From Atrina japonica (Eukaryota > Mollusca > Bivalvia > Pterioida > Pinnidae): DNA of 64,000 bases. The notes below the pieces were generated by a model. The model saw only the letters and a list, made by a program, of their open reading frames with translations. It had not been told where the DNA came from and did no database searches. The stretch lies in contig BROG01000231.1 in assembly GCA_030159075.1 (NCBI GenBank), positions 762,501 through 826,500 of the forward strand, in the 5' to 3' direction. The position numbers were made by a program, and so were the translations under genes. Positions 1 to 64,000 of the stretch are shown here, piece by piece (position 1 is the stretch's first letter; each line of letters begins with the position of its first letter).

Positions 1-983
1 TTTGGTTGTTATTATTAGTGTTTTTTAATATGTTTATTTTTTATTTTTGTGAGTTTTTTATTGTTAATATTTTTTTGTTTTATCTTAAATTTTTGTATTG
101 TTTTTGTTTTTTTTTGTTTTATATTTTTTTGTTGTTTTTTTTTTTTAAATTTGGTTTTTGTTCTTTTTTACGATTTTTTTTTTTTTTTTTATTTTTTTTT
201 TATTTAAAATTTTATTTTTTTTATTTTTATTATGTTTATTTTTTTTTTTTGTTTTCTTTTTTTTTTTTTTTTTTTTGTTTTTTTTTTTAATTTTATTTAT
301 TTTTTTTGGATGTGTTTTTTATTTTTTTTTTTTTTTTTATTGTAATAATTTTTTTTTTTTTTTTTTATAATAATGGTTATTTTCTTTTGTTTAATATTTT
401 TTTTTTTTATTTTTTTTTTTTTATTTTTTTAAAATTTTTTGTTTGTTATAAGCTTTTAATTAATTTGATTGTTTTTGGGATTTTTTTTTTTATTTTAAAT
501 TTTTTTTTTTTTATTTTTTTAAAATTTTTTTTTTGCCTTTCTTTTTTTTTTTTCATTGCTTTTTGTGTTTTTTTTGTTTTATTTTTTTTTTTATTTTTTT
601 AGATTTAATTTTTTTTTATTAATTTTTTATTTTTTGGTTTGTGTTTGTATTCGTTTTTTTTTTTGTATTTTTTTTTTTTATGTTTTTTAAATTAAATATT
701 TTTATTTTTTTTGTAATTATTTGGTTGTTTTTTGTTTTTTGTATTGTTTTTTATGTTTTTTTTGTTATTTTTTTTTTGGTTTTTTTTTTTTTTTGTATTT
801 GAAGTTTTTTTGTATTTTATAATTAAATCTTTTTTGTTTTAATTTTTTTGATTTTTTTATAATTTTTTTTTTTTTATATTTGATTTTTTATTTTTGTTTA
901 TAATTATTTTTTTGTTTTTTTTTTTTTTTTAATTTTTTTATTTGTTTTTTTTTAATTTTTTTATTTTCTTTTTTCTATTGTTT

Positions 984-1014
<31 letters not shown>

Positions 1015-1342
1015 GTCAATTTTTATTTTTTTGTTTTATTTATTCGTTTTTTTGTTTTTTATATTTTTATTATAAAAAAAATATTTTTTTGTTTTTTTAA
1101 TTTCTTTTAAATTCTTTTTATTGTTTTTTTTAATTATTATTTCTGGTATTTTATTTTGTTTTAATATTATTATTCTTTAATATTTTTGTATTTTGTTTTT
1201 TTTTTTCAGTTAAATTTTGTTTTTTTTTTTATTACTTTTTTGTATTTTGTTTTTTTTTTTTTTTTTTTTTAATTTCTTGTTTTTGTATTTTTTTTTTTTT
1301 TTTATTTTTCTTTGATTTTTTGTTTTTTTTTGTAAATTTCTA

Positions 1343-1380
<38 letters not shown>

Positions 1381-3375
1381 TTTTTATTTTTTTTTTTGTC
1401 TTATATTATATTTTTTTATCTTTTTATTTTTTTTGTTTCTATTGTGTCTCTTTTTTGTTTTTTTCTTTAATTTTATTTCTGTTTTTTTTTTATCTTAGTT
1501 TTTATTAATTGGTTGTTTTGTTTTTTTTTTTTTTTTTTTTTTTTAAAAATAATAATATGATTTGTTTTTTTTTATTGTTTTTTTTTTTTTTATTTAAAAT
1601 TTTGTTTATTTTGTGTTTTCTTTTTTTATTTATTAAATTTTAATTTTTTTTTTTTTTTGTTTTATTTTTTTTAATTATTATTTTATGTGATTTTTAAATT
1701 TTTTTTTTGTTTCTTTTTTATTTATTTTTTTTTTATGCATTTATATTTTTTTTTGTGTTTTTTTTTTGTTTTTTTTTTGTTAAATTTATTAAAATTTTTT
1801 TTGTGTTTTAATTTATTTTTTATATTTTTTTTTTATATTTTTATTTTTTTTAAATTTTTTTATATTTTCGCTTATTTTTTATTATTTTTTTCTCTGTTTT
1901 TTGTTGTTTTTCTTTTTTTTTATAATTATATTTTGTAAAAACATTTTTTTTTTTTTTTTTTTTTTAATTTTTGATTTTTTTTTTTTTTTAATTTTTTGTA
2001 TTATTTTTAAAATATTCTCTTATTTTTTTTTTTTTTGTTATCTTTTTGTTTTTATTTTTTGTTTTTAAATTTTTTTTGTTGTTTTTTTTAGTTGTCTTAT
2101 ATTTTTATCTTTTTATTATTTTTTTTTTTTATTATTTTTTTTTTGTTTGATCTGTGTTTGTTTGGATTTTTTTTATTAATTTGTTTTTTTTTACTTTGTC
2201 TTTTTTTATATCTCTTTGTTATAGTTTTATTTGATTTTTTTTTTTAGTATTCTCGTTAATTTTTTTTGATATTTAATCTTTGTATTTAATGATTTTTATT
2301 TTTTTGTGTGTTTTTTTTAAAAATTTTTTTAAATTTATGTTTTTTTTTTAATTTTTTTTTTTATATAATCTTTTTTTTACTTTTTATTGTTTGTTTTTAT
2401 ATGTTTGGTCTTTTTGTTATTTTTGTGATGTTTAATATTTTTTTTTTTTTGTTGTTTTGTTTTTTTAATTTTTTATCTTTTTTTTTTTTCTTGTTTTTCT
2501 TTTATAAAATTTTGTGTTTAAATTATTTGTCTTTTATTGTTTTTTTTTTTTTTTTTTTTTTATTTCGTTATTGTTTTTTGTTTTTTCTGTTTATTTTTTT
2601 AATTTTAATTTATTGTTTTTTAAAATTTTTTTTTTTTGTTAATTTTTTTGTTGCTTTTTTTTTTTTTTTCTTTTGATTTTTTAATTATTGTTTTTAATTT
2701 ATGTTTTTTTTTTTTAAATTTGTGAAATTTTTTTTTTTTTTATTTTTTTTTTTTTTTTTTTTGTTTTTTTTTTATTTTGTTATTTTTTTAATTTTTTTGT
2801 TTTTTTTTTTTTTATTTTTTTTCTGGTTCTATTGTTTTATTTGTTTTTTGTTTATTATTTTGTTTTTTCGTTTATATTTGTATTGTTTTTTATTTTTTAA
2901 TTTTTTTTTTTTCTTGTTTGTTTTTTGTATTATTCATTTTTATATTTTTTTATTCTTATATTTGTTTTATTTGTTTTTTTTTTATTTTTATTATTTTTTT
3001 TATGTAATTGTTTTTTATTTTTTATTTGTGTTGTATTTTATTTTTTTTTATTTTTTTTTTGTTCATTTTTTTTTTATTTTTTTTTACTTTTTTCGCTTTA
3101 TGTTTCTTTTATTTTATTGTCTCATTTTTTTAATATTGGTTTTTTTTTATTTTTTTTTTTTTTTTTTTTTGTATTACGGGCTCTATTGTTTTTTTTTTTA
3201 TGTATATTGATATTTTTGTTGGTTTAATTTTTTTTATTTTTGTTATTTTATAGATTTTTTTATGTTGGTTGATTTATTTTTTTTTTTATTGTTTATATAA
3301 TTTTGCTTTGTTTTTTTGTCTTTTTTTTTTTATATTGTTTTTTATTGTTTTTTTTATTTGTTTGTTTTTAATATT

Positions 3376-3406
<31 letters not shown>

Positions 3407-6400
3407 TTGTTCTTTTTTTTTTTTTTATATATTGTTTTATTATATTTTTATTTGTTTTTGTTTTTATAATTCTTTATCTTGTTTTTTTTTTTTTTTTGTT
3501 TTTTTGCTTTTATAATTGATATTATTTTTTTGTGCGTGTTAAAATTTTGTTATTTGTTTCTAGTTGATATTATTTATTTTTTGCTTTGTTTTATTATTTT
3601 TTATTTTATTTTTGTTTTTTTTTTTTTTTTTTTTTTTTTTTGTTTTGTTTTTTTTTTTTCCTCTTTTATTTTTTTGTTTTTGTTTTGTTTTTTTAAAATT
3701 TTCTTTTTTTTTTTTATTATTTTGTTTTTATTGTTTTTTGTTGTATAAATTTTTTTTATTTTTTTTTTGTTGTTTTTCTTTTTTTTTTTTATTTCTTTTC
3801 GTTAGTTTATATTTTGGTTATTTTGTGGTTTTTTATTTTTATTGTGATTTCTTTTTTGGGTTTTATTTTTTTTTATTTTTTTTGTTTTGTTTTTTTTGTT
3901 TTGGATTTTTATTTTGGTTTTTTTTTGATTTTTTTTTTTTTATATTTTTATGGTTTGTTTTTTTTTTATTATTGTTGTATTTTGTTTTTTCTTTTTTATT
4001 TTTTTTTTTTTTTTTTTTCTTTTTATTGTTTTATAATAGTTGTGTATTCTTTTGTTTTTTTTTTTTTATTTTTGTACGTTTTGTCTTTTGTTTTTTTTTT
4101 GCTTTTATTTTTTGCTTAAATTTGTTTTGAGTTTTGGTTTTTTTTTTATTGTTTTTGGGTTTTGTTTTTTCTCTCAAGTTTGTTTCATTTATTTTTTTTG
4201 TGTTATTAGTTCTTTGTTAATTCTTATTTTATTTTTTATTTTTTTATATTTTGCTTAATTTTTTTATGGCTTATTTTGTGCGTATTGTTTGTTTTATGCA
4301 TTTATTTTTTTTATTTTATTTATTATTTATTTTTTTATTAATTTCTTGTTTTTTTTTCAGTTTAGCAAATTAATCATACCTTTTTATGTGTTTGGTTTTT
4401 CAATTTTCTTGGTTTTATATCTTGTTTTTTTTCTTAATTTGCCTTTCATTTTGTCTTTTATTTTTTTTTTTTTTTTTAATTTTTTTTTGTTATTTTGTGG
4501 CTATTTTATTTTTTTTTTAATTGTTTTTTGAATTGTGTTTTTATTTTGTTTCTGTTTATTTTTTTTTTTTTCAAAATATTTGTTTTGTGTTTTTTTTTGT
4601 TTATTTTTGGTATTTTTTTTATTTTTTGTTATTATTTGTTTATTATTTCTGTTTTTTTTTTTTAACTTTTTTATGTTGTCTTTGTTATGTTTTTTTTTTG
4701 TTTGTATTTTTATTTAAATTTTTTTTTTTTAAATTTTTTTTTTAAAATACATTTTTTTTTGTTTTTTTGTATTTATGATTTATTTTTTTTTTTTTTTTAT
4801 TTTGTTTTTTATTTTTTTTTTTTTGTTTTTTTTTTTTTTTTGTTTTTTTGTAATTTTTTTTTTATTTTTTTTTTTATGTTATTCAATTTTTTTTTTTTTT
4901 TTTGTTTATTTTTTTTTTTTTTTTTATTGTTTTTCTTTTTGTTTTTTTATTTAGAATTATTTGTTTTTTTTATGTTTTTTTTTTATTATGTTTTATGTTT
5001 GTTATAAATTTGTTTTTTTGTATCTTTTTTTTTTTTTTTTTATTTTTGTTTCTTTTTTTTTTTTTTGTTTTCTTTTTTTTTTTTTTTTTTTAAAATTGAT
5101 ATTGTTATTTTTTTTTTTTTTTATTTTTTTTTATGTGTGTCTGTTTTCTTTATTTTTGTTTATGTAAAATATTATTATTAATTAATGCTGTAATTCATTT
5201 TTTTGTTGCTTTTTACTTTCTTTTTTTTTTTGTAATTTTCTATGTTTTATTATATTTTTTTTATATTTTTATCTTTTTTGCTTTTTTTTGTTTTTATTTT
5301 TTTTTGATTAAAATTTTATTTTATTGTTTCTTTAATTTTATATTTATTTTTTTTTTATTTTTATTTTTATTTTTTATTATTTTTTATATTAATTTATTTT
5401 TATTTGTTTTTTTTTTTGTTTTTTTGGGCTGTATTTTGATGTCTTTTTTTTTTTTTGATTTATTTTAATTTTTTTATTTTATTTGTTTTATTATATTTTT
5501 TTTTTTTTTTTTTTTCATTTTTTTTTTTTTACATTTGTTTTTCTTTTTAATTATATTTGTTTTGTGTATTTAGTTTTTTGTTTTTTTTTTTTTTTTTTTT
5601 TTATATTGTTTATTTTTTATTTTTTTGTTGTTATTTTATATTTTTATTTATGCTTTTTTTTTTTTGTATACAATTTTTTTGTTTGTTTTTTTTGTGTTTT
5701 TTTTTTTTGTTTCTTTTTGATGTTTTCTTTTATTAATTTTTTTTTTTGTTTTTTGTTTTTTTTATGTTGATTTTTATTTTTTTTGTTTTTTTTCTTTTAT
5801 TTTTTTTTTTTTTTTTTGTTTTTATTTTTTTATTTTTTTTTTTTTGTTTTTTTTTTTTTTTATTTTTTTATTTTTTTTTTTTTTTTATTTGTTGTGATTT
5901 TTTGTTTTTTTTTAGTGTTTTTATTTTTTGATTTTGTAAAAAATAAATTTTATTGATATTTTCTTAAAATTGATTTTTATTGTTTTTTTTATTTTTTTTT
6001 TTTGTAATTACTTATTACTATATTTTTTTGTTTGTTCTTGTGTATAATTTACTTTGTTTTTGTTTTGTTTTTTATTTTTTTTTTTTTTTTTCTTTTTTTT
6101 TGTTTATATTTTGTTTTTTTGGTTCTTTTTGTTTTGTATAATTTTTTCTTTTTTGTTTTTGTATGGTTAATATTTTTTTTTTTTATTTGTTTTTTTTTTT
6201 TATTAATTAATTTTATTGGTGGACATCATTATTTACATATATAATATTATTATGATATTTTTTGTGTTGTGAAATATTATAATTATTATTTATTTGATTC
6301 TTAAATTTATTGCTTTTTTTTTTTTTTTTTTTAATTTTTTGAGTAAAGATTATTTATTTTGTGATTTTTTTATTATTTTGGTTGTTTGTATTTTTTATTG

Positions 6401-9400
6401 GTTTTATTATTCTTTGTTTAATATCAAATTTCTACTCATTTTGTTATTTTTTTTATTTTTTTTTTTTTTTTATTTCTGTTTTATTTTATTTTTTTTGTGT
6501 ATTTTTTATTTGTTTTTTTTTTTTTATTGTTTTGTTTTGAATTTACTAAATTTTTTTTTTTTTTTTTCATTTTTTTTTGAAGTGTTTTCTTTTCTTTTAT
6601 TTTTTGGTATTTTTTTTGTTTATTCTCTTTGATTTTTTTTTCTTTCATTAATTTTGTTTTTTTTTTTTTTATTTTCTTTTTTAATAATTTTGATTTTATT
6701 TTTTAATATGCTTACATTTGTTTATTATAATTTTCTTTTTTTTTGTATTGTTTTTTTAATTTTTTTTTATTTTTTTGTTTCTTTTTTTCTTTTTGTTATT
6801 TTGTTTGTTGTTTTTTGTGGTTTAAATCTTATTTAATACTTTATTTCCTTTGTGTAATTGTTTTGTTTTATTCTCTTCTCTTTTTTTATATTTTTTAATT
6901 TTTGTATTCTTTTCTTGTTATTTATTATGATTTTTTTTTTTATTTTTTTTTCATTTGTGTTTTATTTTCTGTATTTGGGAATATTTTTTTTTTTTCTCAT
7001 TGTTTTATTATTTTTGTTAAATTTTTGTTGATATATTTTTTTATTTTTTTAATTAGTGGTATTTTTTGTATCTTTTATTATATTTATATTTATTTTATAA
7101 TTATTATTTATTTTGTTTTTTTTCAATAATTTTTTCTTGTTATTATTTTTATTGTTAATTAATTATTATTTTTTAATTATTTTAAAAAAATATTAATTTT
7201 TTTAAGTTTCATTTGATGATCTTTTTGTGTTATTTTTTAATTTTTTGTTGTGTTTTTTTGATAAGTATTATTTTTTTTGTTGTCTTTTTGATTTGATTAA
7301 AATTATTATTTATTTTGTTGGTCTTGATTTTTGGATTTTTTATTTTGTTTTTTTTTTTTCTTATAATAATGATTTTGTGTATATTTTCTTTTTTTTTTGG
7401 TTTGTTTTTTATTTTTTTTTTTTCCTTTTTTTTTTTTGTAAAATATACTCAATATTTTTATTTTTTTATTAGTTTTAATTTTTATTTTAAGTGTCTTTTT
7501 ATTATATATTATTTTTTGTTTTTAATTTTTTGTTTTTTTTGCTAGTTAATTTTTCTTATTTTTTATATCTCTTGCGTATTTTGATTTACATTTTTTATAG
7601 TTTTTTTGTTTTTTTTTTATTTTCTTATTGTTTTTTTATTTTCTTGTTTTTTTTTATTCTATTCTTTTTTTTTTTATTTTTATTAAATATTATATATTCT
7701 TTTTCTTTTTTTATTTATTATCTTTTGATTTTATTTTATTATTTTTGTTGTGATTATTTTGGGTTATATCTTTCTAATTATTTTAATTTTTTATTTTTTT
7801 TTTTAAATAAATATAAACATTTTTCGTTTTTTTTTTTTTATTGTTTTGTTATAAATTGTATTGTTTTGTTTTTTTTTTTTTTTTTCTTTTTTTTATTTTT
7901 TTTTTTGATTGGTTTTTTTATTTTTAATTTTAATATTTTCATTTTGTATTTCTTTCTTTTGTTTTTATTGTTTTTTTCATCACTAAATTTTTTTTTATTT
8001 TTACTTTTTATTTTTGTTTTAATGGTTATCATCTTTTTTTTCATTTGTTTTTTGTATATTTTTTTTTTTTGGGTTTTTTGTATTTTTATGTATATTTTTT
8101 TTTTATTTTTTTATATTAATTTTTTTTGGTTGATTTTTTTTTTTTTTTTTCTTAGCAATTTTTTTTTTATATTTTTTTTTTTTTCTTGTTTTGGGTTTTT
8201 TAATTTTTTTTCTTGTTTTGTTTTTTTTTGTCGTTTTTTCTTATTTTGTTTTGATTTATTTTATTTGTTTTCATATTTTGTTGATTTGATTTTTTTTATT
8301 TTTTTTTTATTTTTATTTAATTTGTCTTTATTTTTTCTCTTTTATTATTTTTTATCTTTTTTCGTATTGATAAAAATTCTTTTTTATAATTTTTTTTTGT
8401 TTTTAATATGATTGTTTTTATAATCTTTTTTCTTTATTTTTTTTTTGATATTATTTTTATGTTTTTTTTTTTATATTGTTAATTTTTTTTCTTGGTTTTT
8501 TTTTTTTCTTATTTTTTTGTTTTTATTCTTATTTTTTGTTTTTTTTTTTTTTTTTTTTTTTTGTTTTATTTTATTTTTTTTTTTTTGTTTTGTTATTTTT
8601 TTTTTTTTTTTATTTTTTTTGTGCATATGTGTTTGCTTTATTTATTTTTTTTTTTTTTATATTTTTTCTTTGATTTTTGTTAATATGTTATCTTATTTTT
8701 TTTGTCTTTTATTATTTTTTTTTTTTTTGTTTTATTTCTTTTTTTATATCTTTATAATGTTTTTTTTTGTTTTTTTATTATTGATGGTTTTTTACTTTTT
8801 ATTTGTTATTAATTTTTTTTTAAATTATTTTTTTTGTTTGTTGTTTGATTGTTTTTAATAATTTTTGCTTTTTTATTTTTTTTTTTTTTTTTTTTATTAA
8901 TTGTTTTTTGATTTTTTTGTTTTTTTTCTTGGTATTTTATTTTTTTTTTTTTGATTTTTTTTTTTTTTTTCTTATTTTTTTTTTATGTGTTCTATATATT
9001 TTTTGTGTATCTCTTTTTTTATTTTCTTATTTTCTATTTTTTGTTTTTTATTATTTTTTAATTTTTTGGTTTTTTTGTTATATTTTTTTTTTTTTTTGTT
9101 TTTTTTTTTTTGTATTTTTTCTTTTTTTCTTTTTTAATATTTCTTTATTTTGTTTTTTGCTATTCTTTTTATTTTATTTTCTTTTTAATATTTTTTTTTT
9201 TTTGTTTTATTTTTTTTTTTAAATTTTTTTGTTTTTTCTTGTTTTTTTCTTTTTTTTTTTTTTTTTAATTTTTTTTGTTTATTTTGTTTTTTTTTTTTGT
9301 TTTTAATTATTTTCTTTTTTTTGTTTTTTTTTTAAATTTTTTTTGTTTATTTGATTTGTTTTTTGTTTTCTTTTTAAAAATTTTTGTATAATTTTTTTTT

Positions 9401-10270
9401 TTAATTTTAATTATTTTTTTTTATTATTTTTCTTTTTGTTTTTTTATTATTTATTTTTTGTCTTTTTTTTTTTTTCTAAATTTTTTTTTTCATTGTTTTT
9501 TTTATTTTTTATTTTTTTTTTTTTTGTTTTGTTATTTTTTTTTTTTTAAATTTTTTTTTTGTTTTTTTTTAATTTTTCTTTTTTTTTTGTTGTTGCTTTT
9601 GTCTCTTGTTTATATTTAATTTTGCTTTTTTCATTATATATATATATTTATTTTTGTAAAATTTTTTTTTCTTTATTACTGTTATCATAATTTAATAAAT
9701 TTATTGTTTTTTTTTTTTTTTTAAATGTGTGTTAATATTAATATAATTTTGTTTTGTTGTATAATTTTAATTTTTGTTGTAATTTTTGTTTTTTTTTTTT
9801 TATTCTTTGTTTTTCTTTAATTATTTTTTGTTTTTTCTTTTGATTTATTTTATTTTTTTTTTGTTCGTTTTGTTATTTTTTATTTTTTCCTTTTTTTACT
9901 TTTTTTTTTTAATTGTTTGAGAATGTATTTATTTTATTTTTTTGTTTTGTTATTTTTTATATTGTTTTGGTTATTCGTTTTTCATTTTTTTTTTTTTTTT
10001 TTTAATAGGTTAACTATTACTTTTTTTTTTAATAGTTTTTTATTTTATATTTTTAATAAAATATAATGTTTTCTTTCGTTTTTTATTTATATCTTTTATT
10101 AAATTTTTTATATATATTGTTTTGTTTTTGTATTTTTTTTTTTTATGTTGTATTTTGTCTTAATTTTTCTTTATTTTTTTTTTTTTTTTTTTTGTTTTTT
10201 GTTGTAATTTCTTTTTTTTTTTTCTTATTCTTTTTTTCATTTTACTATTTTATTTTGTTTTTATTTTTTT
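1..10270. repeat. ~10-kb T-monotonous low-complexity tract
   Basis: Almost the whole plus strand is runs of 5 to 30 T broken by single A or G and, rarely, C. I see no fixed repeat period and no gene on either strand; the Phe/Leu/Tyr-rich open frames are only the translation of T-rich triplets. The tract ends abruptly at about 10,271. It may be a genuine poly(T)-like satellite or an error-prone long-read consensus over one; the sequence cannot decide. Confidence 0.85.
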
Positions 10271-10975
10271 TTGTCTATAGCCTCCTGAATCACGATACTG
10301 TCTGTTGTACTTGAATTATAGAAATATTGTCTATAGCTACTATATCATGGAATATTGTCTATAGCTTCCTTTATCATGGCAATATTGTCTATAGCTCCTG
10401 AATCACAGAATACTGTCTGTTGATACTGGAATTATAGAATATTGTCTATAGCTACAATTATCATGAATATTGTCTATAGCTCCTTTATCATGCAATATTG
10501 TCTATAGCTCCTGAATCACAGAATACTGTCTGTTGCTACTGAATTATAGAATATTGTCTATAGCTACTATATCATAGAATATTGTCTGTTGCTATTGTAT
10601 CATAGAATATTGTTTGTTCACTTTTGCTATTGTATCATAAAATCTTGTCTGTTGCTATTGTATCATAGAATATTTTCTGCTCATTGTTTCATAGAATATT
10701 GTCTGTTGCTATTATATCATAAAATCTTGTCTGTTGCTACTGTATCATAGAATATTGTCTGTTGCTACTGCACCATAAAATATTGTCTGTTGCTACTGCA
10801 CCATAAAATATTGTGTTCCTATTGTATCATAGAAAATAGTCTATAGGTAGTATATCATAGAATACTGTCTATAGCTTATTGTATCATAGAATATAGTCTG
10901 TTGCTACTCTATCAGGGAATATTGTCTGTTCCTATTGTACAATGTACCATAGATTGTTGTCTGTTGCTATTGCAA
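10271..10975. repeat. ~30-bp AT-rich minisatellite
   Basis: About two dozen degenerate tandem units built around AATATTGTCTGTTGCTA followed by TGTATCATAG. The left part (to about 10,570) uses a variant with TATAGCTCCTGAATCA. Units vary by a few bases and in length. No coding potential. The array starts exactly where the T-rich tract ends. Confidence 0.85.
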
Positions 10976-13900
10976 GTTCACCTGCAAAAGGTCAGGATAT
11001 TTCACCACTTGCCACTACCGTAAAACTGAAAATTTGAGTATGACAAAGAACACCCTTTTACCATATATTATCTGTAACACAGCAAAACAGACAAATTGAT
11101 TGCAATGTTAAGTATTGTAGATACATATGTAAGCATAATATATATATATATAAAAAAAATATGAAGGCAGGGAAATTATACATATTTCATACATGTACCA
11201 TATTTTGTGAGGGGAAATATTTACACTGTGTAGATAAGGAAAATGAGTTAGTAAGAAAAGAAATATTTTACAAAATTAGTAGTCAAATTAGTATACGGCT
11301 AGAACACAGAGAGCTGTTGGAGAGTAATTAGTTCTTCAGAGTTATTAGTAAGTAATTATTTTTCTGGAGTAGCTAATTTACTTTTCAAAATTACGAGATT
11401 TCTTAATCTATAAATTGCTTTTTAAGTGTGAATATCAAGAGATAGAAATAAAACTGAAATATATGGTACATTTAATAGGCATATTCACTACAAACTCCAA
11501 TAACAATTTTTGTCAGCACTCTCACACCCTCTAGATTCACATGTTGCTTTGTCATATATATCACACACAGTTGACCAACTATATTGTCTAACTGTCAGTA
11601 TTGCCACATTTTCAATATTGTGATATTGAGAACAATATATTACAATATACTGCAGAACAAATGTTATCCTAGAATTATTGTTATTGACATTGTGTCGGGA
11701 ATGGCTACAATGAATATGACTATAGAAATAGATAAAATTTAAAACAAAGATCAAAGCCATGTCAAATTATGTATAAATCACACTGGTAGTTTGTGTATTT
11801 GTTTTCGGAGAATTTGAAATTAAATTTTTATGTTTATAGCATAGATCTTTGCTTAAGAGCCTTAACTGTTGTTTTCTAATCTGCCCTGTTGTACATTTTC
11901 TCATATGAAATTATTGCAAAATGACACATACATCTAAAAACCTCTTCTTCTTCTCTTCCCAAATGCTTTTTTCCTTGCAATTTGGCACTACCACGATTTG
12001 GATTTGATCGGCCTTGCTTATGGAAGTTTGTATCACAAATGTAAATGTTGAATCATTGACTGACAATGTTTTCAGATTTCATGAGGAACTGTTCCAAAAT
12101 GTTAAGTATTAGATGAACTCTTTTTCTGATTTTTAAATACAGTAGAACTTAAATGAGTTGAAGTTCAAGTGACCGCCTAGTAAAGTTTGAAACACTGAGA
12201 CTGCGACTCATGGATGGTAACCATACGTTTTTAAGTTTCAGAGGTTCTAAAAGGTGCATATGACTGCATCGAAACCATTTAAGACATGTGGTCCTTATAA
12301 TTATTTATAAGTGCAAAATTTACCTTAATTTTTGTGAAATTAAAACATTGAGTGTTTATGACAGGGAGAAGAATTATCATGGGGCGATTTCGTACATATG
12401 TAAATTTTGACTTCGACTTAAATGTAGGAATTCTTGTGTTTTTTTTTATAGAAATGGGCCCAAAGATTTATAAGAAACATCAAGAAATGTGACTAATAAA
12501 AGTTCGAATTATAAAATGTTTATAAGTAGCATTAAATAACAAAAAAAAAAAAACCTGGGACTTTGTCAATAGTTTGAAACATCAAGAAATTCGACTCATC
12601 CAAGTTCTACTGTATATTACATTAACATTTTATCAAAACTCAGGACTGACGATTTTCACATAAATGGTTCTTTTTTTTAAGCGTGTGACAAAACCATCAA
12701 TTCTGGACAGGCTCGTACTTGCTGGTATCCAGTACTTTACATTAGAATGTTTTCTGTGTGATTTCCATCAATTAAAAGCAACAAATTGAAAGAGTGTGAT
12801 GTTTAACTGTATCAAAAATCATTCTATTTGAGCTTCTAAAATAAGAAATGCTGGTATTACACAATCCAATATACCAGTGTGATATATCCCAATAACCGAT
12901 ATTGGTCCAAACATTGCACTACCGTAACTTTATCTATTGCAATAGCAACACATTCACGACGTCTATGATAAGTGTATTAACATTACAGATAGTATCTGCT
13001 GCAAGAGGTCTGTATGGCAAAGACTATCCAGATTTGGTACTGACATGCTGTAAACACACTGATGTACTGGTTTCCCCTCGAACTGATACAGGAAACTGTT
13101 CTACCTTTCTACTACACTGCTTCATCTTTATTTAGTAGAATTTTTTCTAAATCTACTAAAAACACTTAAAGATTATCAAATCAAGTGTATTTCAATATTG
13201 TACTACAGATTAAATCAAAAACATTCTTGTGTTTCAGAAGGTGTTGGCAGATTGAACGCTGAGATCTGCAAATTCATTATTCACCTTTCAAAATTACATG
13301 TTTCTTTTATATACCATAAAATAATTGTATTTCAGATTTTTAAATGCATTTCTTATCTATTTGTGACTTGGTCTTCTAACTCTGACAAAATTTTTATCAA
13401 AAATATTTTCATTCAGTATAAAAATTTCTTCGTAATATTCATATTTCTTATCAATACTTCGGAATTTACAAATTCATTTATTTTTTCCAACTTTCAGAGA
13501 TATATTTTTAAAAAATGTACTAAAAATATTAATTCTAAGTTATCCTTTTAGAGTTTATACTAACATTTGACAATGACCTTCAAAGCAGTTTTATTTAAGG
13601 AAAATTTTTTCTAATCAGCTGTTATTCTAAATCCAGTGACAGCTTTAGATGCCCAAAATAAATCATTTGACAACATATTCTGAAAATCACCTAAATAAAT
13701 TGTAGGGCCAGTGCTTTTCCGTTTCAGATTTGCTTCAATTCTGTTTTCAATTTTGGTAAATTCCGTTTTTTTTCTGTTTTCATAAGAAAAAAAAACTAAA
13801 AACATACTTTAGATGAAAAATATTTAACAATACAGACTCTTATTCATACTTTCAATATTCTGACACACCAATTTAATGATAGATTTAAATAGGGAATTAA

Positions 13901-15160
13901 ATAAAACATATACATGTATATGCAACACTGTATGTTTTTATGAGTTTAAAATATTTGATAAATAATTTGCAAGTCTGTAGGCCTATACTCATATACATGT
14001 AGGTAACAAGTTTTGTTGGAAATTGTACAGGTAATTTCTTATTACCTATTTTTGCTTATCACCTAACTTAAAACAAGTTTGTGATGTTTTATTTGATGTT
14101 GTGTTTTTTTCACTTTAAATAAACTTATAAAGTAGATCTACATGTACATATATTTAATTTTTAGTCTTTTAATTTTTGTATCAACACTAGCGTAATCTAT
14201 ACTATGCTGACAGACTTTGCAAAATTAAATGTCACCATCTTCATAAAGATTCCATGAAAACTATCGACCAGTGCTGATGTATTTATTTTTTAAATGGGAG
14301 GAAGTATCCTCTTTTTACATACATTTGTCTTCAGCCATCATAGCTCGCTGTCAAAATCGTCAAGGTGTGACCACGTGTTTGTGTTGGTAACAAAAACCGG
14401 CTGTCAATCGAGCGGTATGCCGTAAAAAGTTAGGATGGATTGTACATTGTGAAATTTTACTATAAATTATAAAAATTGGTATATATATTCAGAAATTGAA
14501 CTAAACATTATGAAAACCTAATTCAAGATATCAAATTATAGCTATTTTTGTTTTAGAAGACACCAGATCGGCAGATATCAGTCAGTACTGATAATGCTGA
14601 TAATACGACAATGGAAATCATAACCTTTATCTTTCGATGTGTAAATGTAGGCTAATAGATCTAATTGATGTAAAATTATGTGATGAAATATTTTAAATAA
14701 ACAAAGATTTGAAGTTTATAACACACAGAAATAGCACACTAGTTCACAATTTAATAAATTCTATCTCATGTTGGAATTTTTAAAGATTTTTCAGATTGCC
14801 GATTCCGCGATTCTGTCTGCGATCACGGAAAATCACTGGCCCTAAAATTGCTGTTAACTTGTATGATGTTTAAAAGATTTGGAAGAAGGAAGTGTATTGT
14901 GATGGGAATAAGAAAACCATGTGCCTTTATATCTGTGTAGTGAAACATTAAGTTCCTGAGTATCTGACAGAAAGTAAACATGCAGCAAGCCAACTGACAA
15001 TTAAACGTAAACCAAATTTCAGCAAGTTGGACTTAAAATAAAGAAACTATTATTGAACACATGTACAGGTAAACATGTAAGATAAAACCACAGCTCACAA
15101 AAACCATTCTTTATAAACACTAAGCATATATAAACACTTCAACATTACAAATAATATTAT
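10976..15160. other. AT-rich non-coding stretch, no gene recognised
   Basis: Ordinary AT-rich sequence. The longest open frames (about 64 to 117 codons, near 11.5, 13.2 and 13.6 kb) have no recognisable domain or convincing splice signals. Downstream raf exons (Ser/Thr-rich linker, kinase) would be expected on the minus strand here or further left; I could not find any. Confidence 0.5.
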
Positions 15161-15163
15161 ATA

Positions 15164-15345
<182 letters not shown>

Positions 15346-15689
15346 AAATATAAAAGAACAGTGTTAAAAGTGAAAACTAGTATTCCTGAATGAAACATTT
15401 TCATGGTAGCAGTTTAAGATATTATGGAAATCATTCTATCAGGAAATTTTCATTTAAGACACATTCATTTTTCCCAAGTCACAAAGGGCATGGATGTCAT
15501 TTATCATTGTAGAAAATATTGAAGCACAAACTGTGTATGGCATGGCATTAGGCTTTGTCAAATTTGATGCCAACAGTTTTTTAATTTCATCTGGTGACAT
15601 TTATGCCTATACTGTGTTCACAGATATGGCAGCCTCATGTGACAAAAAAAAAAAATTTCTATAAATGATTAAATTTTTATGCAACAGGG

Positions 15690-16335
15690 GCCAGTAATTT
15701 GGACCAGAAGTTTAGTGGGTAGAGCAGCCACAGATTGCAAAAGCCCTGGGTTCAAAATTCCATTCTGCCTGTACACTTCACCCAAATAAATAACTCAGTG
15801 TGTTAGTTTTGTGTGAGATTTCACTTTGGTTTCAGATCTCAAAAAAGGGAGGACAAATGTAATGGAGACTGGGTTACAATGGTCTGGGTAGCTCTGTGGA
15901 TAGAGCAGCTACAGATTGCAAGAGGCCTGGGTTCAAATCCAATATTGGCTGGTCACTTTGCCCCACCTGTTACAAATGGTGCCCAAATAAACAATGCACA
16001 ATTTATTAGTTTTTGCGAGATTTCACTGTGGTTTGAAATCTCGAAATACGGGAGGATAAATGTAATGAGGACTCGGTACAATGGTCCAGATAGCTCTGTG
16101 GGTAGAGCAACTACAGATTGCAGGACGCCTGGGTTGAAATCTCATTCTGGCTGTACACTTCACCCAAGTAAATAACTCACATTGTATTGTGTGAAATTTC
16201 ACTTTGCTTTGAAATCTAAAAAAAGGAGGACAAATGTAATGGGGACTGGGTACAATGGTCCTGGTAGCTCAATGGGTAGAGCACAGATTGTGGGAGGCCT
16301 AGGTCCGAGTGCCACTCTGGTCATTCAGTTTTTAT
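15690..16335 (+). repeat. tandem array of four tRNA-like SINE units
   Basis: Four units of about 180-190 bp each contain a tRNA-like A box (TAGCTCTGTGG or TAGCTCAATGG, with TAGAGCA following) and a B box (GGGTTCAAATCC and variants), starting near 15,700, 15,885, 16,090 and 16,265. Between them the text repeats (AATGGGGACTGGGTACAATGG). They lack a foldable cloverleaf and a 3' acceptor, so they are tRNA-derived SINE heads or a tandemly expanded SINE rather than tRNA genes. Confidence 0.7.
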
Positions 16336-16426
16336 AACATTAAAATGAAATGAATTCAGGATGATAATTTACTCAGAGTTTACTATTAACAGTATTTAAG
16401 TGATCAACACAGTCTATTATACTTAC

Positions 16427-16590
16427 GGTCGAATTGAAATTGGAAGATCTACAGGGGGATAACAAAATGGCTGGATTTTATCTGCACACCGTTGGTGAAA
16501 TCGTATACCACAGGTTTGACATCTCAAACTTTGAAATAAGGATTTCCCGCAACCATCACAGAATGTTAATAATAAAAATGTTTTTCTGAC
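16427..16590 (-). CDS. raf: raf kinase exon 6: C1 zinc-finger domain
   Basis: Splice acceptor CAG at 16,591-16,593 and donor GTAAGT just below 16,427. The 164-nt exon encodes most of the phorbol-ester/C1-type domain of the Raf family: VRKTFLLLTF, then CDGC, RCQTC and FHQRC. With the His from the preceding exon this keeps the H-x12-C-x2-C spacing. In Raf kinases this atypical C1 domain contacts membrane phosphatidylserine and Ras and supports autoinhibition through 14-3-3. The exon ends after the second base of a codon, and the continuation was not found. Confidence 0.92.
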
Positions 16591-16983
16591 CTGGAAGCAA
16601 GGAGAAATAAGAATCATAAGTAAAAAAAAAAAATTTTGTATTTGAAGAATCAGTAAAAGAATTTGGCACTTATATATATTTCTTGCACTCATAATGGGAT
16701 TCTGAAACCTAAACATATGTATTGGTAAATTTACTATAAACTGGAAAAAAAGAATGCTGGTTTTGTCTTAAATCAAACAAAGTTTTGTAGCTAAAATGAC
16801 CCCTTCATTACAAAACAATGCTTTGTTATCAGTAGGACATTATATGTATTTAGTACAGAATATACTGAAATAATAATGCCCAAAAGGTAAACATATACGA
16901 TTTTTTGCCTCCAAAATACCAGAAATTGTAACGCAGCTTTACTTCGAAAAAGAAATAACTGAAACTGAAAAAAATACACTTAC

Positions 16984-17101
16984 TATATTATGATTGGTGA
17001 AAGCCCAATTTCCGCCAAAGGACTGCTTCTTTGATTTCTCAATAACTCGTATTGACCTTCCTGCCAGACTTGCCATGTCAATATCCCAAGAAATTGGCAT
17101 T
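16984..17101 (-). CDS. raf: raf kinase exon 5: end of Ras-binding domain, start of C1
   Basis: A 118-nt exon with acceptor TTTTAAG and donor GTAAGTG. It reads MPISWDIDMASLAGRS..., matching the WDTD stretch of Raf Ras-binding domains, and ends in NHNI, which supplies the first zinc-binding His of the C1 domain. Phase joins exactly with exon 4 (two bases plus one) and exon 6 (phase 0). Confidence 0.9.
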
Positions 17102-17249
17102 CTTAAAATGAAACAAGATTTGTTTGTGAAACACAAATGCCCTGAGAAGTAAGTCATTTCTAAAGATTGCAAAGTCCCATAACTCTGACAATTATAACAT
17201 GTAAGAGTTGGTGGAGGACAACACAGCTCAATGCTGACAGTATCTCAAA

Positions 17250-17645
17250 GACTCAACTTATGCAATTATAACTGATTTTAAGAAGCAGGTCAAATGGCAT
17301 TATCTAGGTCATAGTACCATTTGAAAAGGCTGATCATAACAATTGTACATCTCAAAGCTCAACTTCTTATATTTCAAAAGCCAAGGATGTTTTCAAAAAG
17401 TATGTCAATGGCATTTTCTAGGTCACAAGGTCAAAGGTTATGGTACCACCTAAAATGACTGATCATAATGATTGCATACATCAAATATCAATTCTTTACT
17501 CCTTATACTAAAAGTTATAGCCAAGGTTAAAAGTTTTTAAAAAGTAGATCAAAGGCATTATCAAAATCATGAGGTACCAACTGAAAGAGCTGACCATAAA
17601 GATTGTAGATGTCAAATTTTAAAACTCTACTTAGTATTCTTAAAG
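17250..17645. repeat. degenerate ~125-140 bp tandem repeat (intronic)
   Basis: Three diverged copies of a unit containing GGCATTATCTAGGTCA, a TACCA(T/C)-x-TGAAA segment and TGATCATAA lie in the raf intron between exons 4 and 5. No coding sense on either strand. Confidence 0.6.
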
Positions 17646-17669
17646 ATATACCCAAGAACAAAGTTTTTA

Positions 17670-18720
17670 AAAACTACCGTATTTTACGGCCTATAGGTCG
17701 ATATTTTTTTCTCCAAAGTTGTGACCTCGACCTTTTCACTGCATCCACTTATCTTAGTGAAATATTTAACTTGTATCTGCAATACCTCATTTTAACATGG
17801 TAATTCAACATTTTTCACTGGATAATCTAGGGACCTACTCCAAACACTTAATAAAACAATTAAATATGACCTCGTGTGTGCGTAATGCACTGTGTTCATA
17901 ATCAAGTGACAAAATAATGATCTTTCAAGTTACAATATCATAGGTATTCAAGATTGTGTCAGAAACTGCGTAATAAAAATACATTGTTTACATTATATTT
18001 ATACCGGACAGTTTATACTTTTGAATGATTCCCATATCTTGGTACCCCACTGTGAAGTTGAAGTCTTCATTCAGACTTTCAGGACACTACAAGCTGTGTT
18101 CACTGGAACGTGACCTTCAACTGATAAGGATTGCGTGGCAGTCTTTGAAGTTGGGAAAGTTTTGGAAAAAGTTTTACATAAATTAATTAACACTCAACCT
18201 TGAGTATTTAATTGTTTGACAATTGCAGCTACATAATAATTTAGGCCAATGTAAGGATAAGACAAGGATTGAGGTTGCTTGTGTTAACAGGATAAAGAAT
18301 TTAATGATGATTTGACAGGTAACATAATAGCGATGTATGTATACATAATCAGTACACACGAGTAATATAATTGATGTTAAATATGATAAAATGCAACTTG
18401 TAACCTTTTTAATCGCTCATATTTAATAATGTACAGTAAAATAGGCTTATTACTCCGATTATTTTAGTAGGCTACCATCGTTTTAGCACCAGTTGATACC
18501 AACGCTGCCAGGGTCTCCAGACATTTTGTCCTGGCCAGCTTAAAATCAGCGATGATCAAACTAGTTCTGTATCTTATTTGATTCAAGAGGCCCATTGGGC
18601 TTTAGCCATCACCTGGCTCAGGTCGCCTAATAAAGGTTTATACTAACTTTTTAAAATACTGAAAGATAAAACAAAAAAATAATGAAATTAACATACATGT
18701 TTTTGTTACCAACAACTTAC
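17670..18720. other. raf intron sequence with MITE-like fragments
   Basis: Contains a motif starting CTACCGTATTTTACGG at 17,675, which resembles the ends of widespread short DNA elements, and near 18,583 a bivalve-type repeat fragment (AAGAGGCCCATTGGGC). No exon was recognised. Confidence 0.4.
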
Positions 18721-18824
18721 TTTGTTTTATTATCAAAAACTTCACAATGTTCTGGCTCTAAGTTCCGTCGTGACATTGTTTTCTTCAACCCATCCTTCAA
18801 AACCTTCCCTGGTTCTATCCGTAC
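18721..18824 (-). CDS. raf: raf kinase exon 4: Ras-binding domain core
   Basis: A 104-nt exon between acceptor TTGCAG and donor GTAAGT encodes VRIEPGKVLKDGLKKTMSR followed by NLEPEHCEVF. This aligns with the central helix and following strand of Raf Ras-binding domains (DSLKKAL and PECCAVY in vertebrate B-Raf). It joins in frame to exon 3 (phase 0). Confidence 0.92.
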
Positions 18825-19039
18825 CTGCAATAGAAACCAAAATTCTGTATAAACCACTAGAACAACAATGAAATGTTGACAGATACATGGATATAGATTA
18901 AAAAACAAACAAGGAATGGTGCGAATCAAAGATGCAATTGTCTCAATAACAATATGATCTGTAATCACATTTTTAATTCCAAAGTACAGGAAATATAATG
19001 GACACCTTGAATCAGCAGACACCCTCTGATATCGGACAG

Positions 19040-19462
19040 TTTGATTAAGTCACGATTAACATGTTATATAAGACTGCTAGTGTCTGTTTTAAATAAACAG
19101 ACACTTCCTTTACCCGAACAAGGAACAAATTTGTTGGCTCAAATATGCATAATTTCTGTATTTTTAACCTTGAATTAGTGGACAGTCTTCTTTTGATTGA
19201 CTTCCATTGCCACAGGCAATTTCTCACTATGTATGTCCTGACTTCTATCTTGAGAAACTCCTACAATCTTTTGTTCTGTGTTTTTGCTTGATATTTATTT
19301 CCTTGCATTGCATCGTAACAGTTGATTACAAGAACAATAGTGTTGATTTCATGTATGAATGTTTTAGCAGTGAATGTCATCCTTCATTCAGTGGACATCT
19401 CTCTATAACAGACAATTGGATAAGTTCGGCAACTGTCTGCTAAACACAGGTTTTACTGTATA
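19040..19462. repeat. short DNA-element remnant (intronic)
   Basis: Contains GTGGACATCTCTATAA-like text and ends ACAGGTTTTACTGTA, the style of end seen in short CAGT-terminated MITEs. Boundaries are uncertain. Confidence 0.4.
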
Positions 19463-19755
19463 CAATTTTGCCTGAAAGTTTTCAAAACTTAAGGAAGACA
19501 AAACATCTACCTAGGTCATATGACAAAGACTTGGCCAAAGAAGAAAGAAACAATTCTCTATAATGTCTGACTTCTATTGGCAAGTTGAGATATGAACTAA
19601 TTTCTGAAATCTGAGAGTGTATGGCAGTGAAACTGCTATCAACAATACACAGGGTAATCAAAGAGTACATTTAGCTGACCTCATATCAATATATTTTACA
19701 TCCCAAATTACCCAACCTAAAAAAAATCTTCTTTTCAACAGCATTGAAAATATAG

Positions 19756-19930
19756 CAAAAACTGCTTTAACAACCACCTGTGTATAAAGACCACTTGGTC
19801 ATAAAGGCCATTTTTTCTGTCCCGAATAGTACCATTTGTGTACAAATCAACCTCTATATATGGACCACCTCCCTATAAAGACTAGCTTTGTTGTGTCCCT
19901 ATGGGGGTCTTTATATACATTTTCCACTGT
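19756..19930. repeat. CAGT-type MITE, copy 1
   Basis: A ~175-bp diverged copy of the element also at 26,336 and 63,711. Shared text includes CACCTGTGTATAAAGACCA, ACCATTTGTGTACAAATCAA and GACCACCTCCCTA. Non-coding; lies in the raf intron between exons 3 and 4. Confidence 0.75.
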
Positions 19931-20200
19931 AGACCAAGTCTAGAAAAGGGTCATCTTTGCAGCAACAACAACAAAAATTAACAAAAACAGGTTTAATCCA
20001 GCATCTGAAGAATAACATGTGTAAAGAAACATTAAATTCACCATCCATGCAATTTTGGTTGATGTATAAGCATTAGAAGCATGTCAACATGACATCAACC
20101 ACTTTGTTATTCAGACACTGATGCCAAGATTACAGCATAAGTCCCCCTTTCAATCTATGGAGGACAGGTGAGCTAAAATGAAAGCAATTCTACAGCTTAC

Positions 20201-20419
20201 CAATGAAAACTGTTCATTTGGGAGATATGCTTTGAAGATTTCATGAGTTGGTTTAGGGCTAGACTGGGGTAATTCTGGATTAGGTGCAGAAACTTGAGGG
20301 GGTGGAATGTCAGGTGTCTGGGGAGGGCTTTCCTCTTTCTCTAACTCTGGCATCTGTTCCAGAAGCTGATTTTCTTTCATCTGTAGTTCATGTATTTTTG
20401 TTGTAAGAGCATCATATTC
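20201..20419 (-). CDS. raf: raf kinase exon 3: BRS-to-RBD linker and RBD start
   Basis: A 219-nt (73-codon) exon with acceptor TTTACAG and donor GTAAGC. It begins EYDALTTKIHELQMKENQLL, matching the B-Raf-type N-terminal helical region (conserved EY...LDALQQREQQLLE pattern), continues through a Pro-rich linker, and ends KAYLPNEQFSL, the first strands of the Ras-binding domain. Flanking phases are 0 on both sides. The BRS-like segment places this gene with B-Raf/D-Raf rather than C-Raf-type N-termini. Confidence 0.92.
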
Positions 20420-20616
20420 CTGTAAATTATTAAAGATACTTTTTAGAAAAAAAAGTCAAAACAACAAATGGAAGGAAAGAAACCCAATTTCTACAGAACT
20501 GAATATGTATCAAAAGTTAAGCAAAATGATAGAAACTGAAGTACTGAAATTGATTTGTTATACTCGCAATATAACACTAGGATTGCAACTACTTCAATTC
20601 TAAACAAAATATTTTT

Positions 20617-21277
20617 TAACAAGAAGCCCAAGAGGGCCTCAATCACTCACCTGAGATTCATCTACAAATGTGGAAAGAAGACCAAGAAGAATATGTACAT
20701 GTAGGCTGATCTGGCCAAGAAACATAGATATTGTTGTTTTAAGAAATTCATCAAAAATTCTAGAAATCAAATTTCAGCAAAATTCTTGCACAAAAACATG
20801 TCTTCGCCTAATTACAAGTAAAACACATAAAATGAATGCATCAAAGTGAATGCAAGGGGAGATAATTAAGATCATGCAAAAATTAAGGAAAATGAGTCTG
20901 AAAAGACCTCAAAAACGTATCAAAAATTAATATTCCTATTTCTATGAAAAATACAAACTTGAATCATACATCCTTGTAGATCATTTAGAAACAATCTGTT
21001 TTTCAATTCATGTAGTGGTTCTGGAGAAGAAAGATTTTTAAAGAGGGTACCTTATGGGACCTATTCTGCTATGCCCCGGATCCACCCTAAGCCAATCTGG
21101 CTGAAAACTACAAACTTGGTAAAGGACCTTGAGCACTTGCTTCCTGTAAAGTTTCATCAAAATTCCTTCATTGGTTCAGAGAAGAAGTCGAAAATATGAA
21201 AAGTTTACGGCCGGATGCCAGATGGGGAGTGATCACAATTGCTCACTTGAGCCTCTGGCTCAGGTGAGCTAAAAACT
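20617..21277. repeat. dispersed bivalve-type element with AGCTCACCTGAG ends
   Basis: Begins AACAAGAAGCCCAAGAGGGC with CACTCACCTGAG, and ends GCCTCTGGCTCAGGTGAGCT. The ends are partly inverted copies. Such elements are common in bivalve genomes (from memory). Lies in the intron between raf exons 2 and 3; non-coding. Confidence 0.6.
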
Positions 21278-21639
21278 AGTGAGATAAAATAAAAAGTAAA
21301 TCAAATTACAACACAGTATGAGCAAAAAATGTCTTTTTCAGTCTCTAAATTATCAATATTCTATATTTGCATGTATTAATACTTATAATTCAGAATAAAA
21401 GGTGGTCATTAAAAAGCAAATAAATTTTAAAGGTGACATACATGTATATCTACTGATAGTGATATACTGTAGTCTTATTAGATCAAATCACAACTTTAAC
21501 AGCTTGAAAGCAGGAAGCTGATCTTTTAGACTAGGCAGTTAGAAGCCATGGGTCTATTATATGGTATTCTTTTTCCAAGCTCAATGGATTTGAGTGCTGC
21601 CTTGAAATATTTCTAGCTCTTAGTATAAGCACTTTTGGT

Positions 21640-22514
21640 GCTTTGTAACTTATTTACCTCTAAGTAACTGAGATTTGGGTGCTACTTTGTAATTTACTTA
21701 CCTCTGAGTACATGTGATCTGGGTGTTGTCATATATTTACCTCTGGGTACATGTGTTATCATATTCTTATCTTTAAGAACATGTGTTGTCATATACTTAC
21801 CTCCGAATACATGTAATTTGGGTGTTGTTATATTCTTACCTCTAAGTACATGGGATTTTGGTGTTGTCTTATTCTTACCTCTAAGTACATGGCATTTGGG
21901 TACTGTCATATTCTCACCTCTAAGTACATGTGTTGTCATATTCTTACCTCTAAGTACATGGGATTTGAGTGCTGTCATATTCTTACCTCTAAGTACATGG
22001 GATTTGGGTGCTGTCATATTCTTACCTCTAAGTACATGGGATTTGGGTGTTGTCATATTTTTACCTCTAAGTACATGGGATTTAAGTGCTGTCATATTCT
22101 TACCTCTAAGTACAAGGGATTTGGGTGCTGTCATATTCTTATCTCTAAGTACATGTGTTGTCATATTCTTACCTCTAAGTACATGGGAGTTGGGTCTTGT
22201 CATATTCTTACCTCTAAGTACATGGGATTTGGGTGATGTCATATTCTTACCTCTAAGAACATGTGTTGTCATATTCTTACCTCTAAGTACATGTAATTCG
22301 GGTCCTGTCATATTCTTTCCTCTAAGTACATGGGATTTTGGTGTTGTCATATTCTTACCTCTAAGAACATGGAATTTGGGTCCTGTCATATTCTTTCCTC
22401 CAAGTACATGGGATTTGGGTTCTGTCATATTCTTACCTCCAAGTACATGGGATTTGGGTCCTGTCATATTCTTACTTCTAAGTACATGGAATTTGGGTCC
22501 TGTCACATTCTTAC
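21640..22514 (-). repeat. ~22-copy tandem array of the raf exon 2 / 5' splice-site junction
   Basis: Units of 39 bp (a minority 30 bp) each carry, on the minus strand, a copy of the last ~17-22 bases of raf exon 2 joined to its donor: CATGTACTTAGAG|GTAAGA. The array starts directly at the real donor of exon 2 and runs about 870 bp into the intron, decaying with distance. Most units keep an intact GAG|GTAAGA; a few have AGATAAG, GAAGTAAG or GGAGGTAAG. Because all units are multiples of 3, long open frames (270 and 258 codons) exist on both strands, but they are out of the raf frame and are by-products. In the raf frame, read-through past the first donor meets TGA within four codons. Confidence 0.93.
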
Positions 22515-22616
22515 CTCTAAGTACATGGGATTTGGGTGCTGCTCTTTTCCAAATTTTCTGTTTAAAGCTTCAAGGTTATCTTTTGTTAGTCTGATCACTT
22601 TCTGAATATTCTGAAT
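22515..22616 (-). CDS. raf: raf kinase exon 2: B-Raf-specific N-terminal helices
   Basis: A 102-nt (34-codon) exon with acceptor TTTTTTAG and donor GAG|GTAAGA. It reads IQNIQKVIRLTKDNLEAL, then KFGKEQHPNPMYLE, closely matching the conserved [20 protein letters not shown]...YLE stretch of B-Raf-type N-termini (BRS region, which binds KSR/MEK complexes in vertebrates). Phase 0 at both ends. Its last ~22 bases and donor are the seed of the adjoining tandem array. Confidence 0.93.
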
Positions 22617-23181
22617 CTAAAAAATAAAACAAAAACACATACAGATGTACTTACATGACTATTGTGTGCTGACTACAACCACATATATATTTATATATCA
22701 GAAGTCTAAAACTATGAAACTATAAGGGCCATTAGACATGATCAGTACCCTTCTGCAGGTGATCCGGTAAGGTCAAAGGATGCAGTGCCCCCTGCACAGC
22801 CCCATGTCACATTACAGTTAGACATGTTGAATCAGACTGCATACGTCATCTATTTGGCCATGAAATTGATCGAGATATCACATATTAGTCCCATAGCAGT
22901 CAAAACATGATGAAGAGCGTTTATCAGCAATATCATTCATGTGCGACTTCTTTCCCATCTCAGTAATCACAGTCTCTAGCCAGGTTGACAGCATCTTGTA
23001 AACAAATATCTGTCAAAGCAAAATTAATGACTGATCCCTCATAACATGCTGCTAACACCACCAAAAACTTAGCCATGTTTGTCATGAATGTTAATCACAA
23101 GCGATGAGACGGGCTTATATCATGTTTTATCTATGATAGGTATTGCATACTTCTAGAGAAATAGACTTCTGATATATACAA

Positions 23182-23184
<3 letters not shown>

Positions 23185-23240
<56 letters not shown>
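23185..23240. repeat. (TA)n microsatellite
   Basis: Uninterrupted TA dinucleotides, about 27 repeats. Confidence 0.97.
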
Positions 23241-23241
<1 letters not shown>

Positions 23242-26200
23242 TTATAAAAATATAAATGTATCAACAAGTGAAGCAAGAAAACAGCTTTTCATACAATCCT
23301 ATGAAGATATCAAACTGCACATCCTAGACCATTTACATATTGTACCTTCCATGAAGGCATACATACAGCTGAGCAGGAGATGAAAAATCACTTCTGAAAA
23401 TTTGGCATAATCAGGGATCAAACCTAGGACCTTAATATCAAAGATCTGGCGCTCTACTTACTGTGTACTCTGTCCACTTTTTATGCCCCCGACCTGAAAG
23501 GTCGGCAAGGGGCATCTAGTGTTTCGATCCTCCATCTGTCAGTTTGTGTGCACGTGTGTGTGTGTCTGTCTCACTTACATATAAAGTGCAATTTTTCACG
23601 TTTTGATTGTGATATAGTAACCAAACTTAAGACTGTAAGTTCATCTAAGGGTTATTCACACCTCACCAACATCACATCTCCCTTAGGGTGGGGTCAAAAT
23701 GTAGGACATTGAAATATTTTAAAAAGTTTGGATTGTGATACAATTGGGATTGGGGGCATTTGTGTTTTTATTGGTTAAAATGTTTAGCTTTGAAAGGAGA
23801 CCCAGTTATTAACTTATAGAGAATCAAGAGGCACAGCTATTGTTTGATTACGTGTACATTAATTTGTACATTAGACTACACTGCAAACCTAATATGTTTA
23901 ACAGAAATCCTGGTCTTACCTGAGATGTAGGATTCATATATTTTTTACATACATGTACTATTATACATTTACACTCTACTAAAATTATGCATAAAATTAT
24001 GTAAATGTATAACATTTGTAATAATTATCCTAGTTAGTATAGTAGATGCTGTATATCCTTATTATCTATCCAAGTCTCAGAAAATATGATGTGTGAATAT
24101 GCATGTACAATGTATAATATCAATATAACTGGCTATACGACATAATTTTTAATTCATCTTTACGATGCTTGATGAAACATGCTTACAATCATAAATAATT
24201 GTTTCTGATTCAATGTAGTCAAATTCTAACATAAAACTGCATGTGTTACAACAAATTTTAAGCAAATACAAATACATGTGTATCAGTATAAATGTTTTGA
24301 ATTAAAAAGTCTTTTGTATAAAACTAAACCCTACATATAGGTCATTTGAAGTGACCACTTGAAGTATAATTAGAATGTTGGTTTTTTTTAATTCTCATTA
24401 AAGGTGAAGTGTCACCAAAAATTATCAAATACTTTTTCTTCTATAATTTGGTTGTATACATTTAAAAAATGATAATGGCAAAGTATTACCACTTCAAACC
24501 TCTCCCCGATGTGATAATTTTGATATAGAAAATTTGCATTTAGAATTGTAGTAACAGTAACCTGATTACCTCCCCTTGTGATGATGTCACTGACTACATA
24601 GAAAAAAATCATATATAGTGGTAGACCTATATGAGATTTCATAGATTCCAACAGGAAATGGACCCTGACAGGGTCATAGAAGATATCAAATGCACACTTT
24701 CGACATGTGATGCTTCACTCGAACCCTATAATCAGTATATGTTTTTGGCGTTCAAAGAGAGAACGGCGCGATTCAGAAAGTGAATCCAATAGTGACAGTT
24801 CGGTATATCTGGACCCGGACAGTGATGACTAGAGGCAAATCTAAAGAACTATTATTATCTGTTATATTGAAATACAAAATGTACGTGTATATTCCAGTTT
24901 TGGATATAAGCACCTGTTATGTCGTAACAAGTATAAACAATAGTACACAGGGTGCAAATCGAATCAACACCACATGATTTCATCATTTTGAAAATTTTCA
25001 ATTCGGCACTTAGTGTGGTTAGATCGGCACTTAGTGTGGTTAGATCGGCACTTGGAAACATTCATTTTGGCACTTGGTATTATTTATTTCAGCAATTTTT
25101 AATATTTATTTCCCAATTTTAAAATGTTCATATCAGCACCACTGAAGTTAGGCGAAATGACTAGGTGTCGATTTCACCAGGTGCTGATGTAACTTACTAT
25201 AGATTTCATTAACCCCAATCCTAATCATGAGGGATTTTTTACACAGAGTATATAGGCAATTCGACATATATAATACTAGACCAAGAACATTTATAAGATA
25301 TATTAATCATTCATAGCAATATCTGATAATATTATCATGTTCTCCCTCTTTACTTAATAGGGGTTTTTCCAAAAGGTGGGAACATGATAATTATACAAGA
25401 CTGAAAATTATAATTTATGCCACTGCGGTTTTGTCATTCTATGTCCAATTATTCTTGTGATTTGATTCCAAAACATGATTTAATGGCATGTGCTTGCAAT
25501 TTATTAACCTATATAAGCCTACTTGTACAAAACATTTTGAAATTTGAAAGTGAAGAAAAAAATATTCTATTTAATTTTGTGTTTTTTAATTGCTTATCAT
25601 TTTAAAACATAAATATATATGCAATATATTTTGTCTCTGAATGATGTAATTACATCTAAATGAACTGTAAATGTATCATTATTATTGCTATTATCAATTA
25701 TTATTATTGCTATTTTATGATGTTTCTATTGTAATCAATATAAATTACACTATTCGTAAATGAAAACAATAGCTATCCATTTCTATGTATTTCATTAAAA
25801 CTTTCATTTACAGTAAACATTTTTACTTTTATATATCACTTATATTTATTTCAAATTTTACAATTTTTATACAAATATATAGTATTGTGATCATTTTACC
25901 AAATCTTGAAATTCAGGTCTGTTCGGTTTCTGTTCACTTACTACACATCAAACTTCCACTTCCTCCATAAACTGCAAATATCAGCAGTCAACACATGATG
26001 TGTGTTCTGTGACATTTTAGGCTATGAGTTAAAGACTTAAGTGTTAAATTGTCAATAAAATAATTATTTAAGTTTCTACATGTAACTGTTTTTTGTAATG
26101 TATTTTGGACTAAAAATAGAAAGAAATGAATCACTTTGGAAATTGTATGGTGTCAGCACTCACCACACAGGCAAGTTCATTAATTAAATGTACTCACCTA

Positions 26201-26335
26201 AAATGATTTCTTACTCACCAATGCGAGCAGCTTAGTGAATTTTTCGAACCCTGAACATCATTTCTGGTAAAAACTAATTAAGAGTCGTGACATCACAACA
26301 TATGTTGTGGGAGAGTAGTGGCCATATTTGAACTA

Positions 26336-26523
26336 CAGTAAAGCCTGCTTTAGCAACCACCTGTGTATAAAGACCATCTGGTCACAAAGACCATTTTTTG
26401 CTGTTTGTAGCTGTTTTTTTTAGTACCATTTGTGTACAAATCAATCTCTATGTAAAGACCACCTCCCTACAAACACTGGTTTTCTTGGGTCCCTAAGGAG
26501 GTCATTATATACAAGTTTCACTG
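26336..26523. repeat. CAGT-type MITE, copy 2
   Basis: Starts CAGTAAAGCCTGC and ends GTTTCACTG, flanked by TA-like sequence. Shares CACCTGTGTATAAAGACCA and GACCACCTCCCTA with the copies at 19,756 and 63,711. Non-coding, non-autonomous. Confidence 0.8.
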
Positions 26524-27475
26524 AATAGAAAAGGAGCCAAAAGAGTGATGGAAGGCAACTAAGTACAACTTATAAAACAGATGAACAGATTTTGTTTTAG
26601 TCACAAATTATATTAAATTTATAATGACTTAACATCAAGCAAAATGAATTTGGTTTATGAGAAGAGATTTAGATTTGTACCAAATATTGAACTTTTTGAA
26701 GCCCCTATGGGTACTAGTCCCTTTTTCTTTTGCATTATGTGGGAATAATTCTGACTTCCCACCAAGTTTGGTTAAATTGGAACAATATGTCTTATTTCCA
26801 TTAGTGGAACTCTTCATATTAAAGGTGCTTTTAGTAGTGTCTCTGTGACAACATGTAAACAAATGAACTTCAACATGGCAGTAAATACAAATGACTGTAG
26901 TTTACAATGTGATTAGTTAGGGTAAATATTGAAGTCCAAAGGAATCCAACATTCTAACAAGAAAAAAGATGGGACTTGTTGACCTATGCAAGATTGTCAA
27001 TGCATTAAATTTGCCCAATGTTGAGTGGCTGACACAGTATTTATTTTAAATCCTTCTCGTCTTACTAAATCAAGCCACTTTTTTCTGACTATTGCCAACC
27101 TTTGGCAAATGGTAAAATTGAATATCTGTTTTTTTTTCTGCTATCTGAGATGCAGTCTACTATGATGCAGTCTTTCACAGGTACATATGACATCCATTTC
27201 AATATATCAAGCTAATTTGTTTTTATTTATACATAATCGTGTTGTCCCTGTAATCTTGTGAGATCTCGTGAGATAAATAATCTTGAGGTATTTTTGTTCT
27301 TTGGGTCAAAAGAGTGATCAAAGGGTGGTAACTTTGATATGTAATAAGATGTATTGATTTGGGCCAGGTGAGCTAAAGAGGGATTATTCCAGACAACACG
27401 GCTATGATCATAGGATTGCACCACCAAAAACAAATCACATGAAATTTTAAGTCTAGATAAACTATCTGAAGATAT

Positions 27476-27583
27476 CTTTGGATGTAAATCTCATACATGT
27501 ACTATAGATGTATGTACAGCCTGGTTCTCTTTGGATGTAAATCTCATACATGTACTATAGATGTATGTACAGCCTGGTTCTCT
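27476..27583. repeat. perfect tandem duplication of ~53 bp
   Basis: The segment from CTTTGGATGTAAATCTCATA to GCCTGGTTCT occurs twice in direct succession with no visible difference, so the duplication is very recent or an assembly artefact. Confidence 0.9.
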
Positions 27584-28886
27584 TTCTTGGATTCATTGGT
27601 GCATGTACCCCTTTGCAGGGTTGGAATTAAGCAGTGAACAATCTTTCAGGTTGTGCATTGGTTTTCGGTTGTTATATTAGGGCAAACTGTAGGTCACTGT
27701 GTTCAAATTACTGATTTAAAAGTCATAATCATGTATTTCATTGTCGGTAACATTTATTTTTGTTAATTTTTAATATTTTAAATAAAGATCAAATATTTGA
27801 GAAAAAATATTGGTAAATTCTAATGAGTTGTTAGGCCAAATAAGTCATTAAGACAACTCCTTTATTTTCATACCTCCACACATACATTGTAAGAGTTTCA
27901 TATATATGTACAATCTATTGCTGATAAACAGTAAACATTCATATTGTAACTCTATCTCATCTAATTAAGAATAAGAGTTTGACCTGTGACAATTTCTGCT
28001 GATGGTGAAAAGCTTGACCATGAAATAAAAACATATTAATGATCTGTACCAATTCCATATAGGCTTACTCTATTTTGGATTTTCTTTCTAGAGTAATAAT
28101 CATTTTTCAGCATTTTTGTCAGCCTTGTTGACAATGCCACTACTTTCTTATTTCAGAAAATTTCAATACATTAAGACATTAACACGTTTGGTAAATTTTG
28201 GGAAAATTATACTGAACAACCTTTAAATGCAGGGTATCAGATTAGCGGTCACCCAGTCGCCAATGCGAGTAAAAATTGTGCTGGGCGACATAAAATAGTC
28301 ATTATTGTCGCTCAGCTGGCGAGTGTTAAAAGTTTATTATCATACCAGAATCTTGACCATGTATCTAGACACCAGTTAGTGTATTCTTCACGCAAAGAAT
28401 TTAGATAAAAGTTTATCATTTGTACTTGTAGTTCTAAATGCATTTCTAAAAACCAATTAGAAAATAAAACAATTATTTTATTGACAATTAAACACGTTGG
28501 TCTTTTATACCTCATGGCGGAAAATATCAAAGAACACATCGTGTATTGACCACTATTACTTGCACTTAATGGAGACAGGAAATGGATGTTGGGTTTGCAA
28601 GAAAAGAACCAATACGGAATGGAACTGAATTTCAGGATTAGTTAAAATGAGGAAAACACTATACATAGCATGAAAGTTGTAAAAATGAAAATTGTAGGTG
28701 AATAATAAAAGTAAGAGCAATTACTGTAAAGAAGTTTTAATGGAATACATAAAATTGGATGGCTATTGTAACCATTTAACAAAAGTGAAATTTATACTTA
28801 CTTTTGTACTGACAGACAATAATAATAATAATAATGATGCATTAACAATTAATTTAAATGTACATACATCATTCAGAGACAACATC

Positions 28887-29081
28887 ACACTTGCCAACCT
28901 TGAAAAATTTTCATGGGGGAGATTTTTCAATCTCATGGGGGAGATACTAAATTTTAATAAGAATTAATAAGGAAATTTTAAGTGCATGGGGGGAGATATG
29001 CATTTGTCTTGAAGAAATTATCAAAATTTTACAAAAAAGTAGGGAGTCTCCCTATTTATAAGGGAGACTTGGCAAGTATGC
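28887..29081. repeat. short TIR element (ACTTGCCAAC / CTTGGCAAGT)
   Basis: Terminal ACTTGCCAACCTTG is matched by inverted ACTTGGCAAGT at the other end. The interior holds GGGGGAGAT repeats and GGGAGTCTCCC. Probably a MITE. Confidence 0.5.
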
Positions 29082-29999
29082 AACATATTATCAGGTATCT
29101 ATCATTATAACAAAAAATTAATGAATTACAAAATTTAATAAAATGTTGTTTTTTCTTTGCGATCAACCAGATTTTTATGGTGGCCAAACAAAATTTCAGT
29201 AGCACTTTGTTCAAAATGTTAAGGTTCAGGCCTGGTAGTAACAGTCAGTTTGTTGATTTTTATTTAAAGAAACAAAAAATCAGTTATTCTGTTTCCTTGT
29301 GTGTGTGTGTGTGTTTTTTTTTTTTTTATTAACAGCCATTTTTCAAAATAATATTTCTCTTTGTGAAACCCGAAAATTACATTAGTTTTGAGAGCATACA
29401 TGTAGCTGCCAACACTGCAAATTATGAATGGGAAATGAATTGTCCAGGGGACTGACTTAGGTCCCTTGGCAGGTCACGGACAGAGCCTGTGTGTGTGTGT
29501 GTGGGGGGGGGGGCAACACCCCCTGAGGCTGACGGAAAATGCAAAATAATACGTAAAAAATTCACAATCTGAGACAAATAGAGCTAATCCTAAATGTGCA
29601 ATATTTTAATTAATTGAACACATACATTTGTGTAGAAATACTTGCCACACCCTTTTGCTTTCCTGTCATGACTATGCATTGTCACATGAAAAACTTATAC
29701 AGTTTTTCCATGGGATGTCAAATGTTTTCAAAACATTAAGACATAATCAATCATATAAATTGGGCAACACATTGAACATGGTTACTCCCTCAAAAGGATG
29801 TGACATAGTCATAGTCTAGGCATAGGCCTAACTCGATAACTGTCTGTGTTCAAAAGGAGAAACAGGTCCCATCACATGCTCTTATGGGTATCAGATAACA
29901 AGGTCAAGGTTAATGACCCCCTACAGAGACATTTTGACTTGTCAAATTCATTGACTTACAGCAGAGTCCATTGTTTTTCAGGGGATAATGAGTTAAATG

Positions 30000-30458
30000 G
30001 GGTACGAAATTATCAAATCAGCACAAATTTACCGAATCAGCACCCGAATTACCAAATCATTATCTTATTTTACCGAATCGGCACTTATATTTGTAATTAT
30101 TTCGTATTTTTCAGAAAATTGTGTTATTATAATAATAATAAAATTCATTTCAAAGTATTACTTTGACTTTAAATGAGAAATATGTTCACTTAAAAGCGTA
30201 ATGCTGACAGGGGCTTTGTCCATGTACTGTATGGCCAGTATATCTGTGATTTTGGTATTGTATGTTATGGAATTATGTATCTAATGAATAAATGATGTTA
30301 TTGCCAAGGTAAATTGAATATTTATTCATTTAGCATACAAACCTAAAGGCACTTCAGTACTCAATCACTCCAACTGATTATCCAACAAAAATATTACACA
30401 AACAAAAACATGAATAAAGTGGCAACAGAATCAATGTCCATGAGAAAATATAAGAGAT

Positions 30459-30537
<79 letters not shown>

Positions 30538-30804
30538 GAATACTCTTTTTATTTCATTGTATTGTATTGCAATTGTGCAAAATTGGTAGGCCATAGCTTT
30601 GAAACGAGTCGGAGATTTATAAACGGCCCTGTAAACAAAGTGAGCATATTTTTCAATTAAAGTCAAAATAATACTTTCGAATGAATTTTAGTATCATTAT
30701 AATAACACAATTTACTGAAAAATACGAAATAATAACAAACACCGATTCGATAAAATAAGGTGCTGATTCGGTAAATATGTGCCAATTCGGTAATTCGTCG
30801 TACC
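30000..30804. mobile_element. foldback element with ~170-bp inverted repeats
   Basis: The left arm (30,000-30,175) and right arm (30,655-30,804) are inverted copies: GGTACGAAATTA against TAATTCGTCGTACC, with shared CCGAATCGGCAC/GCTGATTCGG-type blocks. GAGTTAAATG flanks both ends (29,990-29,999 and 30,805-30,814), a 9-10 bp target duplication of Mutator/hAT size. The interior holds a (AG)n tract and no transposase, so it is non-autonomous. Confidence 0.8.
30463..30534. repeat. (AG)n microsatellite
   Basis: About 36 AG dinucleotides inside the foldback element. Confidence 0.97.
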
Positions 30805-31325
30805 GAGTTAAATGTCATTGGAATCAATGTCTATCCATAGTATGGACCATACTCGTGTTTTATTTAGCCTATAGTTTTATCAATATGTATGCAATTATGG
30901 TCTCAGGATTATAGCAGGTATATATATTCTGAAACAATGAGATATCTGACAAAACAGTTACAATACAAAGTGACTGTTGACAATACCGGGTTTTATTATG
31001 ATTTGTGAATTTTTATTGACAGACAAGAGTCTGAAGAGAATATTTGTACACAGACTGGATCTTGGGCTTAACGATGAGAATTTATGGTTAAACGCAATAC
31101 TAAATACAACTTTGATATGTACTTAATTATCATGCGTCTATGTAATCAAACTATTTTGCATGTAAACAATCAAAATTCCAATATCTATTGTTTCCTAATT
31201 TCCATGTTCATCAGCTGTTTGTGTGTTTTAGGTTAGCTACCTACTGGAGACATTACGTGATCAGATTTATCAGGGCCATCTTCGAGTGATTTACGCACTT
31301 TCATTGAAAAGTTTATTATCTTTAC

Positions 31326-31424
31326 CTGGTCCTGCAGATTTCCCAAATCAAAAGCACCATCTCTGGGCGGTCCAGCAGGGATGTCACCATTCATTGGAGG
31401 TCTTACTACGGGTACGACCGCCAT
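31326..31424 (-). CDS. raf: raf kinase exon 1: N-terminus with start codon
   Basis: The ATG at 31,424 opens a 33-codon exon (MAVVPVVRPPMNGDIPAGPP, then RDGAFDLGNLQDQ) that stops at donor CAG|GTAAAG in phase 0, matching exon 2 exactly. The sequence is low-complexity and not conserved, as usual for Raf N-termini. The start is chosen because it is the only ATG that gives an open frame with the correct phase. Confidence 0.8.
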
Positions 31425-31520
31425 TTTGCCTCTTGAACAGAGGTTTTCACGTGACCTTCCTACATTACCGCGAGATCTCGCGTGTTTTTACTAAATCAAT
31501 ATGCATTGGCGTCTGAGCAA
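31425..31520 (-). promoter_or_regulatory. probable raf promoter / 5' UTR
   Basis: CpG-containing sequence just upstream of the start, with a 14-bp palindrome CGCGAGATCTCGCG at 31,469-31,482 and an E-box-like CACGTGACC at 31,449. TATA-less, as expected for a housekeeping kinase. The transcription start is not determined. Confidence 0.4.
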
Positions 31521-31524
31521 GTAA

Positions 31525-33329
31525 GTCAACCCGCCTATATCAGTGTACGAACTAAATAAAGCCCAAATCCAGACATCCGAGACACCTTATTTTTTATGAT
31601 TTCGCATTTCTTTATAATCGATACATCGGGTTAAAAGCGGTAATGGAAAGACATATTTAATGCTCATTATAGAGAAAATCAACATTTGAGAACCAGTCTA
31701 TCAAGTATGAATAAGATAAATTAACAAATGAACAAACAAACAAATAAAACAGACATTAACCCTATCAAGCTAAAATGTATGTATAAAAAAAAAATCTGTT
31801 TTTTATCAAAAAAGTCAAAAGGAACATACCCAGACCCTCCCGTTATACCAGCGATATCGATCTACTTAGGCCTATAGATTACATAGAACTGCATATTTAG
31901 GTGAATGTATACAAAATATCTAACACTATATTTTCACTGAATTCTTGAATTTATGATCGAAAGTTTAAAAACAGGGGTTGACAGCAGGGTACTTGACCAT
32001 GACATAAATAATTCTTCTAATTGAAATATGCTACATTATGTCTGTAACCTGGCGGATGCCAAAGTATAGAGCTATACAGTGATATTTGGCAAACCAGAGT
32101 TGAGTTCAGGTGTTTCGAAATACATACAAGTAAATGCACGTGTTTTCAACTAGAATAGATATTGACAATTGTACACAACGATGGAAAATTGACAACGAAA
32201 CTTAATGGTAATGTGATGACTTGTGATTTTTGACATTTTGAGTAATTAATTAACTTTGGTAAACCTAGTTTAAACTTATTTATTTCACAACGATGAACAA
32301 ACAAGTTTAAACAACTTATATAAATGTCCCTCGATGGCTCTGTTTTGGTGTTATGGGGTCCTTGCTATGAATGTAAACCGGAGTACCCGTAGAAAACGCA
32401 CATGTCTGACTTAGCAACCGCCATCCCATTTCACATACTCCTCTGTCCAATCCGAGGATTCAACCTGGGTCGCACTGGTGAGAAGCGAATGTGGTAACCA
32501 CTGTGCTACCCGGACACCCCCAGTGCAGTTAACTTAGTCTATGTATTTTAAAGTGATAATATGTTGTTGTTCAAACGATATGAATTCTAAGCGCGTTTAA
32601 AGTCCACATTAGGTAACGCTCAACAGGGGATACTTACTCCTCCATGGTACCTGATCTAATCTCTAGCCTGATTATCCATTAATTGGTATGTATGTGTATT
32701 ATGATAATTATGTTTGTAAATTTGCTTAAAGCGCGGGTTGACAACCGTACCAAAAACTGCATACATGGGGAAGGGGTCGCTATGATGTACACCCTTATAA
32801 ACTTTTCCCACTCATGTAATTTTGGTACGATGGCTCTGTACTGTTTGTTTTTATAATCAAACCTCCTGTTTTATTTTACCTTTTGCACTTTGGAGGTAAA
32901 TAACTATATACTCTTTCTTCCCTCTAACTCGAAATCCCGAATTCAACCGGGCTTTGTCTGTATATTATGGATTTAAGAATCTGTAAATATATTTTCGTTT
33001 GCGTTTTCTCAGTATGTATTATAATGTGAAAATTCATTGCAAACAAAATTTGCATTGGAAGTTTACGATTTTCCCTTGTGTTATTCATAGGCGTAGGAAC
33101 CAGGGGGGCGGTCCCCACTTTTTTCACATGCATTTTTAAAAAAATTATCACCACATCTAGAATCTAAAAAAAATCTTCCCAGAGCTCTTAAATTAGGGCC
33201 TGCCAAAATTTCGCGCCTCGCTACGACAACATTTATATACTCTTCTTTCCCTCTAACTCGAAATCCTGAAAACAATCTTAACCGACAAAAACATTTTCAC
33301 AAAAAAAAAAAAAAATTGGAAAATTTCCC
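31525..33329. other. intergenic DNA, no gene seen
   Basis: AT-rich, no recognisable coding sequence. A short direct repeat of CTCTTCTTTCCCTCTAACTC lies near 32,910 and 33,240. It abuts the CACCCC target duplication of Polinton A. Confidence 0.5.
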
Positions 33330-33344
33330 CACCCCAGTAGTTAT

Positions 33345-33472
33345 AGGCAGCTCTCCGGTGCGCCATTTGAATTTTGCCGCTAGGGGGCGCCACCAGTGGC
33401 GCTGTTGATGACGTCATCAGAATACTGGCTTCTGATTGTCAATCAATTCAAATGCGCACCGGAGAGCCGCCT
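33345..33472. repeat. terminal T-shaped palindrome, element A left
   Basis: The outer stem AGGCaGCTCTCCGGTGCGC pairs with GCGCACCGGAGAGCcGCCT and extends through ATTTGAATT/AATTCAAAT, about 28 bp with one A/C mismatch. Inside lie GCGCCAC/GTGGCGC, the 14-bp palindrome TGATGACGTCATCA and TCAGAA/TTCTGA. The layout resembles parvoviral terminal hairpins. Confidence 0.88.
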
Positions 33473-33975
33473 GTGACGTCACAACCGGAAGTGTGTCATA
33501 ATACCGGAAGTGAGGTCATACCGAAGTGAGGTCATACCGGAAGTGAGTCATGTTTGTCATGGCAATAAGGAAAAGAGCCAATCGTTGAGCTTGGAGGCGT
33601 GTCTATGAACCGGAAGTGGAAGGTTGCGGGGGCGGCCATTTTGGTTAAGGAGCCAATGAAAGCCTTCGTTTACAAGATGATGGGGTCACGAGAAGTCACA
33701 AGAGGTCACGTGAGTTCCCCGAGAAGTCAACGGGAAGAGAGAGAAATGGGTTTTTCCAGTTTTGAGCTGAGAGTGAATCTATTTTTAGAAACCGAAACTT
33801 TGGGGTTTCCCAGTTTTGAGCTGAGAGTGAAATCTATTTTTAGAACCGAAACTTTGGGTTTTTCCAGTTTGTGAAACTAGCAGTTGGTGGCGCTACCGTC
33901 GGTGAAACCTAGTAGTTGGTGGCGCCACCGTCGTTAAGAGTTGTGTATCATGCGCATGCGCGAGAAGCGATTAGG
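33473..33975. promoter_or_regulatory. terminal enhancer/promoter array of element A (left)
   Basis: Tandem ACCGGAAGTG (perfect ETS/GABP-type sites) alternate with TGACGTCA, GAGGTCAT and TGAGTCA between 33,476 and 33,550. CCAAT boxes follow (AGCCAATCG, GAGCCAATG), then a YY1-like GCGGCCATTTTGG, CACGTG near 33,708, and an NRF1-type GCGCATGCGC near 33,952. All five termini of this family in the window carry the same set. Binding is inferred from consensus only. Confidence 0.7.
33749..33870. repeat. ~54-bp tandem units in arm A-left
   Basis: About 2.5 copies of a unit with CCAGTTTTGAGCTGAGAGTG, TCTATTTTTAGAACCG and AAACTTTGGG. Copy number differs between arms (about three in B-left, two in each right arm, one in C). 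Confidence 0.85.
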
Positions 33976-34024
33976 CCGAGCTCGATTCAAGCTTGAACTA
34001 AGACTTGTACTAAGGCTTGTAGAG

Positions 34025-34330
34025 TGACGAGTATAGTGTACAAAGGGAGATCACTCTGTATAAGACTTTACAGGTGAAACAAAGGGAGATTACTCTGTAT
34101 AGCTTGTATGAGTAGGACTAAAGGGAGATCACTCTGTATAGACTGTATAGGTGAAACAAAGGGAGATTACTCTGTATAGACTTTATAGGTGAAACAAAGG
34201 GAGATTACTCTGTATAGACTATAGAGATGGGGCAAAGGGAGATCACTCTGTATAGACTGTATACATGAAACAAAGGGCGATTACTCTGTATAGACTATAG
34301 GGGTGGAACAAAAGGGGCGATGACTCCTAT
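34025..34330. repeat. ~37-bp tandem array (eight copies), arm A-left
   Basis: Units of ACAAAGGGAGATCACTCTGT followed by ATAGACT and a variable AGGTGAA part. The same array with about the same copy number is in element B (47,518-47,800). Absent from the right arms. Confidence 0.9.
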
Positions 34331-34449
34331 ATGGGGTGTAATACACTTAACCAGAGAGGGAGGGTGGGTGGGTAGTGAAATAGAAAGTATAGGAAGGGTA
34401 GCCATCTTGGGTATGGAATCATGGGACTGACTAATCTCACGGCTGGAGT

Positions 34450-34800
34450 GAGAACCATAGAACATGAAAGTGTGTAACGTACTCAAAGTTTGTCAAAAGT
34501 GATCAAGTGTGTACCGTTCTCATGTTTCAAAGTTTTGTCAAAGTGATCAAGTGTTTGTGTCGTTCTCAAAGTTTGTCAAAGTGATCAAGTGTGTACCGTT
34601 CTCATGTTTCAAAGTTTGCAACGTGTGCAACGTTCTAAGTTATGAAGTCTCAAAGTGACACAAGTGACAAAGTGACACAAGTAGTTTGTGTCGTTCTCAA
34701 AGTTTGCAACGTGTGTACCGTTTCTTAGTTATGAAGTCTCAACGAGTGACACGAAGTGACAAAGTGACACAAGTAGTAAAGTGTAAAGTATGAAGTTGTT
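34450..34800. repeat. AAAGTTTGTCAAAGTGATCA tandem repeats, arm A-left
   Basis: Interleaved repeats of GTGTGTACCGTTCTCA, AAAGTTTGTCAAAGTGATCA and AAGTGACACAAGT. Shared with element B at 47,955-48,205. Non-coding. Confidence 0.8.
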
Positions 34801-34872
34801 CACCATTACAGTCGTTTCAACAAGTTTTTATATTTCTTGTACTACTGTATATAAAAATAAAAAATTAAACAC

Positions 34873-34955
34873 TCACCCAGAGAGAGTTTTTCTGACGATG
34901 TTGACTCTTCGAGCTTCGGCTGCCAAATGAGCTCTCAGTAGTCTAACTGAAGTTA
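34873..34955 (-). promoter_or_regulatory. outward leader-like unit with splice donor, A-left
   Basis: On the minus strand this reads AGCTCGAAGAGTCAACATCG, TCAG, a short A-run, then CTGGGTGAGTGTTT. GGGTGAGTG is a good 5' splice-site match. Related units lie in every arm, always oriented toward the element end. Function is inferred. Confidence 0.55.
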
Positions 34956-35177
34956 TTCTCAAGTGTTTAATGTTACTATTTTTTTAGAATTGCCCTCGTT
35001 TTGAATTTTTTATCTCTAACTAAACTTTTTCTCAAAGTGTTTAATGTTACTATTTTTAGAATTGATTTCTATCTCATAAAATTTGTTCAATCAAGTAAAA
35101 AGAATTAACTTACTTACTACTAGACTTAACCACTATAGTATAAACACAAACACAAAAACTGCATAGTTTCAGTTAAG

Positions 35178-35216
35178 GTTTCTTTTCGTGTAAGTTAGGT
35201 GGCCCTGAAAAGGGCC
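35178..35216 (-). terminator. histone-type 3' stem-loop and purine element, A-left gene
   Basis: Minus strand: AAAC, then GGCCCTTTTCAGGGCC (35,201-35,216; 6-bp stem, UUUC loop), then ACC, then ACGAAAAGAAACC (35,178-35,190). This is the architecture of metazoan replication-dependent histone mRNA 3' ends (SLBP stem-loop plus U7-directed downstream element). It lies ~30 bp after the gene's apparent stop. Confidence 0.85.
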
Positions 35217-35244
35217 GTTTGTTTTTTCGGGTTTAAAAAACCCT

Positions 35245-35620
35245 ATTCCCCGTCCATCAGACGTCGCAACTGACTGACTTGCACTTCTTTTTCCTTTATC
35301 AGTCGTCTAATTTCCTGCTCCTGGCAGCCTCAGAAGTCTCAAATCTGCCTGAGCCAATGGTATACTGCAGCTCAGTCAGTGGAGGTGCTGATGGTACAGC
35401 CCTGGGTGCAGGAGGTCTAGGGGGTGGTACCCTAGAACTGCAAGGTGGCGGTGGCGGCGGACGGTCTAAAAATGATGGCCGACGGGGAGTAGGTCGTACT
35501 ACTGTCACTTTGCGTTTCGGCTGCGACGAACACCTGTGAATTCCTCTAATGAAATCTGTTTCACTTTGGAATATCTCCAAACCTGTCCATGGTGATGATG
35601 AACTGATACCGAGTCACACC
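35245..35620 (-). CDS. Pro-rich/coiled-coil small protein, element A copy (frameshifted)
   Basis: The ATG after the conserved leader AGTTCATCATCACC lies near 35,590, but the frame shifts within ten codons. The longest open part (35,299-35,580) encodes a basic segment (KRKVTVVRPTPRRP), then a Pro-rich stretch. Two further single-base shifts are needed near 35,300-35,360 to reach the coiled-coil C-terminus (EIRRLIKEKEVQVSQLRRL) ending at a TAG near 35,245. Homologous to the gene at 58,860 in element B, which ends EINRLMIEKEREVRRWRRLL. No known function. Promoter: CRE plus TATA box. 3' end: histone-type stem-loop. Confidence 0.6.
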
Positions 35621-35630
35621 AAATGTCATG

Positions 35631-35671
35631 TTTATATAGAGACTATGAACGCGCACGCAATCATGACGTCA
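35631..35671 (-). promoter_or_regulatory. TATA box and CRE for the A-left gene
   Basis: Minus strand: TGACGTCA (35,664-35,671), then CTATATAAACATG (TATA at 35,630-35,638), then the 5' leader CTCGGTATCAGTTCATCATC shared with the paralogous gene in element B. Confidence 0.7.
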
Positions 35672-35917
35672 GAGGTCTATTCGGAGTATGAGTTGTTTTC
35701 ATGACTCCTACAACTACTACTACTGACTACTCGGAACGTTTTGTCTTATACCTTAGAATGATACACTACTCAAGTGACTATTGTATATAATACATACATG
35801 ACTGAAGTGACTATGTATATAATACTACATCTCTCAGTTTTCATTGACTAGTATTAAAATGGCCTACTATCAGTCCATATCTCCCGATACGATTATATAT
35901 ATTTAAACAATTAAAGC

Positions 35918-36549
35918 ATGAATTTACCATGGTTGTGGCGGGACCTACCAAATCAGGGAAAACTGTATTTGTAAAACAGTTGATAGAATGGAAGGATCAA
36001 TGGATTCATTCCCCTCCCGACAAAATTGTATGGTGTTATCGTGAATGGCAACCTGCTTATGAAATCTTACAACGGGAACATCAAGTATCACTTCGTTCAA
36101 AATATACCTGAGATGACGAAGTCTTAGTTTTCTGATCCAACTCGTCGTCACCTACTTGTCTTTTGATGATAATGATGGGTAGTAAAGCTCTCGATTCTAT
36201 CGTAGAATGGTTTACAACGTAAAGCTCATCATCGAAACACAAGTGTGATCTACATCACTCAAAACTTGTTTGAATCGTGCTAAACAATATCGTACCATAA
36301 GTCTGAATGCTCATTATCTCGTCCTGTTTAAGGAATCCTAGAGATAAATCTCAAGTGACCAGCTTATCACGATCAAATTAGACCCTACCAGGTTTAAACC
36401 ATGCTTATCACGATGCTACAAATCGTCCCTCATGGTATATCTCTTGATTGATCTCACATGCGTCTACCCCTGATAATCTAAGATTAAGATCAGATCTGTT
36501 TCATCCTTGGTTTACAGGAGGAATAGTGTTGTATACACCTTATAAGTAG
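35918..36549 (+). pseudogene. Polinton packaging ATPase (FtsK/HerA type), frameshifted
   Basis: The Walker A motif GPTKSGKT is at 35,938-35,964, followed by FVKQLIEWKDQWI and VWCYREWQPAYEIL, matching the genome-packaging ATPases of Polintons and adintoviruses. After codon 60 the frame breaks, but family segments continue in other frames: a Walker B-like LLVFDD near 36,150, an SLNAHYLVLFKNP segment near 36,305-36,345, and an LLIDL segment near 36,445. It ends near TAG 36,549. At least four indels are needed. In the family this enzyme pumps DNA into capsids. Confidence 0.85.
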
Positions 36550-36602
36550 ACAGTCACTTTCTCTAAGGGTGTCATTTCTCGTATTCCTGTTAACGTAGAA
36601 TC

Positions 36603-37113
36603 ATGAATCCTTTACCTAAAGCCACCAGTAAACTGGTGACTACTCTAAGAAAATTACAATTGGAGAAAAAGATCCTGTCAGACGTCAAGAACTGTTAGAA
36701 TTAGGTAGAGACGCTTTATTGAAATGGTTTGGTATGGGAGCTAAAAATCTTCTGTCTGGTACCATTCCAGTGACTAAACCTACAGCATCGTTAATACAGA
36801 GAAAATGCTGATCATTTAAAAATCATTGCTGACCCAAAAGCTGATGAAGAAGATAAGAAAACTGCTATCTTAAAACGAGGAGGGGCAGGGTTCTTAGGTG
36901 GGGTAATCATTCGATCCCTGTTACAGTGGGCTAGTCGTCCAAGAAGAACTCTGCACCTAAAAAGAAAAAAAAACACCCCCTCCTCCTAAGCAGAGAAAGC
37001 AGAGCCCTAAAAAAGAAGAAGAGTCTTAAGAGAAGAAGAGTCCTAAGAAGAAGAGTCCTAAGAAGAAGACACCACCATTGATTCTAAAACTAAAATCTGA
37101 AACAGATTCGTGA
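36603..37113 (+). pseudogene. Lys-rich virion-type protein (core-protein-like), frameshifted
   Basis: Starts MNPLPKATSKLVTTLRKLQL. Near 36,875-36,945 it has a Gly-rich hydrophobic segment (RGGAGFLGGVIIRSLLQW), then a strongly basic tail of repeated KKKSPKK-type units (36,955-37,075). The layout suggests a DNA-condensing or minor capsid protein, comparable in style to adenoviral core proteins. That role is inference. Confidence 0.5.
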
Positions 37114-37123
37114 AGCTAATACA

Positions 37124-37616
37124 ATGAATCAGGCTACTCCTACACGAAATACCGTCTCCACCTGTAACCAACAGTCCCGTAGCAGGAACTTCTGCTACTG
37201 CAACATCTATCTTTTGGACAACCTATACGTCTTTCCTGGTAGACCTAATATCAAAATTACACAACGGAAACAACCTTCTATTACTAAGACTAAAGCAGTC
37301 CTACAGGCACTGAATGTACCTAAGAAGTCTACTCTTACTAATACTTCCAAGCAGTCTTTGTTATTTCCCTTATTACCAAAACCTTTAACTGCTAAAGATG
37401 TTATCATCTCAGCGGAACAAACATGTTACATCTACTCCAAAGTCTACTCGTTTACCTTCGTTTGCTTCTACCTTTGGATCTCCCATCACCAGTCAGCCTA
37501 AGACACAGGCTACTTCATATATGAATAGCTACAAATGTCTATGGTGTCGGGCTCTTTTTACTACGAGTAAAGAACTTCAAGATCAAAAACGACTTCAACA
37601 TCCTATGTTGATATAG
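37124..37616 (+). pseudogene. unknown protein with CxxC C-terminal motif, frameshifted
   Basis: Begins MNQATPTRNTVSTCNQQS. A frame change near 37,400 leads to an S/T/P-rich stretch and a C-terminal YKCLWCRALFTTSKEL...LQHP, half of a C2H2-type zinc finger. Function unknown; a position between ATPase and integrase suggests a virion or regulatory protein. Confidence 0.4.
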
Positions 37617-37684
37617 GTTTATAAAAACTAACCTCAGATCATGTATTGAGTCATTTGTATAGAATACTTAGTTGTAGTGACATC

Positions 37685-38053
37685 ATGGCACCACGAAAAA
37701 AGTAAGCATGGGCTTGAATCTCATGCTGCTTTGATTAAAGTCTTAGACAAAAGCAGTATCCTATTGAGTTTAAAAAGATGATCTTACGGTATGCCCCTGA
37801 TGATACGATCATGAAAATTTGTGAAGTGGTGTATAACATCTTAAAAGGAGTGATTCCTTTAACAAAAACGCCAGAAACAGCACTTGGGTTTCAAAGAAAC
37901 GGGTCTTAAGAAAACTAGTTCATCCTCAATTGACTGTCCCTCAACGACGTCGAATTCTAACGAATCAACAGGGTGGTGTGTTACCTTTTCTTACCCTTAT
38001 TAGCGCCCATTACTAGGAGCCATAGCTTCTCCTGTCTTAAAATCTATTCTATA
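37685..38053 (+). pseudogene. conserved Polinton small protein (LTNQ-GG-LPFL type), frameshifted
   Basis: Starts MAPRKK. A middle open part reads FKKMILRYAPDDTIMKICEV. Near 37,940-38,050 the motif TNQQGGVLPFL and PIASPVLKSIL match a small hydrophobic-tailed protein recurrent in aquatic-animal Polintons. Several indels. Function unknown, probably virion-associated. Confidence 0.45.
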
Positions 38054-38056
38054 ACC

Positions 38057-38900
38057 ATGAGCAGCACACGAAAATGATCTTAGTTCCCGAGAGGACCATG
38101 GAAGAACTCAAAACAATGGAGAGAAAGAAGTTTTAAATCCTTTGCCTCATACACCTGAAGTAGCATCTTCGGTGCGTTTAGGTAATGAATTAGATACGAT
38201 TGTTAGATCGTGAATGATTTGACTCCTGAAGCTAAGGTAGCCAAGTTTGGTCAAGAACTTCATCGATACCGTACGTATCTACAACAAGCTCGTCATCCTG
38301 TAAAGAGAGACCTTGGTCCTCTGAAAACAGATAAAGTCAAAGAAGTCAAAGATGATGTTAAAACTGAAATGTCTTCTGATGATCAAGATCTTATGACAGC
38401 TATTTCATCCAGTGTCACTGCTCCCATTAAAACCAAAAGTCCCTCTGTTATTTAAACATCTCAAGAAACCATTCTGATGTACTAACATGGGAAAAAGACG
38501 GTCAAATACAATACAAAGGAAAGACCGTCCCTGGGACCAATATGATCGATCTCGTAACTGATGCTTTTACGAACACAACCTAGAAAAGGGTATCAACCCT
38601 CGGGACTTGAATAGTTTTGTAAAAGGATTAGTGGAATCGAATGTTCCTCGTGATTGGATACGTAACCCTAATTATATCAAAGTGATGAATCAACCTATTG
38701 TAAAACCAAAGGCTATGAGTACCCCTAAACCTCTGGAAAAATGATGATGAAGATGACACAGGGTTTCTATGACGCTATGGCCTACTCTTCCTTCTACTGA
38801 CATAAAAGATTCTGCAAAGACACACCCCTTAGTCAGAAAATGGTGAAGGATTGGCAAAGATTGACTCCTACGGCCTGGTCTACCATTAAAAAAATCTAAA
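38057..38900 (+). pseudogene. conserved Polinton protein upstream of integrase, frameshifted
   Basis: The start is near ATG 38,057. The best open part (38,210-38,455) reads DLTPEAKVAKFGQELHRY and is charged; its frame stops at 38,455. In shifted frames follow GQIQYKGKTVPGTNMIDLV, NSFVKGLVESNVPRDWI (38,500-38,665) and LTPTAWSTIKK near 38,860-38,890. The middle block is a signature of an uncharacterised Polinton protein family. Ends close to the integrase start. Confidence 0.5.
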
Positions 38901-38920
38901 AAGAGTTCTCATCTTCCAGA

Positions 38921-40052
38921 ATGGAATCAAAACTCAAAATCTTCGCAAATGCCAAATTAGCATCCATCTATTATGATCCTTCTAATCGGGTGTGGTATAT
39001 GCAGGTGTACAACCTCTCTATCGAGAAGTGAATACGTCGAAAGTACCCCCATTTCTCTAAATGAAGTCAAACAATGGTTGAAAGAACAAGACACGTATAC
39101 GCTTCATAAAAATCTATCAAGAGAAAGTTTCCTCGTAACCAAAAACGAGAGTGACCGATATGGATGAACAATGGCAATTAGATTTAGCGGATGTTATCCA
39201 ACATCAAAGACACACAATGGTGGGTATACGTTTCTCTTATGCGTCATTGATGTTCTATCTAAATATGCTTGGGTCATCCCTTTGAAAAATAAATCTGCCA
39301 AAGAAATTGTACGATGGTTTCAGCAGTATTAAAACAAGCTAAAGGACGACGTCCTATTCGTATACAATCCCGATAAAGGAAAAAGAGTTTTTGAATCGTG
39401 AATTTCGTCATACGTTTCATGATATTCATTTCTTTACGACAGACAATACAGAAACAAAAGCTAGTATTGTAGAACGCTTTCAAAGGACCCTAAAAGCTCG
39501 CAAAGTGGAGATATTTTACTCATACTCGTTCACGTCGTTATGTTGACGTTCTACCTCAGATTGTTCAAGCTTATAATCAATCGTATCATCGTAGTATCGG
39601 TAGAAGTCCCATAGAAGTCAATCCTTCCAATGTGTTAGAAGTCTGGGAGACCTTATATGGTACCCCTTCTAAAAACCGTCCATTGCCCCAAGTTTCATAC
39701 AGGTGGATCGCGTACGTATCAGTAAAGTAAAGCGTACATTTGATAAGGATACTTACCTAACTGGACCACGGAACTGTTCACGTCGAGAAACGAGTACCTG
39801 AATCGTTATCCTTATGTGTATTAAACATCCAGGATGATCACCAAGAAACGATTGGAAGGATACGTTTTAACGAATCTGAATTACAACCCGTTGTGAAAAC
39901 CAGATGATGTCTATGAAGTCGAAGAGATTCTCGATCATAGAAAAAGGCGTGTAGGAAAAAATCGTGTTATAGAAGAAGTGAAGGTACATTGGAAAGGATA
40001 TCCTTCTACTTTTGATTCATGGATCCCCAAATCCAACTTGATCGACCAGTAG
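38921..40052 (+). pseudogene. Polinton integrase (DDE, retroviral type) with chromodomain, frameshifted
   Basis: Starts MESKLKIFANAKLASIYYDP. A WLKEQDTYTLHK segment leads into the catalytic core: first Asp in WQLDLAD (near 39,165-39,190), VIDVLSKYAWVIPL (39,244-39,284), second Asp in a broken QSDKG-like site (near 39,365), then HFFTTDNTETKASIVERFQR with the catalytic Glu near 39,470. A C-terminal chromodomain (YEVEEILDHRKRR, then VHWKGYPSTFDSWIP) lies at 39,915-40,045. At least five indels break the frame. Family role: insertion of linear element DNA with 6-bp target duplications. Confidence 0.92.
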
Positions 40053-40173
40053 ACTCAGTAAGCCGAGTGTCTATCAGAGTTACAATGAGCCCACCGAGCA
40101 AACACCCCCGATAGAGTGAGTCATACGCCTAGTACTACTTGGAAATGGTGGTGCGGAGAAAAGATACCTCGGA

Positions 40174-40380
40174 ATGAAATCTGTATTCTTTGTTCAAGTC
40201 ATTCTTGCCTTTACTATCATCATAGCTTGCGTCGTTCATTTGGCTTTGAAAGATGCCAATAGTCAGTTCTGGATGGTTATGTTAAGTGGATGTATGGGGT
40301 ACATCATGCCTAATCCTAGTATGAAACTACCTTCCAAGCAAATCATTGAATCTATAAAGACTTCAAGTTCCTACGTTTGA
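40174..40380 (+). CDS. small membrane protein (68 aa)
   Basis: Intact. An N-terminal hydrophobic segment (VFFVQVILAFTIIIACVVHL) and a second one (FWMVMLSGCMGYIMP) give a probable two-pass membrane protein. A small protein with this FW...GYIMPNP-like end sits before the capsid genes in related elements. Function unknown. Confidence 0.65.
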   Translation: MKSVFFVQVILAFTIIIACVVHLALKDANSQFWMVMLSGCMGYIMPNPSMKLPSKQIIESIKTSSSYV

Positions 40381-40417
40381 ATCCATTCCTAAGGACTGTA
40401 TTTGATAGTGACACATT

Positions 40418-40983
40418 ATGACACTCATCGTTCATAAAGGGGTACCCCGTCAGAAAGGCTACTATGGGCTCTCTTCCCTAAACTGACTCAATCGTTAACG
40501 AGAACAACTCATTGGTCTGATCTCTCCTCAGAGAGGTGGGATCATCAAATCCATTAAGACTTGCAGGGAATATCGTCAATACACCTCGTAGGAGCATTTA
40601 GTCCTAGAGCATCTCGGATATGCAATATGGCAAAGGTATTTGGTCAGACCTTTCTCAAACCTACCATGACGAAAGCCATTCCTCATATAGCTAAATTTGC
40701 TTTGAATAACGGGTATGGATGTGATACAAAATAAACGTTCATTGAAAAATGCTCTTGTTCAAAACGAGGAAAAGAAGCCGTGAGCAACTTAATGACGGGG
40801 TCCTAAGAAAACATTAGCTCGTGCCCCCTCTCATGTCGCTTCTCGTTTAGCAGGCAAAAAACGAACAGGAACAACGAGTCATACGAACAGTAGTATAAAA
40901 AAGAAACGAACGAGCCGCCCCTTTCAGTCTACTTCTACAAGTAAATCTAAACAGGTCGAAAGAGAGCAAGATATCTTTGACTA
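40418..40983 (+). pseudogene. basic pVI-like minor capsid protein, frameshifted
   Basis: N-terminus MTLIVHKGVPRQKGYYGL. A middle part in shifted frames contains KAIPHIAKFALNNGYG, a probable amphipathic helix. The C-terminal part is basic (KKRTGTTSHTNSSIKKKRT) and ends in DIFD just before the capsid start. Position and composition match the basic protein that precedes the major capsid gene in Polintons and is compared with adenovirus pVI; that role is inferred. Confidence 0.55.
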
Positions 40984-40988
40984 ACAAG

Positions 40989-42338
40989 ATGATGATGCAA
41001 AAAGATTCCTGTGAGTGTAGTAGTGAAGCTTTAGAGTTGTTTAATGTCCCTCCCACCAATGTAACCTTAGAAGAAGGAAGATGGGTGGAATAATTACCCC
41101 ATCTCTAGTGTCAATACACAATCTGCTCCTATTGAGTTTTGAAATCAAAGGACAAAGGCGATGAGTATTTGGATTTGAACCAGACCTATGTGTACGTAGA
41201 AGCTAAAATCGTCAAACAAGATGAACTGATCTAGGCAAATGATACTCAAATCACTCCCGTCAACAATTTGATGCATAGTTTGTTTTTCCGTAGATCGATT
41301 GTAATCTAAATGGAAAAGTGATCACTCCTGGAACCGATTACCTATCCCTATCGAGCTTATCTCGAAAAGTTGCTGTCCTTTTCTAACGAAAAACGCTAAA
41401 ATATCAGATTAGTGCTACCAGTTTTAATGTACAAGGATCAACCTGGACGATTTGACAAGTTGAATCCTCATGCCGATGATGTCGCCGAGAAAAACTCAGG
41501 ATTAGCTGATCGTCATGAACGTATCAGTGAAAGTAAAACCTTTAATATGATGGATCGTCCTCCATTTGGATCTGTTTGAACGCAGAACGATTTCTACCTA
41601 ACGGTATAGGTGTACGTTTAAGGTTTAATAGAAGTCGTGAACCCTTTTACATGATGTGTGGAGGAGGGTGAATTAGGTTATTTGAAGATATTACAAAATG
41701 TATCTAGTGGTACGTAAAGTGAAACCCATTGCAACTTTACTGAATCAGATGAACGAACAGATGAAATACCAGTACTGCAAAATTTCCCTTGAGACGTGTA
41801 GAAGTGAAAACGTTTACCATTCCTGCTGGGACACGTTCAAAGATTACAGATCATTTGTATCAAGGTCAAATGCCAAAACGTATAGTAGTAGGTATGGTGA
41901 GCAATGCCGCTTTCAATGGGGATGCGATCCCAAAGAATCCTTTTTTATTTTCAACATTTTAATGTCAATAAAGTGGATGTTAGTATCAATGGAGAAAGTC
42001 TTTGCAAACTCGTCCTTTAGAACCTGACTTTGAAAACAACTTGTACTTGCGCTCTCATACTTGAGCTTATATCAAGGATTAGGTCGATTAGAGAGAAGAC
42101 TGGGGCCCCTTCCGTGACCATTGACAACTATAGAAAAGGGTTTACCTTGTGGTGTTTTGATTTGACAGCTGATCAAGACAATGATCAGAGCAAGTTACAC
42201 TGGATAAAAACAGGAAATTTACGCATCGAACTTCAATTTGCTCAAGCTTTAGCAGAGAGTGTGAACTGCATTGTCTATGGAGAATTTGATAACGTATTAG
42301 AAATCAACAAACAGAGAGAAGTGGCTATAGACTATTGA
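40989..42338 (+). pseudogene. Polinton major capsid protein (double jelly-roll), frameshifted
   Basis: Three alternative ATGs lie at 40,989-40,997. The N-terminus has DSCECSSEALELFNVPPTNV. Then, across indels, come EIKGQGDEYLDLNQTYVYVE (41,143-41,205), NSLMHSLFFRSIDC-like text, YRAYLEKLLSF (41,353-41,385), FYLTGIGVRLRF (41,590-41,630), and an intact C-terminal open part (42,030-42,338) with [16 protein letters not shown] and [14 protein letters not shown]. These are hallmark segments of Polinton/adintovirus capsid proteins. At least six indels. Confidence 0.9.
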
Positions 42339-42341
42339 AAC

Positions 42342-43085
42342 CATGCAAAGTAATTCAAGGCTTGAATGCTCATCAACTCAATAGTATTTTATCACGAGAC
42401 CCTTATGTAGGCACCCTTCGTTCGGCGGAGTATACCCCAGAGACGTTTTAACCGACTATCTACCTTTATGGCAAACATTCATTTTATCGTTAATATACAG
42501 ATCCTCACGATCAACCAGGAGAGCATTGGGTTGCCATTCATTTCATGAGGTCAACAGACTGCTGAATATTTGACTCTTATGGGGCTACCTCCATGGATCT
42601 AATCCTGATAATCTATCAGCTTATGAAAACGCCATGCAGATCGAGTGATTTATAATCAGCAGATGTATCAACACCCTCGCACCAAAGTTTGTGGACATTA
42701 CTGTGTGTATTATTTCTACGTCAAAGACATCGAGGTGTCCCTAGTCATGTTTTATTTTCAATCGTTAAGTCCTCAACCTAGACCAAGAAGAAGAAACATT
42801 GATCCTTTACTAAACGATCGTTTTGTTTGGAGATGGTTTAGAGAGCAATATCGCATACCTGTACCTAAATCAACCGTGTATCAGTCCTGTCAGTCACGAC
42901 AAGTATGGTTTAATTACGTCAAGGAATCCGAACCGACCGATCTAGGACAAAAGCTGACGTTCTTATTGCTCCGCGCTGTATGGGCAAGATCAACCGTAGT
43001 AGTGAGACGTAATAAACTCTTTGTTGATGATTTAATATTGCTTTTTTTGGTATCACTGTACGTAGTCTTAGAGGGACGGCCCTAA
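42342..43085 (+). pseudogene. adenovirus-type capsid maturation protease, frameshifted
   Basis: Starts MQSNSRLECSSTQ in one frame; the conserved text LNAHQLNSILSRDPYVGTL follows in another. The catalytic His lies in GEHWVAIHF (near 42,520-42,547), the Asp in FDSYG (near 42,568), and the Cys in KVCGHYCVYYF (near 42,684-42,717), the Ulp1/adenain order H-D-C. The C-terminal part overlaps a ~90-bp segment also present, non-coding, in element B, so the true stop may be earlier than 43,085. Confidence 0.88.
42918..43008 (+). repeat. 91-bp module shared by elements A and B (A copy)
   Basis: From GTCAAGGAATCCGAACC to GTAGTAGTGAGAC. It matches 50,927-51,016 of element B (opposite strand) with two substitutions and one indel, although surrounding sequence is unrelated. 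In A it lies at the end of the protease frame, in B downstream of a zinc-knuckle gene. A candidate cis-acting element. Confidence 0.9.
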
Positions 43086-43125
43086 TCCTCCAAAGAACTA
43101 CTTCTAGTTTGAGCGGGGTAATAAA
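43071..43125 (+). terminator. conserved 20-bp hairpin and poly(A) signal after protease
   Basis: GAGGGACGGCCCTAATCCTC (43,071-43,090) occurs identically in element B (50,640-50,659, minus strand). It can form GAGG/CCTC with a 12-nt loop. AGCGGGG and AATAAA (43,120-43,125) follow. Probably the 3' end of the plus-strand late gene block. Confidence 0.6.
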
Positions 43126-43189
43126 AATGTTGAGTGAATAGACTTGTTTATGAGTTATTTATGAGTTAAAAAACAACATATGTGTAGAA

Positions 43190-43390
43190 AAGAAAAGATG
43201 GGGGGTGTGCATGAGAGAGAGAGAAAACAGAAATAAAGAGAAAGGTGAACATGTGGAGAGAGAGAAGAAAATGAGAGAGAGAGACAAAGAAATGAAGAAA
43301 GGTGAACATGTGGAGAGAGAGAGAAGAAATGAGAGAAAAGAAATAAGAGAAAACATGGGAAATGGGAAATGGGAAGCGAGTACAGAGATA
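43190..43390. repeat. AG-rich tandem region
   Basis: Purine-rich on plus. GGTGAACATGTGGAGAGAGA occurs twice among GAGAGAAA runs. Open frames on both strands are low-complexity products. Confidence 0.75.
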
Positions 43391-43451
43391 CGATTCAAGG
43401 GATCACGTGACATAGACTGACATCCCATCAGAGTGCACACAGAGAGAAATC

Positions 43452-43760
43452 ATGATTGCAACTGTATGGATGATCTGCTGTTCTCTATTACGCAGAAAAA
43501 TGAAACATCAGATACGATGTACTCCTGATTGGAATACTTATGTACGTGGTGTGAAAACACCTGCACATTTTATAGGGATTGTGTATCATATGTTTGATGA
43601 TGAGATTTTTACGGACGGGCAGACCGCTTATGCGTATTAGAAACCTTTACAGAAGATGTAAGTGCATTACGTCAAAAACCTATCTATTGGGAGATCTACG
43701 GTATAACCCGTGACATGATCGAGAGACAATTGTGTACAAGCAACTAAAAATAGATGGGAT
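43452..43760 (+). pseudogene. unknown small protein, frameshifted
   Basis: The open frame MIATVWMICCSLLRRKMKHQ continues as DWNTYVRGVKTPAHFIGIVY and stops at 43,638; the next part (ETFTEDVSALRQK..., GITRDMIERQL) is in another frame. Not recognised. Lies between protease and the CxxC/HxC gene, same strand. Confidence 0.35.
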
Positions 43761-43872
43761 GTCACGTGATTCACTCAGCTATTAAAACTGCAGTTCAGAC
43801 TTGAAACGGACCAGATGAATTTTTGCTTGTGGACCACTACACAAGTTTATTTTCGTCAACATCAACTACAAC

Positions 43873-44254
43873 ATGGAGCAGAGCTACAGTCAATCCATTG
43901 ATAGTCAATGGCACAATGGTGTTACGCAGAAGCCATATTAAACAAGATGTACGAAGTAGCCAACACTCAATGTTACGGTTGTAAGATTGATCATGCCGAG
44001 TCAAAAGCAACATTCCTGCCTGATGATGTATGATGACGGTACAATGATGTTTCACTACTTTGACGAGGCTCTAGACAACGATGGTGAACGAAATGAACAT
44101 TTTGGAAAAATTTGAAGAAAGTTTAGAGAAATCCAGTATTCCTAAAGCATTTAGAGACGTCTACAAACAGAAATTCTACTGCCCAGATTGGAGAGCTACT
44201 CAATGGAACAAAGAAACAGACCGAAGCCGACTTTGGGATACGGTGTATCGTTGA
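43873..44254 (+). pseudogene. conserved Polinton CxxC/HxC protein, frameshifted
   Basis: Starts MEQSYSQSIDSQW. Then in a second frame comes a putative zinc site CYGCKIDH followed by HSC (near 43,970-44,020), and a C-terminal block EKFEESLEKSSIPKAFRDVY and FYCPDWRATQW ending near 44,254. A small protein with a CxxC-H...HSC signature recurs in related elements; its role is unknown. Confidence 0.5.
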
Positions 44255-44600
44255 TTGGAACTGGCACCGCCGTCTCCATAATGAAGTGACAGTTTAAGTT
44301 TTTTTTCTTTCCAATTATTGTACATTTTCCCAGAGGGATAAGCCCCTAACCCTCTGCGAGAATACAGTTTGATTTCCTTTTTTTCATGGGGAAAAATTAA
44401 AACATTAAAACATAAAAACAAAATTATTTTTTGTTGTTTATGTATTTTATCTGGGTATAAGTGTGTACACCTATAGTGGTAAGCATTGTACTAGTAACCA
44501 CAGTAGACACAAAGGTACAAAGAGTTATAGGGTGTAAAAACACCATTGAGAAACTATGAGACGAGTAATAGTATCACAAACTCTATGAGATGTTTTTGTT
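44255..44600. other. non-coding spacer before right arm of A
   Basis: AT-rich, no gene seen; AATTAAAACATTAAAACAT-like text near 44,395 may contribute to 3' ends. Homology to element B's right arm begins near 44,605 (TTCACTTCATTAGATAAAAG). Confidence 0.5.
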
Positions 44601-44637
44601 ATGATGTAATTCACTTCATTAGATAAAAGTCTAAATA

Positions 44638-45290
44638 TAGTAAGTCATGTGACTAGAGAGAGGTTCAGTTCAGCCTGTGAAAACTCATTTGAGATCCGAA
44701 GCTCGAGGTGTTAACATCAAAAGAAAAAACCACTACTATCAGCATAGGGTGAGTGTTTTCATTTTTTAATTTTCTATGCACCTAAAAATAGAATTATCTC
44801 AAAAAAGTCACATGACTAGAGAGAGGTTCAGTTAGACCTCTGAGAGCTCATTTGCAATCCGGAGCTCGAGGTGTTAACATCATAAGAAAAAACTACTACT
44901 ATTGGCATAGGGTGAGTGTTTCATTTTTATTAGATAGGACAAGATTTTTTTTTTTCATGCACTAAAAATAGAATTATCTCAAAAAAAGTCACATGAGTAG
45001 AGTATAGGTTCAGTTAGACCGCTGAGAGCTCATTTGGCAGCCAAAGCTCGAAGAGTCAACATCGTAAGAAAAACCACTACTACCAACTATGGTGAGTGTT
45101 TCATTTTTTTTTTTTATTAGATAGGACAAGATTATTTTTCATGCACTAAAAATAGAATTATGTAAAAAAAGTCACATGACTAGAGTATAGGTTCAGTTAG
45201 ACCTCTAAGAGCTCATTTGCAATCCGAAGCTCGAAGAGTCAACATCGTCAGAAAAAAACCACTACCAGCATAGGGTGAGTGTTTGAATTT
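44638..45290 (+). repeat. four leader-like units with 5' splice donors, A-right
   Basis: Period ~180 bp. Each unit has GTCACATGACTAGAG, GGTTCAGTTAGACC (initiator-like TCAGTT), GAGCTCATTTG, GAAGCTCGAAGAGTCAACAT, an A-rich stretch, CCACTAC and CATAGGGTGAGTGTTT (donor). Units start near 44,640, 44,807, 44,990 and 45,170 and point outward. Two copies are in B-right, single copies in the left arms. Confidence 0.75.
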
Positions 45291-45299
45291 TTATTTTAC

Positions 45300-46072
45300 T
45301 CTACAAGGTCTTAGTTACAAGCTTGAGTCGAGCTCGGCCTACCACTTCTCGCGCTTGCGCACTGTGAAACAGGACTCCTTGACGACTAACAGTGACGGGC
45401 TCGGCCTACCGCTTCTCGCGCATGCGCATGATACACAACTCTCAACGACGGTGGCGCCACCAACTACGAGTTTCACCGACGGTGGCGCCACCAACTGCTA
45501 GTTTCACAAACCTGGAAAAACCCAAAGTTTCGGTTCTAAAAATAGATTCACTCTCAGCTCAAAACTGGAAAACCCCAAAGTTTCGGTTCTAAAAATAGAT
45601 TCACTCTCAGTTCAAAACTGGAAAAACCCAACTTCTCTCTCTTACCGTTGACTTCTCAGGGAACTCCACGTGACCTCCTCGTGAACTCACGTGACCCCAA
45701 CCTCTTGTAACGAAGGCCTCTCATTGGCTCCTTAACCAAATGGCCAGCCCCCACTACTTTCCACTTCCGGTCATAGACACTCGTTCACGCTCAACGATTG
45801 GCTCTTTCTACTTATTGCTATGACACACATGACCTCACTTCCGGTATGACGCACTTCTGGTATGACATCCCTTCCGGTATGACCTCACTTCCGGTATGAC
45901 ATCACTTCCGGTATGACGCACTTCCGGTTGTGACGTCACAGGCGGCTCTCCGGTGCGCATTTGAATTGACCAATCAGAAGCCAGTATTCTGATGACGTCA
46001 TCAAAAACCGTTAAAAAGCGCCCCCTAGCGGCAAAATTCAAATGGCGCACCGGAGAGCTGCCTATAACTACT
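45300..46072. repeat. Polinton A right terminal inverted repeat
   Basis: Reverse complement of 33,336-34,030 with small differences. Contains NRF1-type GCGCATGCGC (45,419-45,428), GTGGCGCCACC blocks, two CTGAGAGTGAATC-type units, a YY1-like site and the ETS array (TTCCGGT repeats, 45,838-45,927). Confidence 0.9.
45940..46063. repeat. terminal T-shaped palindrome, element A right
   Basis: Same outer stem as A-left (CTCTCCGGTGCGC / GCGCACCGGAGAG) with TGATGACGTCATCA inside. The internal GCGCCAC/GTGGCGC hairpin of A-left is replaced here by a different sequence (GCGCTTTTTAACGG in the inverted reading). Confidence 0.85.
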
Positions 46073-46835
46073 CACCCCCAACTTTTGGTTTGCTTCCTAT
46101 GCCACTGTACAGGAACGAAATTTTCTGGGTATACAATATAAGTAAATTACTTTTATGGTATCAAGACATACCGCAACATAGTCTACATAACATATACCAA
46201 TAAAGTAACCTGTAGACATCTTGATGCGTCATTTGTGTCCTCCTTCTTTGGTTATTTTGGCGCTGTCCACTACAAACTCCAGAGATGCACTGACTAGGGT
46301 GGGGGAGGTGATCATGTGCCGGCCCGGAACCACTCAGACATCCGCTCGTCTACCTAGAAGTTCTTGGTGAGCTTTATGTGGTTTCCACGTATTTTCCTCC
46401 AACACTTTACATTTTCCAGGTGTTGCTTATTCACTGTTCCTCTCTCTTTCCCAACAGCCACATCGATGCCGTGTTCGCTTCCAATGATGTATTGCCTCCC
46501 TGAAGACCAATGCCAATGATCCGTAAAGTCTTCCACATTGACTGCCCCACAAATAATCAGTATCACAGCTCCACTAGAAGGCACTGTACTTTCCATCCAC
46601 ATTCTTGACAGTCTGCAGCCAGGTCCTGATATTTGTTTCGCTTCTGCTTATGGGGTTCCCCATTATTTCTTCACACAGCACAGTGAATTCCACCAGTATT
46701 GCTTGCTTTGTTGACGGTGACCACAGAACCACATCTGGTCTCTGGTTTGTTGCGTTACTTTTTATGGAAACTGCATGCGGTCTCCCCGGTCTGCCGTCAT
46801 CTGCCAGCCTCCAGCTGTGCCCAGTAATACATGTA
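46073..46835 (-). pseudogene. relic of a LINE-like ORF (3' part)
   Basis: Minus-strand text in shifting frames: DDGRPGRPHAVSIKS (near 46,780), RPDVVLWSPSTKQAILVEFT (near 46,720), then a degenerate tail to about 46,360. The VVLWS...AILVEFTV pattern resembles the C-terminal endonuclease-like region of LINE-type ORFs common in molluscs. The upstream part continues on the other side of element B at 60,452-61,250, so B inserted into this relic. Confidence 0.6.
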
Positions 46836-46844
46836 AATAGTAAT

Positions 46845-46949
46845 AGGCAGCTCCATGGTGTGCCATTTGAATTTAACCGCCATTGATGACGTCATCAGAA
46901 TGCTGGCTTCTGATTGGTCAATTTCAAATGGCACAACATGGAGCCGCCT
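46845..46949. repeat. terminal palindrome, element B left
   Basis: Stem CTCCATGGTGTGCCATTTGA against TTCAAATGGCACAACATGGA: a different sequence from A, but still paired. TGATGACGTCATCA and TCAGAA/TTCTGA are inside. The same A/C mismatch (GCAGCTC against GAGCCGC) is present. Confidence 0.88.
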
Positions 46950-47460
46950 GTGACGTCATAACCGGAAGTGCGTCATACCGGAAGTGAGGTCATACCGGAA
47001 GTGCGTCATACCGGAAGTGAGGTCATGTTGTCATGGCAATAAGGAGAAAGAACCAATCGTTGAGTTTGGGGGCGTGTCTATGACCGGAAGTGGAAGGTTG
47101 TGGGGGCGGCCATCTTGGCTAAGGAGCCAATGAGAGCCTTCGTTACAAGAGGTTGGGGTCACGAGAGGTCACGAGAGTTCACGAGAAGTCAACGGGAAGA
47201 GAGAGAAGTTGGGTTTTTCCAGTTTTGAGCTGAGAGTGAATCTATTTTTAGAACCGAAACTTTGGGTTTTTCCAGTTTTGAGCTGAGAGTGAATCTATTT
47301 TTAGAACCGAAACTTTGGGTTTTTCCAGTTTTGAGCTGAGAGTGAATCTATTTTTAGAACCGAAACTTTGGGGTTTTCCAGGTTTGTGAAACTCGTAGTT
47401 GGTGGCGCCACCGTCGGTAAGAGTTGTGTATCATGCGCATGCGCGAGAAGCGATAGGCCG
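46950..47460. promoter_or_regulatory. terminal enhancer/promoter array, B-left
   Basis: Four ACCGGAAGTG sites alternating with GTCAT (46,963-47,030), CCAAT (AACCAATCG), YY1-like GCGGCCATCTTGG (47,106-47,118), three CCAGTTTTGAGCTGAGAGTG units (47,217-47,382), GTTGGTGGCGCCACCGTCG, and NRF1-type GCGCATGCGC near 47,435. Confidence 0.7.
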
Positions 47461-47517
47461 AGTTCGATTCAAGCTTGAACTAAGACTTGTACTAAGGCTT
47501 GTAGAGTGACGAGTATG

Positions 47518-47800
47518 TACAAAGGGAGATCACTCTGTATAGACTTTACAGGTGAAACAAAGGGAGATTACTCTGTATAGCTTGTATGAGTAGGACTAAA
47601 GGGAGATCACTCTGTATAGACTGTATAGGTGAAACAAAGGGATATTACTCTGTATAGACTCTATAGGTGGAACAAAGGGAGATTACTCTGTATAGACTGT
47701 AGAGATGGGGCAAAGGGAGATCACTCTGTATAGACTGTATAGATGAAACAAAGGGCGATTACTCTGTATAGACTATAGGTGTGGAACAAAAGGGGTGATG
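47518..47800. repeat. ~37-bp tandem array (eight copies), B-left
   Basis: Same units as 34,025-34,330 in element A (CAAAGGGAGATCACTCTGTA). Confidence 0.9.
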
Positions 47801-47954
47801 ACTCTTTATGGGCTGTAGGCATTAAACCAGAGGGGTGGGTGGGTAGCGCAACAGGAAGGTTAGGAAGGGTAGCCATCTTGGGTATGGAATCATGGGATAT
47901 CTAGTTTCCAGGGACTGACTAATCTCACGGCAGGAGTGAGAACCATAGAACATG

Positions 47955-48205
47955 AAAGTGTGTAACGTACTCAAAGTTTGTCAAAGTGATCAAGTGTGTA
48001 CCGTTCTCAAAGTTTGCAACGTGTGCAACGTTCTAAGTTATGAAGTCTCAAAGTGACACAAGTGACAAAGTGGCACAAGTAGTTTGTGTCGTTCTCAAAG
48101 TTTGCAACGTGTGTACCGTTCTCAAAGTTTGCAGCGTGTGCAACGTTCTTAGTTATGAAGTCTCAACGTGACACAAGTGACAAAGTGACACAAGTAGTAA
48201 AGTGT
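47955..48205. repeat. AAAGTTTG/AACGTGTG tandem repeats, B-left
   Basis: Counterpart of 34,450-34,800, with fewer copies. Confidence 0.75.
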
Positions 48206-48297
48206 AAAGTATGAAGTTGTTCACTTACATCGTTTCAACAAGTTTTTATATTTCTTGTACTACTGTATATAAAAATAAAAAAATAAACACTAAAAAA

Positions 48298-48370
48298 AAC
48301 ACAAGTTTTTCTGACGATGTTGACTCTTCGAGCTTCGGCTGCCAAATGAGCTCTCAGTAGTCTAACTGAA
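48298..48370 (-). promoter_or_regulatory. leader-like unit lacking its splice donor, B-left
   Basis: Counterpart of 34,873-34,955 (AGCTCGAAGAGTCAACATCG), but the GGGTGAGTG donor is replaced by an A-rich run on plus (ACACTAAAAAAAACACAAG). Outward orientation. Confidence 0.5.
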
Positions 48371-48586
48371 GTTATTCTCAAGTGTTTAATGTTACTATTT
48401 TTAGAATTGCCTCGTTTTGAATTTTTGTCCTTCTAACTAACCTTTTTCTCAAGTGTTTAATGTTACTATTTTTAGAATTGATTTCTATCTCATAATATTT
48501 GTTCAATCAAGTAAAAGAATTAACTTACTTACTACTAGACTTACCACTATAGTATAACACAACACAAAAACTGCATCGTTTCAGTT

Positions 48587-48628
48587 AAGGTAACTTTTCG
48601 TGTAAGTTAGGTGGCCCTGAAAAGGGCC
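48587..48628 (-). terminator. histone-type 3' stem-loop (B small gene 1)
   Basis: Minus: AAACGGCCCTTTTCAGGGCC (stem-loop 48,613-48,628), ACCTAAC, then ACGAAAAGTTACC. About 30 bp after the stop of the gene ending at 48,660. Confidence 0.83.
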
Positions 48629-48659
48629 GTTTGTTTTCGGGTTGTTAAAACCCTGTGCC

Positions 48660-48896
48660 TTATAGGCAGCAGCAGCAGCACTCCCTACAGCACACCATTT
48701 TCTTTCTCTTCTCTGCTGCTGCACGGGCCTCAGCGACTTGACACCATCTCTCCAAGCCGGCCTTCTGTCTCTCGAAATATTCCCACTCTTGGGAGGCCGT
48801 CTTCAGGCTGTCCAGTATGAACTTCGGCTTACTTGCCCAAAACTTCTCGCTATCAAGAAACATAATGCTTTGCTTTGTGTTGGTTGGCTGTGCCAT
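48660..48896 (-). CDS. small protein with Cys-rich tail (78 aa), B small gene 1
   Basis: Start chosen at ATG 48,896 (MAQPTNTKQSIMFLDSEKFW), because a TATA box (48,952-48,963) lies about 55 bp upstream; a longer in-frame reading would begin before the likely transcription start. Ends VCCRECCCCCL. The middle is a likely helix (EWEYFERQKAGLERW). Not recognised. Divergent partner of the gene at 49,117; shares a CCAAT-containing spacer. Confidence 0.6.
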   Translation of the reverse strand: MAQPTNTKQSIMFLDSEKFWASKPKFILDSLKTASQEWEYFERQKAGLERWCQVAEARAAAEKRKKMVCCRECCCCCL

Positions 48897-49116
48897 CTTC
48901 GTTTTTGTTGTGTCTTCTGGAATGAAGCGCAGTGAAATGAGACGCGCACGGCTTTTTATATGAGCAGTATAGTGCACGCGACGTACTCCGTCTCGTCAAC
49001 TTTGACCTCTTTGATGATTGGTCTATGTATCGTTGGGCAACGTGATTCCACCAATGAAAACGTCAAGAGTGATAGACGCCTAGGAGAAATCAGTCTAAGA
49101 GTGATAAAAATAAAAA
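48897..49116. promoter_or_regulatory. bidirectional promoter between B small genes 1 and 2
   Basis: TATATAAAAAG on minus (48,952-48,962) serves the left gene. On plus, GATTGG and CCACCAATG (CCAAT boxes, both orientations) lie near 49,015-49,057 before the right gene. The divergent, compact layout resembles histone gene pairs. Confidence 0.55.
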
Positions 49117-49387
49117 ATGTCAAACATGGCGTATACTATGGAGTACACTATGGAACAAGAAATCGAACCTGTTCTAATCAAGCCTGTATATGATACTAGG
49201 CAGATTATTCGTGATACTAAAGATAAGTTACGAAAGATTGATCTGAACTTTCATCAGGGAAAAAGAAGATGTTCGCCTGAGACGATTTGTACTTCTCAAT
49301 TCTGTTTTACGGTTTGGTAGAGAAGAGAGAAAACGTAAGCAGATGGATGAGAAGTGTTTGCCGTTTAAAAAGAGATTCTGTACATGA
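49117..49387 (+). CDS. basic small protein, B small gene 2 (one frameshift)
   Basis: MSNMAYTMEYTMEQEIEPVL opens the frame. After an A-run near 49,260 the coding continues in another frame with FVLLNSVLRFGREERKRKQ and ends in KCLPFKKRFCT at a stop near 49,387. The LPxKKRxC tail resembles the LPLKKRRC tail of the gene at 49,659. Function unknown. Confidence 0.55.
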
Positions 49388-49413
49388 ATCATGGCAGATA
49401 TGCCAAAAACAAC

Positions 49414-49456
49414 GGTCCTTTTCAGGACCACTTATATCTTACGAGAAGAAACCTTA
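49414..49456 (+). terminator. histone-type 3' stem-loop with compensatory stem (B small gene 2)
   Basis: AACGGTCCTTTTCAGGACC: relative to the other copies, C3 to T on the 5' side is matched by G to A on the 3' side, preserving a 6-bp stem. ACCACTTA and ACGAGAAGAAACC (near 49,442-49,454) follow. Confidence 0.85.
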
Positions 49457-49629
49457 AACTGAATGTGCAGTGTATATAATAAAATGAGTTATAGGGTTTA
49501 TGAGACAATTAAATGAGTTATAGGGTTTATAACACAATAAAATGAGTAACAGGGTTTATGTTTTATACAGTAGTAGTAGATGTAACATATCTCAATACAG
49601 TTTTAGATTACTTTTCTAATGAGTTGGGT

Positions 49630-49645
49630 GGCCCTGAAAAGGGCC
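49630..49645 (-). terminator. histone-type 3' stem-loop (B small gene 3)
   Basis: Minus: TAACGGCCCTTTTCAGGGCC, then ACCCAACTC (ACCCA matches the canonical histone 3' flank), then TTAGAAAAGTAATC. 14 bp after the stop of the gene at 49,659. Confidence 0.84.
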
Positions 49646-49658
49646 GTTAGTTAGGTTA

Positions 49659-50018
49659 CTAATATTGACAGTAACATCTTCTCTTTTTCAGAGGTAAACG
49701 GCGTTCTGCTTCCAGTAGATCATTTGTCTTTCTCTTGATCGTCATGATGATCGGTATCTGTAGTTGACGAAAACTAGCTCTAATCTGTTTTCTAGTAGAA
49801 ACATACTGAGCTGACAAATACTCTAAGCCCTGTCGGTACTGCCTGTCGAGTTGATCTCCGACTTTCTGCGAGGTTTGCTGATGTTTCAGTTGCCTCCATC
49901 TCAGATTCAGTTTCGTCAGTAGACTCTGATAGTAACGATTACACTTCATGGTACGCCACTTGGTCTTCTGTTGTAACAGAATAATTTTGTAAATAGCTTC
50001 TGTATAGATACTCTCCAT
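49659..50018 (-). CDS. basic 119-aa protein, B small gene 3
   Basis: Intact ORF: MESIYTEAIYKIILLQQKTK, helical and Arg/Gln-rich, ending RRLPLKKRRCYCQY. Basic throughout, probably a nucleic-acid or nuclear protein; no family recognised. Divergent from the gene at 50,138 with a TGACGTCA site in the shared promoter. Confidence 0.65.
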   Translation of the reverse strand: MESIYTEAIYKIILLQQKTKWRTMKCNRYYQSLLTKLNLRWRQLKHQQTSQKVGDQLDRQYRQGLEYLSAQYVSTRKQIRASFRQLQIPIIMTIKRKTNDLLEAERRLPLKKRRCYCQY

Positions 50019-50137
50019 TTTGGTTTTGGTTTTTCACTAAGCGATGTTCAACAAGAAGGAGAAGAAGAAACGCTCACGCGACGTGTGACGTCACACCCTG
50101 CCGAGTATGTCTCAGAGTCTATAGTCATTGTTTGATC
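50019..50137. promoter_or_regulatory. bidirectional promoter between B small genes 3 and 4
   Basis: Compact 119-bp spacer with GTGTGACGTCACAC, a palindromic CRE at about 50,083-50,096. No clear TATA box. Confidence 0.55.
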
Positions 50138-50332
50138 ATGGCTGACTGTGTAACCATGTGGGGCGAAGTACAAGAAAAAGAAGAATGGCTGATATGTGCC
50201 GATACAGTGGGAAGAAAGGTGAGCTGGTTATCGAATATCGACGAATGGATTGAACTCGTGAAGCTTGAAAAAAGAAAAAGAGAAAGACGGCAGAGAAAAC
50301 GGACAAAATGCTTTTTATGCCATGGCATATAA
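50138..50332 (+). CDS. small basic protein (64 aa), B small gene 4
   Basis: ATG at 50,138 (MADCVTMWGEVQEKEEWLI). The C-terminal half is strongly basic (KLEKRKRERRQRKRTK) and ends CFLCHGI, a CxxCH motif. Stop 16 bp before a histone-type stem-loop. Function unknown. Confidence 0.62.
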   Translation: MADCVTMWGEVQEKEEWLICADTVGRKVSWLSNIDEWIELVKLEKRKRERRQRKRTKCFLCHGI

Positions 50333-50348
50333 AGCCTAAAACACCAAC

Positions 50349-50389
50349 GGCCCTTTTCAGGGCCACCTAACTTTTACGAAAAGAAACCT
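50349..50389 (+). terminator. histone-type 3' stem-loop (B small gene 4)
   Basis: CCAACGGCCCTTTTCAGGGCC, ACCTAAC, then ACGAAAAGAAACCT (50,376-50,389). Complete SLBP-type stem-loop plus purine-rich downstream element. Confidence 0.86.
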
Positions 50390-50640
50390 ATGACTGATTA
50401 GAGCAGTAATAAAACATAGATCCTTTGTATACCCTTATTCTGTATCTCTTTCTCTGTATCTCACTCTAAGTGTTACACTTTTACTCTTGATCTCCTTCTA
50501 CTCATAGTTTTGTAGTTTTGTTTGGTTTAAACTCTAAGTGTACTCTAAACGTGTACACCTTTTAGTCATAAATACACAAACACCAGATCATTTTTAATAA
50601 GTTTAATGCCCCGCTAAAAAACGTTTTAGATAGTCGACAG
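50390..50640. other. non-coding spacer in B
   Basis: AT-rich, ATTAAA-type signals on the minus strand near 50,595-50,615. No gene seen. Confidence 0.5.
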
Positions 50641-50659
50641 AGGATTAGGGCCGTCCCTC
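50640..50659 (-). terminator. conserved GAGGGACGGCCCTAATCCTC hairpin, B copy
   Basis: Identical to 43,071-43,090 in element A, here within CAGAGG...CCTCTG, a 6-bp stem with a 12-nt loop. Followed on minus by AGCGGGGCATTAAA. Probable 3' end of the minus-strand block. Confidence 0.6.
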
Positions 50660-50905
50660 TGTGACTATGTACAATACATAATCATGAACTATGAGAACAT
50701 TAACTATCAGAACATTAATTATGAGAATATTGATTCACTTTCTGTGACTATGTACAATACATAAGCATGAACTATGAGAACATTAACTATGAGAACATTA
50801 ACTTTGAGAACACTGATTCACTTTCTGTGACTATGTACAATACATAAGAATGAACTATGAGAACATTAACTTTGAAAACATTAACTTCATGTTAAAACGT
50901 TCATC
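50660..50905. repeat. ~100-bp tandem repeat, 2.5-3 copies
   Basis: Units with GTGACTATGTACAATACATA, ATGAACTATGAGAACATTAA and GATTCACTTTCT. Lies between the shared hairpin and the shared 91-bp module, which are closer together in element A. Confidence 0.88.
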
Positions 50906-50926
50906 ACAAAAACTTTGAGTCACTTT

Positions 50927-51016
50927 GTCTCACTATTACGGTTGATCTTGCCCATACAGCACGGAGCAAAAGAACGTCAGCTTTTGTCCTAGATCGGTCG
51001 GTTCGGATTCCTTGAC
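50927..51016 (-). repeat. ~90-bp module shared by elements A and B (B copy)
   Basis: Reverse complement of 42,918-43,008. Here it is downstream of, and outside, the zinc-knuckle reading frame, so its conservation is not explained by protein coding. Confidence 0.9.
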
Positions 51017-51062
51017 GCTGTGACACTAAACGTATTTACATGATAAACAGTACTAAAAACAT

Positions 51063-51650
51063 TCACTGCTGTTCGGTTTCCACTTTCCCTTTCTTGGTGG
51101 CTTTGCCTCCCTTCTTGAGCATCAAGTTGAGTTTACGTTTGACCCCTGTTGAAGTCTGTTCGGGACATTCATAAGCCCAATGACCTGACTGATGACATTT
51201 ATAACACTGGTCCGATTGACGAGATCGATTGCCTACTTTGTTCTCAGGTTCTACTCTTACTGATGTTGCTGTTGTTGTTGGTGTTGTTGCCGACTCGTTA
51301 TTCTTAGGACATCTAGGAGACCAATGGCCAATTTCACCACAAATGAAACAAGGATGAGTCTGTGGCGTAGGCTTATATTCGTACCCCATATATGATGTTC
51401 TGACTCCTGGCTGTACGTTATCCTTCAATTCTTTCAGAGTAGTTGTAATAGTCGTGAGTTCTTCCCTCATTTTCTGTAATGTGGATAGCAAGGCATCACG
51501 TAACATTCCCTGGGTCGCATCATTTTCTTGTTTTTCTTGCAACTGGTCTAAAGTTTTGAGAACTTCATCAAACTCATCGGCCCCTTCTAGGTAAGGTGTA
51601 ATATTAGGTGAATAATTTGGGTGCGTCTGTGACAAGCCTGGATAACTCAT
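51063..51650 (-). CDS. CCHC double zinc-knuckle protein (195 aa)
   Basis: The start ATG at 51,650 (MSYPGLSQTHPNYSPNITPY) is chosen because a TATA box (CTATAAAG, 51,698-51,705) places transcription start below the longer GTG-initiated frame. An N-terminal helical region precedes two zinc knuckles: CFICGEIGHWSPRC and CYKCHQSGHWAYEC (C-x2-C-x4-H-x4-C). A Lys-rich tail follows (KRKLNLMLKKGGKATKKGK). Such knuckles bind single-stranded nucleic acid, as in retroviral nucleocapsids. Not a usual Polinton gene. Confidence 0.85.
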   Translation of the reverse strand: MSYPGLSQTHPNYSPNITPYLEGADEFDEVLKTLDQLQEKQENDATQGMLRDALLSTLQKMREELTTITTTLKELKDNVQPGVRTSYMGYEYKPTPQTHPCFICGEIGHWSPRCPKNNESATTPTTTATSVRVEPENKVGNRSRQSDQCYKCHQSGHWAYECPEQTSTGVKRKLNLMLKKGGKATKKGKVETEQQ

Positions 51651-51697
51651 GTTGATGACTGATTCAAATGATGTTTGGTCACTGCACTTCACTTTAC

Positions 51698-51705
51698 TTT
51701 ATAGC
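51698..51705 (-). promoter_or_regulatory. TATA box of zinc-knuckle gene
   Basis: CTATAAAG about 50 bp before the chosen ATG. Confidence 0.55.
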
Positions 51706-51806
51706 CGTTCTTCTTCTTCTTATTCTATATTTAGACTCGTTCCCGTCAGCCACTTGGATGTTCCCAGAAGGGAGGCTCCACACAGGGTTTTTTGTTTTTG
51801 TTATGT

Positions 51807-52384
51807 TTATATCAGCAATTGACTGAAAGCACAATCTTTAGACCAACGTCGATGTTCTGTAAAAGCATTATCGCTCCATTCCCAATCTTTTAAACAGATG
51901 CCACAAGAAAAACACTGAACGTGGTCACTGTTCCCTAAATACACAAATCCTGCTCTGGCTAATTCTGTCTGTTTAGGTCCCGGTAGATATTAGGCCAATG
52001 ATCTTTAAACGTCAGGTACCTGGATTCATACGTACAAAAATTAGGCAAGGCTAAAGGTATTCTTAATTCCTGATGAAACGATAACCCTCTGACGGTAGCA
52101 GGTCTTAGTTTAAAAGTGGTCACACCTTGTCTCCTTTCGGTAGGTGGAGTCCTTGTCACTTCTATCAGATTGACTCTCGGTACGCTATCCACTTCAACCC
52201 GATGAGCTCGTGGTACACTATCTACTTCTACTCGATGAACTCGTGGTACACTATCCATCATGTCTCGGTTCATGGGAGCACTATCCGTGACGGTCTGACT
52301 AGTATCCATTGTCGATGAAAATAAAGTTTCCATACTTGATGTTCTTTCCATCGTGTCTGAGAGTGAATGGTCCCTGATGTGCAT
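51807..52384 (-). CDS. BIR-domain (IAP-like) protein, one frameshift
   Basis: ATG at 52,384 (MHIRDHSLSDTMERTSS). A central Ser/Thr/Met-rich part holds three repeats of VDSVPRxHRVE, and the first reading frame stops at 51,959. A shift near 51,975 opens the C-terminal part, which carries a BIR zinc fold: LARAGFVYLG, CFSC (near 51,904-51,915), EH (near 51,852) and WSKDC (near 51,835), giving C-x2-C-x16-H-x6-C. BIR proteins bind caspases or IAP antagonists; viral IAPs block apoptosis. No RING is visible. TATA box at 52,393-52,404. Confidence 0.75.
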
Positions 52385-52392
52385 TCTCACTC

Positions 52393-52404
52393 CCTTTTTA
52401 TAAG
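52393..52404 (-). promoter_or_regulatory. TATA box of BIR gene
   Basis: CTTATAAAAAGGGAG on the minus strand, within 20 bp of the ATG; the short spacing suggests either a very short leader or a downstream start. Confidence 0.5.
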
Positions 52405-52440
52405 GTCCATAAAATCTATTTTTAGATCAGAACTAAAAAA

Positions 52441-53030
52441 TCATATTTTTCTACGTTTTTTGTCCTGAAACACAAATTGTATCATCGGTACGTCTACATG
52501 ATGACCAAAAGGATCCCATGCTACTGGTCGTTGTTCTTTATGCACATGATACATCATACCTGCTCGATTGCCATTATTATCATTTAATTGTAAATGAAAA
52601 GTGTCACCGTACATGGGAGACTGACGACAATCGCTTAACCATTGGCGTAGAAACATTAAAATATCATGAGGTATTTCTTCCTGTTCTACTTTTCGTGGTC
52701 GTCCCCTTTTCACCCCTTCCCTCTGTCCCTTTTCTTCTTCTCTTTGTTCTTTTGTTCTCTCTACGGATACTTTGCGTGGACGTCCCCTCTTTCTTTTCAT
52801 TCTCTGTTCTTTTCCTTCATCTCTCTGTCCTTCTGACTTTTTCTCTCCTTCTATCTTTTCCTGTCCTTCCATCGTTTCCCCTATTCTTTCTCTCTGTTTC
52901 TCTTCTTCTCTCTGTTTCTCTTCTCTCTGTTTCTCTTCTCTCTGTTTCTCCCCTTTCCACCCCTTTCGTCTTTTCATATCTTCTTTTCTCGCGTCTTTAG
53001 TCATGTCATTTTCTCTTTTCGTTGGATTCA
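52441..53030 (-). CDS. AT-hook protein with Glu/Lys/Arg-rich repeats
   Basis: Start taken at ATG 53,030 (MNPTKRENDMTKDARKED); an upstream ATG near 53,106 overlaps the end of the preceding gene. The N-terminal half is EKQREEK-type repeats, a probable charged helix. Two AT-hooks follow: KRKRGRPRKV and VKRGRPRKV. The C-terminal 75 residues (FLRQWLSDC, FHLQLNDNNG, AWDPFGHHVDVP) form a compact-looking domain I do not recognise. Likely minor-groove DNA binding in the nucleus. Confidence 0.75.
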
Positions 53031-53107
53031 TATTGATAAATAATACAAGATGTGAACACGATGACTCTCGGTCATCAACTGACCCAAGTCCTGTGTTGCA
53101 CTTCATT

Positions 53108-54145
53108 TTAAATGACACGACGAAAATGAAGTTTGGCAATCACTTTTCCTCCTAGAAAATGAATTTTACGTCCCATGTCATCTCTCAATTGTATTTCGAT
53201 GGTATCAAAATACTTTTTATTTAAACCCCACATAATTGTAATGAAAAGGTTCCCAATGTTGATGATTGAGCGATTGACCCGTTTGAAAAGGGACCACACG
53301 TAATAACGGTAACGATTGTGAACCTACAATTTGACTTTCGGCAATGTTACTGTAGACATAGATACCACTCATACCAATATTTAAAATCGGGTGGATACTT
53401 TGGCATGTGTGTAACATCGATCCATTTAGTCATCTCCTCATTCATGTCAACGGCTTCAAAGCCAAGTTTATAACCTAGTAGACTTGGAAAACGTATTAAA
53501 AAGGGAACGGAATAGATGGATCGGCCTTTAAACTCAATCATGAATCGATCTAAAGCTTCGTCATATCTGAATTTAATAGTATTTTTATGAGAGAGATCTT
53601 CGATCCCATCAATGACATATTGAAAGGCTCTAGAAAAACCAACTTTCATCTCTTCTATTAAAGCAGCAGGAGACGCATAAAGCCCCGAACGAAATTTAAG
53701 TCTCCAAATACTTCCTACAAAAGCGATCCCCGATTTCGTATCAGTTTTAGAGATGACATGATCAAATTGGGGGATCATCTAACGAGACGTGTTTCTTTAT
53801 CAATTCTACAGTAAAACGTTTCATGTTGACGATATATTTCATTTCCTTTCTCTTAGGATACGTAGAGGGGTCCTGGGGATTTTTAGGTGTCACGACGGAT
53901 TCCAAAGGAACGTGAAGGGGAACCAGGACATCTATGTAATTCTCATCGGATGTTATCGATTCTATTAAGTTGGGGAAGATCAATTCATTCAACGCTACTT
54001 CCCACTCACTATCCATCATACTTAAAGCTTGAGGTAAATGAGTTTTGAATTCTGTTAAGGTATTATCGGGAAAGACTTTTAAACTAGCATCGCTAGGTAA
54101 AGTCATGTAAAAACTACCATGATCTTTAGAATCGAGAGTCGCCAT
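53108..54145 (-). CDS. conserved Polinton FPDN-type protein, probable structural (frameshifts)
   Basis: Starts MATLDSKDHGSFYMTLPSDA, then VFPDNTLTEFKTHLPQ and WEVALNELIFP. The frame shifts near 53,770 and again near 53,350-53,410. Later parts read MSGIYVYSNIAESQIVGS, LPLLRVVPF (near 53,300-53,380) and FDTIEIQLRDDMGRKI with GKVIAKLHF (to 53,108). This N- and C-terminal pattern recurs in animal Polintons; the strand-rich ends suggest a capsid-associated protein, not proven here. Confidence 0.6.
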
Positions 54146-54266
54146 GATGCGTGTACTTGAGATCCAACTGTATCAATGAACCCCTACCCTTCACTGTCTT
54201 CTGTTTTATATCATCAACACCAACACCAAAGTCAAGTTTCATACATTTTATTACTCAAAAACAAAC

Positions 54267-54272
54267 TTTATT
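54267..54272 (-). terminator. poly(A) signal overlapping the polymerase stop
   Basis: AATAAA overlaps the TGA stop by one base; a second AATAAA follows at 54,247-54,252. The polymerase gene therefore has an ordinary polyadenylation signal, unlike the small stem-loop genes. Confidence 0.75.
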
Positions 54273-57200
54273 CAATAACCATAAGGTAAAGTACAAAAGT
54301 TTTCAATGCGATGTCTCTTATCATACACGACACGCACTTCTTTAGTCATCGCCTGTGTTTTGACTTTATGTTGTTTCGTTCGCATGATCTTATGAGGGTA
54401 CGATACCAGTACTTTCTTTTGTTGACCACGTAACAACTGTTTCAATGTATCTACGTTGACTGTAGAAGTGGTACGACTATCAAAAATGATCCCTTTGACT
54501 TTACACACCGTTTTGTCCTGACGAGTCTTGTACGCATAATTTTTAGGACCTCCCGAGACAAAGGATAAGATAGAATCGCCATCTAATTCGTCTGTCCATC
54601 CTCCTAAACTGTTTATGATAGTAGGATTCCACTGCTGTGGATCGTGTTGATAAATGATACTGTCTGTATCAAAATATAATACACGTTCTCCCAAACCTTC
54701 TAGGGTGGTATAGAGATGTAACCGTGCTAAAGACGTCGTAAAGGCTGCTAACACTACATTGCTAAAACCATTGGGTTCATCAAAGTCATCCTTCTGTTTT
54801 GAATTCACCAGCATCATGTCTAGCTCATCATGGCCTTCGTCATTTGGAATCAGTTCTAAATGTAATATATCACGAGTATCATCTTGAAGTAACTGTTGTA
54901 ATGCTTCGTAACTCTCCACATACTGTGTAAATTAGTTCGTTGAGCAAATTTACCCCACAAACAGTTCAGAAACAGTTTAGCAATGGTCCGTAAGATAGAA
55001 TTCTTCTCTACATCTTCTTCTCGTATGATCAGTTGTTCTCTCGTTTCAATCTCTTTGAGGTACTGACGACGATCTTCTACTGTTTGACAGGAAGCAGGAA
55101 AACCACTAGCTTGTTGCTTAATCTGGAGAAACTGATCAATATAGCTACGAAAATAAAGTATTGGACTGATCAGAGAAATGCCATACTTCAAAGATACGAT
55201 CGATCACATAACCTTTTTCTATAGCTTTATTCAATTCACACGTCGTCCATGTACCTAACAAACTTCGCTCTTCATTCGTATGAGAGCATCGATAACTCAT
55301 ACCCAACTCCTGTTCGATTCCTTGTTCAGCACAAGTACGGCATAAAGGAAAAAGTAGCTTTCCTCCTGCAAACCGATAAGGTAACACGGGATGAAACAGC
55401 TGACGAGGAGGAATAACTCGACATTGTACCAGTCCAAATATTGATCTAGACTTTTGAAATCATGAGTAATCACGTCTGGGTGTCCAATGGGAAAAGTCCC
55501 ATGTTTCAAGACAAACGGGTACAAAGAACATACATCCACGTAACGAATGTCTCCTTCTTCGCAAAGCAAACGAGTAGCATTCGTTCGACCTCCAAATAAA
55601 GCATCTTTAGGAACTAACGGGTCGGGAAACTCCTCATACGTTTTATCAATGAAATGTTGAAACTCTGGATCCGTCTTGTACCTTTGACGATAGTCATGTT
55701 CCCACAGCGTTTCTACTTGATAGTGTTGACGCAAATACTGATCTCTCTCTAAGGTCTTTTGATACACTTCTTCATACGTCAAAGAAGGATGAAACGGGTG
55801 TTGCTCTTGCTTTAAGTTAGGAAAACACAAGGGGCATCCGTGCCAAAAACAGCCATGAAACTCGTAAAATGGTGCGAGAGTCTTCATGATAACCATCCAC
55901 ACGATAAGATCCTACTTGGACTTCCCCTCCCTGACGAGCATGTCTAATCGTTTGACCAGTTTCATGTTCTTTCCAACTCAACCAGCGTAAATGCTAGGGT
56001 GGAATACTGTCGTGGTGAAGGATATCCCCGCGGAGGTATGATACCAATCGTATCTTTTTGCATATGATTGCGACGATAGGCTATATTTCCCGTACTGGCA
56101 AACGTAATCGATTCAGCAAAGGGGTCCACATCGGTTAGTTTCAAACACATGCTTTGAAAATGCATGCAAGCTTGTCGCAAAATAGTCACGTCCGATTCAC
56201 AGTATTCTTCTAATTCGCATTGCAAATGAAAAATCTCACCCTTTTGAATTTGGACTTGATACCACGCTTCAAAATCACGACGGACATCAGGTTTCATACC
56301 TTCTGGGTTGTAATACATAGCTGGGGGATATACTCCTATGTAATCAGCATTAGCTTCTGTATTGAACAAATGTGGAAAGTAGTCTTTTTTCAGTTCAGTC
56401 AATCCAAAAGCTTTAGGTAACGAAGCTAAAGGAAATGCCAAGAAATTACACGAGTCTTTAAACCTGATGTTTCCAGCCGTCATAGACATAATCTTAGAAC
56501 CGTTCATGATCACATCAGGTTTTTCACAGGCATGATGTACCAGATGATGTAAAATAAACTGTCCATCGTACCCTTTAAAGTTATGAGCAATAGCTATAGC
56601 TCCATCATGTAAAAGTTTCTCCCTTTGATGTATGTCATCATACACGGTCGTTTCAAATAACCAACTCAAAAAATCAGTGAGTGTCGTGGGACCTCGGAAT
56701 GTAATACGATGATCCTCCATGGTTTTACATTGCTCACACCAATCATCGGATGTACACTGGGGACATACACGATGAGCAATACATAGATTAGGTTTGTGTT
56801 CTCCGGTATCCTGGGTACACTCAAAATCATAGAAAATGTAATAAGGGGGTGAAGATGATTCATCCTGAGAAGGGATCCGTTGTATAAAACAGCGATGGTC
56901 TAGATCCACGATCTGTTTACAATGGCGACATTTTTTCTTCTTTTCTTGACAGCAGTGTTGTGTGAATTGTTTCTTACTCATCCATACTTGACAAGTGGGA
57001 CATCGAGTCATTAGCTGACATGGAGTAGTGGTCGTATTTCTACTATAAGGTTTCAAATGATTCTCGTAACACTGAGTCGATGTGAATGTCCCCTGACAAT
57101 GTGTACATTCTATCGGTTTTGTCGTATTGTCGGAAACACAGGGCGACGCTGCAAAACAACGAAAGCAACGCTGAGGGCATCGGTGATCTTCTATATGATC

Positions 57201-58193
57201 ATAACTGACATCACAATGATCACAATAGTAATTACATTCCAAGAGTCCAGACATAGATACGATACAATCGTAATGGTGATCATCGTATAAGACGTGAATG
57301 GGGGCCCCAGATCCCACACCACTATACAGTACATTTAATGTCAATCGTTTTGCATTGGTATTCAGTTCGTAGATTTTCAAACGATAGTGGGGTAACAACA
57401 CAGTCTGAAAACGTTGCCATTCTTCAGGTCCACTCTCTTGCTGGGGATCACATCCAGCTTGCTGTATTAAGGCATGAGCTTCTCGTCGTTGAAGAGTATA
57501 TCTATTTGCATCACCATATTTCAAATTTTGCCAATAGCGTTTCCAGTTTTTGTACTTGTCTCCATCTCCAAGTCCAGGTTTCTGACAATGAAAACGACCA
57601 ACTACAATAGCACGAGCTAAACAGGTCTTGTCTGTATTCTTGATCTGTATCAAACTTCTCTTCTTGTTCAGCATGACTTTTTTATCAACAATGAGATGAT
57701 ATTTTCGTTTTCCACCCCCGCTACCTACAGGTTGTATGACATGGATTACTGACAGGGTGGTAGACCCATCTTCGATTCTAAAATTTTCATTACTCTGTTG
57801 CACTTTCTCAATTTTCTCCATGAGTAGATCAGCATTCAGGTCTTTAGCATCCGTAAATTCTACCCACACTTCACTTTTTAAAGATGGATGATGTATATTG
57901 ACTCTCATCTTATCCCGATCTTCACACTGTAGTTTGTTCTTAATAGAAGTCAACATATGATCTATTACCTCTGATACCAAGTGTATGGCATCTTTAGAAA
58001 AATGTTTAAATTTGACTTGGTACACATTCGAGGCCGTCTTAAACTTACGTGATTTACGCTCACTCAGGGTGTCTACTTCATAGTAATCACTATAATCGGT
58101 GAGTTGTCTGTTTGCATTAAATCCATCACCCCGTTGATCTCTCTGGTGAGCCTGCCTTTGACTTCTCGCCTGTTCTTGTCTTTCATTTAACAA
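54272..58193 (-). CDS. Polinton DNA polymerase B (protein-primed type), 3' half frameshifted
   Basis: A 743-codon intact part (58,193-55,962) has a basic N-terminal domain, Cys/His clusters (CDHC, CPQRCFRC, CTHC, CPTC, CRHC; residues ~330-430), then a 3'-5' exonuclease: ExoI FYDFECTQD (~residue 452), ExoII HNFKGYDGQF (~540), ExoIII YCESDVTIL (~665). After a break near 55,930: an endonuclease-like FYEFHGCFWHGCP block, palm motif A VDVCSLYP (near 55,530), motif B region LFLNCLWGKFAQR (near 54,960) and motif C YFDTDS (near 54,665). Four or so frameshifts separate these. The frame is open above 58,193 without an ATG, so the start is uncertain. No separate terminal protein recognised. Confidence 0.93.
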
Positions 58194-58439
58194 TAAATCA
58201 AAGTTCGGTAAATGAGCTATTCCGTGTGTATGCTTCCGTTGTCAAATCTAAAATGAAGTACGGTAACTGTAGACATGTATTTATAATAAAAAAGAAAAGA
58301 ACTGTATAGATACTCAAACGAGGTATCATCACATTTATATAGTCTTTTATATTCTAGTCTTTTATGTTTTATAGGTCCATAAAACTAGAATGTATTGTAT
58401 TTCGTTTTATTTTCATATAGAATTAGAAATACTAAAAAC

Positions 58440-58775
58440 TAGTGACAGTATCTGTCTTAAAAACAGGTGACCAATGTCTAGACGCAGATGTCTAGACAGA
58501 AAAATCGTCATCAACAACAGGTGGCCATATGTCAAAAACAGGTGGCCAGATGTCAAGTGTCAAAAGTGTCAAAAACAGGTGTTCAGATACCAAGTGTCAA
58601 AAGTGTCAAAAACAGGTGGCCAGATGTCTAGACGTAGATGTCTAGATAGACTACAACAACAGGTGGCCAGATAGCAAGTGTCAAAAACAGGTGTTCATAT
58701 GCCAAGTGTCAAAAATGTCAAAAACAGGTGTTCAGATGCCAAGTGTCAACAACAGGTGGTCAAAGACGCAGATGT
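58440..58775. repeat. ACAGGTGGCCAGATGTC tandem repeats
   Basis: Alternating short units: AACAGGTGGCCAGATGTC, TAGACGCAGATGTCTAGACA and CAGGTGTTCAGATGCCAAGT with GTCAAAA links. Just upstream of the promoter of the gene at 58,860. Multiple CAGGTG E-boxes result. Confidence 0.8.
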
Positions 58776-58800
58776 TCAGACGTGGGAAAAAATCAATACG

Positions 58801-58823
58801 TGACGTCATTCACTCTATATAAG
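58801..58823 (+). promoter_or_regulatory. CRE and TATA box of B-right small gene
   Basis: TGACGTCA (58,801-58,808) then CTATATAAG (58,815-58,823). The leader CTCGGTATTAGTTCATCATC ends at the ATG and matches the leader of the paralogue in element A. Confidence 0.75.
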
Positions 58824-58859
58824 CTAATACTACCTGAGTCTCGGTATTAGTTCATCATC

Positions 58860-59166
58860 ATGGATAACTCATCCGACATGGAAAATGCAACCTGAAGAGA
58901 GAAACATGCGAATCATTCTGACACAGAGGACACGTATTGTAGTAAGGCCACACAACCCAATCAATTCTGGTAGGACCCCTGTGACACCGACTACACAACA
59001 CCAGGAACCACCTAGACCTGACCCTTCACTTCCAGTACCTGTACAATACGTACTAGCTCAGGAAGCATTAGCCAATCTTCGACAACATAAGGCCGAGATA
59101 AATCGACTGATGATAGAAAAAGAAAGAGAAGTTCGGCGTTGGCGACGTCTACTCGACAGATATTAG
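58860..59166 (+). CDS. Pro-rich/coiled-coil small protein, element B copy
   Basis: The ATG directly after the conserved leader starts MDNSSDMEN; that frame stops after 11 codons, and the main frame (from 58,885) reads on as RIILTQRTRIVVRPH, a Pro-rich middle, QYVLAQEALANLRQHK and EINRLMIEKEREVRRWRRLL. One indel near 58,885 joins them. Homologous to the gene at 35,245-35,620. A basic patch, Pro-rich linker and coiled coil suggest a small scaffold or regulatory protein; not recognised. Confidence 0.65.
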
Positions 59167-59204
59167 AGTCTCTCTCTCTTATTCAGCTTTTCGGAGCAAT
59201 CAAC

Positions 59205-59246
59205 GGCCCTTTTAAGGGCCACCCAACTTATTCGGAAAGAAACCTT
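59205..59246 (+). terminator. histone-type 3' stem-loop (B-right gene)
   Basis: CAACGGCCCTTTTAAGGGCC (loop TTTA), then ACCCAAC, then TCGGAAAGAAACC (59,232-59,244). ACCCA and GAAAGAAA are textbook histone 3' flank and U7 downstream element. Confidence 0.86.
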
Positions 59247-59405
59247 CACTTAAGGTATGCAGGGTTTGTGTTTGTATTATTCTGTAGCGGTGAGTTTAAA
59301 AAATAGTGACTACACACTATTTAGTCGCGTATATTCAACATTAAATTTTTATTTGTGTTTTTTGTGTTTTTTGTATTCACTTCATGAGATAAAAGTCTAA
59401 ATAGA

Positions 59406-59697
59406 GTAAGTCATGTGACTAGAGAGAGGTTCAGTTCAGCCTGTGAAAACTCATTTGAGATCCGAAGCTCGAGGTGTTAACATCATAAGAAAAATCCACT
59501 ACTTTTAGCATAGGGTGAGTGTTTCATTTTTTATTGGATCAGACAAGATTATTTTCCATGCACTAAAAATAGAAACAAAAAAAAAGTCACATGACTAGAG
59601 TATAGGTTCAGTTAGACCTCTGAGAGCTCATTTGCAATCCGCAGCTCGAAGAGTCAACATCGTCAGAAAAAAACCACTACCAGCATAGGGTGAGTGT
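59406..59697 (+). repeat. two outward leader-like units with splice donors, B-right
   Basis: Counterparts of 44,638-45,290: GTTCAG, AGCTCGAGGTGTTAACATC or AGCTCGAAGAGTCAACATC, CATAGGGTGAGTG. Two copies versus four in element A. Confidence 0.75.
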
Positions 59698-59754
59698 TTG
59701 AAATTTTTATTACTATATGTTTAGACCCATCACTATACATTTACTCTACAAGTC

Positions 59755-60445
59755 TTAGTACAAGCTTGAGTCGAGCTCGGCCTACAGCTTCTCGCGCTTG
59801 CGCACTTGAAACAGAACTCTCGACGACTAACAGTGACGGGCTCGGCCTACCGCTTCTCGCACATGCGCACTCGCACACTCTTAACGACGGTGGCGCCACC
59901 AACTACGAGTTTCACAAACCTGGAAAACCCCAAAGTTTCGGTTCTAAAAATAGATTCACTCTCAGCTCAAAACTGGAAAAAACCCAAAGTTTCGGTTCTA
60001 AAAATAGATTCACTCTCAGCTCAAAACTGGAAAAAACCCAACTTCTCTCTCTTCCCGTTGACTTCTCGTGAACTCACGTGACCTCTTGTGACTTCTCGTG
60101 ACCCCAACCTCTTGTAACGAAGGCTCTCATTGGCTCCTTAACCAAAATGGCCGCCCCCACAACCTTCCACTTCCGCTCATAGACACGCCTCCAAGCTCAA
60201 CGATTGGCTCTTTCTCCTTATTGCCATGACAACATGACCTCACTTCCGGTATGACGCACTTCCGGTATGACCTCACTTCCGGTATGACGCACTTCCGGTT
60301 ATGACGTCACAGGCGGCTCCATGGCACGCATTTGAATTGACCAATCAGAAGCCAGTATTCTGATGACGTCATCAAACAGCGCCACTGGTGGCGCCCCCTA
60401 GCGGCGAAAATTCAAATGCGTGCCAGGGAGCTGCCTATAACTACT
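59755..60445. repeat. Polinton B right terminal inverted repeat
   Basis: Inverted counterpart of 46,836-47,500: GTGGCGCCACCAACTACGAG, two CTCTCAGCTCAAAACTGG units, YY1-like AAATGGCCGCC, and a TTCCGGT array (60,243-60,300). Ends at CATGTA. Confidence 0.9.
60311..60436. repeat. terminal T-shaped palindrome, element B right
   Basis: Stem CTCCATGGCACGCATTTGAA against TTCAAATGCGTGCCAGGGAG, one extra mismatch. GCGCCACTGGTGGCGC, TGATGACGTCATCA and the conserved A/C mismatch are present. Its stem differs from the other end of the same element. Confidence 0.88.
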
Positions 60446-60451
60446 CATGTA

Positions 60452-61545
60452 CTTCCACACGCTTTCTCTAGTTCTTCTGTCCTGCCCATACAAAGTTGAC
60501 AAACTTCAACTGCCTAGTGCCTACAACTAGGATATTCAATCAATCCCCATTTCGCCATGTTACTTGGAATTGGCAAGACATCAAAGAAGAACATCAGTTT
60601 GAACTGCAGTCTAGGGGGCTCCCTCGACTTGATATTTGTTATATCGACCTCCATTCCAGTTTAGCCAGTTTTCTTACATGGAGCGGACCTCTTTCTGCAC
60701 TAACCTTCGTTGTTCTCAACTCCTGTTTACCGACCGCCGAATTGCCGACAACGTCAGCATGTTTCTACCTAGGTCGAACTTTCTGCTCCGAATATAAGCG
60801 ATTTTTAGTAAATTTTCAAAAAAAAAAAAAAAAATCCCTTAAAATCGGGGCAGAAAGTTCGGCCTAGTTTCTACCGTGACTCTGCTGCCTAAACTTTTAC
60901 CTTTGCAGACCATTTCCTTGCAGTTCTGATATTGAACCTTGCACATCCTTCTTTGTCGTCTCTAAGCATCAGGTGTTGTCTGACCTTGGTGACTTTATAC
61001 TCCTCAGTTATGTATGTCCCCTGCTGCTAAACGTCTGGAATTAGCAAGCTCCTACGGTATTTGGTTGTCAATCGTTCCATTGTTTGTACTTTCGACATCG
61101 GTACGCCGTAGACCCGTAAAGACCAAAAGGTACGAGGCAGGATCCCATGCTGGTATAGCCAGGCTTTGTATTTCCCAGGTAATAAACTCTTGTAAATGTG
61201 TAAATGATCGTATGTCATTCACTAATATGAGACAATGAATCGTCAAAATATTTCACGAGGCATTTCACAGGTTTTTCGTAAACTGTTCGTATTGTGCTCC
61301 TCTTATGAATGTTTATTCTGAGAGACAAACGATTCGCCAATAAACTACTCATAGAGGGTTACGTTGTTGAACGCTTGAAATAAATCGTCACTAAGATAGT
61401 TTTATGTTCGATACGGGGATTTTGTTAAACAATATGAAGTCCCCCCTCTCAGGGATGTTAGATAGTATTCTGGAGCGCGAGCATACAAAGTGACTTCTTT
61501 TCGCCAATCAGATCTTAAACTGATGACATTTTCGCCGAGGTTGTC
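60452..61545 (-). pseudogene. relic of a LINE-like ORF (5' side of element B insertion)
   Basis: Minus strand: LLPGKYKAWLYQHGILPRTF and SLRVYGVPMSKVQTMERLTT near 61,090-61,190, then YKVTKVRQHLMLRDDKEG and RKWSAKVKV (near 60,900-60,995), then LMFFFDVLPIPSNMAKWGL (near 60,560-60,620). Frames shift and a poly(T)-containing insert lies near 60,770-60,880. It continues at 46,835 across element B. Matches the post-RT region of LINE-like ORFs in molluscs by remembered pattern. Confidence 0.6.
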
Positions 61546-62366
61546 AGTAGTAATAGGCAGCTCCCTGGCTCGCAGTTTCAAATTTGCCACGCTTTAACGA
61601 GTCTTGATGACGTCATCAGAATCCTGGCTTCTGATTAGTCAATTTGAAACTGCGCGCCAGGGAGCCGCCTGTGACATCATTCAGGAAGTGCGTCATACCG
61701 GAAGTGAGGTCATACCGGAAGTACGTCATACCGGAAATGAGGTCATGTTGTCATGGCAATAAGGAGAAAGAGCCAATCGTTGAGTTTGGAGGCGTGTCTA
61801 TGACCGGAAGTGAAAGGTTGTGGGGCGGCCATCTTGGATAACGAGCCAATGAGAGCCTTCGTTACAAGAGGTCGGGGTCACAAGAGGTCACGTGAGTTCA
61901 CGAGAAGTCAACGGCTAAAACTAGAAGTTGGGTTTTTCCAGTTTTAGGCTGAGAGTGAATCTATTTTTAGAACCGTAGCTTTGGGTTTTTCCAGGTTTGA
62001 GACTTGGAGTGAAATCAGTAGTAGGTGTCGCCACAGTTGGCGAGAGTTTACGTGAGTTGGCGAGAGTTGTAATGCTTACAGGAGATGGGTTTTTCCCAGT
62101 TTTGAGGTCTAGAGTGAATGAACGTTGATTAGATGGTGGGGTATTCCCTTGATAGCATAATTAAGTTGTAAGTAATGAAAACCTTATTAACCTTGCTAGC
62201 TCACTATTTTTTCTGAGATATTGAAAGTTACTGTTTCATAAGGGAAACACTAAGCCTATGTAATAAAAATTCAAACACTCACCCATGCTGGTAGTAGTTT
62301 TCTGACGATGTTGATACCTCGAACTCCGGATCGCAAATATTTGAGATATTTGTCATTCTAATTGAA
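61546..62366. mobile_element. Polinton C: truncated left end of a third related element
   Basis: Starts AGTAGTAATAGGCAGCTCCC. Has its own terminal palindrome (61,555-61,670), ETS array (ACCGGAAGTG, 61,697-61,735), YY1-like GCGGCCATCTTGG (61,827), one CCAGTTTT...GAGAGTG unit and one leader-like unit (62,275-62,366, donor GGGTGAGTG, minus). Ends at a junction with Gypsy pol near 62,366; no genes. Confidence 0.85.
61555..61670. repeat. terminal palindrome, element C left
   Basis: Stem CTCCCTGGCTCGCAGTTTCA against TGAAACTGCGCGCCAGGGAG, a third distinct but self-complementary stem sequence. TGATGACGTCATCA is inside. Confidence 0.88.
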
Positions 62367-63710
62367 CAACGTTGGATTTCACAACTAGCACTGTTCAATT
62401 TTGAGGTTAAATACCGACCTGGAAAGCAAAATGCAAATGCAGATGCTCTATCGAGAATGTTAGTGGTGCCTGATACACAAAAGAACAAATTACAGGATAT
62501 AAATTCAGTTATCAAACAATTTTCAAAATTTACCAATGTACCAACTGAGGTGGAGACAGAAGCAAATCTGGATAAATCACGATTGCAAGAACAATTAGTA
62601 GTAATAAATGAAGCTCATTGTACATTTCCAACATATAGTGCTGATGAAATCAGGAAAATGCAGCAATCAGATATTGTTATAAAGGAGTTTTACCAAATAT
62701 GGAATTCAAAGTTTATACCATCGCGAAAAGATCAAAGGAAATTACGTAAACCAGTGGTAACGTTGATAAAACAATGGGACAAAATACAGACAAAGGATAA
62801 CATATTGTATCGAGTTGTACAAGACCCAATATATGGCGAAATCACACAATTACTGTTACCTGAGGTATTACGTAAGGAAATATTAGAAAGTTGCCATGAC
62901 AAACTTGGACACCAAGGTATTGAACGTACATTTACAAATATCAGAAACAGGTGCTACTGGCCAGGGATGTTTAATCATGTGAAAGATTACTGTAAAAACT
63001 GTGAACGATGTGTACTTTCAAAACTACCATACCCAAGTATAAAAACTACCATGGGACATTTGAAAGCAAACAAACCATTGCAAATTTTAGCAATCGATTT
63101 TACTGTTTTAGAACCTGCAAATGGAAAGGAAAATGTTTTAGTTATGACAGATGTGTTCTCTAAATATACTCAGGCGGTGCCAACAAAAGATCAAAAAGCA
63201 GAGACAGTGGCAAATGTGTTATTGAAGGAATGGTTTTACAAGTATGGAATACCAGAACGGATACATTCGGATCAAGGCCGAAACTTTGAAGCAGAGATTA
63301 TACAACAGCTTTGTAAAATATATGACATTTCACGTTCTAGGACAACACCGTATCACCCAGAAGGGAATGCACAGTGTGAGCGATTCAGCAGAACACTACA
63401 CAACTTACTAAGATCATTACCTCCAAACAAAAAACGTCATTGGCCGCTACATTTACCAGAACTTCTTTATGCTTACAATGTAACACAAAATTCAGCAACG
63501 GGTTACAGTCCATATTACATCATGTTTGGAAGAGATCCAAAGTTACCTGTTGATTATATTTTGGGAATTACCAATCAACCTGATACAGACATTTCATTAG
63601 ATGATTGGATTAAAGCTCATCAACAACGTTTACTACACGCTTTTGAAAAAGCTGGGGAGCACATCGACAAAGAGGCATTAAGTAGAAAATCCAGAAACGA
63701 CAAGAATATA
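62367..63710 (+). pseudogene. Ty3/Gypsy pol: end of RNase H and integrase (5'-truncated)
   Basis: Begins in frame with RWISQLALFNFEVKYRPG and NANADALSRM, the C-terminal RNase H signature of Gypsy pol; everything upstream is missing. Integrase follows: HHCC zinc site (HDKLGHQGIERTF...CKNCERC, ~62,900-63,010), DDE core (first Asp in LAIDFTVLE ~63,095; second in HSDQGRNFEAE ~63,265; Glu in HPEGNAQCERF ~63,365), and FGRDPKLPVDY. The open frame (ATG 62,457) runs to a stop at 63,716 created by a MITE. Confidence 0.93.
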
Positions 63711-63882
63711 CAGTAAAACCTGCTATAGTGGCCACCTCTATATAAGGATAACCTGTCTATAAAGGCCAGTTTGTTCAAGTCCCTTGACTGCATACTTCAA
63801 CTAAATTGAACCTGTGTATAAGGGTCACCTGCACATAGAGGTCAATATTTTCTTGGGTGGCCCCTATACACAGGTTTCACTG
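63711..63882. mobile_element. CAGT-type MITE, copy 3, inside Gypsy integrase
   Basis: CAGTAAAACCTGC to CAGGTTTCACTG, flanked by TA on both sides (TA target). Its ends are inverted repeats (CAGTAAAACCTG / CAGGTTTCACTG). It separates the integrase core from the C-terminal part that resumes at 63,885. Confidence 0.85.
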
Positions 63883-63884
63883 TA

Positions 63885-64000
63885 TACAATCCCGAAATTC
63901 ATGTTGGTGACAAAGTGTTTCTACGAAACAGACAAATTCGTGGTCGAAATAAAATTCAAGACAATTGGGATTCAGATGTGTATACAGTTCTCCGTGTATT
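63885..64000 (+). pseudogene. Gypsy integrase C-terminal (GPY/F-like) part
   Basis: YNPEIHVGDKVFLRNRQIRG and DNWDSDVYTVLRV continue the Gypsy integrase after the MITE; cut by the window edge. Confidence 0.8.

What the first reader, a model, noticed from the sequence alone, without database searches (positions are those of the whole stretch)
33336..60445. Two adjacent Polintons with complementary halves of the gene set: a possible bipartite virus-like system
Element A has integrase, packaging ATPase, major capsid, protease and other virion genes but no polymerase. Element B has DNA polymerase B, a probable structural protein, DNA-binding and BIR proteins but no integrase, ATPase, capsid or protease. 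Each is ~13 kb with its own arms, terminal hairpins and target duplication. Known Polintons carry polymerase, integrase, ATPase, protease and capsid on one 15-20 kb element. Shared termini, promoters, a 90-bp module and a paralogous gene in both suggest co-replication (polymerase from B) and co-packaging (capsid and ATPase from A) of two genome segments. Alternative: reciprocal deletion derivatives of one parent.
Basis: partly seen in the sequence, partly recalled or inferred. Interest (0 to 1): 0.96.

Follow-up and report, generated by a model that had tools for sequence, protein, structure and literature searches.

The report
Polinton virus split across two elements
In this animal genome (likely a mollusc) a virus-like mobile element family exists as two separate multi-copy elements with the same ends, one carrying the capsid and integrase genes and the other the DNA polymerase, so each would likely need the other, much like a virus whose genome comes in two pieces.

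Summary
A (33336-46072) carries integrase, protease, capsid and (weakly recognised) packaging ATPase genes; B (46836-60445) carries a type B DNA polymerase. Each has its own 6-bp target duplication, ~0.6-kb inverted repeats and terminal hairpins. In the window's own 832-Mb genome both are multi-copy: 30 left arms lead into A (9), B (17, one the window's) or a third, non-coding palindromic type (4). Twelve arm-paired elements are of A (10.3-10.5 kb between markers) or B (10.9-12.0 kb) size, none larger. Of 74 PolB loci, one lies within 12 kb of A genes, and an A arm separates them. Outer arms are as alike between A and B as within (95%) and intermixed in trees, while the terminal genes they share are 45% identical. 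Two local deletions are excluded; long co-existence with exchange of ends is favoured. I read it as a bipartite polintovirus working by trans-complementation (inferred, not shown). Extra: the shared '90-bp module' holds a histone-mRNA 3' stem-loop (RF00032); six occur in A and B, just after small genes, suggesting S-phase-linked, poly(A)-less mRNAs. No all-in-one relative was found, but search lists are capped and virions were not testable.

The parts
33336..46072 (+). Element A (12.7 kb), virion and integration half of the gene set, decayed copy
   Evidence: TSD CACCCC at both ends; a second A copy is colinear at 95% and 93% over the stretches read
33336..35240 (+). A left arm: terminal hairpin, inverted repeat, 38-bp repeats, histone-type 3' end
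35175..35221 (-). Histone mRNA 3' stem-loop (RF00032) after the A left-terminal gene
   Evidence: 39.9 bits, gathering 34
35239..35613 (-). A left-terminal gene (limits approximate), paralogue of the B right-terminal gene
   Evidence: 45% over 67 aa, E 3e-13, from copies L015 and L005
35848..36560 (+). Probable packaging ATPase (A32/FtsK-like), broken; limits approximate
   Evidence: FtsK_SpoIIIE 0.0038, Pox_A32 0.0077, both below cut-off; Pox_A32 0.025 for the second half in another copy
38900..40050 (+). rve integrase with C-terminal chromodomain, broken; limits approximate
   Evidence: intact stretch of another copy: Chromo 4e-10, rve 0.016, IS481 transposase model 5e-7
40990..42341 (+). 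Major capsid protein of the double-jelly-roll kind, broken; limits approximate
   Evidence: (95% to P0013 over 79% of the 97-residue region)
42340..43085 (+). Adenain-like cysteine protease, broken; limits approximate
   Evidence: another copy: Peptidase_C5 0.0039, 1avp 6e-4
44593..46072 (-). A right arm
46836..60445 (+). Element B (13.6 kb), replication half of the gene set
   Evidence: TSD CATGTA at both ends; a second B copy is colinear at 94-97% from left arm to PolB
46836..48650 (+). B left arm
   Evidence: 1038 first-look candidates, 40 scored, in own genome
48587..48633 (-). Histone mRNA 3' stem-loop
49409..49454 (+). Histone mRNA 3' stem-loop
49605..49650 (-). Histone mRNA 3' stem-loop
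50344..50389 (+). Histone mRNA 3' stem-loop
51063..51698 (-). Protein with two CCHC zinc knuckles
   Evidence: 4e-11
51807..51989 (-). BIR domain protein
   Evidence: 3e-20
52441..53139 (-). AT-hook protein
   Evidence: 1e-5
53108..54145 (-). 343-aa protein of unknown fold (open in other copies), frameshifted here
   Evidence: no family, PDB or usable model
54272..58241 (-). Type B DNA polymerase, broken by a few frameshifts here
   Evidence: PF03175 in three of four pieces; P0003 88% identical over 43% of the query; oyster relatives
58828..59166 (+). B right-terminal gene
59200..59246 (+). Histone mRNA 3' stem-loop
59359..60445 (-). B right arm
   Evidence: 1615 first-look candidates, 40 scored, in own genome
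61546..62340 (+). Left arm of a third element, type undetermined (weak lean to type S), with a retroelement pol fragment directly behind it

Best explanation
A and B are two separate, multi-copy Polinton element types with the same ends and complementary genes, and they likely act as the two segments of one bipartite virus-like system in which A would supply integrase, protease, packaging ATPase and capsid and B would supply the DNA polymerase in trans. The common terminal hairpins and inverted repeats would be the origin for the B polymerase, the substrate for the A integrase and possibly the packaging signal, so any DNA with these ends is served; a non-coding palindromic type (S) with the same ends looks like a hitch-hiker made by snap-back replication. 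Outer arms of A, B and S are intermixed in trees (shown), which I read as exchange of ends while the gene cores stay apart. Small genes, among them the paralogous terminal genes of A and B, stop just before histone-type 3' stem-loops and are predicted to give poly(A)-less, S-phase-linked mRNAs. Shown: gene split, copy families, sizes, shared ends, stem-loops. Inferred: trans-replication, trans-integration, co-packaging, snap-back origin of S, S-phase timing.
For: Own genome: the first 1.5 kb inside 30 left arms is A in 9, B in 17 (one is the window), S in 4. Of 40 left arms, 11 have MCP or integrase and 7 PolB at the expected distance, 0 both, 22 no scored marker. All 30 PolB loci read match B, 21 in one unbroken block; none encodes the capsid protein within the 1.5-kb flanks. 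70 of 111 MCP loci have integrase within 5 kb, against 1 of 74 PolB loci with any listed A gene within 12 kb, and there an A arm lies between. Twelve arm-paired elements: 4 of A size, 10.28-10.49 kb (three typed A by genes, one untyped), 8 B, 10.90-11.99 kb (five by PolB position, two by inner flank, one the window), none larger (PolB of C71 and C287). A second A copy, read in stretches from arm to arm, has no PolB; a second B copy, read from left arm through PolB and 1.5 kb beyond, has no A gene. Outer-arm identity AA 95.0, BB 95.0, AB 94.8%; A/B labels random on outer and middle arm trees (8 and 9 changes; shuffles 8.3 and 8.4), separated next to the genes (4 changes, 3 of 2000 shuffles). 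Selection on both halves: PolB pairwise dN/dS 0.225-0.54 (21 pairs, 7 copies); MCP 0.14-0.38 in the 6 pairs of 4 copies. Stop-free matches over the whole query exist for both (5 of 95 MCP loci, 441-aa query; 2 of 51 PolB loci, 899-aa query). S is a palindrome with 98.4% identical halves and no ATG ORF of 70 aa in the 4.3 kb read.
Against: No virion, episome or expression was seen. Searches scored only the best 40-150 of about 750-2460 first-look candidates, so rare all-in-one elements could be missed, and the left-arm sample is the part most like the window's B arm. A complete Polinton of another family, or an exogenous virus, could serve both: seven MCP loci probably of another family exist and their gene sets were not read. 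MCP dN/dS is 0.60-1.07 in the four pairs that include one copy, and only stop-free copies were used. Three B arms, the window's own among them, group with A even next to the genes. Intermixed arms could also come from ordinary ectopic gene conversion in the host genome.
Confidence: 0.7

Rival explanations
1. A and B are two lineages of deletion derivatives of one complete Polinton, both amplified in trans by rare complete elements or by an exogenous virus with the same ends.
For: Shared left- and right-specific arms; non-coding S elements show that DNA with these ends is amplified without genes; 9 of 72 Polintons of a published set lack MCP, protease and ATPase together (PMC4028283).
Against: No complete element among 74 PolB loci, 190 A-marker loci or 12 arm-paired elements (capped lists). 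A defective derivative need not keep its genes, yet both halves have stop-free copies and dN/dS mostly below 0.5. The A left-terminal gene matches the B right-terminal gene (45%), with no match to the B left-terminal gene, so A and B are not simple complementary cuts of one colinear map.
Confidence: 0.17
2. B is a self-sufficient replicon or helper, and A, S and others are satellites that use it; B is itself integrated by unrelated means.
For: Only B has a recognised polymerase; S shows that satellites of these ends exist.
Against: B has the same 6-bp kind of target duplication and the same ends as A but no integrase recognised; A keeps the whole capsid and integrase module.
Confidence: 0.08
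3. Chance: two old, unrelated deletions of neighbouring Polintons in this window, or an assembly artefact.
For: Both window copies carry frameshifts.
Against: The same two architectures recur on many contigs.
Confidence: 0.02

Closest known systems
Polinton/Maverick elements (polintoviruses, adintoviruses; Eupolintoviridae)
   Same: PolB, rve-chromodomain integrase, adenain-like protease, probable packaging ATPase, double-jelly-roll MCP, long inverted repeats; 6-bp target duplication (recalled as typical)
   Different: Known ones are 15-20 kb and described with the set on one element (PMC4028283, passages and sections 4-5 read); here it is split over 12.7- and 13.6-kb elements with common ends, and small genes have histone-type 3' ends
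Bidnaviridae (Bombyx mori bidensovirus)
   Same: Two linear DNA segments with conserved termini and a Polinton-derived PolB on one of them, packed in separate capsids (PMC4061559, passages seen)
   Different: ssDNA, parvovirus-derived jelly-roll capsid, 6 and 6.5 kb (same passages); no integrase (recalled); here integrated dsDNA elements with a double-jelly-roll capsid gene
Polintons lacking the capsid module (9 of 72 in PMC4028283)
   Same: MCP, protease and ATPase missing together, as in B
   Different: There read as concerted loss; B also lacks a recognised integrase and coexists with a partner family that has the missing genes
Replication-dependent histone mRNAs
   Same: RF00032 3' stem-loop
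   Different: Sits behind small genes of a mobile element that look unlike histones (no family search of them was run)

Membership tests
Polinton/Maverick | Long terminal inverted repeats and 6-bp target duplication | tested here: met
   for both A and B
[quoted passage not shown]
   type B polymerase in B only, none in A; priming by a terminal protein was not tested
Polinton/Maverick | rve integrase | tested here: met
   A only; none recognised in B, and a second B copy is colinear with it
Polinton/Maverick | Double-jelly-roll MCP and adenain-like protease | tested here: met
   A only: MCP fold (modest model), protease
Polinton/Maverick | Packaging ATPase | tested here: inconclusive
   A only, matches below the curated cut-offs
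Polinton/Maverick | Penton (PX) | tested here: inconclusive
   no match for the 343-aa B protein; no A candidate identified
Polinton/Maverick | All core genes on one 15-20 kb element | tested here: not met
   neither A nor B alone is a complete Polinton, only the pair holds the set
Bipartite/multipartite virus | Segments share terminal sequences | tested here: met
Bipartite/multipartite virus | Each segment lacks functions supplied by the other | tested here: met
   gene content only; dependence itself not shown
Bipartite/multipartite virus | Segments are packaged into virions and transmitted | not testable with these tools
   needs virome or particle DNA
Bidnaviridae | Parvovirus-type capsid | tested here: not met
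   the recognised capsid gene is of the double-jelly-roll type

The most novel reading that the evidence does not exclude
A long-lived bipartite polintovirus: capsid/integrase segment A and polymerase segment B, obligate partners that keep near-identical ends by exchange, carry palindromic satellites S along, and couple their small genes to host S phase through hijacked histone mRNA 3' ends.
Probability: 0.45. Interest if true: 0.95.

Novelty: new variant of a known kind. Interest (0 to 1): 0.88.

Why it matters
My searches found no split Polinton in print (the one paper with 'bipartite' and Polintons in title or abstract that I checked uses the word for a gene-sharing network in the passages seen). 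It would show how a single-piece virus-like transposon becomes a multipartite one, with bidnaviruses as the known parallel. Copy counts, paired arms and arm exchange in one genome make the origin of multipartite genomes testable. The histone-type mRNA ends would be a way for a mobile element to tie expression to DNA replication; no listed paper holds both subjects.

Tried and rejected
Two local deletions at this locus: rejected. Mixed-element candidates: four PolB loci lie within 25 kb of listed A genes, besides the window itself. C127: the right end of its A was read, followed by about 8 kb without element genes; the left arm of its B was not in that stretch. C185: an A left arm lies between, with a truncated B beyond. 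C410 and C73: judged separate from orientation and distance only. Identity of the 343-aa B protein: no family or PDB match, model useless (pLDDT 33). Viral contig scans: PolB single query 0, PolB alignment 3 remote loci, MCP alignment 0. A genome-wide RF00032 search did not complete. Type of the third left arm in the window: only a weak match to S. Host identity is inferred from oyster relatives only.
Full report
What is there. A spans 33336-46072 and B 46836-60445, 763 bp apart, each flanked by its own 6-bp duplication (CACCCC; CATGTA) and bounded by about 0.6-kb inverted repeats with strong terminal hairpins. A third left arm starts at 61546. A encodes a chromodomain integrase, an adenain-like protease, a weakly recognised packaging ATPase and a capsid protein; B encodes PolB, BIR, CCHC and AT-hook proteins. 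The capsid call rests on an intact 95%-identical relative whose modest model (pLDDT 57) matches Sputnik, mavirus and PBCV-1 capsids, best E 2.6e-13, 4.6e-13 and 8.4e-13, TM about 0.4-0.5. The A copy in the window is heavily frameshifted, the B copy mildly.

Is the split general? The window lies in an 832-Mb assembly of 2347 contigs. Thirty left-arm loci were typed by the first 1.5 kb inside the arm: 9 A, 17 B including the window's own, 4 of a third type S. That flank alone cannot exclude the other genes further in; positions can. For the 40 scored arms, 11 are followed by MCP or integrase, 7 by PolB, none by both, 22 have no scored marker. PolB loci: 30 of 30 read (of 51 scored) match B, 21 as one unbroken block, and none encodes the capsid protein in its 1.5-kb flanks. 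Union lists: 74 PolB loci, 111 MCP loci (seven probably of another family) and 149 integrase loci; 70 of 111 MCP loci have integrase within 5 kb, which shows that linked genes are found; 1 of 74 PolB loci has a listed A gene within 12 kb and 4 within 25 kb; the window itself is a fifth, its A being absent from the lists. At C185 an A left arm lies between the genes, with a truncated B beyond. At C127 the A right end was read, followed by about 8 kb without element genes; the B left arm was not seen there. C410 and C73 were judged by orientation and distance only. Pairing 51 left and 40 right arms gives 12 elements: four of A size (10.28-10.49 kb; three typed by genes, one untyped) and eight B (10.90-11.99 kb), plus one span from the left arm of the window's A to the right arm of its B, which is not an element. 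A second A copy read in stretches from arm to arm is colinear with the window and has no PolB; its outer right arm is cut short. A second B copy is colinear from left arm through PolB.

Are they partners? Outer and middle arm sequences do not separate by type (8 and 9 label changes against 8.3 and 8.4 on average in 2000 shuffles; 10 A and 17 B tips), while the gene-proximal 0.6 kb does (4 changes, reached by 3 of 2000), with three B arms, the window's own included, grouping with A there; outer-arm identity is 95.0% within A, 95.0% within B, 94.8% between. Yet the terminal genes shared by A and B are only 45% identical, so the cores look much older than the ends. Exchange of ends between co-replicating segments would give that; host gene conversion could do the same. 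Both halves show purifying selection in most pairs: PolB median dN/dS 0.31 over 21 pairs of 7 copies; MCP 0.14-0.38 in 6 pairs, but 0.60-1.07 in the four pairs that include one copy; only stop-free copies were used. Stop-free matches over the whole query exist for both (5 of 95 MCP, 441-aa query; 2 of 51 PolB, 899-aa query that is itself shorter than the 1318-aa oyster relative).

Third type S. Four arms from three contigs carry left arm followed by inverted right-arm sequence or other non-A, non-B sequence. In one element the 4.3 kb read is a palindrome with 98.4% identical halves and has no ATG ORF of 70 aa. Snap-back synthesis by a protein-primed replicase is my inference. It shows that DNA with these ends is amplified without own genes.

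Histone-type ends. Rfam RF00032 matches six times between 30000 and 64000, all inside A (1) or B (5), above the gathering score, E 1.5e-8 to 1.8e-6. Each follows a small ORF on the same strand within about 100 bases (ORFs). At the expected place a pattern for the loop occurs in 7 of 9 A, 15 of 17 B and 3 of 4 S arms. A second B copy has three at gathering score; the S core and the A interior read have none, the latter starting beyond the A site. S-phase coupling is predicted from the known use of the element in histone mRNAs, not shown.

Compared with what is known. Polintons are described as 15-20 kb elements with the core set; 9 of 72 lack MCP, protease and ATPase together, read as loss (PMC4028283, passages and sections 4 and 5 read). 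Bidnaviruses are bipartite with a Polinton-derived PolB and conserved termini (PMC4061559, passages). PMC11071296 (passages) mentions segmented bidna-class parvoviruses, and no split adintovirus in the passages seen. PMC11071308 (passages) assigns terminal-protein and protease domains to Polinton PolB; I did not test them here. Searches for bipartite, segmented or multipartite Polintons gave no such report in their listings ('bipartite' in PMC12220804 is a network in the passages seen), and Polinton with SLBP or histone 3' ends none. The library lacks most subscription journals.

Limits. Scored lists are capped; absence of an all-in-one element is strong for common types, weak for rare ones. 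Trans-replication, integration and packaging are inference from gene content and shared ends. The penton gene was not found in either element.

Noticed in passing
window 1-10000: Ten kilobases of extremely T-rich sequence (GC 9-12%, AT skew -0.6 to -0.7), unlike the rest of the window; could be an odd satellite or an assembly artefact.
   Followed up: no
window 62298-63716: Retroelement pol fragment with H2C2 and rve integrase domains right behind the third left arm; probably a Gypsy-type insertion.
   Followed up: partly
window 60769-60867: About 100-bp inverted repeat between B and the third arm that scores as several miRNA precursor families below gathering, several of them on both strands; probably a MITE-like hairpin.
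   Followed up: no
L064 (own genome, contig C2): Non-coding palindromic element with the A/B ends, halves 98.4% identical.
   Followed up: yes
own genome C270, C455, C1462, C1588, C307, C784, C763: Seven MCP loci, 33-38% to the query P0022 and absent from the list, probably another Polinton capsid family; their polymerases were not located.
   Followed up: partly
L074 (own genome, contig C185): An A left arm abuts a truncated B that keeps a remnant of the stem-loop region; may be one element inserted into the other.
   Followed up: partly
L001, L002: A 316-kb IMG/VR contig with two stretches remotely like this PolB (33-37% identity).
   Followed up: no
window 50658-50906: Three tandem 83-bp repeats inside B.
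   Followed up: no
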